From: an uncultured Oscillospiraceae bacterium
GTDB lineage: Bacteria > Bacillota > Clostridia > Oscillospirales > Oscillospiraceae
Reading direction: 5' to 3'
Length of the DNA: 43,303 nt
Assembly: GCA_947589745.1 (NCBI GenBank)
Contig: CANQCS010000017.1
Location: 1-43,303 of the forward strand
The number at the start of each line of letters is the position of its first letter. Position 1 is the first letter of the stretch. The notes beneath the pieces were generated by a model. It was given only the letters and a program-made list of their open reading frames with translations, was not told the DNA's origin and did not search any database. A program made the position numbers and the translations under genes. Positions 1-43,303 of the stretch are shown here, one piece after another.

Positions 1-44
1 CCCATCGGGGGTGCGCATCAGGCCCGGTGGGGGGCGGAGCCCCC
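1..44. repeat. Right end of a large inverted-end repeat element, cut by the window start
   Basis: These bases match 9740-9784, the outer right end of the complete element at 9118-9784: the CCCATCGGGGGTGC motif, then a CCGGTGGGGG block and a GGGGGGCGGAGCCCCCC hairpin. The hairpin sits directly after the ABC-F stop codon on the minus strand, so it may also help end that transcript. The rest of this copy would lie upstream of the window. Confidence 0.65.
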
Positions 45-1946
45 CTACCCCCCGGCTTCTTCCACCAGTGCCTCCCATTTTTCCATCAACTCCAGCAGCT
101 GGGCATCTTTCTCTTCCTTTTGGGCGTACAGCCCGCTGTACGCCTCGTAGTTGCAGGCGTTGGCGGCCAGGGCCGCTTCCAGGTCCTTGATCTCCGCCTC
201 CAGCTTCTCCATCTCCCGCTCGCAGATGGTGATCTGCTTCCGGGCGTTCTGCTGGGCGCGGCTGCCCTTGGGCGCGCTCTTGGGCTTGTCCTCCTTCTTT
301 TCCGCTTTGGGCTGCTGGTAGGCCAGCTGCCTGTCCCGCTCCTTGATCTCCCGGTAGCGGGCAAAGGACACCGGATAGTCCGTGATGACCCCGTTCTCCA
401 GCTCCCATATGCGGGTGGCAAAACGGTTGATGAAGTACCGGTCGTGGCTCACGAACAACAGCGTCCCCTCGTAGGCCTCCACCGCCTCCTCGATCCACTC
501 CCGGCTGTCGATGTCCAGATGGTTGGTGGGCTCGTCCAGGATCAGCAGGTTGATCTCCTCGTCCATCAGCATACACAGCCTCAGCCGGCTCTGCTCTCCG
601 CCGGAGAGGACAGAGACGGGCTTGAACACGTCCTCCCCCCGGAAGTTGAAGGCACCCAGCCGGTCCCGGGCCGCCTGGGTGGTCATGCCCCGCTTGGCGT
701 AGAGCATGGTGTCCACCAGATTCCGGTGGGGATTGTCGAAGCGGATGATCTGGGGCAGATAGGCGATCCGCACCGTGGGGCCGAAGCGGATCTTTCCCGC
801 GTCCGCCGGTTCCTCGTCCATGAGGATCTTCAAAAGCGTGGACTTGCCCGTTCCGTTGTCGCCCAGGAGGGCGATGCGCTCGCCGCCCTCCACCAGCAGG
901 TCCACGCCGTGGAACAGGGTCCGGTCCCCGAAGGACTTCTCCAGGCCCTTGACGGCCATGACCTCGTCCCCGAAGAACTCCTTCTCCCCGAACCGCTGGG
1001 TGATGGCCCTGGCCTTGGTGGGCTTCTCCGTCTGCCGGATGCGCTCGATGCGGCGCTCCATGGACTTGGCCCGGCGGTAGGTCTTGTCCATGCCCTTGAA
1101 CGCCCACAGGCGCAGCGTCTCCGCCGCCGTCTCCAGCTGGGCGATCTTCGCCTGCTCCTTCTCGTACTGGCGCAGCTTCTCCTGGTACCGCCGCTCCTTC
1201 TCGATGGCGTAGAAAGTGTAGTTGCCCGGATAGAACTCCGCCTTGCCGTCGCATATCTCGATGACCCGGCTGATGGTGCGGTCCAGGAAGTAACGGTCGT
1301 GGCTGATGGCCACCACCGTACCCTTGAAGCGGCGGACGTAGTCCTCCAGCCACTCCGTGGCGTGGAGGTCCAGGTGGTTGGTGGGCTCGTCCAACAGAAG
1401 AATGTCCGTGTCCTCCAGGATGAGCCGCCCCAGGTTCACCCGGGTCTTCTCCCCGCCGGAGAGGCTGTCGAAGGCCTGGGAGCGCATCTCCGCCGGGATG
1501 GACAGGCCGTTGGCCACCTTGTCCACCGCCGTCTTGGTGTCGTACCCGCCGATGCCCTCGAACTTGGTCTCCAGCTCGCCGTAGCGCTTCAGGGTGATCT
1601 CGCTGGTGTCCCCGGCGGCCATGGCGGCGGCCAGAGCCTCCATCTCCTCCGCCAGCCGCTGGTGGCGGGCGAAGGCGGTGTTCAGCACGTCCTCCACCGT
1701 GTACCCCGCCGGATACACGGGGATCTGGGAGATGAGCCCCACCCGGCTGCCCTTGGCGATGACCACCTCGCCCTCGTCGGGCTCCAGCTCGCCGGTGAGG
1801 ATCTTGAACAGGGTGGACTTGCCCGCGCCGTTACGGCCCAGCAGGCCCACCCGCTCCCCGGTCTCCACCTGGAAGGTGAGGCCGTCCAATATGTTGTTTC
1901 CGATCTCAAAGGACTTGACAAGTCCGCTGACATTGATCTCTATCAT
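45..1946 (-). CDS. ABC-F family ATPase (Uup/YdiF type)
   Basis: Soluble protein of 633 residues with two ABC ATPase domains and no membrane segment, the ABC-F layout. Such proteins act at the ribosomal E site in translation factor or antibiotic-protection roles. Walker A motifs are GRNGAGKS (about 37-44) and GDNGTGKS (about 362). Two LSGGE signatures and two LLLDEPTNHLD / LILDEPTNHLD Walker B motifs follow. The inter-domain linker is rich in Arg and Lys (about 250-320). The C-terminus carries a Lys-rich stretch and a predicted coiled coil (about 560-630), as in YdiF/Uup-like members. It lies 33 bases downstream of murF and is probably co-transcribed with it. The family is firm. A resistance function cannot be read from the sequence, and a housekeeping member is more likely. 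Confidence 0.93.
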   Translation of the reverse strand: MIEINVSGLVKSFEIGNNILDGLTFQVETGERVGLLGRNGAGKSTLFKILTGELEPDEGEVVIAKGSRVGLISQIPVYPAGYTVEDVLNTAFARHQRLAEEMEALAAAMAAGDTSEITLKRYGELETKFEGIGGYDTKTAVDKVANGLSIPAEMRSQAFDSLSGGEKTRVNLGRLILEDTDILLLDEPTNHLDLHATEWLEDYVRRFKGTVVAISHDRYFLDRTISRVIEICDGKAEFYPGNYTFYAIEKERRYQEKLRQYEKEQAKIAQLETAAETLRLWAFKGMDKTYRRAKSMERRIERIRQTEKPTKARAITQRFGEKEFFGDEVMAVKGLEKSFGDRTLFHGVDLLVEGGERIALLGDNGTGKSTLLKILMDEEPADAGKIRFGPTVRIAYLPQIIRFDNPHRNLVDTMLYAKRGMTTQAARDRLGAFNFRGEDVFKPVSVLSGGEQSRLRLCMLMDEEINLLILDEPTNHLDIDSREWIEEAVEAYEGTLLFVSHDRYFINRFATRIWELENGVITDYPVSFARYREIKERDRQLAYQQPKAEKKEDKPKSAPKGSRAQQNARKQITICEREMEKLEAEIKDLEAALAANACNYEAYSGLYAQKEEKDAQLLELMEKWEALVEEAGG

Positions 1947-1979
1947 GTGTCGATCTCTCTCGGCCCCTCGGGGCCCAAT

Positions 1980-3371
1980 TTATTCGTCAAATGGATACTC
2001 TCGCAAATAGTCCGCCACCAGGTCGAACCGGCCGGAGAAGTGGGACGCCTTCAGCAGAAGGCAGCTGCCGGGGCCGTAGAGGGCCGGCAGGTCCGCCTGC
2101 GCCGCGTCCCGGTCCGCATACCACCGCACGTCGGGGCACCCGGCGGCCCTGGCGGCGTCCGCCATGTACTCCCCGCACAGCGGCCCCACGGCCAGCAGCG
2201 TGTCGATGCCCTGCTCCCCCACCAGCCTGCCGATCTCCGCATGGCTGTCTCCGGCGGCGGGGCCCAGCTCCTTCATGTCTCCCAGCATGGCGATGCGCCT
2301 GCCGCAGTCCACCGCCGCCAATATCCGCAGGGCGGCGGAGACGGAGGTGGGGTTGGCGTTGTAGCTGTCGTTCAGCAGGATACGGCCGCCGGGCAGGCGC
2401 TCGGTGCGCATCCGGTCCCCGGCGGGGGCGTAGGCCGCCACGCCCCGGACGATCTCCTCCGGCGTCAGCCCCAGGTGCTCCCCGATGGCGGCGGCCATGG
2501 AGGCGGCGTAGACCATGTGGACGCCGGGGGCGGGGATGGCCAGGGGGTAGACCGCCTTCGCCGTCCGCACCTTGCAGCGGACGCCCGCCAGCCCCAGGTC
2601 CTCCACGTCCGTCACCCGGACGTTGCAGCGCTCCCCCAGGCCGCAGCGCAGTGTCTCAAAGGGCAGGTCCAGGGTGTCCAGCATGTCGTCGTCGCCGTTG
2701 AGCACCGCGAGGCCGCCGGGGCGGAGGTTCTCGAAGATCTCCGCCTTGGCCGCCAGGATATCCCGCCGGGTGGCGTCCGGGCCGAAAAACTCCAGGTGGG
2801 CCACGCCGATGTTGATGATGGCGGCGATATCCGGCTTCACAGCCTGGCCCAAATAGCGAATTTCCCCGGCGTGGTCCATGCCCGTCTCGATGACCGCCGC
2901 CTGGTGGTGGTCCTCCAGCTCCAGCAGCATCAGAGGCGTGCCGATGTCGCCGTTGAGGTTGCCCCTGGTCTTGAAGGTGTCCAGCCGCTGGGACAGCACC
3001 GAGGCGATCATCTCCTTGAGGGTGGTCTTGCCGGTGCTGCCGGTGAGCTGGACCACCGGCAGGCGGAATTTCTCCCGGTAGTGGGCCGCCAGGTCCCGGA
3101 GGGCCACCTTCGTGTCGCCTACTTCTATATAGCACTTGTCTGCCCGCAGCGTCTCCGGCCGCCGGGCGCAGAAGCACCCCGCCGCCCCGGCGTCCAGGGC
3201 CTTGGCGATATAGTCGTGCCCGTCGAACCGCTCCCCCACCAGGGGGACGAACCATGCGCCGGGGGCGATGGTCCGGCTGTCGGTGGAGATCTCCGTCACG
3301 GAGATCGTGCCGTCTCCGTAGAGCTTTCCGCCCACGGCTCCGCAGATCTCTGCGGTGGTCATTGCTTTCAT
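1980..3371 (-). CDS. murF: UDP-N-acetylmuramoyl-tripeptide--D-alanyl-D-alanine ligase (MurF)
   Basis: Cytoplasmic Mur ligase of 463 residues that adds D-Ala-D-Ala to the UDP-MurNAc-tripeptide in peptidoglycan precursor synthesis. Visible motifs are the P-loop LTGSTGKTTLKEM (about 105-117), the following NLNGDIGTPL segment, and ILNDSYNANPTS in the C-terminal half, all typical of MurF. The length is normal. The ATG at 3371 is chosen because GGAG lies nine bases upstream and homologs begin near the MTTAEI segment. The open frame extends further upstream, but it runs through the promoter at 3523-3551, so the longer start is rejected. The ABC-F gene follows on the same strand. Confidence 0.93.
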   Translation of the reverse strand: MKAMTTAEICGAVGGKLYGDGTISVTEISTDSRTIAPGAWFVPLVGERFDGHDYIAKALDAGAAGCFCARRPETLRADKCYIEVGDTKVALRDLAAHYREKFRLPVVQLTGSTGKTTLKEMIASVLSQRLDTFKTRGNLNGDIGTPLMLLELEDHHQAAVIETGMDHAGEIRYLGQAVKPDIAAIINIGVAHLEFFGPDATRRDILAAKAEIFENLRPGGLAVLNGDDDMLDTLDLPFETLRCGLGERCNVRVTDVEDLGLAGVRCKVRTAKAVYPLAIPAPGVHMVYAASMAAAIGEHLGLTPEEIVRGVAAYAPAGDRMRTERLPGGRILLNDSYNANPTSVSAALRILAAVDCGRRIAMLGDMKELGPAAGDSHAEIGRLVGEQGIDTLLAVGPLCGEYMADAARAAGCPDVRWYADRDAAQADLPALYGPGSCLLLKASHFSGRFDLVADYLREYPFDE

Positions 3372-3522
3372 GGCTGGGTCTCCTTCATCAGAAAAGTAAT
3401 AGCAAAATGTAGAATTTACAAAATATATGTCGAATCGTATTCGCTTGCACCGGGGATACTCGCCGCATGAGGCGGACAAGACGCCGCGCCGGCATGGGAC
3501 TACCCCATAGCGATACACAATC

Positions 3523-3551
3523 AGTATACCATGCCCTGAAGGAAAATACAA
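3523..3551 (-). promoter_or_regulatory. Promoter of murF-abcF
   Basis: On the minus strand, TTGTAT (3551-3546), a 17-base spacer and TATACT (3528-3523) form a good sigma-A promoter. It gives a murF leader of about 145 bases. The CIRCE operator begins 16 bases behind the -35 box. Confidence 0.65.
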
Positions 3552-3566
3552 CCGGGACAGACGATT

Positions 3567-3593
3567 TTAGCACTCTTGGGTCGAGAGTGCTAA
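3567..3593. promoter_or_regulatory. CIRCE operator (HrcA site)
   Basis: TTAGCACTC, nine bases, GAGTGCTAA: a perfect match to the CIRCE inverted repeat bound by the heat-shock repressor HrcA. It lies 91 bases upstream of the hsp20 start and just behind the divergent murF promoter, so hsp20 is the expected target. A weak candidate hsp20 promoter is TTGCAT at 3616 with TATCGT at 3638. hrcA itself is not in the window. Confidence 0.92.
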
Positions 3594-3684
3594 AATTCAC
3601 AGTTCAGACATAAAGTTTGCATGATTTGTTCATACTCTTATCGTATGCTGTAACCAACAAAAAAAGATATGGAGGTTGACCACT

Positions 3685-4119
3685 ATGTTTGAACTGCTTC
3701 CCTTTACGAACCACAACCGCATGGACCCCTACCGTCCCTTCCGTGACCTGGAGGATCTGGAGCGGACCTTCTTCTCCGGCAACACGTCCCTGGGCTTCAA
3801 GACCGACATTCGGGACACCGGCGACGCCTACGTCCTGGAGGCGGACCTGCCCGGCGTGAAGAAGGAGGATATCCACATCGACGTGGACGGCGACTGCCTG
3901 TCCATCAGCGCCCAGCGGAACGCCAGCCGGGAGGAGAAGGACGAGAACGGCGGCTATGTCCGCTGTGAGCGCTCCTACGGCAGCTACTCCCGCAGCTTTG
4001 ATATCTCCGGAGTCCGCGCCGACGAGCTGGCCGCCAGTTACAATGACGGTGTGCTCACCGTCACCATGCCGAAGAGGGAGAAAACCGTGCCCACGTCCCG
4101 CAGATTGGAGATCCAATAA
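3685..4119 (+). CDS. hsp20: Small heat-shock protein, Hsp20/alpha-crystallin family
   Basis: Cytoplasmic ATP-independent holdase of 144 residues. It has the alpha-crystallin fold, starting near DIRDTGDAYVLEADLPGVKKEDI (given here only as position about 38-60), and the C-terminal DGVLTVTMPK motif. A short tail ends in LEIQ, which resembles the oligomerising IxI/V segment. The ATG at 3685 is preceded by GGAGG at nine bases spacing; an in-frame TTG at 3676 is less likely because it overlaps that site. A perfect CIRCE upstream predicts control by HrcA. A strong terminator follows directly. The gene is monocistronic. Confidence 0.95.
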   Translation: MFELLPFTNHNRMDPYRPFRDLEDLERTFFSGNTSLGFKTDIRDTGDAYVLEADLPGVKKEDIHIDVDGDCLSISAQRNASREEKDENGGYVRCERSYGSYSRSFDISGVRADELAASYNDGVLTVTMPKREKTVPTSRRLEIQ

Positions 4120-4125
4120 GGGCAA

Positions 4126-4157
4126 AAGAGCCCCCGCTCAAGCGAGCGGGGGCTCTT
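4126..4157. terminator. Bidirectional terminator between hsp20 and the HTH gene
   Basis: A 14-bp stem (AAGAGCCCCCGCTC and its complement) with an AAGC loop, followed by TTTC on the plus strand. It ends one base before the stop codon of the convergent minus-strand gene, so it can serve both transcripts. Confidence 0.85.
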
Positions 4158-4421
4158 TCATATTTCAGGGCGCGCCTTCCGGTCCGGGCGTCTGTATTCC
4201 AGCAGGTCGCAGGGCTCACAGTCCAGCACATAACAAATACGAGCCAGCACATCCAGGTCCAGCCGCTCCACGCTGCCCTTGTACCATTTGTCGATCACTT
4301 CAAAGCGCGTGGCTGTCTGGCGGGCCATCTCTCCGCGGGTGATACCGCGCCGGTCCATCTGTTCCCTCAGGTGGAGATCAAGAGAACCATATTCTTCCCG
4401 TTTCAGAACGGACTTCTCCAT
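4158..4421 (-). CDS. Small Cro/C1-type HTH regulator
   Basis: Protein of 87 residues. A helix-turn-helix is seen in the stretch from LREQMDRRGITRGEMARQ through TATRFEVIDKWY to DLDVLARICYVLDC, as in the YozG / HTH_26 group of short XRE repressors. Unusually, the N-terminal 20 residues are charged and precede the first helix. The ATG at 4421 has an AGGGGGT site upstream; a GTG at 4439 is an alternative. It is divergent from a 63-residue protein across a 103-base gap with overlapping back-to-back -35 boxes. Autoregulation, and control of the neighbour, is inferred. Target and signal are unknown. Confidence 0.85.
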   Translation of the reverse strand: MEKSVLKREEYGSLDLHLREQMDRRGITRGEMARQTATRFEVIDKWYKGSVERLDLDVLARICYVLDCEPCDLLEYRRPDRKARPEI

Positions 4422-4442
4422 GCGGTCACCCCCTGTCACAAA

Positions 4443-4493
4443 ACACTATCTTGAAAGTAACTGCTTGACAATTTACATATTTATAGTTACTAT
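4443..4493. promoter_or_regulatory. Overlapping divergent promoters with inverted-repeat operator
   Basis: Plus strand: TTGACA (4465-4470), 17 bases, TACTAT (4488-4493), serving the gene at 4525. Minus strand: TTGTCA (4471-4466), 17 bases, TAGTGT (4448-4443), serving the HTH gene. The two -35 boxes overlap. AGTAACT (4456-4462) and AGTTACT (4485-4491) are inverted copies that flank them and are a likely operator of the HTH protein. A second inverted repeat, TACTAT/ATAGTA, covers 4488-4503. Confidence 0.6.
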
Positions 4494-4524
4494 ATAAATA
4501 GTATTTTGCTAGGAGGTATTTTTT

Positions 4525-4716
4525 ATGCCGTCTCTTTATCAGAAGCTCTACGCCTACCTGGTGGGTGAAGTGGATGACACGCTCCAATACCTATCGGCCG
4601 TACTCACGGAGCGCACCTTCGATTTTGAACATATCAACCATGCGGCGGATATGCTGCGAAACGCGCTGCTGACAGCCGAGGACAGGTACATTGCTGCCCA
4701 AGAGACAGACGAATAA
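4525..4716 (+). CDS. Hypothetical 63-residue acidic protein
   Basis: I do not recognise this protein. It is 63 residues, acidic and predicted mostly helical, with no cysteine pair, signal peptide or membrane segment (it starts MPSLYQKLYAYLVGEV and ends AAQETDE). It resembles many small uncharacterised Firmicutes proteins that accompany XRE repressors. It is supported as a real gene by a strong AGGAGG site, a TTGACA-17-TACTAT promoter and a dedicated terminator. It is divergent from the HTH gene at 4158-4421 and shares an operator region with it, so the two probably form a small regulatory unit. Confidence 0.75.
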   Translation: MPSLYQKLYAYLVGEVDDTLQYLSAVLTERTFDFEHINHAADMLRNALLTAEDRYIAAQETDE

Positions 4717-4747
4717 AAGAGGGGGAAGCGTCTTGCTTCCCCCTCTT
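4717..4747. terminator. Bidirectional terminator
   Basis: A 13-bp stem (AAGAGGGGGAAGC and its complement) around a GTCTT loop, between the 63-residue gene and the convergent hslO, whose stop codon is three bases away. Confidence 0.82.
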
Positions 4748-4749
4748 CC

Positions 4750-5643
4750 TTACTTTTCCGGTTGGGCTTTCATGCTGTCGATCAACGCCCGCAGATCATC
4801 AGCGGTAAATTTGTGGACTGTATCACAGAACTGACAGGTCAGCTCACAGCCGCCCTGCTTCTCCAGCATATCCTCCAAATCCTCGACGCCCATACTGATG
4901 AGGGCCCGCTCCACCCGCTCCCGGGAGCAGTAACAGCGGTACTCGATGGGGGAAGTCTCCAATATCTCCACCTTGAAGTCGGAGAGGACTGTCCGCAACA
5001 GGGCCGCCGGGTCGTCGTTCCTGTCCAGCAGCGCGGTCACTGGTCCGGCGGCCATGACGCCGCCCTCCACCCGGCTGATGACGTCCTCCCCCGCGCCGGG
5101 GAGGAGCTGGATGAGATAGCCCCCGGCGGCCTTCACGCTCTGGTCCCGGTCCACCAGGACCCCCAGGGCGCAGGCGGTGGGGATCTGCTCACTCTCCACA
5201 AAGTAGGCCGCCAGGTCCTCCGCGATCTCCCCGCCCAGCAGGCCCACGCTGCCGATGTAGGGTTCTTTCATATTGAGGTCCTTGATGACCGTCAGGGTAC
5301 CGTCGCTGCCCACTGCGCCGCCTACGTCCAGCTTGCCGTCCGGCCGCAGAGGCAGGTCCACGTGGGGGTTCGTGACGTAGCCCCGGACGTTGCCCTCGTT
5401 GTCGGACACCGCCAGCACAGTCCCCAGGGGGCCGCCGCCCTTGATCTGCAGCGTCAGGCTGGCCCCGTCCACCTTCAGGGCGTTGCCCATCATGGACGCC
5501 GCCGCCAGGGTGCGGCCCAGGGCCGCTGTGGCGACCGGCAGCGTCTTGTGGATGTTCCTGGCCCGCTCGGTAATTCCTCTGGTAGACACCGCCACGGCCT
5601 GGACCTGGCCGTCGGCGGAGATGGCTCTCACTAACTGATCCAT
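4750..5643 (-). CDS. hslO: Hsp33 redox-regulated chaperone
   Basis: Cytoplasmic holdase of 297 residues, activated by oxidative unfolding. The C-terminal zinc switch is intact: Cys237-x-Cys239 (CYC) and Cys270-xx-Cys273 (CQFC). Release of zinc on disulfide formation is the known activation step. The N-terminal domain shows the family segments AVSTRGITERAR and GNVRGYVTNPHVDLPL. The length is normal. The start codon lies six bases after the stop of the upstream AlaX-like gene, implying one transcript. Its place in an anaerobe is consistent with a response to oxygen or disulfide stress. Confidence 0.96.
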   Translation of the reverse strand: MDQLVRAISADGQVQAVAVSTRGITERARNIHKTLPVATAALGRTLAAASMMGNALKVDGASLTLQIKGGGPLGTVLAVSDNEGNVRGYVTNPHVDLPLRPDGKLDVGGAVGSDGTLTVIKDLNMKEPYIGSVGLLGGEIAEDLAAYFVESEQIPTACALGVLVDRDQSVKAAGGYLIQLLPGAGEDVISRVEGGVMAAGPVTALLDRNDDPAALLRTVLSDFKVEILETSPIEYRCYCSRERVERALISMGVEDLEDMLEKQGGCELTCQFCDTVHKFTADDLRALIDSMKAQPEK

Positions 5644-5649
5644 ACTATT

Positions 5650-6798
5650 TTACCTCGCTTCCGCGAAAAATATTCTGATCTCGGCCTCCTGAGCCTTCAC
5701 GCTGCCCTGGATAAAGGCGGGCTTGCCGCCGCCACGGCCGTTCAGCGCGGCGTTCATCGCCTTGGCGAGGCCCCGCAGGTCCCCGCCCGGATGGCCCACG
5801 GCGTACTGATATGCCCCGTCCGCCCCGGCGAACACCGCACACCGCCCGCCGCAGCGCTCCTGCACCGCGCCGCACAGCTTCCGCAGCGACTCCGCGGACA
5901 TGGGCCCCTGGATGAGCAGCACGTCCCCGGCCCCGGCGTGTTCCTCCGCTGTGCGGGCAAAGTCCTTCTCCTCCAGCTCCGCCACCCGGCCCCGCAGGGC
6001 GTACAGCTCCCCCTGGAGCCGCTCCACGGCGGCGGCGGTGGCTCCGGGCTTGGCGGAGAGCAGCTGGGACACCTGGGTGTTCTGCCCGGCCACGGTGTTG
6101 CACCATTGCAGCGCCCGGCCTCCGGCGGCCATCTCGATGCGGACGCCCTCCCGGAACTTCTGGCAGGAGATCAGCTTCACCAGCCCCACCTGCCCGCTGC
6201 TGCGGACGTGGGTGCCGCAGCAGGCGCAGCAGTCCGTCCCCGGCCAGGTGACGATCCGCACCTCACCGGTGAGGGCCTTTTTGCTCCGGTACTCCAGCGC
6301 CTCCAGCTCGGCGGGAGAGGGCCACGCGATGGAAATGGGATGGTCTTCCCAGATGTACGCGTTGGCCCTCCGCTCGATCTCCCTGACGTCCTCCGTGGTC
6401 AGCTCCGCGTTGAAGTCGATGGTCACCAGGTCGTGGCCGATGTGGAACCCTACGTTGTCGCAGTGATGCGCCGCGCAGATGATGCCGCTGACGATGTGCT
6501 CGCCGCTGTGCTGCTGCATGAAGTCGAACCGCCGGGCCCAGTCGATCTCCCCGGACACCTCCGCCCCGGCCTCCAGCGGCCCGTCACAGAGGTGGACGAT
6601 CTCGCCGCCCTTCTCGTGGACGTCCAGCACGGCCACGCCACCCAGGGCCCCGTGGTCCGCCGGCTGGCCGCCGCCCTCGGGGTAGAAGGCGGTGCGGTCC
6701 AGGATCACCTCCCAGCCGCCCTTTCCCTGCTCACAGGACAGCACCGTCCCGGTGAAGGACCCCAAAAATGAATCCCGATAGTATAATTTCTCTGTCAT
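5650..6798 (-). CDS. AlaX-like alanyl-tRNA editing protein with DHHA1 domain
   Basis: A freestanding relative of the alanyl-tRNA synthetase editing domain, expected to hydrolyse Ser- or Gly-tRNA(Ala). It has 382 residues. The N-terminal beta-barrel contains AFYPEGGGQPAD. The zinc-binding editing core has HSGEH (His97, His101) and the CxxxH signature in CCGTH (Cys193, His197). The C-terminal 150 residues hold a short coiled coil and a DHHA1-type domain ending near GRGGGKPAFIQGSV. This is the long AlaX-L architecture with no aminoacylation domain. It is translationally close to hslO (six-base gap). The gene upstream of it (higher coordinate) on the same strand is the membrane protein at 6821. 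The family is firm; substrate preference is inferred. Confidence 0.93.
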   Translation of the reverse strand: MTEKLYYRDSFLGSFTGTVLSCEQGKGGWEVILDRTAFYPEGGGQPADHGALGGVAVLDVHEKGGEIVHLCDGPLEAGAEVSGEIDWARRFDFMQQHSGEHIVSGIICAAHHCDNVGFHIGHDLVTIDFNAELTTEDVREIERRANAYIWEDHPISIAWPSPAELEALEYRSKKALTGEVRIVTWPGTDCCACCGTHVRSSGQVGLVKLISCQKFREGVRIEMAAGGRALQWCNTVAGQNTQVSQLLSAKPGATAAAVERLQGELYALRGRVAELEEKDFARTAEEHAGAGDVLLIQGPMSAESLRKLCGAVQERCGGRCAVFAGADGAYQYAVGHPGGDLRGLAKAMNAALNGRGGGKPAFIQGSVKAQEAEIRIFFAEAR

Positions 6799-6820
6799 AT
6801 TACAAAATATCCTTTCTCAG

Positions 6821-7681
6821 CTAGGAGATGGAGACGATCCACTGCCACACCGGCAGGACCAGGACCGCGCCCAGGAGGGCGGAGGCGGCGTTGGCAGTGA
6901 GGCCATAGACAAAGGCCCGGCCCTTGCTCTTCCCTTTCAGCAGTTTGGTGTAGAGCGCCCCCTCCACCAGGGCGATGGCCAGCTCCGCCGGGACGATCAG
7001 CAGGTAATACCAGAAGCCCACGCCGTCCCGGAGCGCCATCACGCTGAGCCACGCTGCCAGCGCCCCCTGGGTCACCAGATTGACCAGCAGGAACGCTTTC
7101 CGGTTTTTCCTCCACGCGAAGCCGAAGGCCAGGAGCAGCAGCCCCTCCACGGCCAGGGTGGGCAGCAGGGTGGAGAGGAATTGCAGCGCGTACCCCAGCC
7201 ACACCGGCGGGGTCCGGGCGGTCCGGGCCGCCCAGTCCACCGTGGCCGAGCACTGGAGCACCCGCCGGGTCATGGGCTCCGGCACCCAGCTCTCCCCGGA
7301 CTGAGTGACGATGACGATTCGGTACACCTGCGGCACGCCCACATAGGAGAACCTGTGGACCCCGCCCTCACCGGTCAGCTTGCCGAAAAGGGGCGCCCGG
7401 GTCCCGTCGTCGATGCAGGCGTGCCACCCCTCCGGCGCGGCGGCTCGGAGGGCCTCCAGCATGGCCGGGTCCAGACTGGCCAAGTCCTCATCATCCAAAT
7501 TGTGAAACGACGTCCGGCCCTCCCGGTCCTCCTCCAGCAGGTCCAGGTAGTAGGGCTCCTCCGGTCCGTTCTCCACCCGCACCAGCAGGGCAGGCTTGGG
7601 GCCGGTGTCGGCAAAGGCCGTCCCCGATAGGAGCACCATTGTCAAAAGAACCAGGATCGCCGGTTTCATCCGTTTTTTCAT
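6821..7681 (-). CDS. Exported/membrane protein of unknown function
   Basis: I do not recognise a family. The 286-residue product starts with a signal peptide (MKKRMKPAILVLLTMVLL, cleavage near AFA-D). An extracytoplasmic domain of about 125 residues is rich in Asp, Glu and Pro and contains a single pair of cysteines (one near HACIDDG, one near VLQCSA). Four predicted membrane helices follow in the C-terminal half. The ATG at 7681 has AGGAGG at a good distance; an in-frame upstream start at 7729 would bury the signal peptide and is rejected. It lies between the hexosaminidase lipoprotein and the AlaX/hslO pair on one strand, with a dispersed repeat in the 93-base gap to the hexosaminidase stop. 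A cell-envelope role is only a guess. Confidence 0.8.
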   Translation of the reverse strand: MKKRMKPAILVLLTMVLLSGTAFADTGPKPALLVRVENGPEEPYYLDLLEEDREGRTSFHNLDDEDLASLDPAMLEALRAAAPEGWHACIDDGTRAPLFGKLTGEGGVHRFSYVGVPQVYRIVIVTQSGESWVPEPMTRRVLQCSATVDWAARTARTPPVWLGYALQFLSTLLPTLAVEGLLLLAFGFAWRKNRKAFLLVNLVTQGALAAWLSVMALRDGVGFWYYLLIVPAELAIALVEGALYTKLLKGKSKGRAFVYGLTANAASALLGAVLVLPVWQWIVSIS

Positions 7682-7699
7682 CGTCTGCCTCCTATCCTT

Positions 7700-7789
7700 C
7701 GTCACCGTGTCCCCATTTAGGGACCTCAACGCAGTCGGGAGCGAGTATAAAGTTCTTTTTGCTTACTTTTTCTTTCAAGAAAAAGTAAG
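7700..7789 (+). repeat. Copy A of the covarying-hairpin repeat
   Basis: Starts with CGTCACCGTG, then a GTCCCC/GGGAC small hairpin, AGCGAG, the fixed block AAAGTTCTTTTTG (7749-7761) and the hairpin CTTAC + fixed 18-base core + GTAAG (7762-7789). The core reads TTTTTCTTTCAAGAAAAA. The stop codon of the hexosaminidase gene on the other strand lies in the hairpin loop, so the repeat supplies that protein's last codons. Confidence 0.8.
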
Positions 7790-9070
7790 GAGTCCCAGGT
7801 CATATTTCCAACCAAGTACGCGGGTCACAGCCTGGTCGATCAGGTCCTCGCTGAGAAGTCCGGTGCGTACCGCGTCGATGACCAGGGGGATCTGCTCTTG
7901 GTAGTCCGTGGTGACGATCAGGTCGTTCCCGGCCAGGGCGGCCAGGACGGCCACGGACCCGTCCTCGGCGTAGGCTTTCACCGCGTCCATGTCCAGGTCG
8001 TCGGTCATGATGACGCCCTCAAAGCCCAGCTCCTCCCGGAGTACCCGGTGGACCTCCGGCGACAGGGAGGCGGGCAGGTCCGGGTCCATGCAGGTGACCA
8101 CGTTGTGATTCACCAGCACCCCGCCGGCCCCGGCCTCGATGCCCGCCTGGAAAGGCAGGAAGTCCTGGGACTGGAAGGTCTCATAGGGGCGCTCGTCTAT
8201 GGCCACGCCGGTGTGGGTGTCCACGTTGTTCCCGTAGCCGGGGAAGTGCTTGAGCACCGAGCCGATGAAGCGCCAGGAGCCGTCCTCCTGTTCCAGCTGC
8301 ACCTGGTTGGCGGCGGAGACCACGGTCTCCACGAAGTCCGCCGTCGCCCCGGCGTCCTGGCCGAAGGAGCGGTCATAGATGAAGTCCGCCGGGTCCACGG
8401 ACACGTCGGCCACTGGCGCCAGGTTGACGTTGATGCCCAGCTCCAGCAGGCCGGTGCTCTTGTCCGCGGCGTCGGTCCGCACCGCCTCCAGCCCGCCGGA
8501 GGCGAACACATCCTGGGGGGACTGGAATTTGGCGGCAAAGAGGTTGGGGTCCCGGCTGGCCCTGGCCACGGTGCCGCCCTCCTCGTCCACGCCGATGAGC
8601 AGGGGAATCTTTGCCTCCGCCTGATAGGCGGCGACGTTGGCTATGAACTGATCTTTTGTCAGCCAGTTGTCCGAGGCGTCCTTGAAGTCCCGGCCAAAGA
8701 GGATGTAGCCGCCCAGGTGATAGGCGCTGACGTCCTCCGCCGCCCCGACGTCGGGGCACCGGACAAAAAACATCTGGCCCACCTTCTCCTCCAGGGACAT
8801 GGAGGACAGGGCGGATCCCACCGCTTCCTGGCGGGGGTCGGGTTCCGGCTCCGGCTCAGGGGGAGCGGTCTCGGGGCGGACGATCTTCTGATCCTCCGTC
8901 CCGGCGGCGGTCCCCTCCGGGGCAGAGGCAGAGGCGCCGCCGTTGACGGCGGCAACATCCGTTGGCTGCTGTTCGCCCTCCGGCGGGGAAGCACTATTTT
9001 TGTTCGTCTGGCTGGCGCAGGCGGTCAAAAGGAGAAGAGACAATACTATTGGCAACAGACGTTTGTACAT
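7775..9070 (-). CDS. GH3 beta-N-acetylhexosaminidase lipoprotein (NagZ-like)
   Basis: Glycoside hydrolase family 3 protein of 431 residues, probably releasing GlcNAc from cell-wall muropeptides or other beta-hexosaminides at the cell surface. A lipoprotein signal ends in LLTAC (Cys18). A 75-residue Pro/Glu/Ala-rich linker leads into the TIM barrel, which begins near LEEKVGQMFFV. KHFPGYG and the VIMTDDLDM segment, which carries the usual GH3 nucleophile Asp, are both present. The protein ends right after the barrel, as NagZ does, without the second GH3 domain. The ATG at 9070 has GAGGTG upstream. The last residues (LLTFS) are encoded by dispersed repeat A. Substrate is inferred from family. 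Confidence 0.88.
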   Translation of the reverse strand: MYKRLLPIVLSLLLLTACASQTNKNSASPPEGEQQPTDVAAVNGGASASAPEGTAAGTEDQKIVRPETAPPEPEPEPDPRQEAVGSALSSMSLEEKVGQMFFVRCPDVGAAEDVSAYHLGGYILFGRDFKDASDNWLTKDQFIANVAAYQAEAKIPLLIGVDEEGGTVARASRDPNLFAAKFQSPQDVFASGGLEAVRTDAADKSTGLLELGINVNLAPVADVSVDPADFIYDRSFGQDAGATADFVETVVSAANQVQLEQEDGSWRFIGSVLKHFPGYGNNVDTHTGVAIDERPYETFQSQDFLPFQAGIEAGAGGVLVNHNVVTCMDPDLPASLSPEVHRVLREELGFEGVIMTDDLDMDAVKAYAEDGSVAVLAALAGNDLIVTTDYQEQIPLVIDAVRTGLLSEDLIDQAVTRVLGWKYDLGLLTFS

Positions 9071-9117
9071 AGAAAGCACCTCGCTATGCGGTGTATTCTG
9101 AATGTGGAGTGGGTGCA

Positions 9118-9784
9118 GGGGGCCTCCGGCCCCCACCGGGTCTGATGCGCACCCCCAATGGGTGCGCCCCTGGGGTACTTTTCCCACGCAGGAAAAGTAC
9201 CCAAAAGTGCGCTTAAGGGGGCGAAAGCCCCCTTAAGAATCCCCGGGGAGGACGGTTAAGGGCAAATGGTTGGTGGAACTAGGGGCCAGGGAAAGCTTTC
9301 ATCGGGGGTGCTGGTTTATTTTTTCCGTACTCTTACTGCTGGTTGCTCCGTTCCACTACGCAATTGACGGATGTTTCGTATCGGGCCGTATACGGAAATC
9401 TGTCCTGTGCGTAGTGGAACGGAGCAGAGCGCAGTCCGATGCGGAACGTATACGGAAATCTATCAATTGCGTAGTGGAACGGAGCAACCGGCAGTAAGAC
9501 AAAGTAAAAACCGACCAACGCACCCAATGAGCCCCTGCACCAGCGCTTCAATCTCCTTGGGGACATACTAAAGTAGCCGCTTCGCCTCATACACGGGACC
9601 CGGCCCGGTTCAGACAAAACCAGCCACAGGGGGAGCGCCAAATAAAACAAAAAATGAGGAAAGATTTTTAAGAAAACCTCGGTTTTCTTAAATGCACTTT
9701 TGGTTACTTTTCCTGCAAGGGAAAAGTACCCCAGGGGCGCACCCATCGGGGGTGCAGATCAACCCCGGTGGGGGCGGAGCCCCC
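9118..9784. repeat. Complete 667-bp intergenic element with long inverted ends
   Basis: This fills the gene-free stretch between the hexosaminidase and the methyltransferase. The left end (9118-9245) and the reverse complement of the right end (about 9660-9784) align over about 125 bases. Both contain, in order, a GGGGGC hairpin, ACCGGG, GCACCCCC-ATGGGTGCGCCCC, a GGGTACTTTTCC hairpin, AAAAGTGC and a CTTAAG-type hairpin. The centre has three 19-base cores. A similar element begins at 42731, and another right end lies at 1-44. No transposase is encoded. Open frames across it are not conserved between copies, because indels shift them. Confidence 0.8.
9344..9486. repeat. Three 19-base cores inside the element (one inverted, two direct)
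   Basis: TGCTCCGTTCCACTACGCA at 9344-9362, and its reverse complement at 9408-9426 and 9468-9486. The two direct copies are exactly 60 bases apart and share flanks (GTATACGGAAATCT before, a CGCAGT/GGCAGT motif after). The outermost pair extends to a near-perfect inverted repeat of about 36 bases. The copy at 42979-43061 has only one inverted and one direct core with the same 64-base offset, so the third unit looks like an expansion. Confidence 0.8.
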
Positions 9785-9804
9785 ACGCAGATCATTGGAT
9801 ATAT

Positions 9805-10575
9805 TTATTTCCCCCGAATGGCAGAAAAATATATCCGCTGCTCATTTTCCCGGGGGGACGACATCCGGCAGTCGCCAAACGTCCGGATGTGGGTGAACCC
9901 CGCCTCCATCAGCCAGGAGCGGAGCTCGTCCGCCTCGTAGCCCTTCTGACGGTGCTCCTCCCCCGCCCGGTCCCAGGCGCCGTCGGGGCGGGCGGTGAAA
10001 ATGTCCATCCAGTAGGAGCAGATGCGGCTGCGCTTCTCGTAGGACGCCCGCCACACACAGTACACGTCCTCTTTTTCATCAAGAAACACCTGCCCGTCCA
10101 GGGAGGCCAGCTTGGCCACGCTGTTCACGTCGAACACCAGCAGCCCGCCGGGGGCGATGAACAGGTGCAGCCGCTGGAAGGTCCGCTGGACGTCCTTGGG
10201 ATTCGTCAGGTAGTTGAGGCTGTCCAGACAGCAGATGGCCGCGTCCACTGTGCCGTACAGGTCCAGCTCCGGCATGCTCTGGTTGAGAAATACCGGCGGC
10301 TCCCCGGTGAGAGTCTCCGCTTTCTGCCGGGCGGCGGCCAGCATCTCCGGACTACTGTCCACCGAGATCAGCTCGTAGCCCCGTTCCGTCAGCAGCGCCG
10401 TCATCTCCCCTGTCCCGCAGGCCAGGTCCAGCACTGTATGTACCGGGATGCGGCTGCGCCGGAACAGCTTCTCCAGGTAGTCCGCCCGGCGCTGGTAGCC
10501 CACATCCTCCGTCAGCGCGTCGTAGACGCCCGCCAGGGCCCCGTAGGCCTCCGCGGGAACCCGCCCGGCGCTCAT
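9805..10575 (-). CDS. Class I SAM-dependent methyltransferase
   Basis: Cytoplasmic protein of 256 residues with a Rossmann-type SAM fold. Motif I is VLDLACGTGEMT (about 48-59). The acidic end of strand 2 is ISVDSS, and a DAAICCLDSLNYL post-motif is typical of small-molecule methyltransferases of the YjhP / Methyltransf_25 kind. The ATG overlaps the yerC stop codon by four bases (ATGA), so translation is coupled. The substrate cannot be told. The same pairing of a YerC-like protein and this methyltransferase would be worth checking in relatives. The gene ends 20 bases from the large repeat element. Confidence 0.88.
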   Translation of the reverse strand: MSAGRVPAEAYGALAGVYDALTEDVGYQRRADYLEKLFRRSRIPVHTVLDLACGTGEMTALLTERGYELISVDSSPEMLAAARQKAETLTGEPPVFLNQSMPELDLYGTVDAAICCLDSLNYLTNPKDVQRTFQRLHLFIAPGGLLVFDVNSVAKLASLDGQVFLDEKEDVYCVWRASYEKRSRICSYWMDIFTARPDGAWDRAGEEHRQKGYEADELRSWLMEAGFTHIRTFGDCRMSSPRENEQRIYFSAIRGK

Positions 10576-10895
10576 GCCTCCTCCGGCTGCCCTTCGGCAG
10601 CGGGCTCCTCGCCCTCGCAGCGGTCAAAGTAGGTCTGATACCCCCCGTGGCCGAAGGACAGGGAGCGGTTCACCCGGCTGATGGTGGCGCTGGACGCCCC
10701 CGTCCGATTCAGGATGTCGTTGTAGATCATGCCCTGCTGGAGCAGCACCGCCACCTCGAAGCGCTGCTCCATGGCCCGCAGCTCCGTGACGGTACACAGG
10801 TCCTGAAAGAAATTGTAGACCTCTTCCTCTGTTTTCAGAGTCAGAATGGCCCGGTAGAGCCCGTCCGCTTTCTGCTTCTTTGAGATCCTCGCCAT
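10572..10895 (-). CDS. yerC: TrpR-like YerC/YecD family DNA-binding protein
   Basis: Protein of 107 residues with the TrpR superfamily helix-turn-helix. The segment TVTELRAMEQRFEVAVLL is followed by MIYNDILNRTGASSATISRVNRSL, which is the recognition part shared with YerC of Bacillus. The acidic Ala/Glu tail is low complexity. No tryptophan genes are nearby, so a role as the tryptophan repressor is not implied. It is expressed from its own TTTACT-17-TAGAAT promoter and coupled to the methyltransferase gene. Confidence 0.92.
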   Translation of the reverse strand: MARISKKQKADGLYRAILTLKTEEEVYNFFQDLCTVTELRAMEQRFEVAVLLQQGMIYNDILNRTGASSATISRVNRSLSFGHGGYQTYFDRCEGEEPAAEGQPEEA

Positions 10896-10929
10896 ATAGG
10901 GAATTCCTCCATCCTGTAAAGATATCTCT

Positions 10930-10958
10930 ATTCTAGCACTTTATCCGGCGAAAGTAAA
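10930..10958 (-). promoter_or_regulatory. Promoter of yerC-methyltransferase
   Basis: Minus strand TTTACT (10958-10953), 17 bases, TAGAAT (10935-10930). The RBS (GGAGG) and ATG of yerC follow about 35 bases downstream. Confidence 0.65.
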
Positions 10959-11020
10959 CACCCTTTTCCAAATTTCAGGAAACCCCGCAAAGCCCGCATA
11001 AAAGCGGCGGAGCGGCAGAT

Positions 11021-11147
11021 GATGAAATCGGCAATTAAAAATGCCGATTTAATCAAAGATTGAAAGGCCGTTTTGCTCGCCGCTACGCGGCAACCGCAAA
11101 ACATGGCCAATATTACTCCTGCGATGATTGAATCGCCGGAGTAATAT
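11021..11147. other. Three consecutive stem-loops in the yerC-glgB gap
   Basis: The gap 10896-11409 holds no gene. Hairpin 1 is 11021-11054 (AAATCGGCA/TGCCGATTT with a further GAT/ATC). Hairpin 2 is 11066-11108 (GGCC, GTTTTGC/GCAAAAC, inner GCCGC/GCGGC). Hairpin 3 is 11110-11147 (ATATTACTCC/GGAGTAATAT with inner GCGAT/ATCGC). Stems are nearly perfect, and no U-run follows on either strand. It lies upstream of the glgB promoter, so it is not in the glg leader. It may be a dispersed repeat or a small RNA. Confidence 0.6.
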
Positions 11148-11257
11148 ATAGAAAATAGCCAGACTGCGGGATTGGAAACTGTACTTTTTTGTTAAAAACA
11201 TCATAAGCCGACAAAATTTTTTGTACTTTTTGCCGTGGAGAAATGGGAGATGCCGCC

Positions 11258-11286
11258 TTGACGTTGGGGCCGCGGGCGGGTATAAT
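11258..11286 (+). promoter_or_regulatory. Promoter of the glycogen operon
   Basis: TTGACG (11258-11263), a very GC-rich 17-base spacer, TATAAT (11281-11286). The leader to glgB is about 117 bases. No other strong promoter was seen before glgP. Confidence 0.75.
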
Positions 11287-11409
11287 ACGGTTAAATGGAT
11301 CGTTCTATCTTTCCACAGCCCCGATTTGGCCCGGATGGTGCGGCAAACGGGGAGGACCTGACAGTGCAGGTCGCAAAAAACAATCATTTTTGTACCAACG
11401 GAGGACACA

Positions 11410-13476
11410 ATGCCTTACAAAGAAGCTGACGAACTGAATACATACCTGTTCCATGAGGGAACGTCCATCACCGCCTATGAGTACATGGGCGCCCACGCGG
11501 TCAGCCGCGAGGGGGTGGACGGCTACGTATTCCGCGTGTGGGCCCCCAACGCCCGTGCGGTGTCCGTGGCCGGGGACTTCAACGGCTGGGACCAGGCCGC
11601 GGCCCCCATGCACAAGATCACCGGCGGCATCTGGGAGTGCTTCATCCCCGGCTGTAAGACCTTCGACGCCTACAAGTTCGCCGTCACCGGCCCGGACGGC
11701 GCGGTCCACATGAAGTCCGACCCCTACGCTTTCCACGCCGAGACCCGCCCCGGCAACGCCAGCAAGCTCTACACCATCGACGGCTACCAGTGGGGCGACG
11801 GGGCGTGGCGGGAGAGCCGCAAGGGCCACCCGGTCTACTCCTCCCCCCTGAACATCTACGAGGTCCATCTGGGCTCCTGGCGCCGCCGGGAGAACGGGGA
11901 CTTCATCGACTACCGGGATCTGGCCCTCCAGCTGGCCCCCTACGTCAAGGAGATGGGGTTCAACTTCATCGAGCTGCTGCCCGTCACCGAGTACCCCCTG
12001 GACGAGAGCTGGGGCTATCAGGTCACCGGCTACTACGCCCCCACCTCCCGGTACGGACGGCCCGAGGACTTCATGTTCTTCGTGGACTATATGCACCAGA
12101 ACGGCCTGGGCGTCATCCTGGACTGGGTGCCCTCCCACTTCTGCAAGGACGAGCACGGCCTGGCCATCTTTGACGGCACTCCCTGCTACGAGTACGCCGA
12201 CCCCCGGAAGGGCGAGCACTACGCCTGGGGCACCAAGGTGTTCGACTACGCCCGGCCCGAGGTGAAGACCTTCCTCCTGTCCTCCGCGGCCTTCTGGCTG
12301 AAGGAGTACCACGTGGACGGCATCCGGGTGGACGCGGTGGCGTCCATGCTGTACCTGGACTACAACCGGCAGGGGGGAGAGTGGGTCCCCAACATCTACG
12401 GCGGCCATGAGCACCTGGAGGCCATCGACTTCCTGCGGGCGCTCAATAAGACCGCGTTCCAGGTGAATCCCGACGCCCTCATGGTGGCGGAGGAGTCCAC
12501 CGCCTGGCCCCTGGTGACCCGGCCCGCCGACATCGGCGGCCTGGGCTTCAACCTGAAGTGGAACATGGGCTGGATGAACGACATGTGCCACTACCTGAAG
12601 ATGGACCCCTGGTTCCGCCAGGGCAACCACCGGGATATCACCTTCTCCATGTACTACGCTTTCTCGGAGAACTATATCCTGCCCCTCAGCCACGACGAGG
12701 TGGTCCACATGAAGGGCTCCGTCTACGGCAAGATGCCGGGGACACCGGAGCAGAAGTTCGCCGGGGTCCGGGGGTTCTACGCCTACACCATGGCCCACCC
12801 GGGCAAGAAGCTGAGCTTCATGGGCGTGGAGCTGGGCACCGAGCGTGAGTGGGCGTTCCAGGGCCAGCTCAACTGGGAGCTGCTGGAGAACGAGCCCAAC
12901 CGCCAGATCCAGCAGTATATCAAGGATATCAACCGCTTCTACCAGGAGAACAGCCCTCTGTGGGAGATCGACTTCGACTGGGAGGGGTTTGAGTGGCTGG
13001 TCACCGACGACAACCAGAACAACGTGGTGGTGTTCATCCGGCGGGACAAGTCCGGCAACGAGCTGGTCTGCGCGGTGAACTTCAACCCCAACACCTATGA
13101 GGACTACCGCTTCGGCTGCCCGCCGGTGAAGGAGTACGTGGAGGTGTTCAACAGCGACCGGACCGAGTACGGCGGCACCGGCGTCCTGAACGAGGCTCCC
13201 TGCAAGGTCAGCTGGCAGGAGTCCCACGGCCGGGAGTCCTCCGTGTCCATCCGCATCCCGCCCTTCGGCGCGGTGTTCCTGAAGGGCCAGGGCAAGCTCC
13301 GGGCCAAGCCCAAGCCCCGGACAAAGAAGGCCGATGACGAGGCCGCCGAAAAGCCCGCTGCCAGAAAGACCGCCAAGAAGACCGAAAAGGCGGAAAAGAC
13401 CCCCGCCGTGAAGAAGGCCGGGACGGAGAAAAAGACCGCGACCCGGACCCGCAAAAAAGCGGCTGATACTGTTTGA
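11410..13476 (+). CDS. glgB: 1,4-alpha-glucan branching enzyme with a basic C-terminal tail
   Basis: GH13 branching enzyme of 688 residues that forms alpha-1,6 branches in glycogen. An N-terminal CBM48 domain (about 20-110, with VAGDFNGW) precedes the barrel. Catalytic motifs: GIRVDAVASM (nucleophile Asp308), VAEESTAW (acid at Glu361) and LPLSHDEVVH (Asp429). The all-beta C-terminal domain ends near 628. The last 55 residues are an unusual Lys/Ala/Thr/Pro-rich disordered tail (about 633-688), not part of the usual enzyme. The RBS GGAGGA precedes the ATG. It is the first gene of the glg operon. Confidence 0.96.
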   Translation: MPYKEADELNTYLFHEGTSITAYEYMGAHAVSREGVDGYVFRVWAPNARAVSVAGDFNGWDQAAAPMHKITGGIWECFIPGCKTFDAYKFAVTGPDGAVHMKSDPYAFHAETRPGNASKLYTIDGYQWGDGAWRESRKGHPVYSSPLNIYEVHLGSWRRRENGDFIDYRDLALQLAPYVKEMGFNFIELLPVTEYPLDESWGYQVTGYYAPTSRYGRPEDFMFFVDYMHQNGLGVILDWVPSHFCKDEHGLAIFDGTPCYEYADPRKGEHYAWGTKVFDYARPEVKTFLLSSAAFWLKEYHVDGIRVDAVASMLYLDYNRQGGEWVPNIYGGHEHLEAIDFLRALNKTAFQVNPDALMVAEESTAWPLVTRPADIGGLGFNLKWNMGWMNDMCHYLKMDPWFRQGNHRDITFSMYYAFSENYILPLSHDEVVHMKGSVYGKMPGTPEQKFAGVRGFYAYTMAHPGKKLSFMGVELGTEREWAFQGQLNWELLENEPNRQIQQYIKDINRFYQENSPLWEIDFDWEGFEWLVTDDNQNNVVVFIRRDKSGNELVCAVNFNPNTYEDYRFGCPPVKEYVEVFNSDRTEYGGTGVLNEAPCKVSWQESHGRESSVSIRIPPFGAVFLKGQGKLRAKPKPRTKKADDEAAEKPAARKTAKKTEKAEKTPAVKKAGTEKKTATRTRKKAADTV

Positions 13477-13521
13477 GTCTATCAGAGAATAGTAAAATAA
13501 ATCAGAGAGGATGAGAACCCC

Positions 13522-14730
13522 ATGAAAAAGGAATGTATCGCCATGCTGCTGGCAGGCGGACAGGGCAGCCGCCTCTATGTCCTGACCAGCGACGTGGCAA
13601 AGCCTGCCGTCCCCTTCGGCGGCAAGTACCGCATCATCGACTTTCCCCTGTCCAACTGCATCAACTCCGGCATCGACACCGTGGGCGTCCTGACCCAGTA
13701 CAAGCCCCTGGAGCTGAACAGCTACATCGGCTCCGGCCAGCCCTGGGACCTGGACCGCCTCAGCGGCGGCGTCCACATCCTGCCCCCCTACATGCAGGAG
13801 GGCGAGCGGGGCAGCTGGTACAAGGGCACCGCCAACGCCATCTATCAGAACATCGGCTTCGTGGATATGTACGACCCGGAGTATGTGGTGGTCCTGTCCG
13901 GCGACCACATCTATAAGATGAACTACGGCAAGATGGTGGAGGCCCACAAGGCCGCCAGCGCCGCCTGCACCATCTCCGTGCTGGAGGTGCCCTGGGACGA
14001 GGCCCCCCGCTTCGGCATCATGGCCGTGGACGGGGAGGACAACATCACCGAGTTCCAGGAGAAGCCCAAGCAGCCCAAGAGCAACCTGGCCTCCATGGGC
14101 ATCTACGTATTCACCTGGCAGAAGCTGCGCCAGTATCTGATCCAGGATGAAAACACCCCCGGTTCCAGCAACGACTTCGGCAAGAACATCATCCCCACCA
14201 TGCTGGGCGCGGGCGAGAAGCTGATCGCCTACCGCTTCGACGGCTATTGGAAGGACGTGGGCACCCTGGAGAGCCTCTGGGACGCCAACATGGACATGCT
14301 GTCCCGGAGCGAGCTGGACCTGCTGGAGGACAGCTGGCCCATCTACGCCCGCCTGCCCGCCGACCCGCCGGCTTTCATCGGCAAGGCCGCCCTGGTGGAG
14401 CACAGCGTGGTCACCCAGGGCTGTGAGATCGGCGGCACGGTGCTCAACTCCGTCCTCTCCCACGGCTCCTGCATCGAGGAGGGGGCCGAGGTCCAGTACT
14501 CCGTGCTCATGCCCGGTGTCACCGTGAAGAAGGGCGCCGTGGTGAAGTACGCCATCCTGGGCGAGGACAGCGTGGTCAGCGAGAACGCCGTTGTGGGCGG
14601 GGACCCCGCCGACTGCGACCCTGACAAGTGGGGCATCACCGTCCTGGGCCCCGGCACCGCCGTGGAGGCGGGGGAGACCGTCGCGCCCAATACGATGCTG
14701 AACCGCGATCATAAGGAGGTGTCCAGATGA
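13522..14730 (+). CDS. glgC: Glucose-1-phosphate adenylyltransferase, catalytic subunit
   Basis: ADP-glucose pyrophosphorylase of 402 residues, the committed step of glycogen synthesis. The nucleotidyltransferase domain opens with [12 protein letters not shown], followed by [20 protein letters not shown]. The GTANAIYQN and [11 protein letters not shown] segments are intact. A C-terminal left-handed beta-helix (about 300-400) shows the hexapeptide pattern. It precedes glgD with a four-base ATGA overlap, so both subunits are translationally coupled. In Firmicutes GlgC is catalytic and GlgD tunes it. Confidence 0.97.
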
Positions 14731-15845
14731 AAGGCTTGCACGGGATCATCTTTTCTTACGAATCCCATAACGATCTGCGGGAGCTGACCGCTCACCGCCT
14801 GCCCGCGTCCGTCCCCTTCGCGGGGCGCTACCGCATCATCGACTTCATTCTCAGCAGCATGGTCAACGCCGGGATCACCGACGTGGGCGTGGTGCTCCAC
14901 GGCAACTACCAGAGCCTGCTGGACCACCTGGAGTCCGGCAAGGACTGGGACCTGAGCCGCACCCACGGCGGCCTGCGCCTGCTGCCCCCCTTCTCCTACC
15001 GCGACGAGTTCGGCACCACCCGCCAGTTCCGCGGCAAGATGGAGGCCCTGGCCGGCGTCCGCTCCTATCTGGAGGAGATCCGCCAGAGCCACGTGGTCCT
15101 GGCCGACAGCGACCTGGTCATCAACATCCCCCTGCGGGACGTGTATCAGGCCCACCTGGCCTCCGGCGCGGATATCACCGCCGTGTGCACCAGCAATGTG
15201 GACGCCCCCGACGACGCCACCTACTTCCACCTGGACGGCAACGGCCGGGTGAAGGAGGCCCTCTTCGGTCTCCGCAATCCCGCCGGGTGCCACCGCTCCC
15301 TGGAGATCTACATCCTCTCCAAGCAGCTCCTGCTGGACCTGGTGGACGAGTGCATGAGCAAGGATATCGTCAGCTTCCGCGGCGGCGTGCTGCTGGCCAA
15401 GGCCTCCGAGCTCAACATCCAGAGCTACGTCTGGGACGGCTACGCCGCTCAGATCCGCAGCGTGAAGGAGTACTACGACCGCAGCCTGGAGCTGCTGGAC
15501 CCCTCCATCCGCCGGGAGGTCTTCCACCCCAAGCGCCCCATCTACACCAAGGAGCGCAACGACGCCTCCACCTACGTGGATCCCTCCGGCACCTGCTGCA
15601 ACAGCATCGTGGCCGACGGCTGCACCATCGAGGGCACGGTGGAGAACTCCATCCTGTTCCACGGCGTGTCCGTGGCCCGGGGCGCCGAGGTGAAGAACTG
15701 CATCCTCATGTCCGACGTCATCGTTGACCGCGACGCCGTGGTCCACCACGTCATCGCCGACAAGAAGGTGGAGATCCTGGAGTCCCGCACCCTCATGGGC
15801 CACGAGAACTACCCCATGGCCGTGGCCAAGGGCAGCAAGATCTGA
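14727..15845 (+). CDS. glgD: GlgD, regulatory paralog of ADP-glucose pyrophosphorylase
   Basis: Protein of 372 residues homologous to GlgC. The glycine-rich catalytic loop is lost: the N-terminus reads [20 protein letters not shown] instead of LAGGxGxRL. The sugar-nucleotide fold remains ([33 protein letters not shown]), as does the beta-helix (about 285-360). This is the known pattern of GlgD, which forms a heteromer with GlgC and raises its activity. The start overlaps the glgC stop. Confidence 0.95.
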
Positions 15846-15852
15846 CACCACC

Positions 15853-15887
15853 CACGGTGACAGCCAGAGAGATCTGCCGTCACCGTG
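15853..15887 (+). other. Stem-loop after glgD
   Basis: CACGGTGAC (15853-15861) and GTCACCGTG (15879-15887) form a perfect 9-bp stem just after the glgD stop. The right arm is the opening motif of repeat copy B. There is no U-run, so it is more likely an RNA-stability or partial-attenuation site than a full terminator. Confidence 0.6.
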
Positions 15888-15967
15888 CGGAACCCCCCAG
15901 TACCGCAGAGCCTTCCAGAGCGAAGTGAAAAGTTCTTTTTGCTTCTTTTTCTTTCAAGAAAAAGAAG
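15878..15967 (+). repeat. Copy B of the covarying-hairpin repeat
   Basis: CGTCACCGTGCGG, a TGCGG/CCGCA hairpin, AGCGAAG, AAAGTTCTTTTTG, then CTTC + fixed core TTTTTCTTTCAAGAAAAA + GAAG. It is inside the glg operon, 25 bases before the glgA start, and is the only copy transcribed in the sense direction within an operon. Confidence 0.8.
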
Positions 15968-15991
15968 GAACGCAAAGGAGGACATACGCTT

Positions 15992-17458
15992 ATGAAAATT
16001 CTGTTTGCCGCCTCCGAGGCCGTGCCGTTCTGTAAGACCGGCGGTCTGGCCGATGTGGCGGGCAGTCTGCCGCAAGCCCTGGCCCAGGCCGGAAACGAGG
16101 TGGAGGTCATCCTCCCCCTGTACCAGAAGGTGTCCGAGAAGTGGAAGGACCAGATGGAGTTCGTGTGCGCCATCGAGGTCCCCCTGGGCTGGCGGCGGGT
16201 GTACTGCGGCCTGTTCCGGCTGGACCGGGACGGCGTCATCTGGTACTTCGTGGACAACGAGTACTACTTCAAGCGCGACAGCCTCTACGGCCACTATGAC
16301 GACGGCGAGCGCTTCGGCTTCTTCTCCCGGGCCATCGTGTCCCTGCTCCCCGCCCTGGCCTTCATGCCGGAGGTCATCCACTGCAACGACTGGCAGACCG
16401 CCCTGGTGCCCGTCTACCTGAAGGACGAGTGCGTGCGCTGGGAGGAGGTCCGCAGCATCAAGACCGTCTTCACCGTGCACAATATCGAGTACCAGGGCCG
16501 CTACGGCAAGGACACCCTGGAGGACCTGTTCGGTCTGGCCCCCGGCTGGTACGCCGACGGCACCATCGCCATGGACGGCGACGTGAACCTGCTGAAGGGC
16601 GCCCTCATGACCTGCGACGCCATCACCGCCGTCAGCCCCACCTACGCCCAGGAGCTGCGCTACTCCTTCTTCGCCCACGGCATGGAGAGCGTCATGCAGC
16701 TCAACGCCGGGAAGCTCTACGGCGTGCTCAACGGCCTGGACATGGTCCGCTACGACCCCGCCACCGACCCCGGCCTGGCGGCCAACTACAGCCTCTACAC
16801 CAAGACCGGCAAGGTGTCCGCCAAGGACACCGTCACCCCCGGCAAGGCCAAGAATAAGGCCCGCCTCCAGGAGCAGGTGGGCCTGGAGGTGGATCCCGAC
16901 GTGCCGGTCATCGGCATGGTCACCCGCCTCGTCAGCCACAAGGGCCTGGACCTGGTGTGCAAGGTCTTTGACCAGATCATGGACCTCAAGTGCCAGGTGG
17001 TCATCCTGGGCAGCGGCGACTGGAACTACGAGCAGTTCTTCGAGGAGAAGGCCGGCCAGTACCCCGGCCGCATGGCCCTCTACCGGGGCTACAGCGACGC
17101 CCTGGCCACCAGCATCTACGCCGGCGCGGACCTGTTCCTCATGCCCTCCCGCAGCGAGCCCTGCGGCCTGAGCCAGATGATCGCCATGCGCTACGGCACC
17201 GTGCCCATCGTCCGGGAGACCGGCGGCCTGAAGGACACCGTCCACCCCTACGAGGCGTGGCGGGGCGCCGGGAACGGCTTCACCTTCTGCGACTACAACA
17301 GCGGCGACATGCTCTACGTCATCCGGCAGGCGGTGTCCTTGTACTATGACAACCCCGCCGCCTTCCAGGCCCTGCGGACCGCCGGTATGGCTGAGGACTT
17401 CAGCTGGCGGCGCAGCGCCGAGGCCTACAACGAGATCTACAAGAAGATCTGCTCCTGA
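15992..17458 (+). CDS. glgA: Glycogen synthase (ADP-glucose)
   Basis: GT5 glycosyltransferase of 488 residues that extends alpha-1,4 glucan chains. It begins MKILFAASEAVPFCKTGGLA, with the Lys15-Thr-Gly-Gly ADP-glucose-binding motif. VIHCNDWQTALVP follows, and the C-terminal domain has PSRSEPCGLSQMIAMRYG and VRETGGLKDTV. The start has an AAAGGAGG site six to eight bases away. Dispersed repeat B sits just upstream; a stem-loop follows before glgP. Confidence 0.97.
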   Translation: MKILFAASEAVPFCKTGGLADVAGSLPQALAQAGNEVEVILPLYQKVSEKWKDQMEFVCAIEVPLGWRRVYCGLFRLDRDGVIWYFVDNEYYFKRDSLYGHYDDGERFGFFSRAIVSLLPALAFMPEVIHCNDWQTALVPVYLKDECVRWEEVRSIKTVFTVHNIEYQGRYGKDTLEDLFGLAPGWYADGTIAMDGDVNLLKGALMTCDAITAVSPTYAQELRYSFFAHGMESVMQLNAGKLYGVLNGLDMVRYDPATDPGLAANYSLYTKTGKVSAKDTVTPGKAKNKARLQEQVGLEVDPDVPVIGMVTRLVSHKGLDLVCKVFDQIMDLKCQVVILGSGDWNYEQFFEEKAGQYPGRMALYRGYSDALATSIYAGADLFLMPSRSEPCGLSQMIAMRYGTVPIVRETGGLKDTVHPYEAWRGAGNGFTFCDYNSGDMLYVIRQAVSLYYDNPAAFQALRTAGMAEDFSWRRSAEAYNEIYKKICS

Positions 17459-17477
17459 TATCCTGACCGTTCGAACC

Positions 17478-17512
17478 CATGGCGGGGCGCGCGGAAGACG
17501 TGCCCCGCCATG
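17478..17512 (+). other. Stem-loop between glgA and glgP
   Basis: CATGGCGGGGC and its complement form an 11-bp stem around a 13-base loop. It is 17 bases after the glgA stop and lacks a U-run. It may protect the upstream mRNA or lower read-through into glgP. Confidence 0.55.
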
Positions 17513-17544
17513 TCATTCTGCCTTGCAAGAAAGGAATACCCCAT

Positions 17545-19974
17545 ATGGAAAAATTTACTAAGGACTCCATGAAGAAAGCCATCGCCGACAAGCTGAGCAT
17601 CAACTTCAGCACCACCGTGGAGGAGGCCACCGAGGAGAACATCATGAAGGCCTGCGCCATGGTGCTGCGGGACATGATGAGCGTCAACGCGGTGAACACC
17701 CGTGCCCGGACCCGGAAGGAGGAGCGCCGCCAGGTCCACTATATGTCGCTGGAGTTCCTGATGGGCCGCAGCCTGATGAAGAACGCCTACAACCTGGGCG
17801 TGCTGGAGCCCATGAAGGAGGCCATCGCGGACATGGGCTTCAAGCCCTCCCACATCTTCGACATGGAGCCCGACGCGGGCCTGGGCAACGGAGGCCTGGG
17901 CCGTCTGGCCGCCTGCTACATGGACAGCCTGGCCACCCTGGAGATCCCGGCCTACGGCTACTCCATCTGCTATGAGTTGGGCATCTTCCGCCAGAAGATC
18001 GTGGACGGCCAGCAGCTGGAGCTGCCCGACAACTGGAAGGACCAGGGCGACGCCTGGCTGATCCCCCGCCCCGACGAGGTGGAAGAGGTCCACTTCGGCG
18101 GCACTCTCCGGGAGTTCTGGGACGACGACCACCTGCACATCGTCAACGAGGGCTATACCCGTGTCCTAGCCGTGCCCTGCGACATGTCCATCGCCGGCTA
18201 TGACACGGACCACACCAACGTCCTCCGCCTGTGGGACGCCAAGAGCCCCACGCCCATCGACATGAGCCTCTTCAGCCGGGGCGAGTATCTGAAGGCCAGC
18301 GAGGAGCAGGCCATGGCTGAGGTCATCGCCAAGGTCCTCTACCCGGAGGACAACCACTACGAGGGCAAGAGCCTGCGCCTGAAGCAGCAGTACTTCTTCG
18401 TCTCCGCCACGGTCCAGTCCATCGTCCGCAAGCACATCCAGACCTACGGCACCCTCACCAACTTCCACGAGAAGAACGTGATCCAGATCAACGACACCCA
18501 CCCCGCCCTGGTGATCCCCGAGCTCATGCGCATCCTCATGGACGACGCGGGCCTGGGCTGGGAGGAGTCCTGGAACATCACGGTGAACTCCGTGGCCTAC
18601 ACCAACCACACCGTCCTGGCCGAGGCCCTGGAGCGCTGGCCCCAGGAGCTGGTCCAGACGCTGCTGCCCCGCATCTGGCAGATCCTCACCGAGATCGCCC
18701 GCCGCTGGCAGGAGAGGGTGGAGAACTACTACCACGACTACAACAAGGTCCAGAACATGGCGGTCATCTGGGGCGGCGAGGTCCGCATGGCCAACCTGTG
18801 CATCGCCGGCGGCATGGCCGTCAACGGCGTGTCCGCCCTCCACAGCGATATCCTCCGCAACGACGTCTTCCACGACGCCTGCGTCATGGAGCCGGAGAAG
18901 TTCAAGAACGTCACCAACGGCATCGACCACCGCCGCTGGCTGGCGGAGATCAACCCCGGCCTGGACGGCCTCATCCGGGACCTCACCGGCGGTGACGACT
19001 ACCTGCGCCACCCCGGCACTGCCCTGCCCAAGCTGGACGCCTACGCCGATGACGCCGCCGTGCTCCAGCGCTTGGAGGAGATCAAGCAGGCCAACAAGCT
19101 GGCCTTCGCCAAGTACGCCAAGAAGACCCAGGGCCTGGTGCTCAACACCGACGCCATCTTCGACGTGCAGGCCAAGCGGCTCCACGAGTACAAGCGGCAG
19201 CTGCTGAACGTCATGCACATCATCTACCTCTATCAGCGCATCCACGACGAGCCCAACATGGAGATGCGGCCCCACACCTTCCTCTTCGGCGCCAAGGCCG
19301 CTCCCGGCTACGCCGCCGCCAAGCGGATCATCCGCCTCATCAACTCCCTGGCCGACCAGATCGCCAAGGACCCCGTGTGCAAGGATAAGCTGCAGGTGTT
19401 CTTCCTGGAGAACTACCGGGTGTCCATGGCGGAGGTCCTCATGCCCGCCAGCGAGGTGAGCCAGCAGATCTCCACCGCCGGCAAGGAGGCCAGCGGCACC
19501 GGCAACATGAAGTTCATGATGAACGGCGCCCTGACCGTGGGCACCCTGGATGGGGCCAACGTGGAGATGCACGAAGTGCTGGGCGACGAGAACATGTTCC
19601 TCTTCGGCCTGAAGACCGAGGAGGTCAAGGAGCTCCAGAACAGCGGCTACAACCCCTACCGCATCTACAGCCGCGACCCGGTGCTGCACCGGGTGCTGGA
19701 CCAGATCAGCAACGGCTTCCGGGACGGCGTCCGCTACGACGACCTGGTAGAGAGCCTGCTCTTCGGCCGCGGCGGCTCCGCCGACGTGTATATGCTCCTG
19801 GCGGACTTCGCCTCCTACTGCGCCGCCGAGCGCCGGATGGCGGAGACCTACGCCGACCGCACCCGCTGGAACCAGATGAGCCTCCACAACATCGCCCGCT
19901 CCGGCATCTTTGCCGCCGACCGTTCCATCGCGGACTACGCCGACCGAATCTGGCACGTGCCCTACAAGAAGTGA
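17545..19974 (+). CDS. glgP: Glycogen/maltodextrin phosphorylase
   Basis: GT35 phosphorylase of 809 residues that releases glucose-1-phosphate from glycogen. Motifs: SLEFLMGRSL near the N-terminus, PDAGLGNGGLGRLAAC, and the pyridoxal-phosphate region KEASGTGNMKFMMNGALTVG, which includes the cofactor lysine. The ATG at 17545 is chosen over an in-frame upstream start at 17479, because the latter lies in the stem-loop and lacks homology. It is the last gene of the operon, with a strong terminator following. Confidence 0.97.
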   Translation: MEKFTKDSMKKAIADKLSINFSTTVEEATEENIMKACAMVLRDMMSVNAVNTRARTRKEERRQVHYMSLEFLMGRSLMKNAYNLGVLEPMKEAIADMGFKPSHIFDMEPDAGLGNGGLGRLAACYMDSLATLEIPAYGYSICYELGIFRQKIVDGQQLELPDNWKDQGDAWLIPRPDEVEEVHFGGTLREFWDDDHLHIVNEGYTRVLAVPCDMSIAGYDTDHTNVLRLWDAKSPTPIDMSLFSRGEYLKASEEQAMAEVIAKVLYPEDNHYEGKSLRLKQQYFFVSATVQSIVRKHIQTYGTLTNFHEKNVIQINDTHPALVIPELMRILMDDAGLGWEESWNITVNSVAYTNHTVLAEALERWPQELVQTLLPRIWQILTEIARRWQERVENYYHDYNKVQNMAVIWGGEVRMANLCIAGGMAVNGVSALHSDILRNDVFHDACVMEPEKFKNVTNGIDHRRWLAEINPGLDGLIRDLTGGDDYLRHPGTALPKLDAYADDAAVLQRLEEIKQANKLAFAKYAKKTQGLVLNTDAIFDVQAKRLHEYKRQLLNVMHIIYLYQRIHDEPNMEMRPHTFLFGAKAAPGYAAAKRIIRLINSLADQIAKDPVCKDKLQVFFLENYRVSMAEVLMPASEVSQQISTAGKEASGTGNMKFMMNGALTVGTLDGANVEMHEVLGDENMFLFGLKTEEVKELQNSGYNPYRIYSRDPVLHRVLDQISNGFRDGVRYDDLVESLLFGRGGSADVYMLLADFASYCAAERRMAETYADRTRWNQMSLHNIARSGIFAADRSIADYADRIWHVPYKK

Positions 19975-19998
19975 TCCCTTTTCTATATCAACGAAAAG

Positions 19999-20040
19999 AC
20001 CGCCGGTCCGGGAAAAATCCCGGACCGGCGGTTCATATTT
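19999..20040 (+). terminator. Terminator of the glycogen operon
   Basis: A 14-bp stem (ACCGCCGGTCCGGG and complement) with an AAAAAT loop, followed by TCATATTT, 25 bases after the glgP stop. Confidence 0.8.
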
Positions 20041-20071
20041 ACGGGTAAGGCATGCCAAAGAATACAATTCG

Positions 20072-20178
20072 TCAATTAGAAGAATCTATCGTTACCGTGC
20101 GGAAAACCCAGGGATTGCAATGCTTTGGCAGCGAGGTTAAAGTTCTTTTTGGTACTTTTTCTTTCAAGAAAAAGTATC
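20072..20178 (+). repeat. Copy C of the covarying-hairpin repeat
   Basis: TCAATTAGAAGAATCTAT then CGTTACCGTGCGG, a variable part, AGCGAGG, AAAGTTCTTTTTG, then GGTAC + fixed core + GTATC (one G-T pair). It lies between the convergent glgP and hypD genes, and the hairpin abuts the hypD stop codon. The first 18 bases are shared with copy D only. Confidence 0.8.
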
Positions 20179-22567
20179 AGTAAGCGCCGAAGCTCTGCTC
20201 GGTGCGCTCGATGATCTCGTCCTGGAGGGGCTTGTCGAGATTGCGGAAGTAGTCGCTGTAGCCCGCCACACGGACGATCAGGTCCCGGTACTCCTCCGGG
20301 TGCTGCTGGGCGGCCAGGAGGGTCTTGCGGCCCACCACGTTGAACTGGATGTGGTGTCCGTCCATGTTGAAGTAGGTGCGGATCAGGTTGGCCATGTTGT
20401 CCAGGCCCGTCTCGCCGGCCACCACCTCGGGGGTGAACTTCTGGTTCAGCAGGGTGCCGCCGGTGCGGAGGTGGTCCATCTTGGCGCAGGAGCGGATGAC
20501 GGCGGTGGGGCCGTGGGTGTCCGCGCCCTTCTCCGGGGAGATGCCCTCGGACACCGGCTTGTGGGCCAGGCGGCCGTTGGGGCTGGCGATCATGACGTCG
20601 CCGAAGTACACGTGGCAAGTGGTGGGGAGCATATCCACGCGGTACATGCCGCCCCGCATGTTGGGCCGGGCGCAGACGTCGTCCAGGAAGTAGTTGAACA
20701 CCTTCTTCATCAGGCCGTCGGCGTAGTCGTCGTCGTTGCCGTACTTGGGGGTCCTGTTCCGAACCAGATTCAGGATGCGCTCGTGGCCCTGGAAGTCGTC
20801 CTCCATGGCGGTGAGGATCTCGTCCATGGTGAAGTTGTGGTGGTCGTAGACGTTGTACTTGATGGCGGCCAGGCTGTCGGCAATGGTGCCGGTGCCCACG
20901 CCCTGGATGACGCTGGTGTTGTAGCGGGCGCCGCCGGCGTTGTAGTCCTTGCCCCTGGCGATGCAGTCGTTGGTCAGGATGGACAGGAAGGGTACGGGCA
21001 TATAGCGGGCGTACAGGCCCTCGATGACGTTGGAGCCCCGGACCTTGATGTCCAGGAAGTAGTCGATCTGTTTGGTGTAGGCGTCCCACAGCTGGTCGAA
21101 GGTCGTAAAGGTGCGGGGGTCGCCGGTCTGGGGCCCCAGCTGCTTGCCGGTCATGGGGTCCACGCCGTTGAACAGGGTCAGCTCGAAGATCTTGGGCAGG
21201 TTGAAGTAGCCCTGGAGAATGTAGGCCTCGTTGCCGAAGGCGCCGGTCTCCACGCAGCCGGAGCAGCCGCCCTTCCGGGCGTCCTCCAGGGACTTGCCGG
21301 CGTTCATCAGCTCCTGGATGATGGCCTCGGTGTTGTAGAAGGCGGGCTGGCCCCAGCCCTCCCGGGCCACCTCGCAGGCCCGCTTGAGGAACCGCTGGGG
21401 GTTCTTGCGGCTGATCTGCACGTTGGAGTTGGGCTGGACCAGCTTCATCTCGTCCATGCAGTCCAGGATGATGTAGGACACCTCGTTGACGCCGTCCTCG
21501 CCCTCGGGGGTGACGCCGCCGGTGTTGATGTTGGCGAAGTCGGTGTAGGTGCTGCTCTCCTTCAGGGTGATGCCCACCTTGGGGGGCGCGGGCTGGTTGT
21601 AGAACTTCACCCACAGGCACTCCATCAGCTCCAGGGCCTGGTCCCGGGTGAGGATGCCCGCCTCGGTGTCCCTCTCATAGAAGGGCGCCAGGTGCTGGTC
21701 GAAGTGGCCGGGGGAGTAGGCGTCCCAGGGGTTCAGCTCCGTGGTGACGGCCAGATGGGTGAACCAGTAGGTCTGGATGGCCTGATAGAAGGTCTCCGGC
21801 CTGTGGGCGGGCACCACGTCGCAGTTGGCGGCGATCTGCAGAAGCTCCCGCTTGCGCTGCTCGTCAGTGCACTCCGCCGCCATCTCACGGGCCAGGTCGG
21901 CGTACCGCTTGCCCAGGATCATGATGGCGTCGCAGGCGATGCTCATGGCGTTCAGCTGGTTCCGCTTGTCCAGGGCCTCCGGGTCGTTCATGTAGTCCAG
22001 CTTCGCCAGGGCCGCTTGGATGTCCTGCTGATAGTCCAGGTAGCCCTTCTCGTAGATCTTCACGGACCCGACGGTGTGGCCGGGGCCCCGCTGTTCCATG
22101 AACTCCGTGAAGATACCGGCGGCATAGGCGTCCCGCCACTGGTCGGTCATGCTGTCCAGGATCTTTTTCCGCATGGAGCGGTCCTCCCAGTAGGGAATGA
22201 TCTGCTCCGCCTGGATCTTCAGGTCCTCATCGGTGACAGTGAAGTTCACGACCTTGCGGTCGTTCATGTTGTGCATATCCTCCAGGGTGTGGCAGCACAG
22301 CTCCGGGAAGGTGGGGGCGGCCTGGGGGTAGTCGCCCTTCTCGCCCACGATCAGCTCACCGTCGCCGATGTACAGCTTCTTGTGGGAGAAGATGTGCTTC
22401 AGCGTCAGGGCGCGGAGCTCCGGCACGGACACCTTGCCCTCGTACATTTTGTACGCCTCCGTCTCCAGGACCGCGCGCTCGATGTAGATATGGGGCTGGG
22501 TCTCCACGCTCTGCTTCCTCAGCCGCCGGATGCGGTCGTTCATACCGCGCTCTCGAATCTCTGCCAT
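20177..22567 (-). CDS. hypD: trans-4-hydroxy-L-proline dehydratase (glycyl radical enzyme)
   Basis: Glycyl radical enzyme of 796 residues that removes water from trans-4-hydroxy-L-proline to give 1-pyrroline-5-carboxylate. The thiyl-radical motif is GCSGCVETGAFG (Cys438, Glu440). The radical glycine is Gly769 in RVAGYSDYF. From memory of the Clostridioides difficile HypD structure, the substrate-site residues Phe152, His160, Asp278, Ser334, Phe340, Cys434, Glu436, Tyr450 and Thr645 all recur here shifted by four (Phe156, His164, Asp282, Ser338, Phe344, Cys438, Glu440, Tyr454, Thr649). This argues against pyruvate formate-lyase, choline lyase or glycerol dehydratase. AGGAGG precedes the ATG. 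The activase gene ends six bases upstream. No proC is in the window to reduce the product. Confidence 0.93.
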   Translation of the reverse strand: MAEIRERGMNDRIRRLRKQSVETQPHIYIERAVLETEAYKMYEGKVSVPELRALTLKHIFSHKKLYIGDGELIVGEKGDYPQAAPTFPELCCHTLEDMHNMNDRKVVNFTVTDEDLKIQAEQIIPYWEDRSMRKKILDSMTDQWRDAYAAGIFTEFMEQRGPGHTVGSVKIYEKGYLDYQQDIQAALAKLDYMNDPEALDKRNQLNAMSIACDAIMILGKRYADLAREMAAECTDEQRKRELLQIAANCDVVPAHRPETFYQAIQTYWFTHLAVTTELNPWDAYSPGHFDQHLAPFYERDTEAGILTRDQALELMECLWVKFYNQPAPPKVGITLKESSTYTDFANINTGGVTPEGEDGVNEVSYIILDCMDEMKLVQPNSNVQISRKNPQRFLKRACEVAREGWGQPAFYNTEAIIQELMNAGKSLEDARKGGCSGCVETGAFGNEAYILQGYFNLPKIFELTLFNGVDPMTGKQLGPQTGDPRTFTTFDQLWDAYTKQIDYFLDIKVRGSNVIEGLYARYMPVPFLSILTNDCIARGKDYNAGGARYNTSVIQGVGTGTIADSLAAIKYNVYDHHNFTMDEILTAMEDDFQGHERILNLVRNRTPKYGNDDDYADGLMKKVFNYFLDDVCARPNMRGGMYRVDMLPTTCHVYFGDVMIASPNGRLAHKPVSEGISPEKGADTHGPTAVIRSCAKMDHLRTGGTLLNQKFTPEVVAGETGLDNMANLIRTYFNMDGHHIQFNVVGRKTLLAAQQHPEEYRDLIVRVAGYSDYFRNLDKPLQDEIIERTEQSFGAY

Positions 22568-22573
22568 AGTATA

Positions 22574-23494
22574 TTAACCTCCTATCTGGGTGTTTGGAAA
22601 TCCGTTTTCACGGAACGTTGCCGCGGCCCGGTCCAGAAAATCCTGGTCCGGCACGGCCATGGCGTCCTTCTCATAGGGCCGGCCCAGCTGCGGGTACTTG
22701 CCGCTGCCGGTGTCGTGGTACTTCAGGAGACACACCCGGCGGACCCGGATGCGGTTGTCTCGGAGGAAGGCGATGACATCCCGGATGTAGGCGTCTTCGG
22801 CGTTCACCCCGGCCACCAGCGGCATACGGATATCAATTTTCCCGCCGTCGCCGCTGAGCCGCTTCAGATTCTCCAGGATCAGGCCGTTGTCCACGCCGGT
22901 CCATCTCCTGTGGGCCTCCGGGTCCAGCAGCTTGATGTCGTACAGGAAAGTATCCACATAGGGCAGCACCCGCCGGATGTGCTCATAGGGCACGTGGCCG
23001 CAGGTGTCAATGTCCACGCTGTAGCCCCTGCCGTGGAGCCGCCGGACCAGGTCCTCGATGTAGTCCATATCCTGGGCCAGCGCCTCGCCGCCGGAGAGGG
23101 TGATGCCGCCGCCGGACTGCTCATAGAACATCCGGTCCTTCTCCAGCTCCCGCACCAGCTCCCGCAGCTCGTACTCCCGTCCGGCCGCCTCCCTGGCGCT
23201 GTGGACACAGGCGTCCGTGCAGGCGCCGCAGGCCCTGCACAGGGCCCGGTCCGTGGTGACGGTACGGCTCTGAGGGTCGAAGGCCACCGCCTTCTCCGGG
23301 CAGGCGGCCACACAGGCGCCGCAGCCGGTGCAGCGGCTGGCGTAGTACATGAGCTCCTTCTGCCAGCGCTGGCTCTCCGGGTTGTGGCACCAGCGGCAGG
23401 ACAGCGGGCAGCCCTTGAAGAAGACGGTGGTGCGGATGCCCTCCCCGTCATGGATGGAGTATTTCTGGATATTGAATATCAGCGGTGCAGACAT
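22574..23494 (-). CDS. hypE: Glycyl radical enzyme activase (HypE)
   Basis: Radical-SAM protein of 306 residues that installs the glycyl radical on HypD. The CxxxCxxC motif for the SAM-binding cluster is CPLSCRWC (Cys29, Cys33, Cys36). It is followed by two ferredoxin-like four-cysteine sets (CTGCGACVAAC and CRACGACTDAC), the insert found in activases of dehydratase-type glycyl radical enzymes. GGGITLSGGEAL is the usual SAM-contact region. It is the first gene of the hypE-hypD operon. The HypD RBS lies inside its last codons. Expression is from a promoter flanked by an inverted repeat (23531-23583). Confidence 0.95.
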   Translation of the reverse strand: MSAPLIFNIQKYSIHDGEGIRTTVFFKGCPLSCRWCHNPESQRWQKELMYYASRCTGCGACVAACPEKAVAFDPQSRTVTTDRALCRACGACTDACVHSAREAAGREYELRELVRELEKDRMFYEQSGGGITLSGGEALAQDMDYIEDLVRRLHGRGYSVDIDTCGHVPYEHIRRVLPYVDTFLYDIKLLDPEAHRRWTGVDNGLILENLKRLSGDGGKIDIRMPLVAGVNAEDAYIRDVIAFLRDNRIRVRRVCLLKYHDTGSGKYPQLGRPYEKDAMAVPDQDFLDRAAATFRENGFPNTQIGG

Positions 23495-23505
23495 GTTGTG
23501 TCCTC

Positions 23506-23583
23506 CACTATTTTCACAATAGTGAATTTCTTTTCATTTCCATTTTACTACTTTCCCGCCGGTTGTCAACAAGGAAATGAAAA
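23506..23583 (-). promoter_or_regulatory. hypED promoter flanked by a paired operator
   Basis: Minus-strand promoter TTGACA (23569-23564), 16 bases, TAAAAT (23547-23542). It is bracketed by an 11-base inverted repeat: TTTTCATTTCC at 23531-23541 and GGAAATGAAAA at 23573-23583. A further perfect inverted repeat, CACTATT/AATAGTG (23506-23524), lies in the leader next to the RBS. Binding by the divergent XRE-cupin regulator is inferred from position. Confidence 0.65.
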
Positions 23584-23644
23584 TTTGCACAAGACACGGC
23601 GACCGGCATTGTGCTCGTGGGGAGAATCGAATCGGAAAAAACGC

Positions 23645-23665
23645 ACGGTCAAAGGGCCGTTTTTC
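23645..23665 (+). terminator. Terminator-like hairpin ahead of the regulator promoter
   Basis: ACGGTC/GGCCGT with an AAAG loop followed by TTTTTCCGTTTG, just seven bases before the -35 box of the regulator gene. It may insulate the promoter from plus-strand read-through. It is short and weak, and no upstream plus-strand gene is seen. Confidence 0.3.
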
Positions 23666-23671
23666 CGTTTG

Positions 23672-23700
23672 TTGACAGCGGATGGAAAATCTGGTATAAT
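23672..23700 (+). promoter_or_regulatory. Promoter of the XRE-cupin regulator
   Basis: TTGACA (23672-23677), 17 bases, TATAAT (23695-23700): a consensus sigma-A promoter, 37 bases before the ATG. Confidence 0.85.
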
Positions 23701-23736
23701 TACACTATAAATCAATAAAGAAAACGGAGGCGCGGC

Positions 23737-24333
23737 ATGGACCCCAATCAGACGGTCGGCAGCAGGATCAAGCTCCTGCGCAGTGAGAAGAAGTATACCC
23801 TGAAGGCCCTCAGTGAGCGCACCGGGCTCTCCGTGGGCTTCCTGTCCCAGGTGGAGCGGGGGATCTCCTCCATCGCGGTGGACTCCCTGGCCAAGATCGC
23901 GGAGGCCCTGGGCGTGCCGCTGTCCACGTTTTTCGAGGTGGAGACGCCCGACACCCATGACCCCGTGGTCCACAGCTTCGCCCTCCATCAGAACGTGGTG
24001 AGCCCCCAGATCATCCAGAGCATCCTGAGCCATAATACGCTGGACTTTGACTTCCTCCCCCGGCACTTCCTGCTGATGCCCTTCAGCCACCCGGACACCC
24101 TGGCCCCGGAGATGTACACCCACTCCGGCGAGGAGTTCATCTATGTGCTGACCGGGGTGGTCTCCCTGTGGCTGGAGAACAACAGGTACACCCTCTACCC
24201 CGGGGACAGCGTCCAGATCCACTCCAACCAGCCCCACAACTGGGCCAACAACACCAACAAGGTGGCGGAGCTGCTGTCCATCAACTATCCAAACCCCTTC
24301 AAGACAGACGGGCCCTATGACGGCATCCTGTAG
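23737..24333 (+). CDS. XRE-family regulator with C-terminal cupin sensor
   Basis: Protein of 198 residues. The N-terminal helix-turn-helix spans about 8-62 (GSRIKLLRSEKKYTLKAL, then SVGFLSQVERG). A C-terminal cupin_2 domain spans about 105-185 (EMYTHSGEEFIYVLTGVVSL, PGDSVQIHSNQPHNWANN). This fold usually binds a small metabolite, sometimes through a metal held by His and Glu; His and Glu residues in THSGEE and QPHNW are in place. It is divergent from hypED and convergent with the opp operon, so it is the likely local regulator. The ligand might be hydroxyproline or a product, but that is inference. Confidence 0.92.
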   Translation: MDPNQTVGSRIKLLRSEKKYTLKALSERTGLSVGFLSQVERGISSIAVDSLAKIAEALGVPLSTFFEVETPDTHDPVVHSFALHQNVVSPQIIQSILSHNTLDFDFLPRHFLLMPFSHPDTLAPEMYTHSGEEFIYVLTGVVSLWLENNRYTLYPGDSVQIHSNQPHNWANNTNKVAELLSINYPNPFKTDGPYDGIL

Positions 24334-24360
24334 GAAAAACACAGAACAGAGCGATATGGC

Positions 24361-24391
24361 AAGCGGCCGGGAGGATTCCCGGCCGCTTTTG
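24361..24391 (+). terminator. Terminator of the regulator gene
   Basis: An 11-bp stem (AAGCGGCCGGG/CCCGGCCGCTT) with an AGGATT loop and a TTTTG tail, 27 bases after the stop. Confidence 0.8.
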
Positions 24392-24416
24392 TGGTAAAAT
24401 TGACGTTTACGATCCT

Positions 24417-24522
24417 TCAATTAGAACAATACATCGTTACCGTGTGGGTAATGTAGGTATCGCTATATTTGGTAGCGATAGTAAAGTTCTTTTTGATCCT
24501 TTTTCTTTCAAGAAAAAGGATT
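24417..24522 (+). repeat. Copy D of the covarying-hairpin repeat
   Basis: TCAATTAGAACAATACAT, CGTTACCGTG, a TATCGCT/AGCGATA hairpin, AAAGTTCTTTTTG, then GATCC + fixed core TTTTTCTTTCAAGAAAAA + GGATT. The right arm overlaps the oppF stop codon. It lies between convergent genes. Confidence 0.8.
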
Positions 24523-25477
24523 ATTTCACGTACCGCTCCATCTCCGGCTCAGACAGATACACGGAGTGGGTGCCGCCCAGATAGTGCATGGAGGGCTTCT
24601 CCACGCTGTAATCGTGGACGCTGGGGTCGTAGGTGATGTAGCTCCGCCACTTCTCGGAGTAGGGGTCCGGGGAGGGGATGGCGGACAGCAGCGCCTTGGT
24701 GTAGGGGTGGACCGGGTTGGCGTAGATCTCCGCCGCGGTGCCCTGCTCCACCAGCTTGCCCTGGTACATCACGCCGATGTAATCGGAGAAGTACTTGACC
24801 ACCGACAGGTTGTGGGCGATAAAGAGGATGGTCAGCCCCAGCTCCCGCTTCAGGTCGTTCAGCAGGTTCAGCACCTGGGCCTGGATGGACACGTCCAGGG
24901 CGGAGATGGGCTCGTCGGCGATGACCAGGCTGGGGTTGGAGGCCAGCACGCGGGCGATGCCGATGCGCTGCCGCTGGCCGCCGGAGAACTCGTGGGGGTA
25001 GCGGCTCAGGTGGTCCTCGGAGAGGCCCACCATCTTGATCATCTCCAGGCAGCGGGCGTAGAGCTCGTCCTCATTCTTGACCAGCTTGTTGATGAGCAGG
25101 CCCTCGCCGATGATCTCCTTGATGGTCATGCGGGGGTTCAGGGAGGAGATGGGGTCCTGGAAGATCATCTGGATGCCCTGGTGGACGAAGCGCTTGTCCT
25201 CCTTGGACAGCTTGCCGGAGATCAGCTTGCCCTGGAAGTAGACCTCGCCGCCGGTGGCCTTGTAGAGGCGGATGATGGTGCGGCCGGTGGTGGTCTTGCC
25301 GCAGCCGGACTCCCCCACCAGACCGAAGGTCTGGCCCCGGGGGATCTTGAAGCTGACGTCGTCCACGGCCTTGACCACGACCTTGTTCCTGCCGTAGCCG
25401 CTCTTGAAGTACTGCTTCAGGTTCCGCACGTCAAGGACGATGTTCTCCTCCACGGCGGCGTTCCGGGTCTCAGCCAT
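24521..25477 (-). CDS. oppF: Oligopeptide ABC transporter ATP-binding protein (OppF type)
   Basis: ATPase of 318 residues that energises the peptide importer encoded just upstream. Walker [10 protein letters not shown], signature [14 protein letters not shown] and Walker [13 protein letters not shown] are complete. The C-terminal oligopeptide-transporter extension is seen from [19 protein letters not shown] onward. The ATG at 25477 overlaps the oppD stop by eight bases; longer upstream starts would run through oppD. It is the last gene of the operon, and its stop lies within repeat copy D. Confidence 0.94.
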
Positions 25478-26528
25478 TGGCTCTCGCCTCCTTCCGTGCA
25501 ATGCTCTTCTGGATGCGGCGCTCCAGCGCCGCCGGGCGCTGCATCTTCGGCGCCGAGGGGTGCAGCAGCCAGGTGGCCGCATAGTGGGTGTCGCTGATCT
25601 TGAACATGGGGGGCTGCCGGTCGAAGTCCAGCTTCAGGGCCCAGGGGTTCCGCTCCGCGAAAGCGTCGCCCTCAGGCGGCACCAGCATGTTGGGGGGCGT
25701 GCCCTGGAGGGCCACCAGGGCCTCGCCGGACTCCAGGTCCATGTCGGGCATGGAGGCCATCAGGCTCCAGGTGTAGGGGTGGCGGGGATCGTAGAAGATG
25801 TCCTCCGCCGTGCCGTACTCCACGATCTTGCCGGCGTACATGACGGCCACGCGGTCGGCCACGTGGGCCACCACGCCCAGGTCGTGGGTGATGAAGATGG
25901 TGGACAGGTCGTGGTTCCTCTGCATCTCGCCCAGCAGGGACAGCACCTGGGCCTGGATGGTCACGTCCAGGGCCGTGGTGGGCTCGTCGCAGATCATGAT
26001 TTTGGGGTTGGAGGCCAGGGCGATGGCGATGACGATGCGCTGGCGCATGCCGCCGGAGAAGTGGAAGGGGTACTGGTTGTACCGCTTCTCAGGCTCGGGG
26101 ATGCCCACCGCCCGCATCAGCTCCAGGGACCGCTTCTTGGCCTCGGCCCGGGAAGTCTTGTGGAGGATGGTGAAGATCTCCTCGATCTGGCGGCCGATCT
26201 TCATGATGGGGTTCAGGGAGGACAGGGGGTCCTGGAAGATCATGGCGATCTCCCGGGAGCGGATCTTCTCCCAGCCCTTCTCGTCCAGGGCCAGCAGGTT
26301 CTGGCCCTGGTACATGGCGGTGCCCTTCTCCACCCGGGCGGTGCCGCCCAGAAGGCCCATGAGGCTCTTCACGGTGACGGATTTGCCGGAACCGGACTCC
26401 CCCACGATGGCCAGGGTCTCGCCCTTGTACAGGTCGAAGCTGACGCCCCGGACCGCCTGGACGATGCCGGCATAGGTGTGGAAGTTGACCGTCAGGTCCC
26501 GGACCTCCAGAATTTTTTCTCTTTCCAT
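25470..26528 (-). CDS. oppD: Oligopeptide ABC transporter ATP-binding protein (OppD type)
   Basis: ATPase of 352 residues, partner of OppF. Walker A GESGSGKSVT, signature FSGGMRQRIVIAIAL and Walker B IMICDEPTTALDV are present. RHPYTWSLMASMPD is the OppD/DppD C-terminal motif, but the usual cysteine-rich cluster-binding tail of this family is not evident here; the tail continues with about 40 Arg/Ala-rich residues. It sits 16 bases after oppC and overlaps oppF by eight. Confidence 0.94.
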   Translation of the reverse strand: MEREKILEVRDLTVNFHTYAGIVQAVRGVSFDLYKGETLAIVGESGSGKSVTVKSLMGLLGGTARVEKGTAMYQGQNLLALDEKGWEKIRSREIAMIFQDPLSSLNPIMKIGRQIEEIFTILHKTSRAEAKKRSLELMRAVGIPEPEKRYNQYPFHFSGGMRQRIVIAIALASNPKIMICDEPTTALDVTIQAQVLSLLGEMQRNHDLSTIFITHDLGVVAHVADRVAVMYAGKIVEYGTAEDIFYDPRHPYTWSLMASMPDMDLESGEALVALQGTPPNMLVPPEGDAFAERNPWALKLDFDRQPPMFKISDTHYAATWLLHPSAPKMQRPAALERRIQKSIARKEARANG

Positions 26529-26544
26529 GAAGCCGTCCTCCTTA

Positions 26545-27705
26545 TCACTGCCGCAGCGCCGGGTTGAAGGCGTCGCGCAGGCCGTTGCCCATCAGGTTGA
26601 AGGCCAGCATCAGCAGCACGATCACGATGCCCGGGGAGATGATCATAAAGGGATAGTCCATCAGGACCTTCTGGCCGTCGCTGAGCAGCACGCCGATGGA
26701 GGGGTTGGGGGCCTGGACGCCCAGACCCAGGTAGGACAGACCGGCCTCCTGGAACACCACGCCGGGCACCGACAGGGCGCTCTGGGTGATGACGGTGCCG
26801 ATGGCGTTGGGCAGGATGTGGCGGAACATGGTGTGGGTGTCGCTGGCGCCCATGGTGCGGGAGGCCAGAACGTACTCGCGGTTCTTATAGCGGTAGAACT
26901 GCATTCGGACGCCGTTGGCCGTGCCCATCCAGCCTGTGAGGCAGAAGGCCAGGATCAGCGGCGCGATGCCGGTGCCGAAGAGCATGATGAGCAGAATGGT
27001 CAGGGGCAGGGACGGGATGTTCCACACCACGTCCATGAGACGCTGGATGATGAGGTCCACCCAGCCGCCGTAGTAGCCGCAGATGGCGCCCACCACCAGG
27101 CCCACGGACAGGTTGATGGCCACCACCGCGAAGGCCAGGATCAGGGACACCCGGGTGCCCTGCCACAGGCGGGCGAACATGTCGCGGCCCACGGCGTCGG
27201 TGCCGAACCAGAAATAGGTGTCCGGGACGCCGTTGTAGACGTACATGTTCACGCGGATACGGGCCATGATGCCCTTGCCGAAGGCCGAGGAGGTCTCAAA
27301 GGTGCCCAGGTCCTCCACCACGGCGTCGCCGTAGCTCTCCACGTCGTTGACCTGGACCTCCAGCACGCGGGTGCCGTCCAGGATGCCCAGCTTCTCCACA
27401 ATGGGGATGCGGGGCGGCATGTATTTGAGATCCCACCGCTGGGTCAGGTAGTCGTGGGGGCTGAGGTAGGGACCGATGATGCCCATGACCACGATGAGCA
27501 GGATGACGGTGGTGGCCACGATGGTCACCTTGCTGCGGATGAACCGGCGCCACACGTCCTTGCCGTAGGACACGGACTCGGTCTTGAACTCCACGTCGGT
27601 GATCTTCTCCTTGCGGACCACCTGCTGGAGCTCCGACTTGGGGATGTTCAGCAGCTCCTGGCTCAGGGGCTCGCCGTTTTCCATGCAGACCTGGAAATCA
27701 TTCAT
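26545..27705 (-). CDS. oppC: Oligopeptide ABC transporter permease (OppC type)
   Basis: Inner-membrane permease of 386 residues. An N-terminal cytoplasmic stretch of about 55 residues and one membrane helix (TIVATTVILLIVVMGIIG) precede a large extracellular insert (about 80-165). The core permease region has GTDAVGRDMFARLWQG and the EAA loop around YVLASRTMGASDTHTMFRHILPN. The insert and long N-terminus make it longer than usual OppC (about 300). It overlaps the oppB stop by eight bases. Confidence 0.94.
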   Translation of the reverse strand: MNDFQVCMENGEPLSQELLNIPKSELQQVVRKEKITDVEFKTESVSYGKDVWRRFIRSKVTIVATTVILLIVVMGIIGPYLSPHDYLTQRWDLKYMPPRIPIVEKLGILDGTRVLEVQVNDVESYGDAVVEDLGTFETSSAFGKGIMARIRVNMYVYNGVPDTYFWFGTDAVGRDMFARLWQGTRVSLILAFAVVAINLSVGLVVGAICGYYGGWVDLIIQRLMDVVWNIPSLPLTILLIMLFGTGIAPLILAFCLTGWMGTANGVRMQFYRYKNREYVLASRTMGASDTHTMFRHILPNAIGTVITQSALSVPGVVFQEAGLSYLGLGVQAPNPSIGVLLSDGQKVLMDYPFMIISPGIVIVLLMLAFNLMGNGLRDAFNPALRQ

Positions 27706-28654
27706 CTTTCTTCCCTCCCATCCGGATGCGGGGGTCCACGACGCCGTAGGACAGGTCCGCCAGAATGGCCATAAAGAGGCCGATGAAGCAGTAGAAGATG
27801 ACGATGCCCATGGTCAGCCAGTGGTCGTGGCCGTTGATGGCCGCCATCATGGTCTTGGACAGGCCCGGCACGCCGAAGATCTGCTCGATGACCAGGGAGC
27901 TGGACAGCACGCCCAGGAACAGATACAGGAACGTGGAGGCCAGGGGCACACAGGAATTCCGCAAGGCGTGGCGGAGCAGGGTCTGCCGGTAGGTGAGGCC
28001 CTTGGCCTTGGCCAGCATCATGAAGTCCATGGTCAGCACCTCCGCCATCTCGGCGCGGAGGGTACGGGCTATGCTGGCGATGCCGCCGAAGCTCAGGGCC
28101 AGAATCGGCATGATCATGGAGTAGAATTTCGTCCAGGTCAGGTGGGGCTCCGCCTCCAGGATCAGCGGGAACCACTCCAGCTTGAAGCCCAGGATGTACT
28201 GCATCAGCGCCGCCAGAACGAAGGACGGCACGGAGATCAGCAAGATGACGATGGTGCTGGAGATGTGGTCAAAGATGGTGTCCTTCTTGACGGCCATGAG
28301 GATGCCGAAGATCATACCGAAGGGCAGAATGACGATGGCGGAGAAGTAGTTGAGCTGGATGGTGACGGGCAGGCGCTCCAGCACCACGTTCATCACGGGG
28401 ACGCCGGGTCGGACTTTCAGGGAGTAGCCGAAGTCCAGCCTCAGATAGTCCCGCATGGTGTAGCCGAACTGGACGATCAGCGGCTCGTTCAGGTGGTACT
28501 TGGCCATGATCAGCTCACGGACGGAGCGGTCGATCTTGGGGGAGAGGTCCAGGATCTCCCCGGGCATAAAGTGGAGCACGAAGAACACCACGACCACGAC
28601 CACCACGAAGGTGCAGAACGCGGCGATGATCCTCTGTATGATATACTTTAACAA
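27698..28654 (-). CDS. oppB: Oligopeptide ABC transporter permease (OppB type)
   Basis: Permease of 318 residues with about six membrane helices. The first is a strikingly Val-rich run (positions about 12-24). The EAA motif is near MLAKAKGLTYRQTLLRHALRN. A TTG at 28654 is taken as the start: it is preceded by AAGGAGA, gives the standard KYIIQRIIAAF N-terminus, and yields the normal family length. A longer frame to 28747 would translate the hairpins in the oppA-oppB gap and is rejected. Confidence 0.9.
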   Translation of the reverse strand: MLKYIIQRIIAAFCTFVVVVVVVFFVLHFMPGEILDLSPKIDRSVRELIMAKYHLNEPLIVQFGYTMRDYLRLDFGYSLKVRPGVPVMNVVLERLPVTIQLNYFSAIVILPFGMIFGILMAVKKDTIFDHISSTIVILLISVPSFVLAALMQYILGFKLEWFPLILEAEPHLTWTKFYSMIMPILALSFGGIASIARTLRAEMAEVLTMDFMMLAKAKGLTYRQTLLRHALRNSCVPLASTFLYLFLGVLSSSLVIEQIFGVPGLSKTMMAAINGHDHWLTMGIVIFYCFIGLFMAILADLSYGVVDPRIRMGGKKDE

Positions 28655-28712
28655 CGGCTCTTTCTCTCCTTTCTTCTCTGGCCCGGAGCGGGCCGGAGGA
28701 TCGTCCCTCCCA

Positions 28713-28818
28713 AAAGCATTGCTGCGCTCCCCGGGGGACCGTAACAATGCTTTCCGGGGGAAGCATATTTGGATGCTTCAACGGGCAGCGGCCCGCTTCC
28801 CTCAGCGGGAAGCGGGCC
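28713..28818 (-). other. Three stem-loops between oppA and oppB
   Basis: Right after the oppA stop the transcript forms a perfect 12-bp stem (GGCCCGCTTCCC/GGGAAGCGGGCC, 28790-28818). AAGCAT/ATGCTT (28761-28778) and AAAGCATTG/CAATGCTTT (28713-28753) follow. No U-run follows. The arrangement fits 3-prime end protection of an abundant oppA message relative to the permease genes. Confidence 0.6.
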
Positions 28819-28835
28819 GTTCCGCGCTTACGGGA

Positions 28836-30698
28836 TCACTCGAAGATGGTCTGCATCCGGTAGAACTCCAGGGACCAGTCGCCCTCCTCCACGATGGGAC
28901 GGACGCCATCGGCGAAGAAGTAGCGGTTACCGCTGGAATAGCAGGGGATGAAGCTGCAGTCGTTGTAGAGGATCTCCTCCATCTTGGCCGCGTTCTCCAG
29001 CTTGCCCTGGTCGTTGCGCTTGTAGTCGCCCAGAGCGTTCTGCTCAAACAGCTCGTTCCACTTGTACATGGTCTCGTCGTCGGCGAAGATGCAGTACTGG
29101 CTGTTGTAGGCGTAGATGCTGTCGTCAGGCACCCAGTTGGTGTTGTTCCAGGCCTGGCTGGGATCCTGATACCAGCCGCCGGCGATGCAGATGTCGTACT
29201 TCAGGGCGGTACGGGCCAGGTTCTCCTCGTACATGGTGGCGTTGGCGGTAGCCTGGAGGCTCAGCTCGAACATGTTGGGATCGAACAGGCTGTTCCAGCA
29301 GCTCTGCACGGCCTCGGCCCAGGTGCGGGCCTTGTCGTTGTAGTCGGAGTAGAGAGCGGTGATGGCGATCTTCTGATTGCCGTTGTTCTCATAGGCCTTC
29401 TGCATGTACTCCTTGGCCAGCTCGGGATCGTAGCCGGACTGGGTGGCGGGGTGGCCGTCGATGCGGATGGCCTGGGCCTCGGGGGAGCTGTGGTAGTCGA
29501 TGGTGGCGTTGTCGGGATCGGCCGGGTCGGGCATGGTGGCGTAGGGCATGTACAGATAGGCGCTGGGCATGGCCGTGCCGTACACGGTGGGCACCACGTT
29601 GTCGCGGTCAAGGCCCCAGTACAGAGCCAGACGCAGGTTGACGTCCTTCAGAGCCTCCACGGAGGGAGTCCGGGAGTTCAGGAAGATACCGTAGTTGTTG
29701 GGGGTGTACACGAAGTGGGCGCCGGAGTAGTTGGCATACTCGTCCTGGTTGGCGACGCAGTAGCTCAGCTTGCCCTGCTCAAAGAGCTGCACCACGGTGT
29801 TGGGGTCGGAGACAGCGGTGTACTCCACGCGGTCGGGGGTGAAGATGTCGGCCATGGGGGCGCCGCCGTCGGTGCGGCGCTCCAGCACCAGGGACTGGCC
29901 CTCGATGAGCTGGGTGACCACATACAGGCCGGAGGACATGAGGGTGTCCACGCTGGAGCCGTAGGAGCTCTGGGTGCCGTCAGCGTTCAGAGTGGCCTCG
30001 AAGGTGGGCTGGTGGATGACGCCGGTGCCCATCCAGAAGAAGGCGCGCATATCGCGGACGGTGGCGGGCTCATGGTCCTTCTCAAAGGTGAACTGCAGGG
30101 TGTAGTCGTCGAGGACCTTGAAGCCCACGTCCTCCCAGGCGCACTCGCCGGCCAGATAGGCCTCGCCGTTGACCAGGTCAGACAGGGTGATGTTGCGGTT
30201 GGCCAGCTTGGGATCGTTCAGCATCTTGAAGCTGTAGGCGAAGTCGTTGGCCGTGATGGGGTCGCCGTTGGCGAAGGTGTAGCCCTCGTGCATCTTGACA
30301 GTCCAGGTCAGCATGTCGTCGCTGGGCACGGGGTCGCCCTCGGCCAGGCAGGGCAGCCAGGCCTTGGACTGGGTCTCCACGTCGTAGACCTCGCGGTACA
30401 GGGTGGCGTGGATGTCGTTGACCAGCTCATAGTCGCTGGCGTTGTTGAAGGGGCTGAGGGTGGTGGGGGTGTCGCCGAAGGTGATCCGCAGGACCTTCTC
30501 GGTGGTCTCGCCGGAGCCGTCGCCGGCCGGGGCCTCGTCTTCGGAGCCGCCGTTGTTGGTCTTGTCCTCGGTGGAGCTGTTGTTGCCGCCCTGGTTGTTG
30601 CTGGTCTGGCTGCCACTGTTGCCGCCACCGCCGCAGGCGGTGAGGAGCAGCATCGCGATCAGCAGAACGGACAGGATGCGAGTGAGACGTTTCTTCAT
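28836..30698 (-). CDS. oppA: Peptide-binding lipoprotein (SBP family 5, OppA type)
   Basis: Extracellular solute-binding protein of 620 residues that delivers ligand to OppBC. A lipoprotein signal ends in LLTAC (Cys22). A Gly/Asn/Ser- and acid-rich linker runs to about residue 75, and the SBP_bac_5 fold follows (SPFNNASDYELVNDIHATLY, then TWTVKMHEGYTFANGDPIT). ATG 30698 with AAGGAGG is chosen; the frame continues upstream through palindromes without homology. Ligand is unknown. Clustering with HypD suggests hydroxyproline-containing peptides, but this is inference. Confidence 0.94.
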   Translation of the reverse strand: MKKRLTRILSVLLIAMLLLTACGGGGNSGSQTSNNQGGNNSSTEDKTNNGGSEDEAPAGDGSGETTEKVLRITFGDTPTTLSPFNNASDYELVNDIHATLYREVYDVETQSKAWLPCLAEGDPVPSDDMLTWTVKMHEGYTFANGDPITANDFAYSFKMLNDPKLANRNITLSDLVNGEAYLAGECAWEDVGFKVLDDYTLQFTFEKDHEPATVRDMRAFFWMGTGVIHQPTFEATLNADGTQSSYGSSVDTLMSSGLYVVTQLIEGQSLVLERRTDGGAPMADIFTPDRVEYTAVSDPNTVVQLFEQGKLSYCVANQDEYANYSGAHFVYTPNNYGIFLNSRTPSVEALKDVNLRLALYWGLDRDNVVPTVYGTAMPSAYLYMPYATMPDPADPDNATIDYHSSPEAQAIRIDGHPATQSGYDPELAKEYMQKAYENNGNQKIAITALYSDYNDKARTWAEAVQSCWNSLFDPNMFELSLQATANATMYEENLARTALKYDICIAGGWYQDPSQAWNNTNWVPDDSIYAYNSQYCIFADDETMYKWNELFEQNALGDYKRNDQGKLENAAKMEEILYNDCSFIPCYSSGNRYFFADGVRPIVEEGDWSLEFYRMQTIFE

Positions 30699-30734
30699 TC
30701 TAATTTCCTCCTTGATTGATTTGGAAAGAGTGTG

Positions 30735-30798
30735 GTCCGCCCCTTGGGGCGGACAGGAAAACGGGTACCCGTTTTCCTGATGGCCGGCTGAACCGGCC
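30735..30798 (-). promoter_or_regulatory. Three palindromic hairpins in the oppA leader
   Basis: In transcript order: GGCCGG/CCGGCC (30798-30782), a 26-base perfect palindrome centred on GGGTACCC (30779-30754), and a 20-base palindrome GTCCGCCCC/GGGGCGGAC (30754-30735). They end about 35 bases before the oppA ATG. No U-run follows any. Candidates are a protein operator, an RNA-stability element or a processing site. Confidence 0.6.
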
Positions 30799-30892
30799 GC
30801 AGGGCCATGTTTTGTTATGGTGCGGGACTCACCTCCTGCCGCGCACGGGGGTCCTTGTGCCCCGGCGCATGTTTTATGGTAGGAAAGCCGGA

Positions 30893-31291
30893 TCAGGCTC
30901 CGGCAAATACCAACAAAAAGGATACCGCCCAGCACCCCAGGCCAAAGGCCAGGGGCCAGCCGACGGGACGCTGCCGCTCCTCGTCATAGATGACGTTGAC
31001 TGTGTACTCGGCCAGGGACATGGGGCGGGCCTCGCCGTGCTGCCGCCCCGCCCGCTTCCAGCGCACCTTGTAGGCCATGTAGGAGAAGGTCTTGAAGAGG
31101 CCCACATTGGAGATGTACCGGATACATGCGGTGATCACATGGACCACGCCCATGGTGAACAGAATGTCGGACAGGAGAAAGAGAACTCCCCCGGGCCTTT
31201 CCAGCAGGAGGATGGGCACCAGCGACAGGACGAAAGAGATCAGGATCAGCCGGACCTCCTCCTTTTTCAAAAGCCGCTTGAGCGCCTTCAT
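30893..31291 (-). CDS. Small membrane protein, DUF3899-like
   Basis: Protein of 132 residues with three predicted membrane helices: EVRLILISFVLSLVPILLL, LLSDILFTMGVVHVITACI and a C-terminal PLAFGLGCWAVSFLLVF. The layout and the charged segment before the last helix fit the DUF3899 family, whose function is unknown. ATG 31291 has GGAGG at eight bases. It is transcribed from a TTGAAA-17-TATTAT promoter, and no strong separate promoter is visible in the 195-base gap before oppA. It may therefore lead the opp operon. Confidence 0.7.
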   Translation of the reverse strand: MKALKRLLKKEEVRLILISFVLSLVPILLLERPGGVLFLLSDILFTMGVVHVITACIRYISNVGLFKTFSYMAYKVRWKRAGRQHGEARPMSLAEYTVNVIYDEERQRPVGWPLAFGLGCWAVSFLLVFAGA

Positions 31292-31327
31292 GCCGCCAGC
31301 CTCCCGCAAAGCAAAAGATTAATACTT

Positions 31328-31356
31328 ATAATAGCCCTTTTTCACGGGATTTTCAA
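31328..31356 (-). promoter_or_regulatory. Promoter of the DUF3899-opp unit
   Basis: Minus strand TTGAAA (31356-31351), 17 bases, TATTAT (31333-31328). It is in the AT-rich 354-base gap (31292-31645) that also holds the divergent plus-strand promoter. Confidence 0.7.
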
Positions 31357-31544
31357 CTGTTTATTTTTTCATTCCGAGATTTTGGAGGGATTCTACAATT
31401 TCACGAAAAATCGGCCGGAAAATTCACATTTCTGCCAAAATGAAAATGGGCCGTATTATGATGAAAATTCATACCCCGTTTTTCTATACTGGTGAACGAG
31501 AAAATTTACTTTGTAAAATGTGCCCGAAAAATCACGAATACCTG

Positions 31545-31572
31545 TTGCAATTTTTTACGGCAGTCTTATAAT
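31545..31572 (+). promoter_or_regulatory. Promoter of the flavoprotein-ferredoxin-peptidase operon
   Basis: TTGCAA (31545-31550), 16 bases, TATAAT (31567-31572), about 73 bases before the ATG. The gap between this and the divergent promoter has repeated CGAAAAATC segments but no gene. Confidence 0.7.
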
Positions 31573-31645
31573 ACGGAATATGCGGTCTGCGCATGACAGA
31601 AGCGCGCCGCCCTTCTATGGGGAGCGGCGCGGAAGGAGGCGCGAT

Positions 31646-33595
31646 ATGACAGAACAGGCCAAATGGCCCTATCCCAGCCGGGTGGAGGAGACCACGCGGC
31701 TGGAGGCGGACGTGCTGGTGCTGGGCGGCGGCATCGCCGGGTGCATGGCGGCCATCGCCGCGGCGAAGCGGGGGCAGAGCGTGATCCTGGTGGACAAGGG
31801 CGCGGTGCGCCGAAGCGGCGCGGGAGGCTCCGGCTGCGACCACTGGGAGTCCGCCGCGACGAATCCCTGCTCCAAGGTGACGCCGGAGGAGCTGCTCCAG
31901 GCCATGCTGGACGACAACGACGGCTACAACAACGCCATCTCCCACTACATCGAGTGCCGGGAGGGCTGGGACCGGCTGCTGGATATCGAGGGGATGGGCG
32001 GCAAGATCCGGGACACGGAGGACGAGTTCGCCGGCGCGGACTTCCGGGACGAGGAGAGCAAGCTGCTCTTCGCCTACGACTATGTAAATCGATTTACTAT
32101 CCGCATCTGGGGCACCACCTTCAAGCCCGCCATGGAGCGGGAGTGCCGGCGGCTGGGGGTCCGGCTGGTGGAGCGGGTGATGGTCACCTCCCTGCTCACC
32201 GAGGGCGGCCGGAACGGCGGCCGGTGCGTGGGCGCTACCGGCGTGCACACCCGGGACGGCGGGTTCTACGTGTTCTCCGCCAAAGCCACCGTGATGGCCT
32301 TGTCCCGGCCCGCCCGCATCTGGCTCTTCTCCTCCGCCCACCCGGGACAGTGCGAGTTCCGGCCCATGTCCTGCATCGGCGACGGCCACGCCATGGGCTG
32401 GCGGGCCGGGGCGGAGTTCAACATGATGGAGAAGTCCGTCCGTGCGGAGTTCTCCTCCGCGGGGCGGTCCTTCCCGCCCTACAGCACCGGCAACAACCAC
32501 AACACCTGGTACCCCGCCTCCCTCATTGACGCCGAGGGCCGGGAGATCCCCTATGCCGACCGGGACGGCGATCTGCTGCCGGACTTCGCCCACCGGGGCC
32601 GGCCCGCGCCGGGGCAGAAGTTCTTCCTCAAGGGCGGCAACATCGAGCAGGCCAAGTACGAGTTCGACGGCCCCGAGACGCTGCCCTATGAGAAGCTGAA
32701 GGAGCTGGGCTACAAGCTGCCCTTCTACGCCGACCTCTCCGCCATGCCGGAGCTGGAGCGGAAGGTCATCTGGGGCATGATGGTGGGCCAGGAGGGCAAG
32801 ACCCAGGTGCCCGTGTACCGGAACTTCACCCAGCGGGGCTTCGACCCGGAGCGGGACGTGCTCCAGTGCTACGGCGTGGGCTGGACCAGCGCGGAGTTCC
32901 TGCCCCAGGAGCGGCAGCTCTTCGGCCTGCCCGGCGGGTTCATGAACGACTGGGACCTGATGACCAACCTGGAGGGGCTGTTCGTGGGCGGAGACGCCCT
33001 CTTCGCCTCCAACTGCTACGGCCACGCCGCCGCCACCGGGTCCTACGCGGGCCGGAAGGCCGCCGCCTACGCCGGGGCCCGCACCGCCGCCGTCCTGCCC
33101 TGGGAGCCTCAGATCCGGGCGGAGATGGAGCGGGTGTACGCCCCCCTCAGCGGCGACAGCGTCAACGGCGTGGGTTGGAAGGAGCTCAACGAGGCCATCG
33201 CCAAGGCCATGCAGAACTACTGCGCCGAGCAGAAGCGGGACGAGCTGCTGCTGTCCGGGGTGGAGCTGCTGGAGCGCTATCAGCGGGAGGTGGTGCCCCA
33301 CTGCTACGCCGCCAACCCCCACGAGCTGATGCGGCTGCTGGAGGTGTTCGACATCCTGACGGTGGCTCAGATGATCCTCCAGGCCTGCCTGGCCCGCCGC
33401 CAGAGCTGCGAAAAGCTGGAGTTCTACCGCACCGATGGCGAGGGGGCAATGGAGCCTTTCATCTGCATTCGGCACGACGGGGAGAAGGTCCTCCGCCGGG
33501 AAGTGCCTCTGGACTACGCCGGGAACATCAGGGAGAACTACGAGAAATATAACCAAGACTACATCGCGGAGAGAGCCGGGGAGGTGGAGGCATGA
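31646..33595 (+). CDS. FAD-dependent oxidoreductase, AprA/fumarate-reductase flavoprotein family
   Basis: Flavoprotein of 649 residues. The FAD dinucleotide-binding motif is LVLGGGIAGCMAAIAAAKRG (about 25-44), followed by RRSGAGGSGCDHWE, which resembles the adenylylsulfate reductase alpha / succinate dehydrogenase A group. GLFVGGDALFASNCYGHAAATG is the second FAD-contact region. A helical C-terminal domain follows. No sulfate-reduction genes are near, so AprA itself is unlikely. The ATG at 31646 has GGAAGGAGG six bases upstream. The gene overlaps the ferredoxin gene by four bases, so the pair probably forms one two-subunit enzyme. Substrate unknown. Confidence 0.88.
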   Translation: MTEQAKWPYPSRVEETTRLEADVLVLGGGIAGCMAAIAAAKRGQSVILVDKGAVRRSGAGGSGCDHWESAATNPCSKVTPEELLQAMLDDNDGYNNAISHYIECREGWDRLLDIEGMGGKIRDTEDEFAGADFRDEESKLLFAYDYVNRFTIRIWGTTFKPAMERECRRLGVRLVERVMVTSLLTEGGRNGGRCVGATGVHTRDGGFYVFSAKATVMALSRPARIWLFSSAHPGQCEFRPMSCIGDGHAMGWRAGAEFNMMEKSVRAEFSSAGRSFPPYSTGNNHNTWYPASLIDAEGREIPYADRDGDLLPDFAHRGRPAPGQKFFLKGGNIEQAKYEFDGPETLPYEKLKELGYKLPFYADLSAMPELERKVIWGMMVGQEGKTQVPVYRNFTQRGFDPERDVLQCYGVGWTSAEFLPQERQLFGLPGGFMNDWDLMTNLEGLFVGGDALFASNCYGHAAATGSYAGRKAAAYAGARTAAVLPWEPQIRAEMERVYAPLSGDSVNGVGWKELNEAIAKAMQNYCAEQKRDELLLSGVELLERYQREVVPHCYAANPHELMRLLEVFDILTVAQMILQACLARRQSCEKLEFYRTDGEGAMEPFICIRHDGEKVLRREVPLDYAGNIRENYEKYNQDYIAERAGEVEA

Positions 33596-33888
33596 GCGGC
33601 AGCAGAGAGTTTTCCTTCCGTTTCACCCCGCCGGCGGTGCCCATCCGCTTTGACGAGAGCAGGTGCGTCGGCTGCAACCGCTGCCTGGAGGCCTGCATGA
33701 TCGACGTGATGCTCCCCGGAGAGGCGGGGAAGCATCCGGTGGCGGCTTACCCGGATGAGTGCTGGTACTGCGGCTGCTGCGTGATGGAGTGCCCCACCGG
33801 GGCCATCAGCCTCCACCACCCGCTGATGAACCAGACCCGCTGGGTGGAGAAGGCCAGCCTGCTGAAACACCGGGAGGAGGAGACATAA
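33592..33888 (+). CDS. Two-cluster [4Fe-4S] ferredoxin-like subunit
   Basis: Protein of 98 residues with two four-cysteine motifs, CVGCNRCLEAC (about 25-35) and CWYCGCCVMECP (about 57-68), each expected to hold a [4Fe-4S] cluster. It is similar in size and motif order to AprB-like or ferredoxin electron-transfer subunits. The extra cysteine in CGCC is atypical. The start overlaps the flavoprotein stop and the stop overlaps the peptidase start, so all three are translationally coupled. Likely the electron partner of the flavoprotein. Confidence 0.9.
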   Translation: MSGSREFSFRFTPPAVPIRFDESRCVGCNRCLEACMIDVMLPGEAGKHPVAAYPDECWYCGCCVMECPTGAISLHHPLMNQTRWVEKASLLKHREEET

Positions 33889-34901
33889 TGGCAGATTTTG
33901 AACTGCTGAAGGAGCTGACCCAGGCCTGGGGCGTCTCGGGCCGGGAGAGAAGGGTGCGGGAGATCATCCTGCGGGAGATCGAGGGCCTGGTGGACGAGTG
34001 CCGGGTGGACAACATCGGCAACGTCATCGCCCTGAAGCGGGGGCGGGGCGGCCCCGAGGGCAAAAAGATCATGCTCAGCGCCCACATGGACGAGATCGGC
34101 CTCCAGGTGAAGAAGATCGAGGCCGACGGCCGCATCCGGGTCCACCGGGTGGGCTGGGTCTGGACCGCCGCCCTGTACCACGACCAGGTGGTGTTCCAGA
34201 ACGGCACCATCGGCGTGGTGGGCTGCTGCGGCAACATCGAGGAGGCCCGGAACGACGCCGGCAAGCTGTACATCGACATCGGCTGCACCACCAAAGAGGA
34301 CGCGGAGAAGTACGTGAAGGTGGGCGACTACTGCGGCTTCGTGGGGCCCTACTACGAGCTGCAGAACGGCCGCGTCAGCGCCAAGAGCCTGGACGACCGG
34401 GCGGGCTGCTTCCTGCTGCTGGAGGCCCTGAAGCGGAACAAGGGGGAGGGCCCCAACGACGTGTACTACGTCTTCTCCGTCCAGGAGGAGGTGGGCTGCC
34501 GGGGCGCCACCACGGCGGCGGCCCAGGTGGCACCGGATATCGGCATCTCCGTGGACGTGACCCCGGACCACTTCTACCCCTGCGACCTGGAGGGCTGCAA
34601 CGCCGTGGGCGACGGCATCAGCGTCACCCTGGGCGACCCCAGCGCCATGATGGACGAGTACCTGGTAGACGAGATGCTGTCCTGCTGCGAGGAGCACGGC
34701 ATCCGGTACCAGCGGGGCGTCATGGACCGGGGCGGCACGGATGCCAGCAGCATCAACCTCTCCGGCGCGGGCGTCCGGGTGGCGGGCATCGCCCTGGTGG
34801 ACCGCTACCCCCACAGCAAGTGCTCCGTGATCTCCAAGGACGACGTGCTGGCGGGCATCGAGCTCATTGACCGATATACCCACCGGACCTTCGTTTTTTG
34901 A
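33888..34901 (+). CDS. M42 family metallo-aminopeptidase
   Basis: Cytoplasmic dizinc aminopeptidase of 337 residues (FrvX / glutamyl aminopeptidase / PepA-like group) that trims peptide N-termini. Metal and catalytic residues visible: His66 and Asp68 in SAHMDEIG, the SLDDRAG motif (about 157-163), EE190-191 in SVQEEVGCRG, and DVTPDH. The length is typical. Its start overlaps the ferredoxin stop by one base. Position in a redox operon, opposite the opp operon, suggests processing of imported peptides; this is inference. Confidence 0.93.
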   Translation: MADFELLKELTQAWGVSGRERRVREIILREIEGLVDECRVDNIGNVIALKRGRGGPEGKKIMLSAHMDEIGLQVKKIEADGRIRVHRVGWVWTAALYHDQVVFQNGTIGVVGCCGNIEEARNDAGKLYIDIGCTTKEDAEKYVKVGDYCGFVGPYYELQNGRVSAKSLDDRAGCFLLLEALKRNKGEGPNDVYYVFSVQEEVGCRGATTAAAQVAPDIGISVDVTPDHFYPCDLEGCNAVGDGISVTLGDPSAMMDEYLVDEMLSCCEEHGIRYQRGVMDRGGTDASSINLSGAGVRVAGIALVDRYPHSKCSVISKDDVLAGIELIDRYTHRTFVF

Positions 34902-34908
34902 TCCAATA

Positions 34909-34948
34909 AAAGCTCCGCCTCCGGCAGCGCCGGAGGCGGAGCTTTATT
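34909..34948. terminator. Bidirectional terminator
   Basis: A 16-bp stem (AAAGCTCCGCCTCCGG/CCGGAGGCGGAGCTTT) with a CAGCG loop and TTTATT tail, between the convergent peptidase and helicase genes. Confidence 0.88.
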
Positions 34949-34955
34949 GTCGAGC

Positions 34956-37193
34956 CTATCGTTTGCCCCCCTTGGCCGGAGTCTTCCGGGTCCGGCGGTA
35001 GCAGGCTTCGCAGAGGCGGCCCCGGTAGTGGAGGGGCAGGGCCCTGCCGCAGCGGTCGCAGAAACGGATGTTGTTCCGCAGGCGGTTGATAAGAATTTCA
35101 TTGATCTCGTCGGCGACCTGTTCCCGGCTGTCGTAGAGTTTGTCCTCGTCCACCGGGCACTCGAAGGTCTTGGCGAAGGAGAAGTACAGGTCCAGCTTCC
35201 GGCAGTACAGCTCCAGCTCCGGCAGGGTGGCACCCTCGTCGGGGAGGCCGGGCTGCTCCACCGGCTCCCCCTGCTGCCAGCGGCGGAGGAACTGGAAGAA
35301 CAGGTCCCGCAGGGCGTCCTCCGTCTCGTCGAAGGGGATGTTGGCCGCCCGCAGCTCCTGCTCCCGGGTCAGGAGGAAGCCCATCTCCCGCATCTTGGAG
35401 ATGATGGTGATGTAGCGGGAGATATCCAGCTTTACATAGGGCTCCACCGTGGGCATCTGGTCCCACTGGGTCAGGACGTCCAGCAGGTCGAAGTCCACCT
35501 GGAGCACCAGGTCGGAGAAGCCCACCACGGCGTAGCCGATGGGCGGGATGTCCGCCTCCAGCCCGGCCTGGATGGCGCTGAGGTTCTGGGTGGCCCCCAC
35601 GAAGCCCCGGTTATACATCCCGTACCGGCCGGCCCGCCCGGCGATCTGGCGGATCTCCTCCGGCTTCAGCTCCCGGCGTTCCACGCCGTCGAACTTTTCC
35701 GTCTCCAGGAAGATGATCCGGCGGATGGGCAGGTTCAGGCCCATGCCGATGGCGTCGGTGGACACCACATACTCCATGTCGCCGTTCAGGAACCCCTCCA
35801 TCTGCTTGCGGCGGGTGGCGTAGGGCAGGGCGCCGTAGATGATGGCCGGCTCCTTGCCGCTCTGGCGCAGATCCTCCGCCACGCTGAGGACCCCCACCTT
35901 GGAGAAGGTGATGAGGGCGTCCCCCGGCTGGACCCGCTGGTAGTCGACGGTGTGGGTCATGCACACCAGGGGGACCTTCCGCTCATGGACCTCCACCTCG
36001 TAGCTGTCGCCGCAGCTCTCGATGAGGCGGATGAGGATGTCCCTGGCCTCCGGCGCGGCGCACAGGTGGACCTCCGGGGCCAGCACCCCCAGGATGGCCC
36101 GGGTCCAGGCGTAGCCCCGCTGGTGGTCCGCGATCATCTGGCACTCGTCCACCACCGCCACGTCCCAGAAGCGCTTCATGTCCAGCTTCTCGGCGGTGGC
36201 GGCCACGTGGGTGTCCCCCGCCCGGACGTCCTCCTCCTCGCCGGTGGTGAGGCTGCACGCCACCCCCGCGGCCACCAGCCTCTCCTGGGCCTCCAGAGCC
36301 AGCAGCCGCAGGGGCGCCAGATACACGCCGCTCTTCACCCGCATCAGCCGCTGGAGGCCCACATAGGTCTTGCCCGTGTTGGTGCCGCCCAGGTGGAGGA
36401 TGAAGTGGCGGCGCATGGCCCGGGCCTCCGGGTACTCGTCCTTGGGGTTCAGGGCCACCAGCAGCTGGAGGCTGGTGCGGATGGCCTGGGGCACGTACCA
36501 CACGGACCAGACCATGCCCAGCCCCTCGCCCACGAGCCGCCGCACCGGGAACCCCTCCGTCCGCAGCATGGGCTCCAGCCGGGCCTCGGGCTGGGCGGCG
36601 GTGAAGACCTCCGCCACCTGCCCCGCCGCGGCGTGGAGCACCTGGGGATAGCGCTCCAGCACCTGGGCGCACAGCTCCTGGTCGGAATGCTCTGCCAGGA
36701 ACGCGCTGGTCAAAACAAAGTGCTTCAGGATCTCAGGGAGGCGAGCTTCTTCGCACCGGCGCTCCAGGGCCAGGAACTCCCCCAGCCAGGAGGCCGCCTG
36801 GGCGGGCCGCAGCTCCGCTCCGTCGGCCGCCGAGGGGACGCGCTCCATCAGCCACCGGTGGTAGTGGCCCGCCAGGAGCCACGCCGCGGTGTCCTCCCGC
36901 TCCACCCCGGCCCAGCTCTCCCCCAGCAGGTCCCGGGCCCGCCGGACCGCGGACTTGGCCTCGGCCGTTGGCTTGGGCGGAGCGGCGCTGCGCTTTGTCA
37001 GGGCCCTCCCCTCCAGGAACGCAGGGGTTTGTTCCGCCAGAAGCACGGTCTCTTTCTCCCACGCGGGGATGCCGTGGCCCCTGGCGTGGAAGTAGGCCGA
37101 CGGCTCCGGGAGGAGCTCCCGGACCAGAGCGGTGGTCCAGCCCCGGCGCTTCAGCTGCGACATGGGCCACTTTTTTCCTCCTCTGCCCGGCAC
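34956..37193 (-). CDS. Suv3-like DExH RNA helicase with C-terminal zinc ribbon
   Basis: Protein of 745 residues. An N-terminal region of about 260 residues has no motif I can name. The helicase core has Walker A HLGGTNTGKTYVGLQ (about 268-282), DExH-box VVDECQM (about 347-353), STDAIGMGLNLP and motif VI QIAGRAGRYG (about 516-525). GTNTGKT and DECQ resemble mitochondrial Suv3 rather than RecQ or DEAD-box proteins. A CDRCG...CEAC zinc ribbon lies near the basic C-terminus. The GTG at 37193 with GGAGGGG is chosen: the promoter at 37228-37256 excludes any longer frame, and an ATG at 37163 is the alternative. RNA turnover is inferred. Confidence 0.88.
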   Translation of the reverse strand: MPGRGGKKWPMSQLKRRGWTTALVRELLPEPSAYFHARGHGIPAWEKETVLLAEQTPAFLEGRALTKRSAAPPKPTAEAKSAVRRARDLLGESWAGVEREDTAAWLLAGHYHRWLMERVPSAADGAELRPAQAASWLGEFLALERRCEEARLPEILKHFVLTSAFLAEHSDQELCAQVLERYPQVLHAAAGQVAEVFTAAQPEARLEPMLRTEGFPVRRLVGEGLGMVWSVWYVPQAIRTSLQLLVALNPKDEYPEARAMRRHFILHLGGTNTGKTYVGLQRLMRVKSGVYLAPLRLLALEAQERLVAAGVACSLTTGEEEDVRAGDTHVAATAEKLDMKRFWDVAVVDECQMIADHQRGYAWTRAILGVLAPEVHLCAAPEARDILIRLIESCGDSYEVEVHERKVPLVCMTHTVDYQRVQPGDALITFSKVGVLSVAEDLRQSGKEPAIIYGALPYATRRKQMEGFLNGDMEYVVSTDAIGMGLNLPIRRIIFLETEKFDGVERRELKPEEIRQIAGRAGRYGMYNRGFVGATQNLSAIQAGLEADIPPIGYAVVGFSDLVLQVDFDLLDVLTQWDQMPTVEPYVKLDISRYITIISKMREMGFLLTREQELRAANIPFDETEDALRDLFFQFLRRWQQGEPVEQPGLPDEGATLPELELYCRKLDLYFSFAKTFECPVDEDKLYDSREQVADEINEILINRLRNNIRFCDRCGRALPLHYRGRLCEACYRRTRKTPAKGGKR

Positions 37194-37227
37194 GGTATCC
37201 CCTCCTTCCGTCAGTCGTACAGCACAT

Positions 37228-37256
37228 AGTATAGCCCAGAATGGGGGATTCTTCAA
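37228..37256 (-). promoter_or_regulatory. Promoter of the helicase gene
   Basis: Minus strand TTGAAG (37256-37251), 17 bases, TATACT (37233-37228). The RBS and GTG start follow about 35 bases on. Confidence 0.75.
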
Positions 37257-37273
37257 TGGTGGATTTTGCGGCG

Positions 37274-37307
37274 GGAGAAAAAAGGAGCGCGCCCGCAGGC
37301 GCGCTCC
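37274..37307 (-). terminator. Terminator of the beta-helix protein gene
   Basis: On the minus strand a 10-bp stem (GGAGCGCGCC/GGCGCGCTCC) is followed by TTTTTTCTCCC, nine bases after the stop codon. Confidence 0.88.
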
Positions 37308-37315
37308 TGTCTGGT

Positions 37316-39919
37316 TCAGGAAAGGGAGAGCTCAACCGGAATATCCAGCAGCCTTATGCCGTTCATGTAGACGATTATTTTGATTGTGAGAATATGATCC
37401 GCCATGGCCGAGGTGTCAAACTCAAAGTCAAAGGAAAAACCCGATTCGGACTGTTCCACCGCCTGGAAGCTGGCCCGGACCGTCACGGCGGAGGCGGGCA
37501 TGGTGAAGGTGTAAGTCCCGTCGCTCTGCTTGGAAGTTGCCACGGCCTCGCCGCCGGCGTCGGTGACGGTGAGGGCGGAGAGTTCATAGCCCTGTTCCGG
37601 CGTCGCCGTCAGGGTGACCTTATCGCCCGCCTTGGCGGAGGCGGAGGATGCGGTGACGGAGCCGTGGGAGGCCTGGGTGACAGTCACCGGACTTGCTGTG
37701 CCAACATCGGGCTGAGTGGAGCCTGTTTTCTTGAACATGGCACCGACGATCACGGCATCATCTGGCATGGTGAACGTATAAGTGCCGTCGCCCTGTTTGA
37801 CAGCGGTCACAGTCGTGCCATCGAAGGCAGCGGTAACGCCCAGGTCATCCAACTCGTAGCCCTGTTCTGGCTTCACCGTCAGAGTGACCGTTTCGCCCGC
37901 CTTGGCGGAATCGGGGGAGGCAGTGAGGGAGCCATGGGGGGGCTGTATGGCGACGACCGGGTTGGGGGTGCCAACATCAGGCTGCGAGGAATCGGCCTTC
38001 TTGAAGACAAGCTCGACCATCACGTCGGAGTCGGGCATGATGAAGGTGTAGGTTCCATTGTTCTGCTTGACGGCAGGCACGGCGGTTCCCTTGACGTTCC
38101 CGTCGAAGGTTGCAGCTGTGAGGGTGTCCAGTTCATATCCCTGGTTGGGTTTCACAATTACAGTAACCGTCTCACCCACTTTGACTGGACCAGGGAGGAC
38201 GATGGCACGGTCATAAGGCATGTTGCTGAAGATATACACCTCATTTTCTTCTGGCGCCGTTATATATCCAAAGCTGGGATACACGGTCACGCGGGAGTCA
38301 GGCATGGTAAAGGTGTAAGTCTCTTCACTCTGTTTGACGAAGGACACCTCGCTGCGGTCAGATGAGAGTGAGAGGTTGCTCAGCCTAAAGCCCTGGTCTG
38401 GCTCCACAGTGAGAGTAACCATCTCGCCCGCTTTAGCGGTAGTGGGGGAGGCGGTAATGGTACCGTTGTGCGCCTTGGGTACGATTACAGGGTATACATC
38501 AAGCGGCAAGGGCTTATCGTCCTTAAAAGTGGCCTGGACAAGCACAGGGGCATCTGGCATGGTGAAAGTGCAACGCAGTTGAGAAACAGCATACTCCTCA
38601 TCGCTCAGTTTGGTAAAGGCTACCGGTTTCCCATCGATTGTGGTGATGGTAAGGGATTCAACTTCATGGTTCTGGTCAGAAAGTACAGCCACTTCGACCT
38701 GCTCGCCCGCCTTTGCGGTGTATTGGTAGGTTGAGATTGTACCATAGGTAGCCTTGGCGGTAAACACCGGGTTTTCTACGTTACTGCCAGGTTGCGAGGA
38801 GTTCTTTTCCCAGGCCATGCACCAGATGGTCACGTCGGAATCGGGCATGATGAAGGTGTAGGTCCCGTCGCTCTGCTTGGTAACATCCACAAAGCGGTTG
38901 TTGTCGATTTCATAGACCATGACATAAGCCGTCTCATAGCCCGGATTTGGCTTCACGGTCATAGTAATCGTTGCACCCGTTTTGGCAGAAACCATGTAGT
39001 TAGCATTGCAGTTATGCATTCTAACGTCTACATTGTGGCTCGCATGCGATTTTTCCCACTCATTGCCGGAAAACGTACAATTCTCAAAGGAAATGATGAT
39101 GTTCTCCCACATTGCAGCGCTAGTATGAGTGCCAGGTTCGTTAGGATCATTATAAAGATAAGGATTTTTATTATTAGTAAACGTACAGCCTGTAAAGATA
39201 GCGGACGTCTTTCCATCAGGGGCTGGCGCTTCATGAAGGCCCGAACTGTCCTGAAGCCAAATGGCGCAATCTCTTGGATCGAGATATCCATTTCCAGAGA
39301 AAGTGCAATCGTTGAAAGTTGAGTTGCTATTAGATATCGACATAATAGAGTCTGAGCAATCGCGGATAACAGAATTCTCTACAGAGATCGAACTTCCGCT
39401 GAATGCTACGATTCCCACATATCCACAACCAAAGATATCACAATCAACGATGGACACACTGGAATTACTTATATCGATCACACCTGCGGAACAATAATCC
39501 GTGGACAAAATTTCATGTCCCATTATAAGTCCACTTAATGTGATATTGGTGCAATCCTTTATATCGATCACAGTATCAGTAGATGAACCACTTAACAATC
39601 GTGCAGTTCCTGTTCCTTTCAGGGTGATATTACTGAGACTATGAAGATATAAAGTTGAGCCGTCTTTTTCTTCTCCTTTATCCTTTAATTCTTCATCTGT
39701 ATAATTCATCAAATAATCGCCTTCCGCAAGTACGATGGTAACTGGTGTCAAATCCTTTTCACGCACTTGTACGGAATAAATTTCACTTAAAGTCTTGGTT
39801 AATTCCTCAATTGTGCTGACATGGATCGTCTTTCCTTTTTCCGCCGCCCAGGCCGTCCCCGGCAGCATCGCCAGGACCATGACGACGGCCAAGAGCAAAG
39901 ATACACACTTTCTCTTCAT
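37316..39919 (-). CDS. Secreted right-handed beta-helix protein with InlB-like repeats
   Basis: Exported protein of 867 residues. The signal peptide is at 1-25 (MKRKCVSLLLAVVMVLAML, cleavage after AWA). A parallel beta-helix (about 90-290) has stacked segments such as VIDISNSSVSIVDCDIFGCG and SISVENSVIRDCSDS, as in pectate-lyase-like or NosD proteins. About six repeats of about 75-90 residues follow (from about 305 to 830), each with HGxITASP, AKAGExVTLTVxPxQGYEL and DGTYTFxMPDSDVTV, the divergent InlB B-repeat pattern. There is no LPxTG or SLH anchor. The beta-helix half is clearly AT-richer than the repeat half and its neighbours, hinting at a chimeric or transferred origin. An adhesin or glycan-active role is possible but unproven. 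Confidence 0.88.
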   Translation of the reverse strand: MKRKCVSLLLAVVMVLAMLPGTAWAAEKGKTIHVSTIEELTKTLSEIYSVQVREKDLTPVTIVLAEGDYLMNYTDEELKDKGEEKDGSTLYLHSLSNITLKGTGTARLLSGSSTDTVIDIKDCTNITLSGLIMGHEILSTDYCSAGVIDISNSSVSIVDCDIFGCGYVGIVAFSGSSISVENSVIRDCSDSIMSISNSNSTFNDCTFSGNGYLDPRDCAIWLQDSSGLHEAPAPDGKTSAIFTGCTFTNNKNPYLYNDPNEPGTHTSAAMWENIIISFENCTFSGNEWEKSHASHNVDVRMHNCNANYMVSAKTGATITMTVKPNPGYETAYVMVYEIDNNRFVDVTKQSDGTYTFIMPDSDVTIWCMAWEKNSSQPGSNVENPVFTAKATYGTISTYQYTAKAGEQVEVAVLSDQNHEVESLTITTIDGKPVAFTKLSDEEYAVSQLRCTFTMPDAPVLVQATFKDDKPLPLDVYPVIVPKAHNGTITASPTTAKAGEMVTLTVEPDQGFRLSNLSLSSDRSEVSFVKQSEETYTFTMPDSRVTVYPSFGYITAPEENEVYIFSNMPYDRAIVLPGPVKVGETVTVIVKPNQGYELDTLTAATFDGNVKGTAVPAVKQNNGTYTFIMPDSDVMVELVFKKADSSQPDVGTPNPVVAIQPPHGSLTASPDSAKAGETVTLTVKPEQGYELDDLGVTAAFDGTTVTAVKQGDGTYTFTMPDDAVIVGAMFKKTGSTQPDVGTASPVTVTQASHGSVTASSASAKAGDKVTLTATPEQGYELSALTVTDAGGEAVATSKQSDGTYTFTMPASAVTVRASFQAVEQSESGFSFDFEFDTSAMADHILTIKIIVYMNGIRLLDIPVELSLS

Positions 39920-39953
39920 TTCTGTTTCCTCCTGTTTTTTTGTTTTGTTTTTG

Positions 39954-39985
39954 GTCCCCCGCCCGGCTGCGGCAGGGCGGGGGAC
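39954..39985 (-). other. GC-rich hairpin just ahead of the beta-helix start
   Basis: GTCCCCCGCCC and its complement form an 11-bp stem. On the minus strand it is followed by an A-rich stretch, the AGGAGGAAA site and the ATG at 39919. It could limit or protect translation of this exported protein. Confidence 0.55.
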
Positions 39986-40006
39986 TCCGCCCCGCCGCGC
40001 CTTGCG

Positions 40007-40229
40007 GGAAACATAATGGCGGCGTCGAGTTCTTCAACTCAACACCGCCTTGTTGAACAACGCGAACGCACAGACTGTCACATACCGTTTTCCGCTCTTG
40101 CAATAAGAGCGAAAAACGGGTATAATAGCCCCGTGGTGCAGCGCAAGCTGCTGTGCTGAGTGGTCTGATCACTCGTACAGGGCCGTGGAGTGTTCCCCCA
40201 CTTCACGGCCTGCCCGCTATTATGTTTCC
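40007..40229. other. Inverted-repeat-bounded, multi-hairpin intergenic element
   Basis: The gap 39920-40377 holds no gene. The arms 40007-40022 (GGAAACATAATGGCGG) and 40214-40229 (CCGCTATTATGTTTCC) pair over 16 bases. Between them are hairpins at 40018-40049, 40084-40121, 40138-40151 (GCAGC-GCAA-GCTGC), 40158-40174 (GAGTG/CACTC) and 40181-40210 (GGCCGTG/CACGGCC). An additional stem pairs 40122-40129 with 40216-40223. The first hairpin shares GGCGG with the outer arm, so they exclude each other. It could be a structured leader of the beta-helix gene or a separate small RNA. Confidence 0.55.
40098..40126 (+). promoter_or_regulatory. Plus-strand promoter inside the structured element
   Basis: TTGCAA (40098-40103), 17 bases, TATAAT (40121-40126). 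No plus-strand gene follows before the terminator at 40312, so a transcript of about 225 nt would be non-coding. Confidence 0.55.
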
Positions 40230-40236
40230 AAACCAT

Positions 40237-40265
40237 AGTCTACTCTATCGGCTGATAGATTGCAA
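40237..40265 (-). promoter_or_regulatory. Minus-strand promoter of the beta-helix gene
   Basis: TTGCAA (40265-40260), 17 bases, TAGACT (40242-40237). The predicted start near 40230 falls exactly at the right arm of the structured element and gives a leader of about 310 bases. Confidence 0.6.
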
Positions 40266-40311
40266 GCTTTTTTTGCAATCCGGGGCGGCAAAAGGTTTCG
40301 CACCGACAGGA

Positions 40312-40357
40312 AAAAGCCTCGCAGAGTTTCGCCGCGGCGAAGCTCTGCGAGGCTTTT
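40312..40357. terminator. Bidirectional terminator after DUF1284
   Basis: A long stem (AAAAGCCTCGCAGAG, a T-G pair, TTCGC and complement) with a CGCG loop. TTTTTCC follows on the minus strand and TTTTCCCTTTTC on the plus strand. Confidence 0.88.
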
Positions 40358-40377
40358 CCCTTTTCTTTAAAAGCATA

Positions 40378-40773
40378 TTATCCCCACCGGCTGGGCTGTA
40401 CGGAACAGATGGCGTTCCACTGGCAGTTCCCGCAGACGCCGGGGCGCAGACCGAGCGCCAGCACCCGGTTCTGGACCAGGGCGGTGAACCGGCCGAAGGC
40501 CAGCGTCTCGCCGTCCTCCAGGCCGCAGAGGTCCAGGACCGCCCGGTCATATCCCACGACCCTGTCCGCCGTTCTGCACACGCCGCCCAGGTCGTTGGGG
40601 CAGGCGGCGCACACCGCGTCGGTCCCCACGGTCAGGCGGACCGGGGTGTCCGGGCCCAGCGCCTCCAGCAGCGCCGCCATGTGGGCGGTGAACCCGTCGC
40701 TGTAGCCGCGGCCCACGAAGTAGGCCATGCACATCCCGTGGTGGGGACGGAGGGGGAGCGGTTCACTTGACAT
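40378..40773 (-). CDS. DUF1284 protein, putative metal/iron-sulfur binding
   Basis: Protein of 131 residues with the DUF1284 opening LRPHHGMCMAYFVGRGYS and conserved cysteines (CMAY, CAACPND, VCRTAD, CGNCQWNAIC). The spacing suggests a bound iron-sulfur cluster or zinc. Function of the family is not established. The start overlaps the bioY stop by 11 bases, so it is translationally coupled with the biotin importer. The terminator follows. A role linked to biotin is a guess from position only. Confidence 0.87.
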   Translation of the reverse strand: MSSEPLPLRPHHGMCMAYFVGRGYSDGFTAHMAALLEALGPDTPVRLTVGTDAVCAACPNDLGGVCRTADRVVGYDRAVLDLCGLEDGETLAFGRFTALVQNRVLALGLRPGVCGNCQWNAICSVQPSRWG

Positions 40774-41314
40774 GGCGGCGCAGGCGGGGGATCAGCGTCA
40801 GAGCCAGGACCAGCTTCACCGCGTCCGGGATCAGGAAAGGCGCTACGCACCAGCCGTAGGCGGCGGCGAGGCCGATGGGGCCCTCCGTGCGGGCGTACAC
40901 CACCATGAACCAGGCGGTGCCGAAGGCGTAGCACAGCGCCAGCCCCACCACCAGAGACACCGCCAGCACCGGTAGGCGGTTCCCCCAGAACCGCTCCGCG
41001 CACCAGACCACCAGGCCGGTGAGAAGGAAGCCCAGGAGGTAGCCGCCGGTAGACCCCAGCACGATGCCCAGACCGCCGCTGAACCCGGACAGCACCGGCA
41101 GACCGATGGCGGCCATGAGGATGAAGGCCAGGATCGCCAGCGTCCCCCGCTTGCCGCCCAGGAGGCCCAGGGTGAGGAACACACCCAGCGTCTGGAGGGT
41201 GAACGGGACCACGGTGGGGATGGAGATCCAGGAACAGACGGCCAGCAGGGCCGCACAGGCGGCGATGTAGGTCAGGTCGCGGGTGTTGAGGCGGGAGGCG
41301 GCGGCAGCTTCCAT
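40763..41314 (-). CDS. bioY: Biotin transporter S component BioY
   Basis: Membrane protein of 183 residues with about six helices that binds biotin for ECF-type import. The family segments TVVPFTLQTLGVFLTLGLLG (about 35-54) and GLGIVLGSTGGYLLGF are clear. The ATG at 41314 has AAAGGAG upstream. No BioM/BioN or EcfAAT genes are adjacent, so a shared energising module elsewhere is expected. A BirA-type operator overlaps its promoter, so biotin repression is predicted. Confidence 0.95.
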   Translation of the reverse strand: MEAAAASRLNTRDLTYIAACAALLAVCSWISIPTVVPFTLQTLGVFLTLGLLGGKRGTLAILAFILMAAIGLPVLSGFSGGLGIVLGSTGGYLLGFLLTGLVVWCAERFWGNRLPVLAVSLVVGLALCYAFGTAWFMVVYARTEGPIGLAAAYGWCVAPFLIPDAVKLVLALTLIPRLRRHVK

Positions 41315-41347
41315 GGGAGCAGGCTCCTTTCGTATTCGTCGGGGCCT

Positions 41348-41401
41348 ACTGTACCACAATGCGACAATATTGTCAACCATAATTTTTCGATTGGTTTACA
41401 A
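41348..41401 (-). promoter_or_regulatory. bioY promoter with BirA-type operator
   Basis: Minus-strand TTGACA (41376-41371), 17 bases, TACAGT (41353-41348). The inverted repeat TTGTCAACC (41370-41378), 14 bases, GGTTTACAA (41393-41401) fits the biotin repressor consensus TTGTTAACC-N14/15-GGTTAACAA and covers the -35 box. No clear plus-strand promoter for arcA was seen in the same gap. Confidence 0.78.
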
Positions 41402-41476
41402 CAAAAGCGGATAAATCTCCCCTGCATAAACTGCTATCGCGGGCAGATGCTAGGGGAAGAAAAGGAGGGAAACGCG

Positions 41477-42721
41477 ATGGCGACGGAAACAAGGACCCGC
41501 TCCAGGCTGCACAACACCTCGGAGATCGGGAAGCTGAAGAAGGTGCTGCTCCACCGCCCCGGGCGGGAGCTGGAGAACCTGATGCCGGAGCATCTGGAGC
41601 GGCTGCTGTTTGAGGACATCCCCTATCTGCGGGCGGCGCAGGAGGACCACGACACCTTTGCCAGGTGTCTGGAGGACCACGGGGCAGAGGTGGTATACCT
41701 CAGCGACCTGGCGGCGGAGGCCATTGAGGACCCGGAGGTCCGCAAGGAGATGGTGGAGCAGTACCTGGACGAGGCCGGGGTGAACGACCACCGCATCCGG
41801 GAGATGCTGGGGGACTACTTCTCGGACATGGAGGACGAGGAGCTGATCGAGGCCATGATGGCCGGGGTGCGCAGGAGTGAGCTCCGGGGGTTCGAGACCG
41901 GCAGGCCGGCGGAGGACATGGGCCGGCGGGGCGAGGACTACCCGTTCCTGGTGGACCCCATGCCCAACCTGTACTATGTGCGGGACCCGTTCTCGGTAAT
42001 CGGCGGCGGGGTGTCGCTGCATCGGATGCACCTGAATGTGCGGGACCGGGAGACCATCTTCGGGAAGTTCATCTTCAAGTACCATCCCCGGTACAAGGAC
42101 GTGCCCAAGTGGTATATCAGCGGCGAGGACGCCGCGCTGGAGGGCGGCGACATCCTGGTGCTGTCCCCGGAGGTCCTGGCGGTGGGCGTGTCGGAGCGGA
42201 CGGACCGAAACGGCGCGGCGCGGCTGGCCCACGCGGTGCTGTCCATGAGCGAGACGTTCCGGGAGGTACTGGCTTTTGCGCTGCCCAAGGAGCGGCGGTT
42301 CATGCACCTGGACACGGTGCTGACCATGGTGGACCGGGACAAGTTCACGGTCCATCCGGGGGTGCTGGACCGGCCACAGGTCCAGGTGTACACCCTGGGC
42401 GCGGACAACCACGTGGACGGGAGAGAGGCCCAGGGGACGCTGGAGGATATCCTGAAGCGGCACCTGCACCTGGACAGCGTGACGCTGATCCCCTGCGGGG
42501 GCGGCGAGGGCGTAGACGCGGCCCGGGAGCAGTGGAGCGACGGCAGCAACACCCTGGCCATCGCGCCGGGGGAGGTAGTGGCCTACGGCCGCAACGAGCG
42601 CACCAACCGGGCATTGGAGGAGGCCGGCATAAAGGTCTATCGGCTCCCCTGCGGGGAGCTGAGCCGCGGGCGCGGCGGGCCAAGATGCATGGCCATGCCC
42701 TTTATCCGGGAGGACGTCTGA
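41477..42721 (+). CDS. arcA: Arginine deiminase
   Basis: Cytoplasmic enzyme of 414 residues that converts arginine to citrulline and ammonia. Motifs: LYYVRDPFSVIG, MHLDTVLTMVD with the catalytic His, and GGPRCMAMPF with the nucleophile Cys404. The length is standard. ATG 41477 has AAAGGAGGG upstream; an in-frame start at 41447 lacks a site. Unusually, no arcB, arcC or arcD follows: the gene is flanked by bioY and by a repeat element, so the rest of the pathway must be elsewhere. A stem-loop spans its stop codon. Confidence 0.96.
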   Translation: MATETRTRSRLHNTSEIGKLKKVLLHRPGRELENLMPEHLERLLFEDIPYLRAAQEDHDTFARCLEDHGAEVVYLSDLAAEAIEDPEVRKEMVEQYLDEAGVNDHRIREMLGDYFSDMEDEELIEAMMAGVRRSELRGFETGRPAEDMGRRGEDYPFLVDPMPNLYYVRDPFSVIGGGVSLHRMHLNVRDRETIFGKFIFKYHPRYKDVPKWYISGEDAALEGGDILVLSPEVLAVGVSERTDRNGAARLAHAVLSMSETFREVLAFALPKERRFMHLDTVLTMVDRDKFTVHPGVLDRPQVQVYTLGADNHVDGREAQGTLEDILKRHLHLDSVTLIPCGGGEGVDAAREQWSDGSNTLAIAPGEVVAYGRNERTNRALEEAGIKVYRLPCGELSRGRGGPRCMAMPFIREDV

Positions 42722-42734
42722 GGGACGTCCTCCC
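42708..42734 (+). terminator. Stem-loop over the arcA stop codon
   Basis: GGGAGGACGTC (42708-42718) and GACGTCCTCCC (42724-42734) form an 11-bp stem with the TGA in the loop. No U-run follows (CTCCCCC), so it is a weak terminator or an RNA-stability hairpin. Confidence 0.45.
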
Positions 42735-43303
42735 TCCCCCGGCGGCGCAGGGGCTTCCAGCCCCTGGGGGGTCTGGTAGGGACCTCCGGTCCCTGCTGAC
42801 CCTGGGTTACTTTTTGTGCAAACAAAAAGTAACCAAAAAATTGCTCAAGGGGGCCAAAGCCCCCTTGAGAATCCCCTCCGTGGGGGAAGGACGTTAAGGA
42901 CAGTTTTCCGGTAGGAAGTACCCAGAGAAAGCATTCATCGAGGGTGCTTTCTTTTTTTGCCGTAATCTTACTGCCGGTTGCTCCGTTCCACTACGCAATT
43001 GATGGATGTTTCGTATCGGGCCGTCAACGGAAATCTGTCCTGTGCGTAGTGGAACGGAGCAGGACGCAGTCGGACAACAAAAACGACCAACGCACCCAAT
43101 GAGCCCCTGCACCAGCGCTTCACTCTTCTTGGGAACATACTCACTGTAGCCGCAACGCCTCATACACGGGACCCGGCTCGGTTTAGGAAAAATCAGCCAT
43201 AGGGGGAGCGCAAAACGAAACAAAATATAAGGAAAGATTCTCAAGAAAACCATTCCTGGTTTTCTTGAGTGCACTTTTGGTTACTTTTCCTGCAAGGGAA
43301 AAG
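42731..43303. repeat. Second large inverted-end element, cut by the window end
   Basis: This fills the gene-free stretch after arcA. The left end has the AGGGACC/GGTCCCT hairpin, GGGTTACTTTTTG hairpin, and CTCAAGGGGGC/GCCCCCTTGAG hairpin. The centre has one inverted (42979-42997) and one direct (43043-43061) 19-base core. The right part repeats the 9510-9735 region (CGACCAACGCACCCAATGAG and so on) and ends inside the GGTTACTTTTCC hairpin. Differences from the 9118-9784 copy include indels, so short open frames across both are not homologous throughout. Confidence 0.8.

Follow-up and report, generated by a model that had tools for sequence, protein, structure and literature searches.

A mobile-element-like repeat with a putative triplex-hairpin end at gene borders of an Oscillospiraceae genome

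The window analyzed here is the 43,303-nucleotide stretch of contig CANQCS010000017.1 from an uncultured Oscillospiraceae bacterium (assembly GCA_947589745.1). A sequence-only reading had described four copies of a repeat in it, all in the same orientation, and a base-by-base check found each of them in place and oriented as described (Table 1). The length of about 90-110 nt given at that time fell short, as the full unit measures about 116 bp. Each copy ends in a module with the hairpin core TTTTTCTTTCAAGAAAAA, whose flanking stem x/x' reads CTTAC/GTAAG, CTTC/GAAG, GTAC/GTAT (with one G.U pair) and ATCC/GGAT in copies 1 to 4. Three copies indeed touch or overlap the stop codon of a minus-strand gene, and copy 2 precedes a gene that the sequence-only reading named glgA (glgA and glgD are provisional names). 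A recognizable left end is found in copies 3 and 4 only; copies 1 and 2 score 9/20. The 60-nt pieces around copies 1 to 4 folded with z-scores of -3.15, -1.27, -4.21 and -2.54, so that for copy 2 the fold does not stand out clearly from its shuffles. At copies 3 and 4, the minus-strand gene ends on one side of the element, and a distinct G+C-rich inverted repeat lies on the other. The one beside copy 3 (19997-20032) was called terminator-like on the minus strand, as the sole call in a scan of 19900-20300, and the one beside copy 4 was located by eye at about 24360-24392.

Table 1 Features of the four repeat copies in the window.
Feature	Position	Strand	Details
Module layout, four copies		+	AAAG-TTCTTTTT-G-x-TTTTTCTTTCAAGAAAAA-x' (base-by-base check)
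Copy 1 module	7753..7789	+	third strand 7753-7760, linker G 7761, x 7762-7766, core hairpin 7767-7784, x' 7785-7789
Copy 1 neighboring stop	7775-7777	-	TGA of minus-strand gene, inside copy 1 hairpin loop
Copy 2 module	15933..15967	+	third strand 15933-15940, G 15941, x 15942-15945, core 15946-15963, x' 15964-15967
Copy 2 position			just upstream of ribosome-binding site; end 24 nt before ATG at 15992
Copy 3 full unit, 116 bp	20062..20177	+	left end 16/20; model R1 match 20059-20180
Copy 3 module	20143..20177	+	third strand 20143-20150, G 20151, x 20152-20155, core 20156-20173, x' 20174-20177
Copy 3 right T-N-A	20177-20179		TGA stop of minus-strand gene
Copy 4 full unit, 115 bp	24407..24521	+	left end 15/20
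Copy 4 module	24487..24521	+	third strand 24487-24494, G 24495, x 24496-24499, core 24500-24517, x' 24518-24521
Copy 4 right T-N-A	24521-24523		TAA stop of minus-strand gene

Searching the 4.05 Mb assembly with the core at up to one mismatch gave 283 matches (137 + 146), compared to 0 + 0 for a reversed control pattern, vastly more than chance would produce. The four copies of the window are members of a repeat family scattered hundreds of times through the genome. Few further copies, or copies with non-complementary arms, had been named in advance as findings that would speak against a dispersed structured element; hundreds of copies were recovered and their arms stay complementary. Since the core served as the query, its conservation is ascertained by the search itself. 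The matches listed, out of the 283, covered 107 distinct contexts, and 101 copies were kept for having the tract at up to two mismatches, forming the basis of the T-N-A, gene-context and worn-copy counts below. Alignment A2 holds 80 of these 101; a MAFFT alignment (A1), in which variants were not lined up by structure, was set aside. Rfam gave no match over the gathering cut-off within the window, in line with the initial impression that no named family fits, and at E≤1 copy 3 returned just two weak, unrelated matches. The literature searches made here brought up no description of the element.

The unit has fixed ends. Among the matches listed, 57 of the 101 copies examined had a recognizable left end, and all 57 measured 115-116 bp. 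The unit is flanked by 3-bp T-N-A sequences, whose N is equal on both sides in 30 of 46 cases (shuffle mean 14.3; none of 20,000 shuffles as high). Copies 3 and 4 lack T-N-A on their left side; the evidence for target duplication thus comes from copies outside the window. By eye, the consensus left end TNATACTATTCTT looks similar to the right end TNATACTTTTTCTT when the latter is reverse-complemented, a short and imperfect terminal similarity of ~13 bp. At the orthologous gap holding copy 2, the module was present in 2 of 23 genomes and was found in none of the other 21; on the same count, a regulator specific to the glg operon was rejected. The element following the stop at 20177-20179 is present in its own genome, and none of the 3 relatives in which this gene end was read has it. 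Together, the T-N-A duplication and the sporadic presence at the orthologous gap make the element, as judged from sequence, a MITE-like mobile repeat of ~116 bp that appears to duplicate its T-N-A target. While the sequence-only reading had recognized a structured dispersed element, it had overlooked both of these properties.

Two transposase families, PF01797 and PF01609, were searched for a possible partner. Y1_Tnp (PF01797, RAYT) had no match in the 98.8% complete draft of this genome and matches in 5 of 14 control genomes, and membership in the REP/RAYT system was rejected for this genome on that basis. PF01609 gave seven matches, with a few single end-like matches (up to two mismatches) nearby, no inverted pair and no module, hence no IS4/IS5-type partner was found around them. 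All 32 exact left-end matches lay inside full-length units of the model list, leaving no orphan left end (by eye, draft assembly).

With genes called by a home-made codon-usage caller in this and the foreign genomes, copies occupy intergenic gaps and have their hairpin end right beside a gene, often exactly at an opposite-strand stop codon. For the 57 well-ended copies, the right T-N-A is the stop of a minus-strand right neighbor in 26 of 39 cases, compared to 1 of 30 in which the left T-N-A is the stop of a plus-strand left neighbor (p = 4e-8). Copies are frequent between convergent genes, and 19 of the 101 copies, among those listed, lie within 56 nt upstream of the start of a same-strand gene. 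In tandem gaps, antisense exceeded sense placement by 36 to 26 in this genome and by 71 to 50 in foreign modules, for which the mirror described below was required without mismatch. Paired modules, selected with the mirror at up to one mismatch, are non-identical and face outward, as in two-ended elements. A T-rich target flank as the source of the orientation bias was discarded, since the overall T fraction of 0.27 in 20 nt represents no enrichment (two single positions reached 0.40-0.44).

The stem x played no part in the search pattern. On the 80 aligned copies, 99.8% of its cells are paired versus 95.5% in shuffles, and both sides changed in 25 cells versus 3.4. The number of pairs with a both-side change, 2 versus 1.4, was reached by 213 of 500 shuffles. 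In 198 distinct foreign modules, x positions 1-4 are Watson-Crick in 196, 190, 180 and 172, and each of the four pair types occurs at both position 2 and position 4; the foreign loci derive mostly from the standard-core pattern, so that variants are those lying nearby. The covariation proposed from four copies thus extends to the 80 own copies and the 198 foreign modules, which keep the pairing. Even worn copies retain the structure: in 39 copies with no recognizable left end, x is fully Watson-Crick in 35, with 13 different x, and the tract is exact in all 39 (39 of 43 when four lone hairpins are counted). At x positions 1-4, G.U outnumbers A.C by 31 to 13 (p = 0.0096), a modest excess whose cells are not independent; the own copies alone give 5 versus 4.

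The tract TTCTTTTT, located 5' of the hairpin, mirrors the pyrimidine arm of the hairpin, as expected of a Hoogsteen third strand. This mirror had escaped the sequence-only reading, which correctly saw the covarying stem. With the strand picked without using the mirror, 27 of the 36 distinct types have an equal outer T-run in tract and arm, compared to 9.2 on average and 19 at most in 10,000 shuffles. With strand and offset chosen for best fit, the mirror is perfect in 210 of 226 standard hairpins and in 44 of 51 with a non-standard core. Across 16 core types, several of which differ in length only, a mean of 13.6 were perfect versus 3.6 after permutation (maximum 9 in 2,000). Among the 107 core matches listed, six showed no third strand on the strand read; two of these turned out to be modules of the opposite strand, leaving four hairpins that stand alone. 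Tract and arm vary in step across relatives, and such covariation of three strands is evidence for a triplex, suggesting that a triple helix is conserved at the tip of the repeat. Further pairings were considered and dropped: an extended AAAG/CTTT pseudoknot is broken by modules L133, L198 and L169, RNAalifold gave only a weak 4-bp stem in the middle part of the repeat, and a CGTTACC/GGTAGCG stem in the same part is broken in many copies (by eye).

In bacteria, intrastrand-triplex repeats have been on record since the 1990s. The nearest known systems are the PIT/BoxC/TM_ECO repeats of this kind, REP/BIME elements and MITEs, from which our element is set apart by motif class, inserted variable stem, mobility and covariation evidence. 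According to Holder et al. (2015, PMC4666352), TM_ECO (BoxC/PIT, E. coli), the best-studied case that we found, is a class II, G/C-rich purine motif of high identity, associated with genomic instability, for which they report no mobile-element link, no in vivo triplex support and no regulatory role. Both TM_ECO, as described there, and our element are dispersed intergenic repeats with three tracts on one strand and inverted pairs of two non-identical types. In contrast to TM_ECO, our element has a T-rich pyrimidine motif on the plus strand, which corresponds to class IV of the scheme in PMC4666352, a variable stem of 4-5 bp separating third strand and triplex, and evidence for three-strand covariation and mobility. 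The standard module, with 8 triplets and a loop of 2 nt, falls within the ITxF definition (a single strand carrying three tracts, stem 6-15, loops 1-6 nt), while its T-rich sequence places it outside TM_ECO with its G/C-rich purine motif. In 345 modules, collected with the mirror required at up to one mismatch, linker plus x measure 5 nt in 253, 6 nt in 54, 4 nt in 7 and 7 nt in 31, the last being just over the ITxF limit.

REP and BIME elements are hairpins in gene gaps near gene ends, rare between divergent genes and often arranged in outward pairs. Our element shares this placement and pairing, and differs by the lack of a Y1/RAYT match in the genome, the T-N-A duplication and the third strand. 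MITEs such as Correia and RUP are ~100-bp, apparently non-coding units with a short target duplication and hundreds of copies, as is the element described here. Unlike in Correia and RUP, one end is a hairpin that keeps its pairing while the sequence varies, and a partner transposase was not found in the searches for PF01797 and PF01609.

We lean, with modest confidence, toward a mobile MITE-like repeat of ~116 bp with a triplex-hairpin right end that would act as a border structure in transcripts. The repeat is probably moved in trans by some enzyme that duplicates a T-N-A target. In the right-end hairpin, the short 5' pyrimidine tract would fold back and run parallel to the purine arm, forming a Hoogsteen third strand with T/U.A-T/U and C+.G-C triplets, in the order third strand, linker (usually one G), 4-5 bp stem x of largely free sequence, and triplex helix. 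We infer both triplex formation itself and selection on the plus-strand RNA. A compact border in transcripts may block exonucleases or shield the neighboring gene from incoming transcription, whereas spread would be explained by mobility alone. The most likely function is an RNA border or stability structure borne by a mobile repeat. Several points count against this reading: antisense is at least as frequent as sense in tandem gaps, which a role in plus-strand RNA would not predict; the two families searched yielded no transposase for it; the mirror relation is equally compatible with a DNA triplex of the purine motif formed by the opposite strand; the G.U excess is modest; and four hairpins stand alone.

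The folded end could instead be purely a mobility signal, its hairpin and third strand being recognized as folded DNA by the mobilizing enzyme with no benefit to the host. The T-N-A duplication, outward-facing pairs, sporadic presence at orthologous loci and occurrence in both orientations relative to transcription agree with such a signal. We consider it a serious but rather unlikely alternative, as copies that have lost their left end keep an exact tract and a paired, diverse x, and as a duplicating cut-and-paste enzyme would normally be expected to need sequence rather than a freely varying stem; no enzyme was found among the two families searched either. Another alternative is a triplex at the DNA level, with a pyrimidine motif on one strand or a purine motif on the other, that would stall replication or transcription or promote rearrangement, as has been proposed for TM_ECO. 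Mirror symmetry is compatible with both motif classes, and the paired non-identical arrangement resembles that of TM_ECO type A with type B. However, the excess of G.U over A.C in stem x speaks for RNA, the 1-nt linker beside a 4-5 bp stem would suit a narrow A-form groove, and A/T-rich tracts with a single C would suit a pyrimidine rather than a purine motif, making a DNA-level role improbable.

Still further down in likelihood is an intrinsic or bidirectional transcription terminator, close to the 3'-end device suggested at first. Hairpins just past stop codons, frequent placement between convergent genes and the folding of three of the four window pieces, better than nearly all their shuffles, would fit. 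Yet none of the four copies has a T-run behind its hairpin, whichever strand is read, separate G+C-rich inverted repeats adjoin copies 3 and 4, and almost a fifth of the copies precede a same-strand gene start; we therefore abandoned this suggestion. Quasi-palindrome correction, i.e., template switching that perfects hairpin arms, could explain neutrally how x and x' drift and still match. Repair of this type produces inverted rather than mirror repeats, and would not be expected to make third-strand changes track those of the arms, as is seen here. We regard it as the least probable of these explanations, with a possible contribution to x.

A third strand that varies in step with its hairpin in several genomes is an evolutionary signature that a three-strand structure matters. 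The family offers a tangible example of a conserved structure that a mobile repeat seems to leave at gene borders, hundreds of them in one genome, and makes the three-strand question testable with short RNAs or DNAs. More tentatively, and with conviction short of even, the repeats may represent a widespread natural class of pyrimidine-motif triple-helix hairpins in bacterial RNA, selected on all three strands, spread by mobile repeats in Oscillospiraceae and serving to border or stabilize transcripts where genes end; a second family of similar geometry in the same genome would be an H-type pseudoknot with a U-rich deep-groove loop. With RNA major-groove triplexes, namely ENE elements and H-type pseudoknots such as SAM-V (PMC6061858), the element shares a very short linker and a U-rich strand predicted to occupy the deep groove of an A-U helix. 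Unlike in SAM-V and ENE, the third strand here simply precedes the hairpin, and a single possible, weak G-C contact between its 5' neighbor and the loop takes the place of a pseudoknot stem. At this contact site, three modules combine A with a loop T, which fits a change from G-C to A-T, but a few modules mismatch.

The repeat ends in a module in which a pyrimidine tract and a linker, usually G, precede a variable 4-5 bp stem (x/x') that encloses the 18-nt core hairpin. Rereading of the window sequence bore out the four copies in one shared orientation described in the sequence-only reading, and a search for further copies returned the core 283 times in the assembly (≤1 mismatch), with no match to the reversed pattern. 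No Rfam family scored above the cut-off in the window, in line with the sequence-only reading, which knew of no matching named family. The covarying stem was likewise upheld: across 80 copies from the source genome, 99.8% of the 12-bp stem cells were paired versus 95.5% in shuffles, and 25 both-side changes fell in the two pairs adjoining the core versus 3.4; the count of pairs with both-side changes was not by itself unusual against shuffles of these copies. Among 198 distinct foreign modules, tallied with x left unconstrained, positions 1-4 of x were Watson-Crick in 196, 190, 180 and 172, and all four pair types occurred at positions 2 and 4.

The upstream tract covaries with the hairpin arm. 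AAAGTTCTTTTT was found upstream with ≤2 mismatches in 101 of the 107 distinct copies among the core matches listed; of the six without it, two are modules read on the opposite strand and four are lone hairpins. The arm TTTTTCTT is mirrored by TTCTTTTT, which sits 5-7 nt upstream of it; this symmetry lets TTCTTTTT align in parallel with the purine arm AAGAAAAA in the manner of a Hoogsteen strand. When pyrimidine-armed hairpins were gathered without reference to upstream sequence, taking the best-fitting strand and offset per palindrome, a perfect mirror tract accompanied 210/226 standard-core and 44/51 other-core hairpins; four of the seven other-core failures have TTTTCCC, the core of a separate, second family. 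Tract and arm change together (TTCTTTT/TTTTCTT, TTTCTTTT/TTTTCTTT, TTTTCTTT/TTTCTTTT, TTCCTTTT/TTTTCCTT, TTCTTTTTT/TTTTTTCTT, CTTCTCTTTTTT/TTTTTTCTCTTC, CTTTTCTTTTT/TTTTTCTTTTC). With one member drawn per core type (16 types, each ≥6 nt, some distinguished by length alone), a mean of 13.6/16 were perfect mirrors versus 3.6 with permuted upstream tracts (maximum 9 in 2,000 permutations). In a further check, a pyrimidine tract with a G was the sole criterion for picking the strand; arm and tract then had outer T-runs of equal length (3 to 7 T) in 27 of 36 distinct types, versus 9.2 in shuffles (maximum 19 in 10,000); four of the nine disagreements would match given a non-G linker (C in three, T in one). 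The two cores differ in 10/10 outward-facing module pairs with gaps ≤52 nt, from a list built so that each module adjoins its own mirror tract.

Mirror repeats are not an expected product of palindrome-correcting repair, and we therefore read this covariation as evidence for a three-strand structure, which would be of the pyrimidine motif if on the plus strand and of the purine motif if on the minus strand. At x, G.U outnumbers A.C by 31 to 13 (p = 0.0096; 5 versus 4 in the source genome's copies alone). PMC4666352 describes RNA as unable to form purine-motif triplexes. A reading as plus-strand RNA is opposed by the orientation in tandem gene gaps, which shows no sense bias (36 antisense versus 26 sense in the source genome, 71 versus 50 in other genomes).

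The repeat is a discrete, mobile-looking unit. Conservation sets in sharply ~97 nt upstream of the core and ends ~24 nt past its first base (107 copies); a left end was recognisable (≥15/20 bases) in 57 of the 101 tract-bearing copies, all 57 being 115-116 bp long. Units are flanked by T-N-A, with N identical in 30 of the 46 copies having T-N-A on both sides (shuffle mean 14.3; 30 never attained in 20,000 trials); no target duplication was seen at window copies 3 and 4. The element after the stop codon at 20177-20179 was present in the source genome and in 0/3 relatives whose gene end was read. For the gene at 15992, the orthologous upstream gap holds a module within 260 nt in 2/23 recovered genomes, the source genome and one relative (G301), in different surroundings. 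The G301 module (L260), at the same place upstream of the glgA orthologue in a second species, is related but has an unlike left sequence; it is perhaps an independent insertion.

No called gene runs across any copy (0/101 in the source genome, 0/171 foreign); divergent gaps are rare (5 and 4, respectively) and convergent gaps are common (27 and 29). Genes adjoin the element at its hairpin end: the right T-N-A is the exact stop codon of the minus-strand right neighbour in 33/64 source-genome cases, and among the 57 well-ended copies the stop codon coincides with T-N-A in 26/39 at the right end versus 1/30 at the left. The suggestion that the element is a termination device was rejected, since copies 3 and 4 each lie between the stop codon and a separate G+C-rich inverted repeat.

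Most likely, the triplex hairpin is spread to gene borders by a MITE-like repeat and would be retained there for a role in transcripts or in DNA; we favour, as an inference, an RNA border or stability role. That the fold serves mobilisation alone is a serious alternative. No mobilising enzyme was identified in the source genome by a search for PF01797 (no match), in the surroundings of the 7 PF01609 matches or at the exact left-end matches. Selection appears to act after insertion: in tract-bearing copies lacking a recognisable left end, the tract was exact in 39/39 (39/43 counting the four lone hairpins), and a 4-bp x, of which there are 13 different versions, was fully Watson-Crick in 35/39. 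Rare variants in 49 indel-free copies were less frequent in the third strand (4/392 cells) than in the left end (37/1,421) or middle (47/2,303). Both sets come from copies preselected for the tract (≤2 mismatches allowed), which introduces a mild bias, and part of the worn copies may represent older subfamilies and not decayed units.

The nearest known elements are the E. coli intrastrand-triplex repeats, which, according to PMC4666352, share the general idea and the pairing of two unlike types; they are of the opposite motif class, have no inserted stem and are described without link to mobile elements, whereas the present repeat has such a stem and looks mobile. It also resembles both REP/BIME and MITEs.

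A covariance model of 80 copies matched 24/25 genus genomes, the source included; the one missed is 67% complete. Beyond the genus the exact module is scarce: the source and one other among 295 genomes sampled from the order, and, in the family to which this other genome belongs, 2 of 148 sampled. Scanning named genomes for the pattern gave at least 91 stretches, with titles including Oscillibacter, Pseudoflavonifractor, Intestinimonas, Flavonifractor and many Oscillospiraceae/Clostridia. Several modules lie at L201, on contig JADGCD010000158.1, labelled Nitrospinota bacterium and far from Oscillospiraceae; this could be mis-binning or transfer.

Locations of hairpins and repeats of both families
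Feature	Position or locus	Strand	Remark
Lone hairpin without third strand	L010, 1636	+	one of 4 among 107 core matches listed
Lone hairpin without third strand	L050, 492	-	as above
Lone hairpin without third strand	L091, 988	-	as above
Lone hairpin without third strand	L097, 173	+	as above
Outward pairs of the first module	L176, L224, L127, L134, L203, L193, L181, L162, L198		other genomes, gaps 30-52 nt
Second family	~9148-9247	-	window
Second family	~9657-9756	+	window
Second family	43234-43303	+	cut by window end
Second family	L274-L303		other loci
Second-family outward pairs	L274, L275, L280, L282, L283, L284, L289, L293, L295
Second-family outward pair	9191-9697		window

The second family gave 225 core matches in the same genome (≤3 mismatches; control 0). 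Its layout, CGCA-CTTTT-G-GGTAC-TTTTCC-TGCG-AG-GGAAAA-GTACC, looks like an H-type pseudoknot whose U-rich loop (CUUUU) would lie as a deep-groove third strand along the A-U helix. The short stem S1 can pair over ≥3 bp in 26/28 and ≥4 bp in 24/28 distinct copies (four from other genomes), and one of the two failures is actually a first-family module. S1 occurs in eight sequence types, and both S1 and the x of stem S2 vary in paired fashion. This family lends support to the view that the genome favours folds of this kind. Its outward-facing pairs are frequent, ~430-500 bp apart in long intergenic gaps; paired copies may mark the pseudoknot ends of a larger element.
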